Assembly (NCBI RefSeq): GCF_022539665.2 | Contig: NC_081337.1 | Coordinates: 9,462,679 to 9,526,678 of the forward strand | DNA length: 64,000 nt | Origin: Daphnia carinata | Lineage: Eukaryota > Arthropoda > Branchiopoda > Diplostraca > Daphniidae | Reading direction: 5' to 3' | Part shown: positions 1 to 64,000 of the stretch, piece after piece | Layout: every line of letters begins with the position of its first letter | Numbering within the stretch: position 1 is the stretch's first letter | Position numbers and translations under genes: made by a program | Notes under the pieces: model-generated | Told to the model about the DNA's origin: nothing | Seen by the model: only the letters and a program-made list of their open reading frames with translations | Database searches by the model: none

Positions 1-1844
1 CGTGAAATAACAAGGAAATTCCTGTTCTTCGCCAAATTTTGTTTTCTCAAAAACGAACTTTGATCTTTGGATACCAGTCAGTCAAGTGGAGATGATGGGA
101 TTACATGGGCTTCCTATTTTAGCCCACCCGTTATTCAGCGCTATGAAAGAGCAAACCGGATAAGAGGAAATATACCCACCTACGATCTTAAAGAGAACGC
201 ACAGAACGAGTTTACTACAAGGGGAACACAAAATGACGGCTTAAACATGTTAATTCAGTGCCACCCCTCCCGGCCTGTGCACTTCTGTTGCTTTTTCCTT
301 AATCTCGAAATAGAGAGAACACTGTATCGAATACCGTTTGGGGCGTTTGGGACATTCCGCCCCCGTAGGCTGCGTTGTTCGACTTTCATACCAACGTATT
401 ATCGATTCATCGCAACGTAATCAAACATGGGATATGTCAGGATAAACGAACGACGCGTTTGTTAATCTTTCCGTTTTTTGTTCTTCGCGATGGTCTCAGG
501 GAGGAGTTGAAGAAAAACGAGGAAAAGGATACGTAATCTCAAAAACATTTCCCTTCCGCTTGGGCATATCAAACTAGCGCTAGGCCATCAAAGCATCTCC
601 GCTGTCGAATTGGATCGATCTTCGTGTTGATACGCGTAGCAACGTTGATGTGACATTAGCAGATTTTTTCAAAAACATTATTTCAAGGATAAACGCTATA
701 GGGCAATATGGACGAAAAAAGGGAAGACTTCACCGTATCAAACATAAAGACATGGAAACTGAAAAAGATTTTTGTCTTCTTTAGTCTTTCATCTCATCTC
801 CCTTTTGGCGAAATGAAAGATGCTACACGATTTGAGGAAGACAACGCGATGCCGGTGCGATTTGAAATAAACGTAAGCCAAAATGTCGACACTCGAGAGA
901 TTCTTCGTCTTGCTGGAGGAAGTGTACATGCCGTAGTACTTTGTTTATGTGAACGGAAACAAGACAAAACGGATTTCAGATATCTTCCGGAACTCTCTTG
1001 CTTCCATCAGGAAGTTTGCGTAACGGTGGTTGTTAACGAAGTGTGAAACAAAAGAAGCAAATGGTTTTTGATTTCACAAGAACTGATAGCACAACGAGAC
1101 AAAACACACCTATACCGCAGCCCACAGACTGTTTTGATTATTGGTTTGTTTTGTTGCTACTTGTTTTTTTCCTTTTTCTTCATTTCTTACTTTTCTTCTT
1201 TTTTTTTTTAATAACCACTCAATGCAATTGCGTCTACCACTAAACTTGATTCAAAGTAATGGTGCTTCACGAGGATGGTGCGCTGCGGTAAAGGAAGCTC
1301 TACTACGACAATTGATAGTTTTCCCCATCGCCAAACGGGGATTTCGCATGAATTGTTTTCATTGGTTACCACGCAAAAAAAAAAATCTATTCTGTGTTAT
1401 AGTCCGGATCAAATTTGCACGGCGTCATCGTGAGGGATGAGCTGTATTACATAACACAACGGGTCTTTTGTCCTTCCATTCGAGATAGAAAAACCATTTT
1501 TGACGTTAGAAAAAGAAAATGTTGGATCCAGAAAATTTAAGCGCTGGCAAAATAAAAGATGAATTTAAATACTGTTGATAACAAAAGCTAAGGCAAAATG
1601 TACACTTATGGATATTAATCGATCTGTTCCTGGAAGCCGGCTAAATGCTATTGTTAAGCCCGTGTACGGCATGGATGACAGAAAGCAAAACAATCGTGTG
1701 CCACGTTACAATGTACAGTATAATTGGACCCCGATGGCATTGGCACCGCCACACCGTTGTTTGGCTTTCTTAAGTGCAATCAAAGCTCGTCAAATCAACG
1801 AAGAGTAAATCCGAAAATGAAGACGTGAAAACAGAATGACTTAC
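1..1844. other. Intron of the agrin gene, left edge
   Basis: This stretch lies downstream (in gene sense) of the shared follistatin-like exon, whose donor at 1844 opens an intron running past the left edge. I see no convincing exon on either strand. Open frames of 60-120 codons on the plus strand lack recognisable domains and look like chance. There are T and A runs near 1200 and 1376. Confidence 0.5.
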
Positions 1845-1944
1845 TTGGTAGGGCATTGGCAGGTGGCGGAACTGGCGTCGGGGGCGGCGATGCATTTGGC
1901 TCCCGGTGGGCACTTGAGGTCGACGCAAGGATCTGGTTTGTCTG
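1845..1944 (-). CDS. Agrin shared exon 2, follistatin-like (FOLN) segment
   Basis: A 100-bp internal exon in the minus sense. It is preceded by a pyrimidine-rich acceptor ending CCAGCAG and followed by a strong donor AA|GTAAGT at 1844. It enters in phase 1 and leaves in phase 2. The translation starts near KPDPCVDLKCPPG and holds six cysteines or fewer spaced as in a follistatin N-terminal module (DPC..LKCPPGAKC, then ATCQCP). In agrin this is the position directly after the NtA domain and before the first Kazal domain, and the order here is the same. It is the only exon in the window that can accept all three upstream NtA cassettes, because each ends in phase 1. Further agrin exons (Kazal, laminin EGF, SEA, LG domains) must lie beyond the left edge. 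Identity as agrin rests mainly on the NtA domains upstream. Confidence 0.8.
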
Positions 1945-4900
1945 CTGGAAACAGGTAACACGAATCAGTTGGACGGGACAATAAAAGCATAAGAACAGCG
2001 GCCCAGCCGCTGAAACACGTCCAGCACAGCAGGTAAGTCAAAAGGGCGCGGAACGGAGCCGACGCCGACACCAACATGATGTCGCGGAAAGTCAGCAAGT
2101 TGTAGCCGATGCTCTTCTCTCCCACAACGGCGCGAAATATCGAAACTCAAAACACCACCACTACCCACTCATCTGCGATTTTAAATGGACAACGATAGAA
2201 CACATTCACTGCCGGCGCGTTGGAAAATAGTTTCGCTGATGGCGGTTTATGCGAGAGAGAAAAAAATAGATGCGGATGGAAAAATGCAATGAGTTTCTTG
2301 AGTCACATTTGACGCCGGTGGCTTTCACGAAGTAGTAGACGAGTAACGAACCGATCCATAGATTTCGTTGCTTCAGGCAAGAATGCGAAACGAGATTGCT
2401 GTATATTTTCGTTTCTTTTTAACTTCGACTTCACTTTCTCTTCGGTTTCTCTGTTCGAAAGATTTTTAAAAAAAATGTGTGTAAAAGTTCTTCTGCGCTT
2501 TTTGTCCTCTTCTGGTCAAAATGTCTTTCACGTGAACCAAATATCGATCGTGCGCAATGTTACGATCGAGAGCAATGAGTAAAAGTAAATCGAGACGACA
2601 CTTATCTCGGATAATGAACTAGTGCGCACGCAAAAAAAAAAAAAGAAAACAAAAGCCAGATGATACAAAGTTAAACGATCGAGATTTAGTTGGGCAAGTC
2701 AAAAGGTGGCCATTTTCACACCGCAACTGGTACCGATGCTCTGCTTTCAAAGATCCGACGGCAGCCGGTAATCGTTCACGTTTTTTCTGGCTGACGAAAT
2801 GATCTTCGAGAAGCGGCCTGAAGCAATAGCTTATCCAAAGTTTTCCGACTAGGGAAATAAGGTTTGGACAAAGTTTCAAAGCGCTGTCAAAAAGCACCGG
2901 ATTGAAAAGCTCTCACTCGTCGGTTGTGGGGGAGGGGGAGGGGAAAGCCGATGATTGCGTCGAGCAACCATGTCGCATCAATGAATGCGGATCGAACTCG
3001 TGAAGCCGTCGCTTCGTTCGGGTCGAGCCGACTTACTAAAGGTAGTCTTTCCTCTGCCCCAACACTAGACCAGTCTTCCTGAGCTGCACGCTTTTGTTTG
3101 CTTTTTGCGTGTGTGTGTGCGTGTGTGTGTTTTCCTTTCCTCGTTCTCTCTCTTCTGTCACGATGAACTGAAGGGAGAATCCCGCGCGCGCGCACTGACT
3201 GCACTAAAGAAATGGAGCGTGAAAGACAGACATCGCTGACGGACAAGTGATGAGTGCGTTCAAGGTTTCAAAATTCAACGGCGGGAGACAGCGGGGAGAT
3301 GGCGTCGAAACGCCTTGTCGTCGTACAGACACAACTATGGTGTCCTCTTTTGCAGTCAAGTGCCTTTGGTTGGCAAAGGGTTTCTGGTCTCGGTTGTCGG
3401 AAGGAGAGAAAGAAGGTTTGGCCTAGTGGCTTATCCTATACACAGCATATCCAGAGCGAAGAAAGGGAAAACAAAAACAGCGGCTTCCACCCAGGCAATC
3501 GACTATTCCGTGGGGTGCGATTCACGAACCCCGCCCGAGCTCAATCCTTTATTCACTCTTGCCTTCATGGATGGGAGAGCAGCAGTTCTTTGTCCCCCCC
3601 CCCCCCTCATCCTTTAACCTCAGCCATAGATCACGCGCGAATTGCCGTCAGTTGGGTGGCGCTAAAAAGTAGGTAAAACGGGGGAGGGAGGAAACTACAG
3701 AATGCTTCAATTCCTTTATCGTTCTTAGTAAGTCGTAGATGCACACATCGGCGACGATGTGCCGCGCAATCGGCAGGGAAACACAAAAGAAACCTCTTCA
3801 GTACAACAGCGGGGGCGAGTTATGGCCCATTTCTCCAACTGTGTGGTTCCCAGCAATTTCAAAAGTTGGCGCTTACTTCGTTCTTAACACTCTATTCAGT
3901 TGTGCGTACAATGTGATAAAAGAATGGCTGAGATTAAAACACTCGATGGCTCGCTATCGTTTACTGGATTACTGCACACATCATCAGTAGGACCAATCGT
4001 GAACTAGAACTAGTTTTCAAACTGGCGATGGCCGCAGCCCATACGCTACCCTTGGTAACGCTGGCACCAAAGATTCAAGTGGATCCAACTCGAAAGAGTG
4101 GTTGAATCGATTGCTTTTCTGCCTCTTTTTTAGCTCGCTATCGCGTTTGTCCTAATCCCATCGATATTGGCACACGTTTGATTTTCAGCCCACGTCATTC
4201 TGTACGCCCTATTCCCGATGATAAGCCAATGTTGGCGAAAAGCTTGTGGATGAAACACAAAGGCTAAAGGAACAAAAATTGGAAAAAAAAAAATGCAAAG
4301 ATTGGGTGGAATTGGCGATTTCGTGCTCTTGTTTTTTTCCTACAATCCTTTAAGGCCACTTGAATTCTTTAAAAAAAACAAAAAAAAACGAGATAAGATA
4401 ATGTGTGTGTGTAGTGTGAGCTGCTAATATCGATCGCTTAATGAAAGACTGAATAGAGAATGGCTGCTGTCAATTCCAGGGTAAGGCTGATAGTATTATT
4501 GCAGGCCAATTACGGAGTGTGATTCCTCTGGCGTGGCTGCGGGATCGGGTCCTGTCAATGTGGTTCTTGTCTTCCGCTGGTCGTACTGTGATAATTAAGG
4601 CCACGTAATAAAGAGGCAGGCTGAGACAGGGATCAGTAGGTTCTCCGACCCAGGAAGTTGGAGACACAGAGGGAAAAGCTAGCTTTAGAGCTATATATAC
4701 TCGACCAAGTCCCTCGCATACATTATCAACGAAGTTAACACGCCCTGGCCCTGGTATGACTGCCAGAAACAAAGTACTGCACTTTATTAGTCTCCTCTCC
4801 GCAAGACTTTTTTTTTTTCGATTCCAGATCGCGTTTGCTTTGCCTGATAACCCGCCGTGTTAGCTTTCTTTCTCTCTCCTTTTTTTTTTGTCTTGTCTGA

Positions 4901-7900
4901 TCTGGGCGAAAGAAAAGAAAGAAAAATGGAAAGAGTAGGGAGGGCAATTTTCGGCGTGATTGAATCATCAGCTGAGACGGACAGAGGCTTCGGTGGTGTG
5001 TCGACAAAGCAGGCTTGGCCAGATTGAGATTTTCCCATTATTATTCCCATCAAGAACAGGCATTGTTTTGTTTTTGTTTATCCCTCATCCCGCGCAACCT
5101 CCGCTGATTCTGCCACTCACTAAGTCGCTATAAATTCCCGGCCTGATGAGGAATAACACACAACTAAAAAAGAAAGATATAAAAGAAAACGCTGATAAAC
5201 TTCGGAAGAAGAGGGGGAAATTTCCAGCGTTATATAGGCGAGTTGTCTTGTAAATAAAAGCAAACAAAAAATCCAACTTCATCCTAGAAGATTTGTGTTG
5301 GGAAGGTCGTAAGGATTTTGATGGTCAACGGGGGTTATTAATGTCGTTGAGCCGGACCTTTTTTCTCATTAGGATGAGCAAAGAAACGTCGTGAGATCAG
5401 TCGTTTTTTTCGAACCAAAAGAAAAAATAGAACATCGAAGGCGACAGTTACAAAAAGAAAACTAGTCCATTTGTTTGTTTGTTTTTTTCTCTTGCCTATT
5501 TTTCCTTAATGGTAAATATATAAAGATCATGTGCGATCTTCTCATCTGTCACCAGAATCCAATATGCGTCCGATGCGTCGACAGCGCCTGCGAGACCTCC
5601 CAAAAAGATCGAAAACTCGTCTATACTTGAACATGGAAGACATAAGTCCTACGTCATAAAAAAAATAATAATAAAAAAAAAATACGAGAAGAAAATATAT
5701 AAGTAGAAAATGATTTCGTTTCGAGTGATCCTGCTGTCCGCCTTCCCATATCTTTTCCTTCCCCAAACTTTGAATTCAAATAATCCAGTGAGCCTGGTGG
5801 TCAACTGTATGGAAAAGGAGCGTCGAAAGGAGAGATATGTTTCTTTCTAAAAAGAACTGGGCGGAATTACCATCAAATAACCGTTAGATAGAAATGTACG
5901 TGAGACGACAAGAGATACTGCGATGGAGGGGGACGCCAATAAAGCACACACAAGAAAAGGGATGTCTGTCTGTGGCTATTTGACTAGACCATCCGATGTA
6001 CTTGAACGGCGTTCTTTTTCTTCTTGACGACCGTGATCGTCCATCCCGCCCACTCTCGTTCCCTCGTTTTCCCCTATTTTTTTTTTTTGTGTGTGTTGAA
6101 CAGGACCATTCAATCACGACAACGATCAAAGAGAACACGCGGCGTGGAAAACTCCGTGATTGCGTCGCGCATCGCAGCACAACGCCAGCGATCCGGTAAC
6201 GTACCGTAAACAAGCCGGGTAGGATTTGGATAGTGCGAGGTGAAATTAACTCTCAGAGAAAAAGATGAAGACGTCATTGAACGTAAGAGAAAAGTAATGT
6301 CTTTTGATGAGCAATCTACGTTTACTTATAGATGTGGGAGGTCTGTAAACGAGCGCCATTTACAAAACCAAAACGTTCCGAAGCGGATTAACCAAGCTGA
6401 AAGTTCAACTAAAAGTTCCTAAATTGCCTTTAGGTTGATAACAAAACATTGACGGAGTAAGCTAAGGAAGCGATAACACGAACATATCTATATATACAGT
6501 ATATATACATATATTTTTTATTTACTAACCTTCAAGGATAGCGACCGAAGGCGCTGTAACCGATCGACTGTCGTAAGGCACATCTGCAAAGTAAACACAC
6601 AAAAAAATTTAGTTAAGTTAAATTAATTTAAAAAAAAATGAATTGAGCTGAATCAACGGGTTTTGGTTGTAATATATTTAATGGATGGTTATCAAGAATG
6701 CTGCGTTAACAAGTGCCACATGATTTACTGAACAGCTAACCGTGGGACGTAAATGGTGCCTCATTCGTCTTTCTAGTGCGTCTCTTTCCGGGTATTTTTT
6801 TTTTTTTTTTTTGGTTTTTATCTTAAATGTTTTATGGCAACAGAAACTCACACCACGAAGGAATCATAATCAAGTCAAGTCCGGTCTACTCATTCCCACT
6901 TCAACCAATCGAGTGCGCAATAGCGAAGCCCGCGTTGGACTATCCCAGCAATTGAATTGTCGATTCTGAAGAGCTAAGCAAACCAAACGCAATGGAAAAT
7001 AACTACCCTCTATCTCTTTCGTGCTACCCCATTAAAAAAAAAAAAAGAAACAAAGGGGAAGAGGAAAAGAAATAAATTTCGGAAACATTTGCTCTGCTAC
7101 TGCGACGTGACGTCTAAGAACAAATAACGCCAATGCAATAAATGAACACGCTGTCGAATCCGACACATAGCGGACGTTTCAAATGAAATCAAGGTCTCTT
7201 CGACAGACAGCGAAACGACGTAAACTCCAATCAAAAAATATAGTTGCCGATCTTTACGTCCCTTCCCGCGTAACAATACTGTTTGGAATCCATACGTCAT
7301 CCTATTGTCTCTCCCTATTACAAGCGAAAGCTAATAAACCGATATTGAGGAGCGCAGACGCTTTTCTATTTCATTTTGCAGACAAAATGCTGCGCTACGT
7401 GCGCACAATTTTAACTGCATGTTAGGAAAATCCCCGTGTCACCTTTCCATGCAATATCCTCTTATTGACTTGTCATCGATTGACAGGTACTTTCTCGACG
7501 ATAAATTCGGAGCGATAGGTATAAAAAAAAAAAAACGAAAAGAAAATTGGTATTGTTCGATCGCAGGTCGAGAACTCTTGCTTTCACTCACAGTAGACGA
7601 CGGAGGAATTCATGCAGAGGAACCGCCTCCCCCCAGTGTAAACACCCAAGATTGGTTGCAAGTCGCCATTTCTTTTTGGAGAAGAAAGAAGTGGAGTGGC
7701 ACAAAGTGGCATGAAAGGCAGCTAATCCAATTAGATGCACGTCGCTGACAGAGTAGGCCGTCGAAAACACCTCGCTCCCCCCCCCCCCCCCACACATGAA
7801 AAAAAAAAAAAAAAATAGGAATCGTGGGCGTAACATGCTTCGCGCTTTGAAAGCGACTTAGCGCTAAACATACGGAGTATATTAGCAGCAACCGGGATGA

Positions 7901-10900
7901 GAAAGAAAAAAGCGAGTTTATATAGAACATTTTTATCGAACGAAAAATCAGTCGGTAACAGACGACAAAGAACGCCAAAGTCTGTGCTAATTAAGGAGGT
8001 AGAAAAAAGGGAAAGTATTTTGTCGTCAGCTCCATTCGTTTCTTTTATGTCAGCCTAGTTCAGAGCATCGAACAAAAACAGCAAAGATTTCTTTCGCCTT
8101 TCATCCTGATCGTTTTTTCTTTTAAATAGAGGGGTAAAAGAAAAAAAAAGGAAAAGAACGATATCGGCGTAGGCGGAGCGTTAGTTAATTAGACATTCCT
8201 TTATGGACGGCTTTTTCAAAACACTCCTTTTTCTAGCGCTATTCTTCATAAATTAGGGAGAACAAAAAATCGCTTGTTCTTGCTGATGGATAAAATTACT
8301 TCAATCCTGACTATTTTCCTGAACGAGTACTCTTTTGAGGGAGGAAAAAAAAGGGAAAGGTATAGCCTCATCGATCAAAAAACTTGTTCGAACGAACCAA
8401 ACAATCTGACCCCCCATAGTGAGAAAAAGCCAGTGGATGTGATGGGTCGACTACTTCACCCGCCATCATTTTGCAGCAAACTTTGGAAAAGCAAATTGAT
8501 GAAGCGGACAAAAAAAGAGCAAATACATTTCACACAAAAGAATCAGGAATCAGCTGTTGCCAGAAGCGGCTAAGTGGGACATTCGGTACACACTCAGCGG
8601 TTTACAAAATATGTAAAGGGCAGAGAGAAAAAAAAATTTCGAAAGAAAAAAAAAAAAGAATAATAAATAAAAGGTGGGCATAGAGTGAATGAAGAGGAAC
8701 GCGGCGGGTGGTACAAATTGGACCATTAACTTCATCTGCATAGTGATTGTTCGCTTCGACAAGGTAAACTCCCCTTTCGTTCCATCTTTTCTTTTCCTAC
8801 GTCTAAACTCTGAATCCCCTCATTTCCTTTATTACCGTCAGAACGATAGATCCTGGCGATTCTTCATTCTGAACCAATCGCCATTCAGAATATGATCCAA
8901 TTGTGTCGCTGGTGGCGGTTGGCCGGCCCACGATACGCACATTGTTGTTGGGAACCACTGTCCCTTGCGATTGTTCCATTGATTCATCGATTCGCGTTCG
9001 CACACAATGTCTACTGTTAATTGAAAAACCTTGCCCACCGATTTTGATTTTAAATGGAGCAAAAGAGGGAGGGGGGGGGGGGAGTAACGCAACGCAGGAC
9101 GTGGCGCTGAATGACTGAAGGCGTCACGCTGAGAATCGAAAAAAGCAAAATGGAAAGGGAATCAGGAATCATGAAAAGAGTTTCTTTTTTTGCCCTATTC
9201 TCTCATCGAATCACATTGGTACATCGCTGCTGTCGTCGTACTTGACGTACTAGCACAACAGATGGAAGGGGTCGTGATCGATGGAAACCAAACGAGACTG
9301 GTGTGTTTTATGCACGGCATTCTGCATAGGTTGTCTGGTCGTTAGACACGAGCAGATCAAACCGCAAGTTGATGGATCGCTCGATCATCGACCACCTGCC
9401 GATATACTCACGAAACATACGACTCTTTCTGCCAAAAAAAAATGAAAAAACAAAAACCCCATTCTGCTGGAATCCCACGTGTTTTTTTCATACCTTTTCC
9501 CTCTTCATGTAATGGATTCATCGTGGACCAAAAAAAAAAGCTAAGCGTACGGTACAGCTGGAAAGAATGAAAAAAAGGAGGAAGCGAATAACGAGGGGCT
9601 CTTGTTCTTTTTATGTCAGCATACGGACAGAAGATTGAAGTAAAGAATAGCAAGCGAAATAGCCCCGGTCAACACCAAGGGTTGAAAAAAAAAGAAAGCT
9701 TCATGTTGCGAAGACAAGGAGAATCGAAGTCACGCGGAGTGGGGTTACGTTTTTATTTGCTCAGAAAAGCGAAGAACGGAACAAGAATTGGGAATACAAA
9801 AAAGTTGGAAGGCGGATTGATGTACTGTCCAGATGGCTCTGTTATAACCCCCCCCCCCCTTGCCCCCCTGCTGGCAAATCAATGGCCGAGAGCGTATCTA
9901 TAAGATATGTATGCCTTTTTCTTTTTTGTTCCCCTTCAATTCTTTATGCGATCGTCTTTTTTCTTTATTTGATCTCTATTTATTGTTTCTTTGTTTCTTG
10001 CCTTCCCAGTATTCGATTCTCGGTTAGGAGAAGAACCGCCCATTATCTTGTCCCCCTGCGCCGAGGCGGAAGGGACTGCCAAAAACACGGCGGCTTGCAA
10101 TCAGCATCGGCTCCGTTGGCGCTGAAAGTTTCCCAGCCGGAACTGTCAACTCCCACTCATATTCTTTACTATATAGAAAATAAGGCGACCTTCATCCGTC
10201 CAGTTCCGGATGCAGCATTCCTATTGCTATTTCGTAGATGTGGCGTTCACGCAAACGACTACTATTATGCGATTCGACCATCATCTTTTACGTCCGTATT
10301 TTGTCTCTAGTCCCACCAATTAAAACCAGTCTGTAAAAAAAAAAAAAAATAAAATCCCTTTTCTATTACGGTTTGGACTGACGGCATCTAGCTTGTAAAA
10401 AAAGAAAAAAGAAGTGAAACTACTGAAGAAAACATTCGTGCTGATTAAAAAGAAAAAAAAGTTGATGGCGTGGAAGGCGTGCCCATATTCGGTCATGGTG
10501 CCAAACGCCTTCATCTTGATTGTTTCTATCTTCTTTCATGATTTATCTGTACAAGGTAAGAACAAACACAAGTAGGGCCACTGAAATGATTTTCTTTCTT
10601 TTTTTTTTTTTTTTTGCAACCCACAGGCAGACTCTACACCGCAGATTGAAATGAAGAAAACGCGAGTGTAAACCGGTTTTCTTTTTATGATTATTTTCCT
10701 TATCCTCCCGCCCCCCCCCCCCTCCTGCCTCTCTAACTACTACTCCTCTTTAGAAATTGCCGCGGCGTGAGACGGTGATTGCGGTGACGATGAATCACAG
10801 TAGCAATCCGGCCCATCCGTCGTCGCTTCCACTTCGATCATCTTTCCTCGAGACATGTGTCAGCACGGTTGCTCTTGCGCACATATACCTATGGCAAAAG

Positions 10901-13900
10901 TTCTGTTTCATTTGAAACTCGAATGGAGCTCGTTTCCCTCGAGGTGATTCGCACACGCCGGAAGCCGTTAAAGAGGGGCGTGATGGAGTACGTGAAAGAG
11001 TATTGTATGGAGGCGCTAGGGAAAGAGTGTGAGAAGCGTAGGATGCCTATCTTTTCAAACAAGTATAGTAATTCACTTCGTTTTGCCTTCATTGCCGTTG
11101 CCTTCGTTTCGCACGACGTCAACATATGAAGGAAGTCATACTTTACATTTTAATCAATAACGTCGCGTAGAGTTGGGAAACTGTCGTCTGTCAATCACGA
11201 CGTACAACTAGGTCTTATAGTTTTCCAAATTAAAAAATTGAAAAGATCCCTAAATCAAAAACGTATCAAGACCAATGGCAGTTTTCCAATTATTTTTTTT
11301 CCTTTTCTTTTAGGGGGCGAGAGATCTTTTTCACATGTGCTGTTTTCAAGGATGGACTGATCATAGAGGTGGTGTTCTTTTTTTGGGAATACGAATGGCA
11401 TCTGAATTTATTTTCACCTTTCTTTTTTGTATCTGCCTTCATAAATAGCCGCGACGAAGGCGACGAAGAAGACGACAAGGATCGGACAGCACGAAGAAGC
11501 AAAGTCAACACGATTCCCGCCGACGAGGTTGCATACCTCTCCTACTATACGATAATGGATTTTCTCGTAAAAACACCCTCATTTTCTTTTTGGGTTTACC
11601 TGCCTCCTTCAAAGTTGAAATCATGTTACAAAGGCCTTGTAATGGCCAGACGGAGCGATAAAAAAAAATAAAATAAGAAACATACAAGAAGGAGAGAAGA
11701 ACACAGGATCTGAAACGGGATTGGGCGGAACACGATCTTTTCCCCCCACCTTTGCTACGCGTTTTAACCTCTTTCGTTTGATGAGAGAATCTCTTCCAGA
11801 AGAAGAAAAAGAAAAACTACCTACAGCGTAAAGGAGGAAAACTCAAATAATAATAGCACTCCAATAAGAAAAAGAGGTGGAACGACTCGTCTTCGCATGG
11901 ACTATATAACTACCACTAAACTAAGAACTGATGGAAATAAAAAAAAAAAAGCGTATTGAAGAAACTGATGATCGGAAGGAAAGAAGATTCAGACGCACCC
12001 TCTCCCCCTATTGTTTCTAACTCATTAATATGCATTTATTTCTCGTGATCATTTCGTTATATTTCATCAGACCGTGGAAGATGACTGGGGTCGGCTGTTG
12101 CACGCGCGCCTGTGTTTGGCAATAGTGGAACCCGTCAATTATAGGGTAGGCAACGAGCCGCCATCTTCCGACGTCATTAGAATGATGCCCCCGACCCATT
12201 ATTGACACGCCATGACAACTTCATCATCAGATAAGCGTCTCTCGTTCAGTCAGTCGATAGAATCTTTGCTGTATCCAACAACGCCAAGTGTTGTGATGAA
12301 CGGCTCTTTCAAAATCCACTTCATTCTTCTTTTTTTTTAATAATCCCACCCTCAAAGTGGATGGCATTTCCAGTTTTATTTTTCCTCCCTCTCTTCATTT
12401 GATCGAATTGATGCTGGCGGGTATATGGGTGGGGCGCGTTCGGGAATAGAAAGGGGGGGGGGGATTCGAAATCTTCAAATGCTTTAGAAGAGCTGTCCCG
12501 ATACCTTCAACATTAAACAAGAGAACGTCTAGCCGTTACCACTTGATTCATCCACCTGATCCGTTCCACACGCCCAAACGTAACCTGTTGCCACAGCCAT
12601 CGCCATCGTCTTCAATTGGTGGAGGGGGGAAAAAAAACTGCGAATACTATTGAAAATCGATGGCCAACGCGCTTCAATTTGAAATTTTCATTTCTCTTTG
12701 AAAATAAAATAAAACGAAAAATAATCTACTGTGATATTGCCATGCACAGTAATAACACGGTGGAGGGAGCAATCCAAAGCTCTATGAAAAAGATTATACT
12801 ACAATATTAGGGGCCGGAGTAATAGCGCTCATTTGTCAAGGGAAGACTATAAAACATAGTTCCTCGGAGAGACATGAGAATAAAGACAAGTCGTTTGAAT
12901 GCCATCTACAGGAACGGTAAGTAAGTTGGGACCGCGGGAAGGGCGATTCCTATTGAGAGAATCCCGCACGATGCGTCCGTTTTTTTTTTGTTATACCTCA
13001 CGGAAAGCCTTGAGACGTTACGATGCTATAAAAAATGAGAAGGAATCTAATCCAACGGTGGTAATCTTTTCGTATTGTTCGTCGGGAACCGTAAAATAGC
13101 TACGTGACTTCAGGGGCCAAGTAGCAGATCCGATATCGAAATCCCCGTCAAATGTACCGTGCACGTGTACCGACTACAACACAGCAAGTCTTAAACGACG
13201 AATCGTAAATCACTCGTTTTTACGCGACGTTACTTTCTGTTCACTGGGGGTAAAAGAGCGGGGTCGAAACTGTTAGCAAAATTTCCCTAGAGCTTGCCAA
13301 CACAAAAAAAGAGAGCTCCATCTATCATGGCATTCCTTGTAGGCTTTACGATATCGAAAGTGAGAGACAGAGAGAGAAAGACAAACGATCCCTCTATAAA
13401 ACGGCGCAGATAGAATAATATCTTTTCCCATATTCGTCTCTTCCAGCGCTAGGCAAACGTCGTTCAATCTTGTGGCAGCGCAACCAACCGAGTTATCGTG
13501 ACTACGCTAACAGAGCTGTCTTTTTTTTTTTTTTCTTGATTTGGAAAATTCCATCCAACCCTTTCGCTGTCTTCAATCCTTCCACTTGTGCGTCATTCGA
13601 ACAGACAGCCGGCCTCATGCTTATCAGAACTCAAAGCAAATGGTTGATGGCTCCCGGTACTGCCGGCTGCCAACAGAGTCAACGCAAAGTTTCGACACAC
13701 ACACACACACACACACACAACGAAGGGTTAAAGGCAAACTCGATTATCAGTATCGTCAAGCCATTTTATACCTAAATATAGTCATAGCCTCGGCGAAAAA
13801 AAATTAAAAAAAAAAAAAAACTGATTGTCAGTGACGACTCCTAAAAAAGCTTTCCTGATCCGACGGTATGGACGCTAAGACAGTTTTTAGTGAAAGAGGC

Positions 13901-14107
13901 ACAGTTTCATGTCACTGGCCCGTCTTATAACACAGTTCTATAAAGAGGCCAACTCTATTAGATCAGACCAAGGAAACTCATGAAAGCAGGAAACACAAAA
14001 AAAATTGAAAAATAGGATTGCCTCGACTTCTCGAAAAGAAATGGAACGATGGATGATGGACTTGCGGAAAATAAGGGGGGGGGAATGAAATAGAAATAAA
14101 CAACTAC
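1945..14107 (-). other. Large agrin intron between shared exon and cassette A
   Basis: About 12 kb with no supportable exon. It contains many mononucleotide runs (for example C runs near 3594 and 7779, a G run near 9069, A and T runs throughout), a TG-rich stretch near 3109, and an (AC)n tract at 13695-13719. The longest open frames (140 codons near 3254 and 142 near 9882, plus strand) show no domain, have low-complexity composition and begin at arbitrary sites. I treat them as chance. Confidence 0.55.
13695..13719. repeat. (AC)n microsatellite
   Basis: About twelve AC dinucleotides in a row inside the agrin intron, close to cassette A. Confidence 0.95.
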
Positions 14108-14735
14108 CTTTATTGAATGCCCGTAGTTGCTGCAAGTGGCGCAGACTGACGGACATCAAACTCGAGTTGAGACGTAGTCGAACGGGTTCAGCTGAATCGA
14201 TTGGTCGATGATCGTGAATGGGATCCATGGTTTCATCGTCATCGGATGACATCGGCTGATTGACGTGGCTGGCCAAGAAAATGCGCGTGTCGCGGAGCCG
14301 GACGCGACTCGGACAGATGCGCGGATCCTTGAGACCTTCGACCGGCACCAGACGTCCTTCCCACATGCGATCCAGTCCCTTGACGACCTTCTTGATTCGA
14401 ACTTTAATCGCCACATCGGCATCGCTTACAATAGCTTGATCATGCGACTGCTGAGTCAAATAGCGCTGGCAAAGATCGCGATCGTCGTCGACAGCTTCCC
14501 CTACGTCGACGTCCGTTTGACATGATTCAATCACTCCGGTGAACACCACCTGCGATCGATTCTGGCGCTCTTCCAGCGACCACTTTTCCAGCGGACAGGC
14601 CCAATCGGCCGCGTTGTTGCCACTTTCACCACTCGGCTGAATACCTCCCGTCGCTCTCGTCACATTCGCGCTCGCCATCCAAATCGCTAACCAGCACAGC
14701 CACCATTTCGGCCGTCTCATCACCACAGGCGCCAT
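14108..14735 (-). CDS. Agrin alternative first exon, cassette A (signal peptide + NtA domain)
   Basis: A single exon of 209 codons plus one base, ending at donor AAAG|GTAGTT (phase 1). The start is the ATG at 14735, in an AAAATGG context. Residues 1-29 look like a signal peptide (MAPVV.., then a WW-rich hydrophobic stretch). The rest matches the agrin N-terminal domain: a CP-L-E motif near residue 50, VVFTGVI (first strand), VKGL, DPRIC, then RDTRIFLA, and a closing helix with LNSSLM and SLRHL. Vertebrate agrin has DPLIC, GDTRIFF and LNSSLMRITLRNL at the same places, so this is the most canonical of the cassettes. NtA is known to anchor agrin to laminin in basement membrane. Two acidic inserts (near residues 75-85 and 160-168) are unusual. 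A TATA box lies 46-54 bp upstream of the ATG, so this is probably an independent promoter. Splices to 1944 or 1941. Confidence 0.85.
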
Positions 14736-14780
14736 TTTTACGACTGCAAGCCGGCGGCCAATAGACGACAACGACGATGA

Positions 14781-14789
14781 CTATTTATA
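14781..14789 (-). promoter_or_regulatory. TATA box for agrin cassette A
   Basis: On the minus strand the sequence reads TATAAATAG, a consensus TATA box, 46-54 bp upstream of the cassette A start codon. A start of transcription 25-30 bp downstream would leave a 5' leader of only about 15-25 nt. Position and match are seen; function is inferred. Confidence 0.55.
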
Positions 14790-15445
14790 AAACAAGGTGA
14801 TGGTATAGGGTCTCATCATCTCAATCCAAAGTGGCCGAGCGGTAGTAAAACGCGGAATATATAGATTATATAGCTGCAACACATTTTGAAGAAAAAAAAA
14901 AAAAAAAGGAAACGAAAGGAGTTTGCCGTCGAAGCTGTGGGGCTGACTGCTCACGCCAGAGATGGCGCACTTTCACGACCGAACTGGTGCCAACCGATTC
15001 CAATCCGAAAAGACGGCCAATAAGACGGACTGATTTACATGAAGGATTAACACCTACGAGCTATATAAGACGTCTTACTCTTTTCTCTTCTCTATTCTTC
15101 TATTCACCTTTACGGTAATAGCCAATCAGATTGCATAGTGCGCTGCGTCTCCCTTTCTGATTCTTTTTTGTTGTTGTTCTCAGTCTGAAACGAAATCCGT
15201 CCAATATACTAAGCTCGTGACTATGTATAATAGCCGGACAAAAGGATAATGCAGCTAGTATATTAGACAAGCAAATAAGACAAAAGAATCAGCGAGAGCC
15301 AAAGAGACGTCAGGTGTCTACGATTACATGGACGCAGGTCTTCCTTCATCTTGACGCGCGGTATATGAACAGGTGATTTTTCCTTTTTTTGTTTCTTTCG
15401 AGAAAAACAAAAATTGTGTTTAGACAAAGAATGCCTTTAACTTTT

Positions 15446-15466
15446 ACACACACACACACACACACC
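15446..15466. repeat. (AC)n microsatellite
   Basis: About ten AC dinucleotides in intronic DNA. Confidence 0.95.
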
Positions 15467-17074
15467 ATCTCATCTTGCCATCAGATTGATCCAGACGCCA
15501 GAGCTTTTTATCGATAACTTATGCAATACGCTTGCAAGGCCCTGTTTTCATTTTGTAAAGGCAGCAAAATGAGAAAAGAAAGATATTTTCTAACTGATTT
15601 GTTTCCATACAGATGATTCTTCTGCTTCAGTAATTTTTTTTTTTTTTTTTCGTTTAGTTTATCATTTTTCGGGACTGGTACAGTCGATTGAAGTATCAGT
15701 CACGCTTTCGAGGTGCGGCTCGGATTGTAAGCGTAACCGTTTTCGAATCAAAGAATCTCTCCCGCTTATTAATGAGACGATGAATATGAAAATGGAATAC
15801 TAATTATGATGTTGATAGCTTTCCGACGGAATGCCAAGTAGAGGTGGAGACAAACAAAATGTTAAAAGAAAAATCAAATGATTGCTAATCATAATCAAAC
15901 TCTTTCGATTACACTACGCTACCGAAAATGATGTTGATAGATTTTCAAATGAATCCCAAACAAAGCATATTGGATGCTACGCGCAAAAGATAAGGTAAAA
16001 GAATTTCGTTGAAGGCAACCAATGACAGAATGTCTCCATTTCAAATAACCGTGAAAACGACACGTACGATCTACGCAATGAAAAAAAAAATCAAACGGAC
16101 GCATAGAATCCCCCTCTCTTTAATTAGAGATTCCGGCAATGAAGTTAAGACGTCTGTGTTATCCTTCATGTTAGTTAGACCGTAGTGCCACAGCATATCT
16201 TAAAAAAAAAAAAAAAAAGATCGATCGAAAAAAAAAATTTTATCTACCACTGAAACGCTCGTTAATCTGAAAAAGGTCCCAAATCGGGAGTCGTTTCGGA
16301 TTGGAACGTGAACTCACGCAAGACGAACAGTCAGCCCTTTTTTTTTTTTCTTCTCTTCTTTCCTATCGCTCTGACGGGCCACTCCTTTCGTTTGAATTTC
16401 TCCAAAACGTATTTCGACAAACTTAATTAAAACAGACAAGACGAACCAACGGCGATTGTGTTCACGAATTCGGATTAGGAATAGATTCAAGTTTTGTCCT
16501 TCAGAGTGGTCCCGTCGAACCCAACCGACGAGATTTCCAATCACGCAAAACAGGCACGGTAAGAAAAAAATATCAATGGAGTGCACGTGAAAGAGACAAA
16601 GGATTTTTGTCTTTTACGCATCAATGAAACGAAACGATCGAGTTTAAGCAACTTTGCAATCAATCAGGCAGTAAAAGATTTGCATCACACGTGACGATGA
16701 AAACACGCACATTGGCGACGCAACAGGCGCGCGTGTGCGCACCGATGTTCCACGAAACAAACTGAACACAAAAACGCACATCGGCTGGGATGAAAAAGAA
16801 AACAAACACTTTTTTTTTCGATGCGGTTTACACAGCCACGAGCACAAAACAAACCATCAAGATGGAGAGCTCGGCGGGGATCTGCTCCGGACGGAGGGCA
16901 GTAGTTCACTGAAATCAACTCGGGCGGGTAGCACCGGTGAGACAAGAGAGGAAAACCCATAAAAAGAAGGGCCAGCAAAGCTTCAAAAACGCCGTGTATG
17001 CATATATATACTAAAGTCCCCCCACCATTATCTCAACCAACCAGAGAGCAAGGAAAATAAGAAGCAGATAGACC

Positions 17075-17075
17075 T

Positions 17076-17108
<33 letters not shown>
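17075..17108. repeat. (CT)n tract
   Basis: An almost pure TC dinucleotide tract with one TTT interruption, in intronic DNA. Confidence 0.9.
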
Positions 17109-17936
17109 TTCATTCCTTCGTCCTTTCGAAAAAGACACATACTCAACCACACCCTCCAGTCCCTTTTTGCCTGAGATGGGTCGATCTTTTATGGCCGTCG
17201 TCCAGCAGCGCCAGCGGAGCTCTCGGCGGAAAAAATAGATTGTAAAGACACGTTCGAAACAGATTTTTTTTTTTTTTCCCCACTGTGACTGTCGGCTAGG
17301 CTGCTCGAAAACAACGTCAACAACGGGAGCATCTACGACAGTGACTTGATAGCCGATAAAATATCAAAAATGTCCAGTATTCAGCGCACACAAGAAGTTG
17401 GTAACGGGCCAGCAGAAAAGGACAACGAGCGGACCACACGAGACGCCATCTGGCGCGCTATTCAAATGGGCATCACAACAAGTAATACAACAAACAAAAA
17501 ATATATATAAAATAAAATAAAGAAGTAGCGCTAGCATAGCTGAAGATTTCGACTAGAGCGCACGAAATGACCCCGGACATGTATGGAGGGACAAGAGGAG
17601 AAAGGGCAGAAGATGAGGCGATGCTGAGGGGGTCCGACCGATTGCATCCCGTGATAATAATTGGCGCGGGAAAGTAGTCAGGTTGATCAATGACCGGTTC
17701 GCGTGCGAGATGGGCCTCTAGTGCAAGACCCAAGACCCTATCAGACTTTAGCAGCGGGGTGGAAAACGAAAAAATAAAAATAAAAATGAAGGAACAAGTC
17801 AATATCAAGAACCTTCTCAGCTGATTCCATCATCAGCGCAGCGCCCGTTTTGTTTTTTGCCTTCTCCCTTCCCTTTTTTTCCCCCTTTTTAAATAGGAGG
17901 ATTGTTTTGTGGGAAGTTCTACAAACATTTGGAATT

Positions 17937-17938
<2 letters not shown>

Positions 17939-17971
<33 letters not shown>
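17939..17971. repeat. Poly-T run, 33 nt
   Basis: The longest homopolymer in the window. It is flanked by a pyrimidine-rich stretch and followed by TAG, so in plus sense it mimics a splice acceptor, but no exon follows it. Confidence 0.95.
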
Positions 17972-17973
<2 letters not shown>

Positions 17974-18650
17974 CCCAACCGAGATTTTCTATCCTGAAAA
18001 ATAAATCATCACACGCAAGTTTTGTAGGTTGCATTTGACTTCAACGGAACCGGGAGGTATGCCCCTGCATTCGACCGTTTGCTGCGAGGAGAGCGCACGC
18101 GGAAGAAAAAGAGCCAACAGAGCATTTGCATATAAGGAATCCCCTATTAAGTTCCAGTTCCATCCGGGATTGGTTTGGACAGAAAGTTCTTTTTTGTATT
18201 ATTAGTAGCCCTTGATTAGAGCCGCAGCCGCACACCAGATCACCCGGATGATGGGCGGTGGGAAAAACACGAAAAAAAAAACAAAACGAAGACGTCATTC
18301 ATTTTTGATTAACAAAACATTCCCTCGTTAATAGCTGAGAAAGAGAATAGGAAAAAAAAAAAAATAATAATAAAATAATAATAACTTTGTTAAACTCTCT
18401 TTCCGTGTACCTTTGAACGACGACGAAGGTCTACAGGACAACTCTCCTTCATTTTTCCGGCAGTAAGTTAACCGTTAGAGAGGGAAGAGCGAAATAGAAA
18501 AAGAAAAGAAGGTTTTTGGGGGTAACATTTCAATTGATTATCTTCTAATCTGAAGGGAACTCTGCCAATCCGAAAACGGTCAAGTCTATTAAGAGTAGAC
18601 AAGAAAGAGAGACACGCGTACAAAGAGATTTGTACGACGACCAGCAAATC

Positions 18651-18676
18651 TTTTTTTTTTTTTTTTTTTTTTTTTT
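18651..18676. repeat. Poly-T run, 26 nt
   Basis: An uninterrupted T run in intronic DNA between cassettes A and B. Confidence 0.95.
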
Positions 18677-21600
18677 CAAATGGTTTAAAGATAACTCTCT
18701 ACCTTACAACTGCATATAGAAAAAAAAAAAGAAGGGAAGAATGAGAAGAAAAGTGTTTCTCTAAATTCTTTCAAAGAGACTAAGAGGGGGAAAAAAAGGA
18801 ACGTCCGATAGTATTGGAAACATGGCACGATCGCCTCCCATTGATAGCGCACACGCCGCGTTCGGTTAAAATACATTCTTTTCGCCCCCTCTTCTTGCGC
18901 ATACGATGGAAGGGGGGCTAGTTATATAAACGCCGCAACGTAGCGCTTAGCAGTTCGACACTCGACCCGAGATACCAACTCCCACCTCAAAAAAGAGGCA
19001 AAAAAAAAAAAACGTAAAAGAAATAATAAAAAAAAAAATAAACGTGGCCACCTTTTGAAAAAAAAAAACCCGTGAATCAACGCTTACCCCCCTCTTTCTG
19101 CCCGTTTTTTTTTTCTTCTTCTTTTCCCTCACCACGTCTTTATAGGTGCCTTCAAAAAAGAAAAGTCGTTCCTTATCGGCTGTGGTTCTTCCCTTACCGG
19201 AGCCATTTGTGCCTTGACGTATTCCATTAGCAAGTTCATAACATGTAAAGGCTTTTTAGGGACAAAAAGAAGGTGGGTTCTAGTCTCCCCTACTAGCCAA
19301 CTAGGAGGGTAGTTCGTTACAAGGGCCCCATTTTCATGCAGATTGTTGGAAACAACCTGTTGGAATAGTCATCTCGCGCGCACGCTCGTTCAGTTTAACT
19401 CTGCAGTGTTGTCCGATTTTTTTTTCTTCTTCTTCTTCTAGTTTCAAAATGTAGGGAAGAAAAAAAAGACGATCGTCTTCTACCCTACAATTTTTGTTTC
19501 CTACTTGATTTTGTGTAAGCGTGTGTGGCTGTTTGTAAAGGGGGAGGGTGAGCGACGGACCTCCGCGTTCGCGCGATGGGCCGCTCAGATAAACGACCAC
19601 CATTTAACCAACTGAAGACCGCAATTTGTCTTGTGGTTAGGTCACGTCAGGTCACGAACATTTCTTCACGAATTCACCCCCCCCCCCCACTCCCCCAACA
19701 AAATAAAATTTCAAGTTTCTTTCTCTAGTGTGCCGCTCCCCATTTCGTACGGAGGTGGTGGGAATGGAATGCTCTTCCTTTGATCCGCGGTGACGGAGTC
19801 CTGATTTGCTGGGCCACTTTTTTTTTTTTCCTCCCTCAAACTATAAATAGCCGCAAAAGAGATGGATAGAATGAGTAGGGGGGTTCCTATTTTGAACCAG
19901 CTCAATCATGCAAAACAAGACTTAAGTTTTTAACTGACATGTTTCACTAGCTCGGTAATTTATCTCGGACGAGCCGTAGGTCCGCAGCCACAAAAGCTGA
20001 ACTCGCTACGTAAACAGCCGATCGATCGTCGTCTCATTTCAAAAAGAAGAAAAAAAAAAAAAAAAAAAAAATCAAATGCGCATCGCAGCGCAAAGGTCGA
20101 CAAAGGAAAAAAGGAATTTGAACGGTGACAACGGTGGCCAACCTTCAAGCGACGTGTTGTCTGTTTTGTTGTTTTACTCCCGTGGCCGTCTCTTTTGCCT
20201 GTAGCTGACGGTGATGGACTCGTGTTTGCGTTACGACGCAGCGCTATTCATCACTGTTGAAAGCCATTACGGAATTTTTCATCATCTTCCGCGGGCGACA
20301 GCAAACAACGAAAACAAAAAATGATATAGTCGAATGCGAGAAAACAACAGATTGGGTCCGACATTCTAAGCTTTTTAATGAACGCGAGGCCGCAAGTCGC
20401 AACAAAAAGGAGAACAACAAACGGAATAAAAATAAAAAATAAATAAATAAGATGTGAAAAGAGACAGACGGAAAGAATGGAAAAGATGATTTTCTCCTTT
20501 TGTGTTTCCAATCTCGAGCCATCCGTTTGTAACAATAACAGTAAGTCAGCTGTTAAAGTCATTCTGCGGCGAAAAGGAAAACAAGACGTAGTAGAAGAAA
20601 GAGCTCATAATTCATTTGGCGCCTGGCGCTTATTGGGATCGGTCGCCTAATAAGGAAATCGTGAGCGTGAGTGCGGCAAAGAAACGCGCACGCGGATACG
20701 CAGTCACACAAACACACATGCAGATGAGACACGAACAAAATGTCAGTAGAAAGACAAACGAAACCAGTAGGCGAACTTTTTCTTTTCTTTTCTTTTTTTT
20801 TTTTATTGCTGGCCCCTCCCAAAGACGGTTCAGTTCAATCTAAATCTCATGCGTCAGGCCATCCCAGTCTATTACTTATCTATGTAAATTTTATTTTTCC
20901 GTGTGTGTGTGGATAGCTAAAAGTAGAAATAGACAAGAACCCCACTCGAAAATGACGCTCGATGATAATGTCGTCGATGTGTGACTGCAGTTTAATACGC
21001 CTCCCGCAAGTTATTTTGCATATCATAAAAAAAAACATACACCGGTTTCTCTTATTAAGACTCGATATTCATCCTCATCCATTTTAGATTTATAGAGTCT
21101 CGTTTCTTGATTTTTCCTTCTCTGTTTTTTTTTTTATATGGGCACAAGCTCAATTAAATCAACGAAGACACCAAAGATAAAGAGCAACACGTTACACACA
21201 CCTCAAAAACAAGTCTATATAGGTGAGGTCGGAACTCTTGCTTATTTTTTTTTCCCAAACTAATATTCGATAGCCTCAATGGCACGAGTTGAGACAAGAA
21301 TTTCGAATTATTGATTGCTGCACGACTCGGGATACCTGAATGACGATACGCGTAGGTTCATGATTTATTCAGCCTCTTCCCATATAGATAGTATTAGCAT
21401 CGAACGCCTATGAAACGTAACCTTTCGTGCGTGAATGAGGACATCGGTACAACCTTGAAGAAGACATTTTCCTAGATGAGATAGATATTACTATTTCGGG
21501 TTGAGTGCTATTTATTACATAATTTATGACAAGTTGATTTTTGTTTTATAGAAAGGGATTCGCTGCCTGATGAAAGACTTCCCTTTCGAAACTTCCTCTT

Positions 21601-22744
21601 TTGAATATTTGACTGAACACAGAAATAATGTATTACACAAAAAAAAAAGTGCGTGTGTCGGGAGCGGAACCCGGCAGCTCGGTCGGTCAATCAAGCATTC
21701 TTAAATAGATAAGAATTTTCATACAAAACAAGGAAACAAAAATCCAAAAAATAGAAATGTGAAAAAAAAAAGGACGTGTAGTTGCTGCTGGTATAGCGCA
21801 GAGTAACGGAAAACAATGTCCAAAATGGAATGATGATGATGAATCAAAACGCAACCGTATGTCTTTGATGAAGAGGAAATAGTCCGCCATCTACCAGCGG
21901 GGGGAAACGGGGAGGGAAGGGAGATCAAATATTTTTTTTTTTTGTTTCTCTTTCCTTTTGGACGCCACTGTGCTGAACAACGACGCTGACAAGCAGGGAT
22001 ATGGTAAGAGTTAGTCCATCAGACCATCCATTTGCATACGGATGCCCAGTGATGCATTAGTAGCCTACGTCTAACTGTTTGTGCTCATCCTACTCTTTTT
22101 CTCTACACGGGTTTCCTTTTTTTTTTTTTTCTCCCCCTTTTAGTTCAGCGTACGTTCAGGGAGAAAGAAATGACTCGACAGAGAAAGCTACAACGCACAC
22201 CCACGCCCTTTAATGTTTACTCCAGCACGGAACGGGGAGGAGGGCAAAGAAAAAAGTTTAAAAATACAAAACAAAACAAAAAAATCGAGGTCTATGTAGC
22301 GATTTAGAAAGAAAAAAAAAGAAAAATGAAATGTAAGAAAAAGGACGACAGATAACAATAGCCGTAATTTCGTGATATTATACAGCTGCGTTCTCTGTAC
22401 TCTTCCCATTCGTTTAGAGAACAAAATATATAAAAGAGCCATTAGATACAGATTCATCAAGAGTCGAGTCAAATCCAAACGATCCGCCTCTTTCGTGACG
22501 TCTCCATTTAACGTAGAGATGGAAAAGGTGGAAAACTATCCGGCTTCTCCTCACACGTATAACCTTTCTCTGCTTTCCCTTCTCTTATTTTCTCGCCCTG
22601 TCTCTCTCACACACACACACACATATAAAACACATTGTCCGATAGGAATCGATTTCAATCACGTCGTGAACTAACCCTCCCACCTCCCTTTTTGTTTCTC
22701 CCTCCGTTGTAAAAACTTATCATCCGACGATGATAAGAGCTTAC

Positions 22745-23432
22745 CTGATGACGGCGACCCGGGTGAGGTGTGGATCAGTTTCAGATTGCGTAGGGTGATA
22801 CGCAACGGCGCCGAGACCAGGTGAAGTGTCTGATTGAGTGGGTGAATCTGGACGAGAAAGAGGAGGACGTCGTGAATGCGGATGCGGAATTGGGGCACGC
22901 ACGAATTTTCGCGCGCGTCAAATAAATCGTGCAAGATCAACGTCGGTTTGATAAGTGGGCTGTTGGTCGTGTCGGCGGCGGGCAAAGGATCTAGCGCATT
23001 CGATTGGCCGACCAACGACGGCTGGTTCTGGTTCCGCGGCGCCAAAAAGCTGACGACCGTCCAGTCCGATACATTCGATAGCGAGCGGATCACTCGGCGC
23101 ATAGAGACGCGGACCGTGCCGCGTTCACGGTCAATGTCTTCGACGGACGCGGTGAATACCAACTGGCAAAATCGGAACCATTCTTCTAGTAGAACGCTAC
23201 CCACTTGACCGCCACAACTTTTCGCCAATTTGGAACGCGTTCGACGATTGACATTCGACGTTTTGCGACGTCGGTTCACCGACGGACGCTTGCGTTTAAG
23301 TCCCGTCGCTAAGCGTCGCTCGCCAACAGCATCGTAGACACTTGTCGATACAGCCGCAGATGTAGAGTTTAAAGCAGCACTGACACACTCACTAGCCGCA
23401 AGGCCAATCAGCATCCAGATTAGCCAGCGCAT
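22745..23432 (-). CDS. Agrin alternative first exon, cassette B (signal peptide + basic linker + NtA-like domain)
   Basis: A single exon of 229 codons plus one base, ending at donor TCAG|GTAAGC (phase 1, as in the other cassettes). The start is the ATG at 23432; an upstream in-frame TTG is not needed. The first 19 residues (MRWLIWMLIGLAASECVSA) form a clear signal peptide. Residues about 44-72 are a strongly basic linker with KRKR, RRRK and RRTR clusters. The NtA-like part follows: SCGG near residue 75, QLVFTASVEDI (first strand), VRVSMRRVIRSL, a loop with a Cys (SCVPQFRIR), and the closing segment APLRITLRNLKL, which matches the end of vertebrate NtA (RITLRNLEE). The middle is more divergent than cassette A and the GDTRIF motif is not conserved (HDVLLFLV). 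Expected role is an alternative, secreted agrin N-terminus with different matrix binding. Confidence 0.78.
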
Positions 23433-23571
23433 GTTTTGTTTCAAATTTCCCCCCTTGTTTTTTGGAAAAAAAAATGGCGCGCAATATCAAAACCCCCTTC
23501 GATCACAATAGTATTTTGATTTTTTCAGCGCAAAAAAAAATGTGTTTGTTTCCTCTTCTCGTTTTTCGCCG

Positions 23572-23579
23572 CTTATAAA
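23572..23579 (-). promoter_or_regulatory. Possible TATA element upstream of cassette B
   Basis: The minus strand reads TATAAG about 140 bp upstream of the cassette B start codon. It is a weak match in AT-rich DNA, so the call is tentative. Confidence 0.25.
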
Positions 23580-23780
23580 GAAAAATACGTTGCTGGTTTA
23601 TTGCCAGCCAGGTAGGTACTGACTCCTGAAACCTGAGCGTAGGCCGTCTTTATGCAGCCCCTTTGGCCACCATTCGCTTTTTTTTTCATCCCCAACATGG
23701 ACTAAAAACCAGTCCCCCTTCATACCGTAGGCTTATACTGTTCTATTCGCCTACCTACTTTAGCTCTCTCTTTTTCTCTC

Positions 23781-23783
<3 letters not shown>

Positions 23784-23816
<33 letters not shown>
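23784..23816. repeat. (AC)n microsatellite
   Basis: About sixteen AC dinucleotides, the longest dinucleotide array in the window. Confidence 0.95.
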
Positions 23817-23817
<1 letters not shown>

Positions 23818-26800
23818 CGAACGTATACACTCCCACATATGCAGAAGGTCTTGTAAATACGTTGGATTGTACAGGGCCAAAAAGGTGATACACTGGTACT
23901 GCTAGTGGCTCACCGTTGGATGGGGCATACATAGCGGCAGAAAGCGGCGGCAGAAGCGCAACGACGGGAGGTAAATATAATAGGCAGAAAGGAGGATCGT
24001 TTCGAACGCTGGAATGGAGGAAAAAAAAATAAATAAAAAGAGGGAGAGATACAGGAGGGAGAAAAAAAATATGAAAAATACTATCACTGGGAATCAACAA
24101 GTAACCAACGGGAGGCAGTCATTGCTCCTCAAGGATCCTTCAAAGTCTATTTACCGATACATCCACCCCCCGAGTATATCTATTATAACCGCGCGTGAAT
24201 ATAAACGAAGAGAAACTCGAAGAGTAGCCGAGTAGGCAGCGGGAGAAATAAAACAAATGAAGGTACTCTATAACTGAGAAAAAAAAAAACGGTTACAATG
24301 TACCGACAGACAAGAGGGTGAAAACAAAAGAATACCAATCCCGACGTACTTGAAATCGGAACCGGAATAAATTGTAAAGACAAACAAATAAACAAAAAAA
24401 AAATCAAATATTTTTTGTAATGGATGAGCGATTCGAAAAAGATTTTCTTCCTTTATTTTCATGTTTTTCCTATTGTCCGTCTCCCCCCCCCCTCCTCTCC
24501 ATCCTAGATTTTGGTTTTTAACGTATAATATACAGAGTGGCGTCTGTGTGTTGAAAAATTCGAGAACAGATGAGAGATTCAAAGATATTGTGAAAAACAG
24601 TGGGGCGGAATGCTCAATCGGACTACAACTAGAAAAGAACAAAACAAACAAGTCGAGAAGAATGACCTTAATTGGAAAACTGTCAAACTGCGATGAGGCT
24701 ATTTCCCTTACGTGTCCCCCCACGTTTGAGGCGCTGCTGGACCTGACTGGCCGTCGGTGCCGATATTTTGTCAGTCAGAACCGTCAGCGGATCTTTTTTT
24801 TTTTTTTTTTTTTTGAATTTCTCGGTCGAATGCTGCATAACGCGGGGCCCCCTAGCGCAATCTGATGTGTCATTCGAGAGAGAAATAATTTTATTCTTTA
24901 AAAAAAAAAAAAAAAAAAAACTAAATGACGACACCCTCGGACATGTTTCCCCCCGCTTTTTTCATATTTTCTGTCAAAGAAGTTGCTGAAGAAATGGAAG
25001 AAAAAAAAAAACGTGCGCTAAGAAACGTAAGATGAGGGGGAGACTTCATCTCGCAGCATGCGATAGAAAAAAAAAAGAAGAAGAAGAGAAATAACTCTTT
25101 GAAGAAGAAGAAAAAGTCTCAAATAAAATTATATACGACATTTGAGCCGATCGGGCACTAGGCGACGTGCTGTGTGTCGCATTGAAGTGCCAATGGCCCT
25201 GAATAGAGACGGATTAGCCGGACCATTTTTGGATGCCAACAAATATTTTTTTTTTTTTTTTTTTTTCTCCTTTTCGTGTTCTTCATATTCATTTTTTTCT
25301 ATTTCATTTCAACTGGAGCCCATAGACTATCTTTTCATTCGTCCCTTTTTTTTTTTTTTTTCCACTGTAAACTTATACGACGGAGACATATAGACACCGA
25401 GGTACGGGCGACAAGAGACACGCACATACGGGGTCTGGAATTTCAACTTGAATATCAAGCTGAATCCCGCCAGTAAATGGAAGAAAATACTCGTTTTGCT
25501 CCTTTTAAAACCTCCCACCCGCTTCGTTTATTTTTTTTTTCTCTGTCTCTTTAAAAGCGAACAAGAAGCTAAAGGAAATAGGATTCGTCATCAAATCAAA
25601 ATGTTTCAACAACAACAAAGACACGCTCGTTTCTCTCACTGTCGCTGGACGTCATTCAAAGTCTCATAAAAACTCTTTCGTCAACTGCACGTCGTTTCGT
25701 TTTCGCCTATCAATTCTTTCAATTTTCTTTGGTTTTTACATTGTCCTTTCGAAAGAAAGAAAAAGTCAAAGTGATGAGGATAACAATGGGGGAAAAAAAA
25801 AACATTTTTTCGTAGCCATAGGCTGAGAATATGCAGGAAGAGTCATTAGGTAAAATGATGTGCACGGATTGCTAGTGGTATTTGAAAAATGTCAACGGGT
25901 CACTGGCCGCTGTCAATGGCCGGGAACGGCTGATGATGTGATCAGATATGACGAAAGCTGCCAGATGAAGCCAACCAAAGCCTCGCACATCGTTAGCACA
26001 AAAACCCTAAGAATTGTTGCATGTTGATGCTCTCTGTTCTTTCGATTGTGAATAGTTGCACGCAAGTCTGGCGAAATCATTGGGCCAAAGTAAAAAAAAG
26101 GAAAGACAGCCCATCCTTCTTTCTTCTTTTTGTTTCCCTGTTCCCCCATCTTTGAAAAACACGGCAAACTCAGCGCTGTGTAGGGAAAAAAATGTCCTTT
26201 GGTTTTCGACTTTTAATAAGAAATTTCTGAATAGAAATGAAACAAAAAAGCGAAAGAAGAGAGGACTCTATTGATGCCCAATTCGTTTCCATTGTCTACA
26301 AAACTACCAGTTGGTCACAACGACAGATAGAACAACAACAACAAGAGGACGAGAGAGAAGCTTTAGGAATAGACGGATCGAGGCGACGGGGCGGACGGAC
26401 CCGAATGGATGGACTGTGATTGATTTCAATCGTGTATAGAAAACACAAGAGAAACCGGTGGGGAAAAGAAAAAAGAAGCATCCTGCAGACGCGCGCGGAC
26501 ATGGAGATGGAAATCTATTGCCCCCTCCGACTGACGAAGACGAAGAGGATGGCCCCTCGGTTCACAAGAAACTTTTTTTTTTTTTTCAAAGTGGAGAGCG
26601 CGCATAGATCCCCGACCTCAAGCAAGCAGTTTCGTCGTTTGAAACCATTCTTCCGATCATTTTCTCAGCGGAGAAAATAAAAAAAAAAAAAAGACAAAAC
26701 GGAAAGGTAAAAACAGAGTGGGGGGAATGCAAATGAGTCAATAAAAACGTCATTACAACTCGAGTTCACCAAAACAGAGGGGGAGAAGAAAACAAATAAA

Positions 26801-26842
26801 AGAAACGAAACACACAAGCACACACCCAAAATTCTCTCCCTG

Positions 26843-26862
26843 CCCCCCCCCCCCCCCCCCCC
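26843..26862. repeat. Poly-C run, 20 nt
   Basis: An uninterrupted C run, unusually long for C/G. Several shorter C or G runs occur in the same region. Confidence 0.95.
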
Positions 26863-29842
26863 TGAATACAACAAAACAAGCGATTGCATCCTGAGAAATC
26901 AGTTTCGGATCGACTTTTTTTTTTCTCAAGAGCAAACAGAAAATGTGTTGAACGGTCGTCGGCACTGTAAGGGCGGCGATATCAACGAGCCGCTTTTCTT
27001 GCCCCGTTTTCTTTTCGTCTTGTTATCTTTTAGTGGATATCTTTTTCCCCCCTTTATTCAACTGTAATGACCGGTGCTGGTAGTGCGGTTAGAAGAACAC
27101 CACGACTAGTGGGACGAGTGACAAAACGGAGAAGAACCTCAGATTGGAAAGTGAAACCGCCGAATAATGATGCTATTATAATTCTTGATCCCCCTCCTTA
27201 TTTTTTTGGGAGCGGGATTTCGGATCGCACCAAATAGGAAATGGAAAACTCGAAAAATAAGAAAGAGTGACGAACAAGCGTCATCAATCTTATCAGTGTT
27301 CTGATTTTTTGTTTCATTTTCTTCCTCCACCTTGTTTTATAATCCGAATATATCAAATGGCTTTTTCACGCGGGACGTGAAACGAGAAAGCCCGAAAAAG
27401 GGGCCGTCAAGAGCAGCCATCGTGACAAATTAACCGGATCACGACGACTTTTTCTTCTTCTTTTGCCCCTATATATATCCACTTGTAAAGTCAAACACGC
27501 ATCTCTCACACTCTTTGACTCTTTTCTCTCTTTCTCTCTCTCCCCCTTGTTCCAGATAGCGTCATTTGGGGCGAGACTCGGTCACGACAAAACCATCAAG
27601 GCACTCGATGTGGAGAACCAAACAAAACAACAACACGAATTTGAAAAAATAGGGAAGAATAAAAACGAATCCCGTTCCAAAGAGGAAAAGTGATGGACGG
27701 GTATAAATTCTTATAAATATATAAAACGCAGATAAGGGTTAAAAAAAAAAAAAAAAAAAAGAACAAACCGGTGTGTTTGTTAGATAACCTTGATGTATAT
27801 TCGTTTTAGGGGCCTTCTTCCATTTCCAAACAGTTCGTGTATCATGTCGTTCCACCGTCGCACCACAAATCCTTCCGCCCTATTCTTTCTTCACACCTTG
27901 TGCGGAGGAGTTAATGGTCCATTCTACTAGCCTTCCCCCTCCCCCCGACATTTCTAAGAGCAAAAATGGTGAAAGGAATAAAACGACGAATAGTCGGATG
28001 GCTGTCGTGATCTGCTCTATGCTACTCACACTCACGCTCTGTTCCGGTCCTTTGTGCGCGTACAGGCCGATATGGCCGCGTCATGTCCACACGATTAGGT
28101 GAGAGAAAAAGGAGAGAAGGGTCTAGGGGGAGGAGGGTAGATATCGAGCTTGACAGCAAGAAGATGCAATGGGAATCAAGTAATCAGTCTCCCTTGTCAA
28201 TCGTTAGGTGATTGTAAATGCTTCTCTTCCTCAGACTTGTCAGTTTCTCTAAAGCTGATGGCTTTTCATCAACAGGTCTAAGAGAGGGAGTTTTAGAAAA
28301 AGCTTAAACCAGAGGCTTGAGCCTCCTTTTCTTCCCATAAGTCCATCCATCGACCCCTCGGCTCTTTCCGTTTCACGCGCAATAGTATTAACCTAACTGA
28401 AAGTTATAACTTGTCATCATAAGCAACGCATGAAAAAGCGAATGGCTGGACTATGAATGATGAATACATTTCCTGCCCCCGTCACGTAATCATTTGCAAA
28501 AAAAAAAAAAGGGAATTCAAAAGAAATAGGTGACAGATAACGTTACATAAAAAAAAAAAGCTTCATCATCAATAAGGTCCGACTTTTTATATCATCGCTG
28601 TTCAGCAAAAACTATACGACGTGAGAGCGGGCGCGCGCTGGGTTGTTAAAAACAAAAAAAAAAAAAAATTTCAATTAGTGGCAGATTTTGAAAAGCAAAC
28701 TAATGGCGTTGAGATGGTCGATAAGTGCGGTAACGGTTTTTTTTTTTTGCATCGCTTTCAACCAGACGAAAATGAAAGAGATGAGAGGCCGGGCAGGCCG
28801 GCAAGCTTCTATCGCTTGTTGTTTGATGACGGAGAAGGCGGACCCCTGGCGGTGAGTGTGCGGTCTGTGTGTGTGTGTGCGCGCGCGTCGTTAAAAATAA
28901 TATACAGCAGCAGAGAGTACGTGCGTGCCGTTCGTCTCGTAAAAATAAGACAAAAAAAAGCGAGAATAAATTCAAACGTAAACATAAAAAAAAAAAAAGA
29001 GAGAAGCGAAGATTGAGAGGGGGAAAAAAATGGGGCGTCGGGCGACATATGTTTGCGAGTTTTTTTAATTTCGGGAGCGGGAATTTGGGCACGTGAAAGC
29101 CCTCAAGCACTTAACAAGAATATCGCGGTGACTCTACCACCTACAATTTCACGCTTCAGAGATATCAAGAAAGGCGATGCTGTGTAGATCAAAGTTGGAT
29201 GAGAATAAAAACAGAACGAGAAAAAAAGGTGACAGCCACCAGTTGAACGAGCTCAAAAAAAAAAAAAAATTCGAAAATATTATTTAAGAGGTCATTCGCT
29301 TTAAAGAAAATAACGTTTCCATGACAGCGGCAGGATTTCCCGATAAAGTAAGAAAAGACGGCGCCGACCCTTATTTTATTTTTTTTCTTCTTGGCTATAG
29401 ACTCGAGGTATATTAGTTTGAAATTTCTCTCTTTCTCTATACACACTAATAAAGCAGCATATATTGCTATGTTGCGCAGTTATTACCGATGGGCTAAGCT
29501 AAAAAGGCTCGGACTCGTATTCACAAACGGCCATCGCAAAACGGGAAATCGACAAGAAATAAAAGCTGAAAAAGAAAAAAAAATTCCTCAATCGGCTCAA
29601 TCTGAGTTGGCAGCAACAGGGACGGCACCGTTTCCAACCACGATGTCCTTATTGGTAGAAAAAAAAATATATATTGGGAATTTTTTTTATTTTTTTATTT
29701 TCTCGTGTTGCCTTAAGAGTGGAATCTCTTAATGATCCTACTGGAAGAAAGAAGAGATTTACACGGCCGGACATTATCGCTTAATTAAGAGGAGATTGTT
29801 AGCGCTGTCTCGGAGAGAATCGGAAAGGACAACACGAAAAGG

Positions 29843-29869
29843 AAAAAAAAAAAAAAAAAAAAAAAAAAA
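29843..29869. repeat. Poly-A run, 27 nt
   Basis: An uninterrupted A run. I see no retroelement body or target-site duplication around it. Confidence 0.95.
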
Positions 29870-32800
29870 GGCGATAGAGATAGACATAACGAAAAGCACC
29901 TTAAGGCAGCTATGATTATAAGAGTCCGCCGCCCAATCAGTACACCCCATACCGTGCAAGTTTGAACAACAACATCAACAACAACAAAATATTCTCCACT
30001 TGGGTGTTGGTGGTATATACCCGAACAAGCAAAAGGAAGAAAGAAAACATTAAATTTTTTTTTTCCCCTCTAGACCCAAGAAGAAGTCAACGCCGTTTCA
30101 TTAATCTTCAACTGACAGATGGGCATTTGTTTTCGTTAGCGCTTGCCCTTTCGATCTATCGACTGGGAGTCTCTCTTTTTTTGAAACCATCTTTCTTGTG
30201 CGCGTGGTGTTTATTTATTTGCTAGCCTCAAATAACGCGTCGTGCCTACATGATACGAACAAGACGAAAAAAAAAATTGGATAGCTACGTCTAGGGCGAC
30301 CCGAGATGTACAATAATTTCTCCCGATTCTGGTGCCACACGACATACCCAGAGATAAATGCTGAAGGTGACTAACAGCCCTCGGGAGGTGGTGGACTGCT
30401 AGTTCACTCTCATTTCTCTACACTTCTGCCTCAACGGCGAACGAAAAAAAAAGGGGGGAATTCAAATGTTCGTTTACATATTCAGTACATAGAGAAATGT
30501 AACACGACATCGACGACGACGCGGGACATTGCGTGACTCGAAAAGACCCTACCCAAAAAATCACAGTTTTCATTTTTATTTTGTTTCCTTTTTTTCAAGA
30601 GCTTCCAAAACCATCCAAGTGGGTCGCGCCAGGGAGGGCCGGCATAGGCTTTTAAATATCGGTCATTTTGATTACCATCGAGAAAAATATGAAGAGACTA
30701 TAAGCAAGAAGAGGGGAAAACAAAATAAAAAGGGAAAAAACACACCCTGCAGTCCTATAAAGGCCTAACAGCAGCTGCCCCTTGGATGTCGAGTGGAACG
30801 TGATGATTGTTCATGATAACACGTGGGTCCTTCTGCGTGTAAGTTGCTGCTGACCAGTTGCTTACACACATACCTTAAGTCTTTTTGGTGTTGTCTGAAT
30901 ATAGTCAGACCCAAATGGCGGAAAGGGAATAAAGAAAAACAAAAATCCCCTTTTCGGGAGAACACAAAAATAAAGTAAAAAGAAGAAACGGACATGTGTG
31001 ACCGAGCCTAAATTCGAGACATTTTCAGCTCACAAAAACATGATTTCCCCTCCTTTTTTTTTTTTTTTTTTTGGTCGAATAAAAAGGAAGAAAAAAACTG
31101 GAAGGAGGGCTAACTAATACGAGGTTTCTTTTGACACGTGGTTGTCAATTTGATTCAATCTGTTACACAGAGGCCGCATTTTCAAGGGAACAGTTCAAAG
31201 GAATGCCTTTTTTTTCTCTCTCTTTCTCTCTCACTGACGTTTTCTTTCTCTTCCTGGATTATTTTTTTTTCTGTCCTGCCCACACAGACATTTTCTCTCC
31301 CAGCTCTACAAGTTTCATTTCATTTAACAGACACGAGGGGTTACATCGCGTGTGACCAGACCACCACATCACCGTCTCGACACACTGCTACAAAAAAATT
31401 CCCTACGTGTTTTGCCCAACTCGGAGACCCGAATCAATTTCACCTCAAAAATCTTCTTTAATTCGGACAAAAAAAAAAGGGGAGGGAGATTTAGGGCGTC
31501 TTCATTTGCAAGGATAATTCAACCAAATAGAGTAGTACTGAAATGTATACATCTATAAATGTACAACAACAAAAAAAAAAGAGAGAATGTGCCACGCGCG
31601 CGTTATTATTATTTTTTTTTTTTTTGCCTCCCCTTTCCATCGCCCACTCTTTTAATACCCTCAATTGATGCAATCGTAATAATAATACATCACTAGTGGC
31701 AACAAGCATCGGTGAAGGTTGTACGAGAGTCAAAGAATGTAGCAGAGAGAGAGAGAGAGAAAAAGAAAACAAAAATCTATGGAGGTCTTTCGCTCTTTCC
31801 TACCCGACGCTTAAGCCCGCGCACTCCGTTATTAGCGTTCCAGGACGACGTCTAGTAGAAATCGCCCATCCTGGAGGGCGAAGCAATACCCAAAAAAAAA
31901 AAAAAAACCTTTCAATTTTTTGTGCGTGTTGTTCTTCGTCGCTTTAAGAAAAAAAAAATTTTGTTTTCAAAGAAAAAAAAATCTGAGAGAAAGACATGGA
32001 ACAAAAAAAAAAAATTCAAAATGTTTCGTATACACTTAATTCTTGATGGATTTACATTCCCCGAAAAAAAACGACCAAAAATGAGGGGGAATAATTTTGC
32101 GGCTTTTCTTCAGTTTTTGAGCATCTAAAAGCAGAAAATGTTGCCAGAAAAGGAAAAAATGCTTGACACCGACGGATGGTCAATTTGCACCGTCTGTATT
32201 TGGACAAAAAAAAAAGGAAAAAGGGAGGAAAAGATGCTTCTTCTTCTTCGGTGTCTTGTATGTGCGTGTGTGTGCATTAAATCTGTTACTGCGAATTTAT
32301 ATGGCCGTGCTAGAAGGTGGCGGCCAAATGAAGAGAAGCCAATCTCTCTTTTCCTATCTGTCTTGTATATTAAAAAGCCCATTCGAGAACGATATGATAA
32401 TGGTTCGTAAAAAAACATAAAACTAAAGAAAAAAAAAATCAAGAAAAGAATCTGCACGCCAAGTTGACTCATCACCAACATCGCGCACATAAGACAACAA
32501 AACAAAGCACGAAAGCAAACGCCGATTTCGCTATACAACATCGTTCATATTCAAATGAGATTCTTTTTTGTTTTCAAAGAGGTGCGGATTAAGTCACTCG
32601 CGCCGCTTGCAGTGCCACATAACTAAAAAAAAAAAAAATACACACCTGACAACGAGGCAATCGAGGAGGAGTTGTGGTTTTTAACGACGGACGGGATTTC
32701 GATTGGGCGCCGCCAGACATCCTTTCGAATTTTTTCGATCTCAGATTACCGTACGCCTCAGCAAAAGAGAGGGGAAAAAAAAATGCGACGTAGGAGAATG

Positions 32801-35800
32801 TTTGGGTGGGGTCACGTAAACGTCGGTTGCGCGCGTGCGCAGCGGCATTGTTACATTTGGCATAGCGCAAAGGCATCTACCATTTTTCACGGCGAATATC
32901 AAAAACAGTAAACGAATTGTTGAAAAAACAAAAGATAAGAACAATAACAGATGTGAAAAAAAGGGAAATAAAATCGGGACGGCCATCAACCTGTCGATCG
33001 AGCTTGAAAAATCGACAAGAAAAAAGAAAAAAAACGAACGACGGGCCGTAAAACAACTAGCGAGTCTCTCCGCTTTGCTTTATTGGCAACGTGATACAGA
33101 TACAGTCCAATGGCCTGTTTGTCTTCGTGTCCGTACCGTTTTGTTTTATTGACTCTCAATGTTTTTCTTTCGTCTCCCTTTCTTTACCTTCCTCAAACAT
33201 CAACGCATTCTCTCCCTCCGGTTTGTCAGCGGTCGTGAATCTGTTTTTCACGATCGCTCCGTCGTTCCCGTCGAGTGGACGGCCGAGTACGATAGTCCCG
33301 TAAAACATGTGCACGCCCATCCACATATGGGCTGTAACAAAGATACATTTATTTCCTCGGGTTTGTTTTTTTTTCTTGAAAACTAACAAAAAGGGTCAAC
33401 GTCGTGTGGCAGTTTTCAAAAGATACGAGAATGGAAGGAAAGAGACAACACGGCTATATGGCCTGCCAAAGAAGTTGTGTGTTCTAATTCAGCGCTAGGA
33501 CTCTTGACAGACCTCACAAGATGCAAAAGGCAGTTGAAATGACTAGCACAAGACATAGCCCCAAAAGATGCAAATGTTCAAAATGCCTATGTTTTCCCTT
33601 TCTGTTCCAGGTGAGCTAAGCTCATAACACATTTTTGAGGGGAGGGGGTGAGAACGAAAAGGAAAAAAAAAAAAAAAGACGGGCACTAGTCGGACATGAA
33701 CGGAGTAACCCTCAAGCTAAAGGCTATAGATAACATTCAACAGAGAGGGTTAAATAACAAAACAAGTCAAAAAAAGAATCATAAAACTTCTTGACAAGCC
33801 CTTCACCCCTTTTCTTCTTCTCGTTTGCCTGGCACGTTGAGACATCCCGCTCTCTTTTACCTCCTCATCTCGTCAAGGAATTAGTCTGGCAGTGAACCAA
33901 CAACTCCACCAATCTCACAAACAGACAAATGGGTGACGTGTTTCCTTCTTTCTCTCTGAGAGACTTATTCAGTGGACCCGTCATTAGACCAAGTAAGGAG
34001 AGGAGACGAATAGTTGGGGGAAAAGAAACATTTTTTGTTTCTTTCAAGGAGAAACAAAAAAAAAGTTTTGGGGGGGAGTGGATGCTGAAAGCTTAACAAT
34101 AATTTCACGTCACGTCTATACCGTCTTAGTCGTCATCTCTGAGATCGTACTCCATTTCTCTAAAGCAAAGGGCACGTTATAACTCACGAAGTCACAACGT
34201 CCATTGTTTGTTTTCTCTCTAGTGATTTCTACGGTAGGCCAACGAGTGTGGAGAAAAAAGCCGATGGAACGGGGTCATCTGATCAAAAAAAAAAAACGAC
34301 CTCCCTGATCTGATGTTAAGATTAAGACCTTGGTGGGTAACACAGTAAGAACGTACATACAACGTTTCGTCTACACTGCATTTTTGGTCGAATGCCCAAT
34401 TCTCAGTAAACTGTATGGCCAAATTGGGTGGGAAAAAAATAAGCACAGACGGTAGCAAAACGAGAGACAAAGATGTCGGCCATGCGGGTTGCCATTACAT
34501 TTAGGTCTGTACGACAGAAAGAATTGAAAACCAGATTGGCCACTTACCATTTGGTGGTGTCTCGAGATCGCCAGATTTGGGATGTTCGACGGCAGTTCTT
34601 GTTTCCCTGGAATCAATCCAGTCTGCTGCACGTTGACTCACTAACGAACGACGGACATGGCATCACACCTTTCTCGGGTGATAACAGATCAACAAGTTTC
34701 TTTTCCAAAAGGAAACGAGACACAGTCGTGTAAGGTTTTTTTTAGTTTAATTAATTCATCTCAAACACCACTGCAGATTGCCAAGCACGCATCTGATGGA
34801 TGACGATTCGAATGTTGCCAATACATCATTTCACGAAGCCAAATTAAGAATAACTAATCGTTTCTAAAGTATCTCGTCGCGTGTCGTCTTGCGGTATTGC
34901 CAATTCATCATATTTCGTAAGAGACACCCACCGCTGCCAGTTGCCAAATGGTCGACAGCTACTCGTCGTGAAATTTACATTCAAATTTAGATAGACGGTG
35001 GAAATGCAGTTACAGGTTATATTCACAGCTGTAAAAACGGGCTGTTGGTTTTATTAGTTCACGTCAGCGCTGCATATTACTAGACTCGTTTGTTTTTATG
35101 TGCCACATTCCAAGCGATTCCAACGAGGTTCTCGGTTCCTACTTAACGTCGCTCCCGCCTTCTGTTGGAATGTCGAATGATCGATGCCCAATACTCGGTA
35201 AATCAGTGGTTCTGGCTGCTTTGGGTGCCTATGAAGAATCACACACAAGGCAGGCAGAGAAACAGGGAAAAAGAAAAATAATTTTTCTTTTTTTCTTTCT
35301 GACTAGGAAAAAAGAAAAGAAAATAGAGTGTCCCACCCCCTGTTAAGTTGTGTTGGCCATTGGGGTTTTGCTTTGGGTGTGTAGTGTACCACCATGCAAG
35401 AAACTAAAAAAAATTTTTTGTTTTCTTTCTTTCTTTTTTTTTTTGGTCTCTCTTTCCTACGGCTCTTACCTCTTTTAAAAAATTTATTTTTTTTTTTTAG
35501 ATGATTGATCAAGGATGTAATATTGGAGGAGGGATGATGATTTGCCCTGATTGTCCAGGGCGTCCCATCATCTAAAGACCTGATTACCATTGATCGAGAA
35601 CAACGATGGTCCGTTTCGTCTTTGGAAAAAAAAAAAAAATAGGAAAGATTCCGGTTGTAAAACGAAAAAGATGTTTATGACACCACTACCAAAAATGAAA
35701 TCGCCCATATCCCAAAACGTTCAGGTTGTAAAATGAAAGCGATTGAACGTGACTTTTTCCCCCCTCGGAGGAAATAGCTAACAAAACTATAGGAGACCTG

Positions 35801-38800
35801 ATGCCGTAGAAGGTGTTCACATCAATTCAGTCTGAAGAAGAATAAGTAGACCAAGGTACTTTGATTCAAGGTAGCCTTGGCTTTGTCGATAGCACTCATC
35901 TTAATAGAGACCTATCGACAGCTTAATGAGACAGATGAATGAAGCGATTCAATCAGAAAGAAACGTCAGTCTGGAAAGGCATAGCAAGAAGAAGGTTTTT
36001 TTTTAAAAACACCCGTGTGTAAGAGAGAGATAAAAAAAAGGGAAAAAACTCCACCCTTTACGATGAGAAACAGGACGAAAAGAGGCTTATAGTAAAAAAA
36101 AAAAAACGGAAATTTCTTGTTGGAGCCAATGTTTTGTGACGCCATGCGTAAGCACATTGTTCTATCTCACACGTGGGAAAAAGAAAAGAACCTCAGTCCT
36201 TCATTAAATTCCCTGACACTCACTGACGAAGCCGTTTGGAATTGAAAAAAAAAAGCCCAACATCAGGGGACGAGTTCATCTTGGCCAGCGTGTTATGTAC
36301 GAGCCCTTCTTCGATTGTATAGGCGGCTTTTTTTCGATAGTGAAGACGCAACCCCTCCTTGAGACTAATGAGTCCCGATGGAGCTCGTTGATTGAAAAGG
36401 AATAAAAAAAAAAAAAAAAGAAAACTTTTCGCTCTGCGTGAGAGAAATGATCTCCGATAAACAAAAAAACCTTTTTCTTTTTGAACGAACTGAGGGAAAC
36501 AGCGACGGGTGGTTGAACGATTTCGTGGCCCGATATGGGTTTATTGTTTGTTGTCAGTCGAGTCGGGACTTTGTTGCTTCTACGATATTAAAAGACCCTT
36601 TTTTTCAGAATTTTTTGGGGAAAATTTCTGATAGAATTCCTAATAAAGGTGGCTGATTAGCCGAGAGTTAATTCCCTTTACTGGGATACAATGAACGATA
36701 GAATTACATGGCTGCATTGCGTTGGTAACAAAATTCTTGGTGACAGCGGTAAAACGAGATATTTGTCAAGGTATGGTTGCCGCAAAGTCTTACAAACAAG
36801 GGGCGAAACCCAAATTCGCCTCTTCTCTGTAAGCTTCAACTGAGCCATCAGTGCCAAGTCGACAGGTGATGCCTGTCATCATGGAAATCATCGTCACGGA
36901 CGATCAGCTGCTTGGCAGGATATTTTGTCGGTTGGGATTGGGGAAAAAGAAGACCCATAGAAAAACAACTCCGGTTGCTGGAAAAAAATCCCAATCGAAT
37001 TTGAGAGGCACAACAAGGCGAGAGAAATAAAAACAACAACACGACACGCATTTTGGGGTTGTGTGTTTTCAAAACGGCCACGTTTCGATGGTGGTAAGCG
37101 ATAAAGTAGCGACCGGCGTACTCCAGTCGATCACTCGGATGAATAAGTTCAACCTCATCCGTTATAAGAAGAAAGACAATCACCAACAATAGCCGACTGG
37201 GTCTGTCGACGGTGGATTTTGATTACGATCTCTCCAGCTCAATAGCAAAATAGCACCGAAAATGAATAGAAGACCTGATTGGGATCGTCGGATATTTTTT
37301 TCAAAGGCACGATCAGCCGGCAAACCCAAGAATGCATATTTATTTGAAAATAAATTTCAAAGAAGGACGACAATTTCCCACAAACTAGTCAGCCTAGGTT
37401 ATAGTAAACAAAATTGTGACACGAGGCTATTTTTATCAAGGAAATGGTGAAGCACATAAGGGAAAATGAACAGTCGCTGAGAGGTCAAATAGTCTCTTAC
37501 TCGTTATTCAGTCGCCCGCAGGCTCAATTTTTAATTACTTTCAGTCGGAATAGGTGTCGGTTGCTTGGATTTATTTATTTATTCAGGTTCCCTTTTCTCC
37601 CTGTTTTATTGGCTTCTTCGAATTCTTTTTTTTTCCCTTCTCAAAAGGATTTCTCCTGATGCATGGCCTGCTAGAAAACATACGCCCGAAATATACACGC
37701 ACGCTATACGTGTTGTGACCGCGTCTGTGTATTTACTGGCGTAGGACGACGGCGCGGTGCGCGGCGGTCGCCGTGATCCGCCGTGATTCCGATCATAAAA
37801 GACGATTTACGGATAGAGCACCTGGGTGGGGTGAGCGCAACAGGCAACGAGCCGTCGTTTGAATATATCGTGCGGGATAGAAAAGCAAAGAAACGCAAAG
37901 AAGAAAAAACAAAATATACACTGCGACCTTTCACGTCCGGAGCGCATTATTTTCTTCCCCGCCAGTTGCTAAGTATTTGAATTACGACGGGAGCTTACAC
38001 GATGGGACAATGGCAAGCTAACCGATTCCCGTTTCAATAAACAGGAATTTTCGAGGCAAAAAGAAAAGAGCTCTATACGGATTTATTATTTTTTTTTATT
38101 AGAATACCGTTTCTCATTTTTTGTTCAAAAAAAAAAAAAACGTTTGGGAAATAGTTTTACACCTGAGAAGGTTGCAGCTGATATGTCGGAGCTGTCAAGC
38201 CTCTTTTTCTTACTCGTGTGTGTGTGCCTCTATATAGAACGTATGGGAAGTCGTAAAAATGATCGGAGACCGTAACTCTCTGCCTCGTTTTCTCGGCCAA
38301 GGCGTTCGCAAACCAACGATCCGACCTTTTCGACTTAAGTGGCGAGAGAGATATACAGACGGGTTAGGAATATTCGTCACTCGGCCAGGTACTTGCCGCG
38401 ATATCCTCGCCATAAAATAGAAGAAAGGTGTCTCTGATTGTGTTCGACAACACAACAAAAGAATAATGGCCAAAGAATTGGACGCACAGCTGAATTGAGA
38501 AATCGTACTCGCAGAAATACCAACTTTGCGCCGTGGAACAATACGCATTGCGCCTCTCGTTGCAAAAGAAAGCGTCATAAAAGACGTTCAAAAAAAAAAA
38601 GGAAAGAAAGAGATCTAGAAAATAATAAAGTAGAGGGCGATCAAAGGGAGAACGACAAGAAAAGAAATAGTCGTTCCTCTTTTTTTCACTTCGTTTTTTT
38701 TTTTTACGATATTCCCGTCTACCGCTGAATGCCACTTATTCGTGCAGGGTTATTCCATTTCTCGAACTTTAAGTTCATTCCTATCCCCTTATTCGAGAAC

Positions 38801-39433
38801 CCCGCAGTGTAAGGTGAAATATATTGAGACATTCGATATATAAATAAAACCCTCTTTTCTTCGTGTAAAAAGAAAAAAAAAAAGGGGGCCCACAAAAATT
38901 GAAATAAATTCGTTCAAACGGCGGCTGAGGAAAAAAAGAGGGACCACCCGTAACGTGTCACGAACCATTTTTTTGGCATAAAGAAAAAGAAACGACGTAA
39001 GGTAAAGAAGGAACTACAAAAAAGGAATGAACATAGAGTAAGCGGTTGAAAGAGGACGAATAAGGTCTGATGTAGCCGCCAAATGAAACGCGGTTAATTG
39101 AAGCCCTGGAACAAATCACAGGTATCTTGGCGTTGGCAACGCATGTAAATGGAATCCCGCTGCTGTTATTCGATGTCGTGGCGATAGACCCCGGTAAATG
39201 GGAGTGCCAATATAAAAATTATCCGAAAAATTTCAGTCACGGAACATAGCCATGTAGAGACAAGAATAAGGCGCAAATTTAACCCCGAATCGTGACTAGA
39301 CAGGTTCTCGATTGCATAATTTGATTAGGATGCATAACTCTTGGAATGGGAGAGCCGAGCAAGAGGAGCGATTTCTAACACATATTCAATTAACAAAATA
39401 AAATTAAAAAATAGGTGGATGGGGGGCACTTAC

Positions 39434-40024
39434 TCAGCGTTAAAATCCGAAGTTTCATCAAGATGAATTTGGTGAGCTGGATGTGAGTTTGAAGAAGGAC
39501 GGAAAAACCGTAGACTCGGGCGAAAAAGACCCGCGAATCCCGTTGCCTCAATTCGGTAGGTCCGTATGCAAAGCAGCCGACTTGAGAACGTTGAGGCAGC
39601 AGCCAGCGGGTGGTATCCTTTTTCGTATCCGACAGCGGGATGAAAGACAACGATGACGATTCAAACGGCTGATTGGCCAATAAAGTGATATCGGGATTCT
39701 TCCATACGCCTTTGAATAGCGATTTGATTCGGATAACGATGAATCGTCCATCGTCGGTTACATTTCCAACCGTTCCGCTGAAAATGAAGTCGTTGTCATT
39801 CAACAACTCGTTCAAATGCCGTTCGTACTGTCGTTGAAAAAAAACAAACAGATTAATTTATGGAGAAAATAGAAAATAAATAAATTTGTATAACTGACCT
39901 GTTCACCATTAGGACAGAAGAAACCTGTTGCGTGACCGTAGCTAATTAGCAAGAAAAGAACTAACCACACTAACCCGAATATCTGTGAATAACCTGTAGC
40001 TATCTTCCTCGGCATTGCCGTCAT
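39434..40024 (-). CDS. Agrin alternative first exons, cassette C (signal peptide + NtA-like domain, two exons)
   Basis: Two coding exons: 40024-39899 (42 codons, donor CAG|GTCAGT, phase 0) and 39827-39434 (131 codons plus one base, donor CTGA|GTAAGT, phase 1). The 71-bp intron has a good acceptor (caacgacag). The start ATG at 40024 opens a signal peptide: a basic start, then a hydrophobic core LVWLVLFLLISYGHATG. The mature end carries FCPNGEQ, equivalent to the CP motif of cassette A, then DFIFSGTVGNV, FIVIRIKSLFKG, GCFAYGP, RDSRVFFARV and a closing KLRILTL. These line up with the NtA strands (VVLTGTV, VRVWRYLKG, DPLIC, GDTRIFF, RITLRNL). Same final phase as A and B, so it can join the same shared exon some 37 kb away. 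This is the farthest upstream complete start and the only one with an intron inside the cassette. Confidence 0.8.
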
Positions 40025-41316
40025 TTTTATTTACTTATTCCCGAGCGTTCTTTTTTTTTTAATCACTAACGAACCAGTTGATTAAAAATCGTTGTCGATA
40101 ATAAAGCAGACGCAATTAATCACTTTTTACTTTCGAGGACTGGCCAATCAAGTCTCCCGCCGACGTTCATGGCCGATGATCGACTGAAGCCATCGAGCAG
40201 TCTTTCAAAGTTCTCAATATCACACAACTCATTTTATATGAGAATAGAGAGAAGATAAAGTAGATAAAGGGGAAAATAAAAAAAAAATAAGGCGGAGTAG
40301 GGCGGCGGCATAGTTTTGTTTTCCCTCGTTCGTCCAGTTCAGGTATACTATGCACTCAGCAGACACTCAAGCCTTTACAGCCGTGGACAACGAACCGGGC
40401 GATTTAGTTCTCTCTTTTTTCTTTCTCCACTCAAGTCTTTTGATTTTTTTTTTCTTCTGGCATGTTAGGCTATGAGAGACGACGACGGCGGAGAGAGTTT
40501 TTGGATGGGCGCGAGAGACATGGGGCGGCATCGAAGCACTTCGGGGGGAAAACAAATGACCGACGTTGGCGCTATGTTAGGGTGGAGTCCATCCCATCAT
40601 TCTCGCGCCGGCTGAAGGAATGGGATTTTAGCACCTGGTTTCTTTTTCTTACGGCCATCTACCTATTTGTTTATTCGAAGAGTTATCTGAGTCGTGCCCG
40701 CTCCCTCCGAAATTCTTCTGTAGTGACGGTCTATTGCACAAGTCGTGGAGTCGATATTGGATGGATAGTACCACTTCTCCAACAGAGAAATCCGGGTAGG
40801 TCTGTTATCGGTGAGTGTGCAGTATCGGTTTTATTCTGCAGCTCGTATTCCCATATCCTGGTCGAATGGGAAATCACGCGTCAAAGATGTGTGAAACCTG
40901 TTAAGACGCATTTCTCCATCTCTCGGGAATCAAGTGGATCTTTCGCGGTCGGAGGCACATCCGAGGTCGACCTTATACACACAAAAGCTCAATCTGATAA
41001 CAGGTTTTTTGAAACTACAAAAAGTGTGGAAAATAAAAAGAAGCTGCCAGCCAAACCATTTAAAACATACAAGGCCATCGCCATAACACGGAATGGAATG
41101 GGGACCGTTCGATTTACATTCGCGAGATTGGATTTCCGATTCATCGGTCACGGACCAAATCTGCCTTTCCATGCGTTATGGCCTCTGCGAGAAACAGCCG
41201 TAAAAACACGAAATCCATTCGACGTCTTCACGATGTTTTGCACTTGTACGACGTCCCTGATCGGTTGTTGGAGATGAACACTACACGGCGTCACAGATCG
41301 GATCAAAACAAACACA
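40025..41316. other. DNA upstream of cassette C
   Basis: Contains the presumed promoter of cassette C (no clear TATA box seen) and an unexplained long plus-strand open frame, listed separately. Confidence 0.4.
40462..41277 (+). CDS. Unassigned 271-codon open frame
   Basis: A continuous ATG-to-stop frame of 271 codons, the longest unexplained frame in the non-coding two thirds of the window. I do not recognise it. The product would be arginine-rich at the start, with one hydrophobic stretch near residues 57-70 (STWFLFLTAIYLFVY) that could span a membrane. The context of the ATG (ctggcATGtt) is poor. Two donor-like GTAGGT/GTGAGT sites lie inside near 40797-40811. It is antisense to the agrin region and ends just before the fourth NtA-like copy. 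By length alone it is improbable as a random frame, but there is no supporting domain, so it may be a chance frame or a lineage-specific gene. Confidence 0.22.
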   Translation: MLGYERRRRRREFLDGRERHGAASKHFGGKTNDRRWRYVRVESIPSFSRRLKEWDFSTWFLFLTAIYLFVYSKSYLSRARSLRNSSVVTVYCTSRGVDIGWIVPLLQQRNPGRSVIGECAVSVLFCSSYSHILVEWEITRQRCVKPVKTHFSISRESSGSFAVGGTSEVDLIHTKAQSDNRFFETTKSVENKKKLPAKPFKTYKAIAITRNGMGTVRFTFARLDFRFIGHGPNLPFHALWPLRETAVKTRNPFDVFTMFCTCTTSLIGCWR

Positions 41317-41812
41317 CTACACCATCGCATCAAGATCAAAAAGACTTATGCTTATTGGCTCCGTGGCTGCGACGGAATTTAAACGGTTAAAAAAAATAAA
41401 AGCAATAAATAAACTTACAGCGGATTTCGAATTGCGTACGTTTCTTCCCTTTCTCAAATGAACTAGAATGCTGCATCTTGCGTCGTTTTCGTGTGTTAGG
41501 TTATGGCATGACACATCCATAAGTAAAGTATGGCTGGCCTGCCAATGAGCTCATCTTCATTGGAAAAAGGTATTTTCTATACGAGTTTTCTCGAACGACA
41601 TAAAATATGGAGGGATAAATAAGGCAATCTGGCAAGTTACCATTAGAAGTGATTTCCTATAGGAATTTGGGAGGGACAATTTAAACTTACAACTGTTTCG
41701 ATTGCCAATAAACAATATTACCATCCGGGTTAGTTAAGCGTGCGTTTAATATTACTCCAATGGAGAGTGCATCAAAATAACCCTGTAATGGAACCGTTTC
41801 GACGGGACAAAT
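41317..41812 (-). pseudogene. Fourth NtA-like cassette (D), incomplete
   Basis: Two exon-like blocks. Block 1 (41812-41691) follows a good acceptor (cgccccag) and ends at donor TT|GTAAGT; only one frame is open, starting ICPVETV and containing GVILNA and DGNIVYW, which parallel the CP motif and first two strands of the other NtA cassettes. Block 2 can begin at 41533 (acceptor ggccag), which closes the split codon exactly, and reads through DARCSI, LVHLRKG and EPISISLFDLDAM to a stop at 41317. DARC..VHLR resembles DPRIC..VRLR of cassette A, and ISISLFDL resembles SVSLRHL. I find no signal-peptide exon upstream and no phase-1 donor at its end, so it does not fit the shared exon. It may be a decayed cassette, an exon of a separate short transcript, or chance resemblance. 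Confidence 0.4.
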
Positions 41813-42104
41813 CTGGGGCGCGTAAGAAAATAATTAGGGTTTTTAAATGTGCTCACCTTTGTCGAATTCTAATTCTTATTTAATGACTTTTCCCAATAAG
41901 ATTTGCCATCTAGTGGCCAACAACACGGACTTTCTACTGCTACACAACACTGGAACGCTGCGCATCAGTCATAGAATAATGTTATTAATTTCTTATGTGA
42001 ATTTCTTTTTGTAGATCTAATCTTCATCTGAAAACTTGTCACTGCAGCTTCATTATGAACGGTAAATTCTTCTTAAGGTTCATTTGAGAGAAGACACTTG
42101 TCTA
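41813..42104. other. Spacer between NtA-like copy D and the Miro gene
   Basis: Holds the 3' untranslated region of Miro and little else. I looked here for a signal-peptide exon for copy D and found no ATG frame that reaches a usable phase-0 donor. Confidence 0.5.
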
Positions 42105-45155
<3,051 letters not shown>

Positions 45156-47230
45156 ATGGAAAGTGAAGCAAACAATCAATCTACAGTTCCTAAAAAAGGT
45201 CCAAATGATTTCATTTTTGGACGAGTTCTTGGAGATGGAAGCTTTTCAACCGTCAGTACTTTTCGCCCTAGTTTTCTCACCATAAATTTTGCATAATATA
45301 CGTTTGGATTTCCTTAGGTTTATTTGGCGAAAGACATACAATCAGGCAAAGAATTTGCAAGTAAGGAATTTGTTTATGTTGAACTTTCAGAAATTTACAT
45401 TTGAAATTCATTTGTGTTTTTTTAGTTAAAGTGTGTGAGAAACGTCACATTCTAAGGGAAAAGAAACAGCAATATGTTAAGAGAGAAAAGGAAGTATTAA
45501 TGCTTTTGAGTAAGCATGCTAAAACTTCAGCACCTTTTTTTGTGAGGCTATTTTGTACATTTCAGGATCATAATTCACTGTGTAAGTACTTTCTATTTCT
45601 TTTTTATTCCCCTTCTCTGTCTCTTTTGTAGTTTTTCTAATTTTATTTTCAAATCTAGATTTTGTGCTTACACGTGCTACAAATGGTGACTTGTTGACTT
45701 ACCTTCAAAAAGCAGAAAAATTTGAAGAAGAAGTTGCACAGTTCTATACAGCAGAACTAGTTCATGCAGTTGAGCATATGCACATGTTGGGAGTCATTCA
45801 CCGAGATCTAAAACCTGAGAACATTTTGCTAACAAATGAGAGGCATATTCTCATAACAGATTTTGGTTCAGCAAAGATCATACCTCAACCACCATTTTTA
45901 CCAGGTGGTTATCTTTAATCAGTAAGGAGTGCATTGTTGAGGAGAGCATTATGTAATTGATTCTTTTTTTTTTCAACATAGAAACCGAGAACTCTGACGG
46001 CACTGCTCGGCGTAGCAGTTTTGTTGGAACTGCTCAATATGTATCACCCGAAATTCTAACTGACAAGCGGTCGTCTCCAGCATCGGATTTGTGGGCGATT
46101 GGCTGCATTTTGTATCAAATGTTAGAGGGTAATCCACCGTTTCAGGCAAGGTCTGTGTGATTCCTTTTTTTTTCAGTTGAAACGGAAACAATGCTACTAT
46201 AATATTTTCTCGCCCTTTTTTTTGTCATAAGGAGTGAATATGCCATCTTCCAGAAAATTCTTAAGCTCGAATTCGAATACCCTCCTCTCTTCCCGTCCGT
46301 TGCCCAAGATTTTATTTCAAAGTTGCTGGTTGGTTGGTTGTACTATTTAACTTAGTATTTAAAATAAGTTTTACTCTTCATTAGGTGATAGATTCAAAAG
46401 AAAGGCTTGGAGCGCAAGATTTTGGTGGCTACCCTTCAATCAAAAGCCATAAATTTTTCGAGTCCGTAGATTTTGACACACTTTATCTGAAAACACCTCC
46501 TTGGCCAACTAAATGCAGAGATGTAGCAGAATTGGCTTCTGAAACAAGTGATCCGTCCGAGTTCCTAGGTGCAGAACCAGGCCTCAGTGGACAACAATTG
46601 AGTAAATTGCTAGGTCTTCAGCTCAACGATGAGACTAAAGAGCAAAGCCGAAATTCCGCACCAGCGCCTTCTAAAGACGTGTTAACCTCAACCAGCAGCG
46701 TTAATGTGCTTTCTCAACCGATAAAGAAAGGCTTGATTAATTTTCCAGCAAACGAACAACAACTTCAAGCCAGACTACTTCAGCAACAAGAAACGCAACC
46801 GCAGTGGCACAATCTGGTCGACAAAAAGCTCATTCTGAAACAAGGATTGATTGACAAGCGAAAGGTAAATATGCCGGTATTGTGCCAACAAAGTAAGTTA
46901 TTGTTCTAACAACTTCTTTTAGGGTCTTTTTTCTCGTCGAAGAATGTTTTTACTGACAACTGGACCAAATCTGTACTATGTCGACCCATCTAATATGGTA
47001 CTAAAAGGACAAGTTCCCTTTGGTTTGACTCTGAAGGCCGAGCCTAAAAATTTCAAAAACTTCCACATTCATACGGTAAATGCATTTTACCTTTAACGAT
47101 TCCAACCGTCAAACAATTTTTGATGTCTACTCCATAGCCCGGAAGGACATACTACCTTGAAGATCCTGAAGGTTTTGCATTAGAATGGTGTAAAGCACTA
47201 GAAGAAGTTCGAAAACATTACTACGATTGA
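45156..47230 (+). CDS. Pdk1: 3-phosphoinositide-dependent protein kinase 1 (PDK1)
   Basis: Nine coding exons with matching phases: 45156-45251, 45318-45360, 45426-45581, 45659-45904, 45982-46150, 46232-46328, 46385-46864, 46923-47075, 47138-47230. Product about 510 residues, against 556 in human, with a short N-terminus. The kinase domain has a glycine loop ([11 protein letters not shown], 22-32), AIK lysine near 48, HRDLKPEN from 146, DFG at 166-168 and the activation loop [13 protein letters not shown]. The serine near 193 corresponds to the activating autophosphorylation site of PDK1 (ANSFVGT in vertebrates). The C-terminus is a PH-like domain ([13 protein letters not shown].., then [11 protein letters not shown]) that binds PIP3. 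PDK1 phosphorylates the activation loops of Akt, S6K and other AGC kinases downstream of PI3K. Start chosen at the first ATG in frame; an upstream TTG is ignored. An AATAAA signal at 47232-47237 follows the stop almost at once. Confidence 0.95.
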
Positions 47231-47420
47231 AAATAAACGGAATGGTAAAAGATTAATCTTGTAAAGATAAAAAAATATATGTTGAAAATTACTAATGTTC
47301 CTGTGTGTTCGAATACAATCCAACAATCACACTTCCTCCTTTAGTTTATGTATTCCGCCTTTGAAAACCATTAGATGTAAAACGTAAATATTCAAAGGAA
47401 TGGATATCCCCGATACTTGT

Positions 47421-49652
47421 TTAAAGTTTCTGTGTTTTTAATACGCGGTTAATTTCTTCAAATTTGTGGATCTGCCTAATAAAGTAGTCACCGTAGCGGC
47501 GAGCTACTTTTGTATCGGCAATGTGGATCATTCCTCCGTCAATATAGAAATCCACCTAACATAGATGATACGAAAACGTAAAATCTAAATCATATAAACA
47601 TAGAATTTTCGTTAACCTCAGAACCCGATTGCAGTTCACCGTCCAATCCCGAAGTGCCCTTGGTCCATACGACGTTTTTCATCTTATGTTTAAAGCATAA
47701 CAGATGAGTGCGGAATTCCGTCTCTGGCATTTCCAAGAAAGCCGCCATTTTGGCCACAGGCATAGTAGTGTACAAACGCAGATAACTAGATGGAAACAAC
47801 CTTTTAATTTTCGCATGTACTATCAATATGAAATGACGTACCTTCGAATTGTGGGCAAGGTGAGTTGCTGTTGCACTTCATCCATGAAAACTTTGGCTAG
47901 CTGTTGAAATGGTTCACGGCGATGATCAGCAGGTGGTGCCTCCACGGGTGGAGGAACGGGAGACAAGAACTTGGGTGAAGCGAACGCGAAAGCGTTTTCG
48001 AATTCCTATCCCATGGAAAAAACTCTGTTAGTTGCTATTTTTTTTTTTATAGTTTAGTTAGCACATACTTGAAGTTCTCCCTTTTGCATTCGCACAATGC
48101 GTTCGGCATGAGGCTTCTCTCTTAGCACTGCCTGGAGGGACTCGTCAATTCGCTGGGGATGAAGAACGAGGCAAACTGATAACAAAACATACATTTTCTC
48201 GGTTTGTTTGTTAATCTATATATAGAAAATGGACATGAAACGCTGGTTTACTTCTCTTCCGGAAAATTCATTAACCTGATCGTTTTGGTACGTTTTAGCC
48301 TGGTATAGCGGCTTGGTGCGCTGGACGTAAAGCAAGATATGTGAAAACGTACGAATGGCATCGGCATACCGCCTCATCATCAGGTAAGCAAAACCAACAT
48401 AGTAGTAGGTCGAGATTTGGCATGCAGGTACCCGAGAGTATAGAGTCTATAGGCAGATAATTTAACAATCATCAAATTATTGTTGCAAAATTTGCTCAGG
48501 ACTTACTTTTTTGTTGAGCTCCATGTTTTCAAGAACCTTGACAGCTTGGTAGAAATCTCCTAATAATGAGTGGAGTCTCAACAAACCGACAAGACTGAAA
48601 TAACCCAACATTTTGTAAAGGGGTCGGCGACCAAATTCTCCTGCTACGGTGTCGGGATCTTCACCTTTAGCGTAGGCCTGAAAATCGAACGGTTTTGTCA
48701 CAACACGTGATTTCGACAACTGGTGTTTTGTTAGTTCTTACCTCTAACTGTTGGTTGATGTTAGACTTATCAACCAATGAATACAACACATTCAACACAG
48801 AATGAATGTTCCATAGTGTTGGGTTAATTCTAATAAATTCTAGTTCTTCGGCTGCAAAACAAAAAATGCTGAAAAAATAGAACACGGTAAGGAACAAGAA
48901 AGGATTTACCTGATTTCTTGTGAAGAGAGCAACGGAAAAGAGCAAAGGATTGGAATTGGTAGACAAATTCATCAATGATTTCCCATAGCCACTGATGGGG
49001 AAGTTCCAAAACCACTGGACTCTTTGCACCTGCCAAATTTCAGATAAACTTGGTATTAGTTAGCAATCAGAAAACACGAAAACATTACTGATTACTCAAG
49101 ATGTGATTGAAAAGTTGGCAGTAGTTATAATATGATTCAAAACGCTGCTCAATTGTTGGTCCTCCTTGAATTCGTGCATAAATGTGACGATAATAGAGTT
49201 CCTTGTACAAGATAAGGAAAGGTAAATCATCATCCACCAGAGGAGAAACCTCATCAGCATCTGGCCATGGAGATGATTTGAAGTGTTCCTCAGTTAACTT
49301 TGGAAACCTAAATGGCATTTTAAGCAAAAACTGATATAACTTCTCATGACACGAGGAGGAATGGACTTACGTATTTTCGTAGACATTCTGGATTTCATAC
49401 AACTTTCCAGAGTTGACCATTTCACGGAAGTAAATGATAAATTTCTTGATCACTTCTGGCATACTATACTGAGCATATTGTGGAGCACTTCCATATCCAG
49501 TGTATCGCTCATTTTCGGCATCAAGACGCGGATCCCCGGTGGGTTCGTAGACTTCGGCCTCATACTCGTACTATAGATCAAAAGGGTTCAGCAATGTATG
49601 TAGAATTTGGACAATGCTGTCAACTTACATCATCAAATTCTTCGGCATACAT
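47421..49652 (-). CDS. eIF3l: Eukaryotic translation initiation factor 3 subunit L
   Basis: Eleven exons, all phase-consistent: 49652-49629, 49570-49371, 49307-49096, 49029-48910, 48851-48742, 48677-48507, 48446-48276, 48215-48069, 48005-47842, 47785-47617, 47555-47421. Product about 540 residues, against 564 in human. Strongly conserved stretches include [75 protein letters not shown] and the C-terminal PCI region ([10 protein letters not shown]-like, [34 protein letters not shown] broken across motifs). eIF3L is a PCI-domain subunit of the eIF3 complex, which recruits mRNA to the 40S ribosome. The first coding exon has only eight codons. The gene is tail to tail with PDK1 with 190 bp between stop codons, so their 3' untranslated regions probably overlap. 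The donor of exon 7 (GTTAAT) is weak but required by phase. Confidence 0.95.
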
Positions 49653-51156
49653 CTTGGTGAGCTTTCAATAACAGTTGACTGAAATTTAGAACGAAATATT
49701 GAGAATACTGTAAAGGAAAAGATTCTCCACGAGTATCACAACTCCTTCGATTTTAGAGTTGCTCCAATGCAGAAAAACAGTAAGTGTCGGCGCTGCATTG
49801 CCGCATTTGCCGGCTTTTTCCAGCGCGCAGCGCCCTCATGAAGTACAAACTGGCAACTGGCAAGCAAGGAGCAGGCAACCAATGAACCATAGAGAGAGAC
49901 TTGCTGCCATACGTCCCCGTTGCCATTAGCAGTGCAACCTGAAGTAGGTTTGAAATTGTGAATCTGTGATAGTTTGTCACTACAGCTATTGAAGTTCTAA
50001 GGATCGATCACTTGATGTTGAATATTAGTAGAATCTTGTATATTGAAAATAGGATACAGGTTTTGAGGCAACAGAACACAACTCATACGTACTATTGCAG
50101 AATAAAGATTTTCTCGAACAAGAAATTTTTTTTCCCGGTTGAGGAAAAAATAATAATTTGCAAGTGTATTGCTAGAACGCTATGCACCCTCCATGTTCAA
50201 TCTTCAATGCCATGTGTGTGAAAGCAGTTTGGAAGATTTATGTTTGGTGTTTCATAAAATAACTTACCGAATAATTCTGAAACCTTTATAGAAAGTACGA
50301 TTGTATCCTTTGTAGGGGATATCATGCAGCACAGTAGATACATTTAGGATGTACTTCCGAAGACCATTAAAAAAAATGTCGAGGCGAATTGCAGGGGTTG
50401 TCTAGACACATGAGTATTGATCGCGTCTGGTAGTGGTCTGCCAGAATTGGGAGTTTGTTTTTGGATCGCCCTATGTCGCGTGATTCACCGGTATGCTGCT
50501 GTCATGGTGATTATTCGCCATGTTTGTTGTAAGTGTTTGGTGGGATCATGTAACCATGATATCTAATTCATTTAAGCAAGATGTAATCAACCACTCTGGT
50601 GGGCTAGTTAATGATTATTAAAGGCACTGTTTTGTTTCAAAAAGTTGTGGGGGAAAAAATTGCAAGTGAATTGGTATGCACTGAAATTTGGCAGCATTAC
50701 AACCGCGTCCTAACCGTGGCAAGGATATAAAAAAACAAGCTCGTACTCAACCATATTTTTTTTATTAATGTTTTAAAAGAAAGTTGTATGCAACGGTATT
50801 TGAAAACGATCTTTGGCTGCTTTGCAAAGTCAATAAGATATGCAATTGTTATTCCTTGGCTTTCGAAACTCACGCAGTCAACTCCGGACAACGTTACGAC
50901 GTCATGCTTTGCTACGTAATACTTATTTTTTGCGGTTTTTAATGTGCAAATTATATAACTCAGAAGCATCTAAACTTTGCGTCTAACTGAAATGGACATT
51001 AGATGCGCGGCTTTTCTTCCCTGGCATAAATTTGAAATCGCCCAATAAGGGAATGGCTTGCACAGTGAAAGCGTGGACCAATAGCAACGCTTCTAGTACG
51101 CATCAAGCCCTCCCACTGCACCCAAGGGCAAAACGATACCCCCTTCCTTCGAAAGT
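49653..51156. other. Intergenic region, eIF3l / beta-tubulin (divergent)
   Basis: About 1.5 kb between two divergent genes. It should contain both promoters. Short open frames here show no domain. I see no RNA gene. Confidence 0.5.
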
Positions 51157-51163
51157 TATAAAG
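51157..51163 (+). promoter_or_regulatory. TATA box of beta-tubulin
   Basis: TATAAAG, 108 bp upstream of the start codon. A transcription start near 51190 would leave a leader of about 80 nt. Confidence 0.55.
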
Positions 51164-51270
51164 TCTTGTGCTTTTTGATGGAACATCATTCCAGAGGACT
51201 GAAGCGCCCGAGCGACTTGAACCGTTAGACTTAAGAGTTTTTCTCTTTCAATTTTACTTCGAAACAGAAA

Positions 51271-53415
<2,145 letters not shown>

Positions 53416-53761
53416 AAACGCAATTCTGCCCTTTCCGTCCTTGGAAGAACTGCCGAAACATAAGGGAGAAAAACGTTTTCCATCTTCAGCACTCTCAGAC
53501 CGCCCTTTAGTCCAGCCGATGTCTGTGCACTTTCATTTTCTAAACTGAAATGTCTTTCGCTTCCGTATTCTTTTTTGGCTTTCCTGACTGTTTCGTCCAT
53601 TTTTAGAGAACCGAGTAGCAACACTTTCGTGTCTTACCACATTCCTCGCTCTCTTTTTACGTTCATTTGTTTTGTTTTCTTAAGAAACCATCCAGATCTG
53701 ATCTCCTTCGTCTGGGCTGTCTCCCTGTGTACATTCATCTCCGCACAACCGATCTGAACAA

Positions 53762-53773
53762 AATAAAAATAAA
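53762..53773 (+). terminator. Poly(A) signals of beta-tubulin
   Basis: Two AATAAA hexamers back to back, about 350 bp after the stop codon and directly before a GTTAG/GTCAC stretch. They define the likely mRNA end. Confidence 0.7.
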
Positions 53774-54851
53774 AGGTTAGCAAAGTCACTACTGAATCAT
53801 TTGTCTTGGTTATTTCACCATCACTACGCCTTAAGCTCTCGCGCGGATTTGCAAAAATTAATCTCTATTTTCGGTTGTAGGTTAAGTATCCAACCACAAA
53901 TGGAAAGCCTAATGACCTACGTAGTCATATTTCAGACGTGAATAAAGCGTGTAGTAGACGACTCCCTTACTGAGCAAAGTAGGGAGTTGTTGGAACACCA
54001 CCCCTGACTAACTTCAAATACCCTTGACATACAAACTTGATGGATACAGTGCATACGTTATGTCATCAGTGAGCACACCACCATTAGTAAGCGGACGTCC
54101 TTGATCTAGGACTTTTATTGGATACATTATAACCAGCATAGTTTTATTGCATTTATGATGACGATGACGTCGCTCACGTATACTGTTCGGTTGAAAGGGG
54201 GCATTGTGTGACAAGATCGTAACATAGCCAAATAAAACTGGCCACTCGGCTGCTGTTGTTTCTGGGGGAAAAGAATTTATGGCAGTAAAATAAAATGTAA
54301 CCAGACGTGTTGGTTCATTCGTCCAAGAAAATTCCGCGGTTAGTTTCCAAATGGTGACGACCAAGAGGCGGTTTCTATTGCTTCAATGAAGTGGCAACTT
54401 CTCTTCAATCACCTGTTGCATAAAATAGCCACCGGACAACGGAAAAAATAGGACGAAAGATATAGTGATGGCCGATCGAGCAAAAAGCTTAAATTGAATC
54501 ATGCAGCGTGATCAGTGGCCTGCTAGTAAGAGTCGTTGTGAACGTTCACGCTAGGGGGATGTAGTACGTATGACTCATTCATTCTATCAAAATGGTTAGT
54601 AATAGAGAATGGAGAGAAAATCGCTCTGTTCCCCCCTGTCATCAAACGGATAGAAACTGATGGGTAGTGAAAGCAAGGGGAACGTTCTATAAGCCAGACA
54701 ATTATACGACGCAACCATGCAACAAAGCAATCAACGAAAAACACCCTATCAGATGACATCAGAATGCTACGGGGGTTACCATAACAACCGTCTAGTCGTT
54801 TGGCAATACAAATGAACCAACCCAACGGCCCTTTTTCCTCAACCACTGTTA
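53774..54851. other. Intergenic region between convergent beta-tubulin and LUBEL
   Basis: About 1.1 kb. Two minus-strand open frames (54014-54364, 54523-54846) have no recognisable domain. A last LUBEL exon could lie here if the donor at 54905 is used (see findings), but I cannot identify one. Confidence 0.45.
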
Positions 54852-57800
54852 CTAAATTAATTCACTTACTGTTATTCTACTGGGAGAATTAAAAATTAGT
54901 TTTACCTGGGCACAACGCCCGTAGAAATCGGCGTCAGTTTCATTCTCTAAACGTTCAGGTATGTCGATAGCTGAGCGTCGTAACTGGGCAATCAATTCGG
55001 AACCCTCGAACACGCTCAGCGGGTCGATCTTTTTGAAGTTAATCAGTTGCACCAAGTACTCTATGTAGTGCTGACTGCAGGACCGCAAGCGAAGGAAGGC
55101 GCACACAGTAAATCGGCAATAAATCGGCAGGGGCCGCGTGCATTTCCAGGCAACAACAAAAAAAGAGAGAAAAACAAAAAAAGAAAAGGATCAGTTCCTT
55201 CGGCAATACCTCAAGAAGTCTACGGCGATATGCCACGAGAGGCGCGTTTGGTGGGAGCGACCGGGGCGGGAGTCGAATGCTGGCTGTTTTGATTAGCGTC
55301 TCCAGCTCGTCAGAGCTGAAGATATCCAAGGGATCCACTTCGTTTTTCGTAATCAAAGCCGCAAGGTATTCCACATAATGGAGCCTTTTATGTCGAAACG
55401 CCCATAGAGTTTCATTGAAAAAACGTCCCGTTTCAACTCCCACCAATAAGCGTTAAAGTTTCTTAAATTTAATATTAGCTAGCTTCATATCTCACTTGCA
55501 AAGGCCGGCCTGTCCCTCTTTAACTTCATTGGAACAAACGTCATCAACCAGTCCTTCGGATGTTTCTTTTTGGAGTTGAACAGCGCATTGTTTAGGGTTT
55601 ACCGTTGAATCGTGAGGCTCTGTCATGAATGGAACCCCATGTTCCTGTAAATAAAATGAAAGAGCAATAAAAAAAAAAGGTGTGATATAAACTGACATTG
55701 TTTCCGAATGCGGATATGGTTGGTTCACCCCAATACCGTTAAAAGTCGTTGGAGATCTCGCGGCTCTTTGTCCCGCAGATAAAAAAGACAATGGCGAGGG
55801 TGATGCGCGTGCAGTCCTAATTTGGCGCAGAACGGCCCAACTTCACAACGAGCCCCCATCAGGAACTGACGACCACATCCGGAACAAAATTCTGTTTGTT
55901 TGTTTTTGTAGAAAAAAGCGATAATTTCACGTTGCTGTCGACTTGATCGATGTGTTACTGACCGTATTTGCATTGCGTGCACGTAAAATGCATGCATCCT
56001 CCACGGGTTAATGAGAACTGAAAACGACATTGTGGACAACGGATTCCGTTCTCGGCCAAATGTTTGGCCAGACTGTCGAGTCGAAGTTTCATCAAATATT
56101 AGGTAATTTACTACGTCAAATCTCTTTGTTTGTTAAATTACCCTTCTGCTTGATACTCTGGATCGTTGGCTTCTTTCCATTCGGAAAATTTTTCGCATGA
56201 CAAACCTTCGTGTTGTTTCTCCCACTGTACAGCGAACAAACGTAACAATCGATAACGTGTCAGTTCCATTCTATTTCTCAAGTAGTTCACTTACCGGTTT
56301 ACGGCAAGTTGCGCACGTCACGGCTCGGCAATCTGGGCATATAAGTCGCTTTTGACGTGGATTTGCGATGAAACCAGAAGAACACTAAACAAATGTTTAC
56401 CACATTAGTAGTCAAGGAGATACAACGTACGCGTATGATCGATTACCTTGTTGCACCATTTGAAATTTGGGTCCTTGGCTAGAGTACGATCGCGCAATTT
56501 TCGCTGAAAAAGCTCATGAATATTGGGTGGTAAAATTCCCTTCAGCAAAATATCCAGATGAGTGAAATAGTCCATTGCCAACTCATCATCCTCGGCAAGT
56601 TTAGAGGGTTCTGAACAAAATGGACACACTGCATCTACTATCGTTCGATCGCGAATTTGTGTAGAAAAGTAAGTTTCGGCACATCCTCGACAACAGCGAT
56701 GTGTGCAATGAAGCATAGAAACCATCTAGATGACGTTTGAAATTCACAATGAAATTGTCTGCATCAAAAAAGATCAATCAATACCTCTTTGACGCCGTAT
56801 TTATTGGCGCAGAGTTCGCAATCTTGCTGTAAGTAAGATATGGCCATGTAAAGGGAACTGCATTCGTTTGCTGCATAAATCGATTCGTCCTCGTTGAACT
56901 TGAGATCCATTAGTCTGGCAGCAAGTTCAGCTTTTTCGTAAGACACGGCCTTCCCTTCGGCCAGCAATTGGCGGACCTTGCGCTGTAGAAAAGCAATGGA
57001 AACATATATATCCATGACAAACGTATTCCTTTTTGTGTTCAATTACCTCGTACGGTGCAAGGGCAACTTCAGGTGTGCTCTTGGTTGCAGCTACTTCTCT
57101 GCTCATTACTTGATTCAGTTTGGATGAGATTATTTGAACAGCTGGTGCTTTAGCGTCCTTGGTATCGGGAAAATCTTCTTCGATAACCTTTTGTACGTGT
57201 CGCTCGAAAACATCGGCGCTAAAAGGCCGTTCGACATCCTCTGCGGATCCGTGTTCGTCACTGATGGCACCTGGAACATCTTCTTCGTATTCCTCCTCAT
57301 ATTCGTCTTCGTATTCGTCATCATCAATGTAATCTATGTTGTTGAATTCGTCATCTTCTTCGACTGCCATCGGTACCATAGCAGAAATGTCACTCACTGG
57401 TACGTTTGTTTTTTCGTACTCTTCATAAATTTGTTCCGATTGATCAGGTAACTCTTCTGGTTGGTTCGGTATCTCTTCTGGTTGGTTCGATATCTCTTCC
57501 GATTGATCCGGTAATTCTTCTGTCTGTGCCGGCAACTCTTCTGTCTGTTCCGGCAACTCTTCTGCCTGATCCAGCAATTCTTGGTCAATTTTGCTTTGAT
57601 TTTCTGCTTCACTCTGTTCTTGTATTAAGACTTCATCAGTAGCTTCTTCTGCTACGTCGATGGCTTCTTCTATTGCGGATTCTTCTTCAATTTCTGCGAC
57701 ATCAACGTTAAGCGTCTCCGTTCCGTTATCTTCAGGAACATCTGCAATAGTTGGCTCATTAGCTTCGATTTCCAATTCTGCGTTGGAGAGATTCACTGCG

Positions 57801-60800
57801 ATGTCTTCATTCATTAACTCAGTTTGATCTTCTTCATGCATTGAGGCCGGTGAATGCGACTCGCTAACAGCTATAGCCCTTTCGATTTCATCCGACATTT
57901 GTGTGATCCTGTGTAAGTCTTGATCCAATTTTTCCATGACATCTCTCATTTCTTCGTCCATAATTTCCTCTTGTGTGTCTGCCACTTCAATGCCGTCGAT
58001 TTCAGTAACATCATTTTGGCTACTTTCAGCCGTTGAAAACAATTCCACTTCGTTATCATTTTCTGACACACTTTTGGCAGGAACGACTGCCATAGCATCA
58101 TCATCAGGATCTGATATGTCTTGGTAGACATCGTCTTCCTCGTGGTCTTGAGCAGCCTGGAAGTATAGCAAATTTTCTACGCTTCTAGTATTGTTGGGCT
58201 GCTTGATGGCAGTAGTAATGGGACCACGTGCAGCAGGTAATTCTTCCTCCAGTTCAGAATCGGAAGAATCATCGGCAAAGGGAATTGGAGATGATGAAGA
58301 ATCTATTTGCACAAAAATCGTATTAATATAGAAGCTAATGAAATGAATTTAATTTTGAAAAACCTGATCGTTCATGAAAAGGAGTCGGTGGGCTGGTGCT
58401 AGGAAGAGGTGGAGGTGGTGGCCTACACAGCTCGGCATACGCGATGTCAGTGTTTCCGGCGCTGGCCGTCAAAGCAGTGATTATATCCTGACGATCAAAT
58501 TCGCCCTTACCACGGATCAGCAAATCGTTGAACTATAGTTAATAATAAATTAAATGATTATTTGCACTCGTTTTTCAGAATATCACAGTACTTTTCTTTG
58601 ACGCTCTTCGACGCATTCGGTCACGGAATTCCAAATGTTGCCTTGGTTTTTCAATACTGCACGGATGGCCTCTTCACGCGTTAGAGTACCAATATTATTG
58701 TCGGGTCTTTCGTGTCCGTAATTGGTGGCCAGCGTGACAACCGTATCAATCATGTTCAGCCAATTGTCTCTGAGCCAGTTAACAGGTTGGCTGTCCCCGC
58801 AAAGTGATAAAGCAATTTGCAAATGCTCAGCCTCAAACCCTAATTCTTTTGCCTCCTAGAAAGGAAATTAAGAAATTGTTTTATTAGCTATGCCATCACT
58901 TGAATGTATTGACATGTTTTACCCTGATAAGTGCATCCAGTTTTACCACTGGAGTTTGTTCTTGAATGGGTTTTTGCAATATAGGCTTCGTTCGCCGCTT
59001 AGGCATACTGTCTTCCGGTGCACCACTTCGATAATCCAAGGGTTTTAGCTGGCCAGCTAAAGTGCGTCTGGATTCAAGCAAAGGAAGAGGTTCCGAACTT
59101 GACACGGAACCTCCACGGCTACTCGGAGCGGACTTTTCAGATGATGTTCCCCTTCCCGATCGTCCCTTTATAAGCGAAAAATTATCAATTTCAATAGACC
59201 CAATTATTAACAGATAAAGAAAATTACCTCAAATCTAGATCGATATGTATCAAACAAGCCTTCCGGGTAGTGTCTGTTGAATGAAGAATCCTGGCTGCTT
59301 TTGCTGGTGTTGCTATCTTGACGTCTCATGGATGGCTTCTTAAGTCTAAAATCTTCGGGACCAGGACTTGGTGGCTGAAATAATCTTCTATATTCCGTGA
59401 CACGCTCCCTTTCTCTCTCTCTACCACGATCACGTGACGTATCATTAGAATATTGCCGTTTGAAGTCAACGTCACTGTAGGAGTCTGAATATTCCGGTTC
59501 CCATCTTCGACTGCTTTGCTGTTCACGTTCAAACATCCGACGACGACTCTCCAGTGCTGGAGTTACATGAGGTGGATGTCTTTCTCTGCCAAGAGGACGA
59601 TAATCAGGCCGATAGCGGCTAGTGCTTGTATTTGAATATCGACGTTCATCATAATCCGACTCGTAGTTGCGCTTGTGGAAAGATGGCCTTTCCATCGCAA
59701 GGTCTTTCATAGATCTATTGTTTTTGTTCCGGCCACTTTTACTCATACGATATGGCTCGTCAGACTCTTCCATCATTTCCATCGATTCTTGAGATAAACT
59801 GCGATCAGAGAATGTTCCACTGGCCGATCGTGGAGGTGGACTTTCGTCACGGAGTATCTGGTGCAAGCTCTAAAAACAAAGACATTTTTGTCTGAAAAAG
59901 ATAGAAAAATAATTTATTATTAAAGAATTATACCTGCGTAGAACCTGTGTAATTTCTGCGATTATCTGGATTGTTTTTATGCTGAAACCTACGGCTCATG
60001 AAATTATGTCGGCCAGGGAGAGGTTCTTGGACTTGGTCTCGAGTTCCCATGTTTAGAGACAACGTGCGCTTCAGTTTGGGAGCAGGAATTTCTTGGATTT
60101 TGGCTATTTCTCTAATGGGATCCACAGCTTCGTATGTCTAGAATAATCAACAACAATTAAACTTTAAAGTTTATACTTTAATAAAAATTGCCAAATACCT
60201 GAGTCGATATGGTTTGTGGTGGCGGAGAAGTCCCTTTGGAAGTTAAGTTTTTCTTTAGGAGCGCACCTTTTTGAAACGATTGGTATGCAGCTGTGTTTTG
60301 CATTTTTAACTTTTCTTCCAACCAATAGTCATTTTCTTGACCAACATCCTCTGCTGGTTCAGTGGCAGTTGACGTACAGGTAGAAGTCGATGTGGATACG
60401 GTTGCTTTGCTAGGCTTTAGAACAGAAGACACTACAATTTTTGAAGACGATGGCGTACTTTTAGTCTGATCACTGCTACGAATTTTCTGAGAAGATGATT
60501 CAACATTTTCGACTTTCTTTTCCATTTTCGTAGTAGTTTCATCCTGAGTTTTAGTCAATGAGCTCTTGGAACTCAACGTGCCTGCGGCCGCTTTTGCTAT
60601 AAGGCTCTTTAAAGCCGCCAACCCTTGAGATGGTGTTGTACTTGCTGTAACTTTTGTTTCTCCTTTTTCTTGATTGTTTTTTCTCTTGTTAGGTTCGGCT
60701 AGATTAGGACTAACAGACTGGCTTTCGGCTTTTAGGTTTTCTTTGGAAATTGCGGTTTCATTTTTCTGATACGTTTTCGGATTTTTCTCGACTGATGGAC

Positions 60801-63599
60801 TCTTGGAGATGGACTCCCTTCCAGACCTCTGATCACTGGATTTTGACTGGTTCTTACCTGGGGGCAAGAGAAAGCAGGCAATCATTCAGTTAGAGTTCCT
60901 TGAATGTAAAAAATCAAGCTACGTGTCGTTTTTTCCCGTTCTCAGCGAATAAAGATGCAGGTTCAGCTTTTATTGAACAACGGGCAGATTTAAGACTACA
61001 CCAACTTTCATCACACCAGGATTATTATTAAAGATTGATAGAGCTCGAGTTAGGTTCTTCAGGAGGTGTTTGTGTGATAACAGCTTCATGCGATTGTACA
61101 GTATCCTGAAAGAGCAAAAAAGCATAGAAAAAGCAAAAAAACTTAAGATCTGATTCGTCTGTCTGAGATTTTGTCCAATTTTTAAGCTGTGGGATCAGAG
61201 TTTTCTTTGATCTACAGGATACTGTAGGTGGAATTAAAAGTCTAAGGGTGAAACAGTGAAGTTTGCAAGAAACAGAAAGCAACCTAAAGAAACAAGAACC
61301 GTTAATACCCCTTTTCCCGCACGAAGCATCACATTGAAACAGGTTAGCAAAGGATAGGGAATGGCGAAGAAGGGGAAGCGTAAAAGTGATGGTTCATTTC
61401 ATGTTTTAGTCTCGAAATCGTGCTTTCTTGGCCTGCTCAGCCGCCCGTAGGTAGCCGTTGACGCTGAAATTACCTTGGGCTTCGTCTGGGTTGTTAGTAG
61501 AAGCAACGCTAGTTGAAGAAGCAGGAGGAAACTGGACACGTTCATAAAGAGGTTCTTTCTCCTCCATTTCGATGTAACGTTCTTCTTCTTCTTCATCGTC
61601 ATCCTCTACTGCATCGATTTCATCCAGCAATGAATTTTGATGCTGTTGTGGGGGCTGTGTAGAGAACTGTTGGGGGTATTGTTGAGGAACCTGTTGATGG
61701 AACTGCTCATGGAAGTGTTGGGGGAACGGGGGAGACGGCTGTCGAGGAAATTGTTCAATGGGCTCTTGAGGAAGTTGTTGGGGAACGTTTTGTTTCGGAT
61801 CCTCTTTTCGCACTTGCAATCGTTTCAACATGTCGTTGACATCTTCGTAATGTTTGTTCACATTATCATACTTCATTGAACCTCGACGGCTGTCATTGGA
61901 TCTGTTGGGTGATTTATCTTTAGTAATCACCTGCTCGCTTTTTAGTTGTACCGGTACAGGTTCCCGAACACGGTCTTCTTTAATGTTGAATGTCAAGTTC
62001 GACATGACGACAGGAAGCTCCTCATCATCGCCTACCTGTTGCTCAGACTGTTGGTGATGGTCAGACGTTCTGCAACAAACTGCGCATATTCGAGTTTCGG
62101 CTTTATTCTGATACGTGCAATGAGTGCACTCCCAGTCCTGTTCAGCTTCAGTAGATGTTGGTATTGTGACTTTAGGACTTCGAGGTCGAACACCAGAGGA
62201 AAGATTGACAGACCCGTAGTCTTTGTTTTTACTACTACGGCCAGAGACAGACGATTTTCGTGGGGATGTAGGTCTATCACGCAGCGAATCATCACTGTCG
62301 CCGGAGAAATCTTCCGAATCCGACCAACGTCCAGATTTGGAGTTGGAGCCAACATGGCGACTCTGTTTCTGCGATGATCGCTGTGTTGACCGCTGTGATT
62401 TCTGAGAGCGCCGTGATCTTTGGCTGGATGCGGGCGATGGTGGCCTCTGATCGTACGGTTGTTGTCCGGAAGCCATCATCATCATAGGGCCAGGCTGACC
62501 ACCCATCAGATGACTTTGGCTACCAGTTAGGTACATCATAGACGGGTGAAAGTGTGGGTACATCATTGGGTGGATCATATGTTGTTGTGGCCACATTCCG
62601 TGCGGCGCTTCGGCAGCAGCCGAAGACATACTCAAATTGCTGGGTGTTCGTTTCATCGGAGAATCTACAATCCCTACGTGCGCTAACAAGGGATTTTGAA
62701 AATCCCAACCAAATTCAGATCCTCCAGGAGGCCACATCCCCGGTCGCCAATTCAACTGAGCCATTGAATGAGCCTGCCAAGTATTATAATTTCATAGAAT
62801 GATCTTTTCTGATTAAAAGGGATTATGATTAATCTTGCCTGCTGCATTGGATTCCCTCTGGTTGGAGTCATTGGTGGGAAGCCTTGTGAAGGTCCAGATG
62901 AAAGATCCCATGCGGATGAACTGTTTATAGCAGAGGATCCACCAGGCCTTCGAGAAGGAGGAGGATAGCCGGGATGTTGAACTGGGGGTTGATGATGTCC
63001 AGGTCGGGGATAACCCGGATGAGCGCCCCAGTCAGCTGAAACCCCAGCAATGCTGCTGGATCGGTGACGTGGATTCAACCTTTCTTCTTCCCAATCGGGA
63101 TAGTTCATTTGCTATTAAGATAAACGTAGAAGGTTATGACATAGTAATTTCTTATATCGATGGCTTTTATTATTACCGCGGCTTCGTTCAAACTGACAAA
63201 GCTTCCGCTGTTGCTTTGTGAAGAAGGCATTGGTCGATATTGTTGATGTTGACGTGTATCAACTGACTGCGACATTTTGAGATCCGGAGAGGGGGCTGCC
63301 ATTTTTCTAGGCATCGTTTGCGAAAGTCTAGGAGGCTCGAAGGGCAACGATGATGATGGGGAAGGCGGAGGACCGTAGGCTGGTTTTTTAAGAATTCCTG
63401 TCGGCGGAAATTTGTGTGGTAATTGAACGGGCGACGCCTCTTTGGGCGGCGGAATAGGAGGCACTGTAATGTAACCAAATAAAATTAACTGATAGATAGT
63501 TTCCGCAACCCTGGAAGTCAATACCTTAACGTTTTTGACTCCCAAGGTTGTAATAAATCGTTCGTCATTCATTGTAAAACATCTAAGCACAACTGTCAA
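54852..63599 (-). CDS. LUBEL: LUBEL/HOIP-type RBR linear-ubiquitin E3 ligase (RNF31 family), 5' partial
   Basis: Exons with closing phases: 63599-63177, 63111-62839, 62773-61474, 60857-60199, 60137-59934, 59869-59228, 59165-58923, 58855-58592, 58532-58364, 58302-57047, 56982-56785, 56725-56447, 56384-56295, 56224-56142, 56072-55963, 55891-55737, 55644-55496, 55384-55210, and a last copy 55070(or 55074)-54852/54906. More than 2,200 codons, nearer to fly LUBEL than to human HOIP (1,072). Seen in order: a probable PUB-domain end, Pro/Ser-rich disorder, one NZF finger (about 62066-62140, CTHC..CAVC), long disordered linkers, UBA region (58592-58855), acidic repeat linker, RING1, IBR, RING2 with catalytic Cys codon 55994-55996 (GGCMHF), and LDD ([12 protein letters not shown]). 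HOIP proteins build Met1-linked ubiquitin chains in NF-kB and immune signalling. The N-terminal exons lie beyond the right edge. Confidence 0.92.
57420..57600 (-). repeat. Coding tandem repeat, 7-residue units in LUBEL
   Basis: About eight 21-bp units encode variants of EELPxQT/S ([35 protein letters not shown]...). They sit inside the very acidic linker exon between the UBA region and RING1. The units are imperfect, so the array is not a recent artefact. Confidence 0.85.
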
Positions 63600-64000
63600 C
63601 TAAAATAAACCAAGTCCACAGCAGTGTCTTGTTTACAAACATTTACAACAAGAAAACTGTAGAATTAAAACATACAAGAGACGACAGCTTTGGCCAAGCT
63701 GTGATAAAATTTCAAAAATAAATAAAATAATAAAACACATCTTAATTTGTTAATTAGACAATAAAATAATTCTTTTTTGATTTTCCACATACACGTGTCT
63801 AGCTGTTCGCAAGTCATTAAACATGCACTAACAATAGCCTGCTGACCGACCGAGTAACGAGTTCACTGGCCATGTGGTAAAAGTAAACAGACAAGGAAGC
63901 CCGTATAGATTTTCACAAAGTAACGTTGATCCGAAGCTTCCGTTCTCGTTTTTTTTACGCACTTTGTTAATCATAACATGTAACAGATGAAACCTTTGCT
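63600..64000 (-). other. Intron of LUBEL, right edge
   Basis: The acceptor tttattttag at 63600 ends this intron. No exon is visible up to the window end, so the upstream LUBEL exons (start codon and most of the PUB domain) are outside. Confidence 0.6.

Follow-up and report, generated by a model that had tools for sequence, protein, structure and literature searches.

Tandem NtA-type first exons as candidate alternative heads of a single agrin gene in Daphnia carinata

Read from the DNA, a single agrin body in Daphnia carinata is preceded by three paralogous NtA-type first exons, here called cassettes C1, C2 and C3, with compatible phases. The best explanation for this layout is one agrin gene with tandem alternative NtA first exons. 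Each cassette would have its own promoter and would be spliced over a long first intron, of 12.2 kb (C1), 20.8 kb (C2) or 37.5 kb (C3), to a common follistatin exon; for C1 and C2 we infer this splicing step. The choice of promoter would determine the first exon, and in this way the NtA-type head on the proteoglycan and its anchoring partner. C1 is very probably an agrin first exon and C2 is probably one as well, and the probability that at least these two cassettes both feed agrin is estimated at roughly 0.6. That all three cassettes do so has somewhat less than an even chance.

The window, i.e., the whole stretch of 64,000 nucleotides that was analyzed, belongs to a genome of 108.1 Mb. The features discussed are listed in Table 1. 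Every cassette opens with an ATG and ends with a codon that is split after its first base and followed by GT. The last exonic bases, all on the minus strand, are 14108 (C1), 22745 (C2) and 39434 (second exon of C3), exactly where the original prediction had placed three phase-1 donors. The frames are open over 209 codons (C1), 229 codons (C2) and 131 codons (C3 exon 2) before the donors, and upstream in-frame stops lie 15, 18 and 2 codons from the ATG of C1, C2 and C3, respectively. Genome searches with the three cassettes gave a single genomic match for each. As an addition to the earlier description, C3 consists of two coding exons (40024-39899 and 39827-39434), which are separated by a 71-base intron and joined identically in two homologous protein models, P0050 and P0051.

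Table 1. Features of the agrin locus in the window, ordered from the most distal cassette to the constant part.
Feature	Position	Strand	Description
Cassette C3, exon 1	39899..40024	-	ATG, signal-peptide-like stretch, first Cys; open frame; phase 0 end
Cassette C3, exon 2	39434..39827	-	NtA-like domain; phase-1 donor past 39434; 8 homologues
Alternative C3 3′ exon	34864..34958	-	Short tail and stop; in NCBI models of D. carinata and D. magna
Cassette C2	22745..23432	-	ATG, signal-peptide-like stretch, basic linker, predicted NtA fold; phase-1 donor past 22745
Cassette C1	14108..14735	-	ATG, signal-peptide-like stretch, NtA domain; phase-1 donor past 14108; 26 homologues
Candidate NtA-less fourth start	1945..2077	-	ATG at 2077, one hydrophobic span, direct into the constant exon
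First constant agrin exon	1845..1944	-	First follistatin half; acceptor at 1944 or 1941, phase 1

The follistatin-like exon with a phase-1 acceptor that had been proposed as the shared partner agrees with the sequence. Its acceptor reads CAGCAG, which places the exon start at 1944 or 1941, with phase 1 in either case. The agrin body continues downstream of 1944 and past the end of the window. In ten body peptides scanned individually, the Kazal (follistatin/Kazal) domain was found in six, laminin-EGF in one and EGF above the cut-off in two, and the laminin-G matches downstream form three clusters; these domains were scored on the individual peptides and clusters. A body piece of 286 residues gave 13 matches in the genome, namely itself, five repeats of the same gene and seven weak partial matches elsewhere, and this agrin body is the only one found. 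The ends of the other follistatin exons that were inspected, e.g., those ending in Gly-Lys or Ser-Lys, also suit phase 1, which indicates that phase 1 is usual within the agrin gene.

The kinship of the cassettes with the NtA domain was assessed by several methods. The claim that every cassette encodes an NtA-like domain is borne out for C1 by Pfam (5.8e-11) and for C2 by the predicted fold, and for C3 solely through profile comparison. The window copies of C2 and of C3 exon 2 have no Pfam NtA match. Within their families, weak Pfam NtA matches occur in 3 of 24 members for C2 (best 0.016) and in 4 of 7 members for C3 (best 0.0033). When the predicted structure of C2 was used in a fold search, the top four PDB matches were all agrin NtA, so that the expected NtA fold was recovered for this cassette, with agrin NtA crystals as its best matches. 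The structure model of C3 is too weak for use (mean pLDDT 41), and its fold search was uninformative. A profile search against PDB sequences retrieved agrin at 2.1e-6 with C1 and at an E-value of 0.5 at best with C2; with C3, agrin was not among the results of this search. In profile-profile comparisons, the real scores exceeded every one of 40 column shuffles per pair, with 33.2 against a shuffle maximum of 23.9 for C1-C2, 37.7 against 23.7 for C1-C3 and 43.5 against 18.9 for C2-C3, at probabilities of only 56, 81 and 91%, respectively. A genomic profile search covering the window together with 70 kb downstream and 30 kb upstream of it yielded no fourth NtA cassette and no significant link from one cassette to another (best E-value 1.2); the three cassettes are highly divergent from one another. 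NtA kinship is established firmly for C1 and C2 and by profile for C3.

Homologous proteins were listed for C1 (26), C2 (23) and C3 (8, including D. carinata's own protein), with searched protein lengths of about 115-366 aa for C1 and 126-401 aa for C2. The organisms named among them are D. magna, D. sinensis, D. galeata and D. carinata. The D. magna sequences are 94% (C2) and 95% (C3) identical to the window, and the D. carinata NCBI protein LOC130690252 is 100% identical to C3 exon 2. The boundary residue of C1, a Gly (G|GT), is present in all 24 homologues with a complete 3′ end, P0023 and P0026 being the two of the 26 examined that lack this end. For C2, 23 homologues were examined and one spliced model (P0027) was left out; the boundary Gly is present in all 22 unspliced ones, and the next residue is Lys or Glu in 18, as predicted from GTRAG. 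Five of the eight C3 homologues are spliced models, and the three unspliced ones all have Ser-Lys-Cys at the boundary, matching A|GTAAGTGC. The donor of C1 is off consensus, as it reads GTAGTT in the window, and the Lys expected from GTAAG is found in only 3 of 24 homologues. In the wider cassette families, the alignable region stops at the donor. Trees built from the window sequence with 23 of the 26 C1 homologues and 21 of the 23 C2 homologues show diverse sets. As the homologues keep frames and donors and the alignable part ends there, the cassettes are considered to be coding exons under constraint.

The shared strand, the order, the compatible phase and the kinship of the cassettes favor a common gene, as does the absence of further recognizable coding content. 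None of the 11 non-cassette ORFs scanned, out of 81 of at least 90 codons, contains a Pfam domain that would indicate another gene within the 40 kb. Among the Cys-rich minus-strand frames, no follistatin-like stretch between the cassettes was recognized by eye. Follistatin exons belonging to C2 or C3 themselves were considered as well, and were rejected after the same inspection of these frames. Among the matches listed in the lengths searched, no protein named as D. carinata corresponds to C1 or C2, although one does to C3, with only about one quarter of the proteins carrying names; this fits, indirectly, with C1 and C2 being parts of a longer protein. Several elements count against the cassette bank. 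All 57 homologous proteins lack a follistatin continuation. In the NCBI models of two species, C3 terminates at 34.9 kb, and other named models end early too. In P0027 (D. magna APZ42_021355), C2 is modelled as a short protein, although the contig measures just 4,388 bases. The donor of C1 is non-consensus, and introns of 12-37 kb would seem long for a 108-Mb genome. Altogether, a single agrin gene with three alternative heads, as initially proposed, is probable as far as C1 and C2 are concerned, with C3 being disputed by the NCBI models.

The strongest alternative, with a chance close to even, holds that C1, with or without C2, is the agrin head and that C3 is a neighboring gene for a small secreted protein with only an NtA domain. 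Such a gene would have originated when an agrin first exon was duplicated, and its last exon would be the one at 34958, followed by polyadenylation near 34.7 kb. The NCBI models LOC130690252 (D. carinata) and LOC116919469 (D. magna) indeed agree on the donor and on the following exon: both splice C3 to 34958 and reach a stop codon at 34866, and an ATTAAA lies beyond this exon at 34751. However, the two tails (P0050 and P0051) share 11 residues and then continue in different frames, and the pyrimidine tract of the 34958 acceptor is poor. Moreover, three other annotations choose other partners: the next C3 exon is at 37292 in the D. magna OUZ56 model, in which the tail also shifts frame, at 39103 in the D. 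sinensis model and at 39338 in the D. galeata model, the latter two with tails that stay in frame along short matches. The annotation models for C3 are compatible with one donor and disagree on its partner, with four annotation sets giving four different 3′ ends. This is expected if the true partner is distant, or if a little-constrained tail soon ends the gene. C3, the disputed cassette, may be either a third head or a gene of its own for a secreted NtA-only protein.

Following the same line, agrin could own C1 alone, with both C2 and C3 as separate NtA-only genes, which is considered unlikely. For C2, this reading draws on P0027, as its short tail is 92% identical to positions 21616-21551 of the window. 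Its contig is, however, too short to reach the agrin body, and the intron DNA of both species is similar enough for short tails to match in any case. In addition, there is no short C2 protein of D. carinata from NCBI among the matches listed. Decay of C2 and C3 into functionless duplicates, to which the lack of a Pfam NtA match in their window copies might point, is very improbable and the pseudogene reading of the cassettes was rejected, as frames and donors are kept over 23 (C2) and 8 (C3) homologues, the D. magna copies are 94% (C2) and 95% (C3) identical and C2 is predicted to fold as NtA.

Besides the three cassettes, the single agrin gene favored here could have a start that lacks NtA. 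Upstream of the constant exon, its reading frame stays open as far as 2146 and contains the ATG at 2077, from which 78 residues are encoded down to 1844, and a hydrophobic span, with a 19-residue mean hydropathy of 1.88, lies ahead of the first follistatin half. The synonymous-codon score of this stretch is matched or exceeded by 0.2% of 9,186 intronic stop-free stretches, a fraction that is no true probability as these null stretches overlap; the training set for this score included the cassettes and the first constant exon and excluded the tested stretch. A first coding model had given the NtA-less start a negative score, which 91% of 8,409 null stretches equalled or exceeded, but C1, C2 and C3 were themselves negative in this model, which therefore did not discriminate and was superseded by the synonymous-codon model. 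Translation from the ATG at 2077 could yield a membrane-anchored agrin form without NtA, as in vertebrates. A cladoceran agrin with four interchangeable N-termini, i.e., three NtA-type heads and the membrane-anchored form, is a tentative and rather unlikely extension. In such a gene, the long-diverged heads would bind different matrix partners, and promoter choice would decide whether the proteoglycan goes to one matrix or another, or to the cell surface.

The NtA domain of vertebrates is described as binding laminin through Leu142 and Val149 of its helix H3 (PMC3439447). In alignments made by eye, the position of Leu142 is occupied by Leu in 24 of 25 homologues of C1 and in 23 of 23 of C2, and by Leu in five and Ser in three of the eight C3 homologues. 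At the position of Val149, 24 of 25 C1 homologues have Thr, Ser or Asn, whereas the 23 C2 homologues have Pro (22) or Ala (one). The odd row in the C1 alignment of H3 is P0023, the end of which diverges. As Leu is kept and Val149 is replaced, vertebrate-style laminin binding would not be assured, and least so for C2, and the heads may have different binding partners. Laminin-binding heads, as had been suggested, go beyond the evidence: of the two vertebrate residues, C1 and C2 keep the Leu and do not keep the Val.

Alternative first exons are already known in vertebrate agrin, where they give rise to NtA-containing secreted and type-II transmembrane forms (PMC2874008; PMC1939731). The Daphnia gene resembles this system in having one body, a first exon that would set the N-terminus and an NtA domain with the same fold, and possibly also a hydrophobic start without NtA. 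It differs in having two or three long-diverged NtA-type heads compared to one in vertebrates, in not keeping the laminin contact Val149, and in that the NtA-less start would extend the constant exon. In vertebrates, the NtA-less start is a spliced exon.

In the chelicerate sDscam genes, RNA-seq, 5′ RACE and promoter assays have established tandem 5′ cassettes that are each driven by their own promoter (PMC4835542). As in Daphnia, an arthropod gene has tandem 5′ cassettes with starts upstream of one constant part, and sDscam-beta6, with two cassettes only, is also alike in the small number (PMC4835542). The sDscam cassettes belong to a cell-adhesion protein and are immunoglobulin exons that resemble one another, whereas those of Daphnia are highly divergent candidates read from the DNA. 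The same paper also describes the clustered protocadherins of vertebrates, in which variable first exons with their own promoters share a common constant part (PMC4835542). The likeness to the protocadherins that had been drawn holds for the layout, with several paralogous 5′ cassettes on the same strand and in compatible phase upstream of one constant part, and not beyond it, as there are only three, very divergent cassettes. The protocadherin exons encode whole ectodomains, whereas the Daphnia cassettes each encode a small head domain only. Clustered protocadherins also have many similar first exons.

No tandem repeats with a score of at least 80 were found within the 40 kb, and the window has no Rfam match. 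No related loci were confirmed in viral_contigs (with the C1 alignment) or in genome_contigs (with the C2 alignment), which is unsurprising because these collections consist of viral and prokaryotic sequences. The gene identifiers were not found mentioned in the literature searched, and among the literature matches, some of which were only the best-ranked ones, there is no report of a Daphnia agrin or of an agrin gene with more than one NtA exon. The same matches, in part only best-ranked, do not include NtA outside agrin, and we know of no such domain described.

One paper states that "practically nothing" is known of the function of invertebrate agrin and reports agrin missing from both Drosophila genomes checked (PMC2874008). 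For Caenorhabditis elegans, the agrin cDNA work found no NtA (PMC1939731), unlike a supplementary legend in which a C. elegans NtA is listed (PMC2874008). If an arthropod does have several conserved NtA heads, these would constitute a natural experiment on the binding partners of NtA, and the choice of anchor by the first exon would not be a vertebrate speciality. Should C3 instead encode a free NtA protein, the NtA domain would occur outside agrin. If the four N-termini were true, vertebrate agrin with its NtA and transmembrane forms would represent the simplest version of a more general scheme.

A single hydrophobic span lies within the open frame that starts at ATG 2077, and this frame is continuous with the constant exon, i.e., the first exon of the agrin body (see table). 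Read from the sequence, the frame is a candidate membrane-anchored agrin start without the N-terminal NtA domain. The first coding model gave no support for it, a model that was also negative for the three NtA-type first-exon cassettes C1, C2 and C3. At the constant exon itself, the tandem acceptor could cause one residue (Ala) to be added or skipped where any head is joined. The 273-codon frame near C3 yielded no domain in a Pfam scan and is probably non-coding or a chance occurrence.

Features in and near the window
Feature	Position	Strand	Basis
Open frame, ATG 2077 to first constant exon of agrin	1945-2077	minus	sequence reading
CAGCAG tandem acceptor, agrin constant exon	1942-1944	minus	sequence
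273-codon open frame, opposite strand to C3 and upstream of it	40456-41274	plus	
Ras-type GTPase, protein kinase, PAF67/eIF3 subunit, tubulin, RanBP-zinc-finger protein	42.5-63.6 kb		
Perlecan-like gene	L009:8383-9843 + C7:9529285-9532738 (~window 66.6-73.8 kb, outside window)	minus	domain and PDB matches

The neighbouring genes in the window are compact, in contrast to the 40 kb around the NtA cassettes. Among them, the GTPase is Miro-like by our reading, and the RanBP-zinc-finger protein has a weak RING match. Agrin additionally has a perlecan-like gene nearby on the same strand, with matches to laminin domain IV, laminin-EGF and laminin-G, and with basement-membrane heparan sulfate proteoglycan core protein as its top PDB match.
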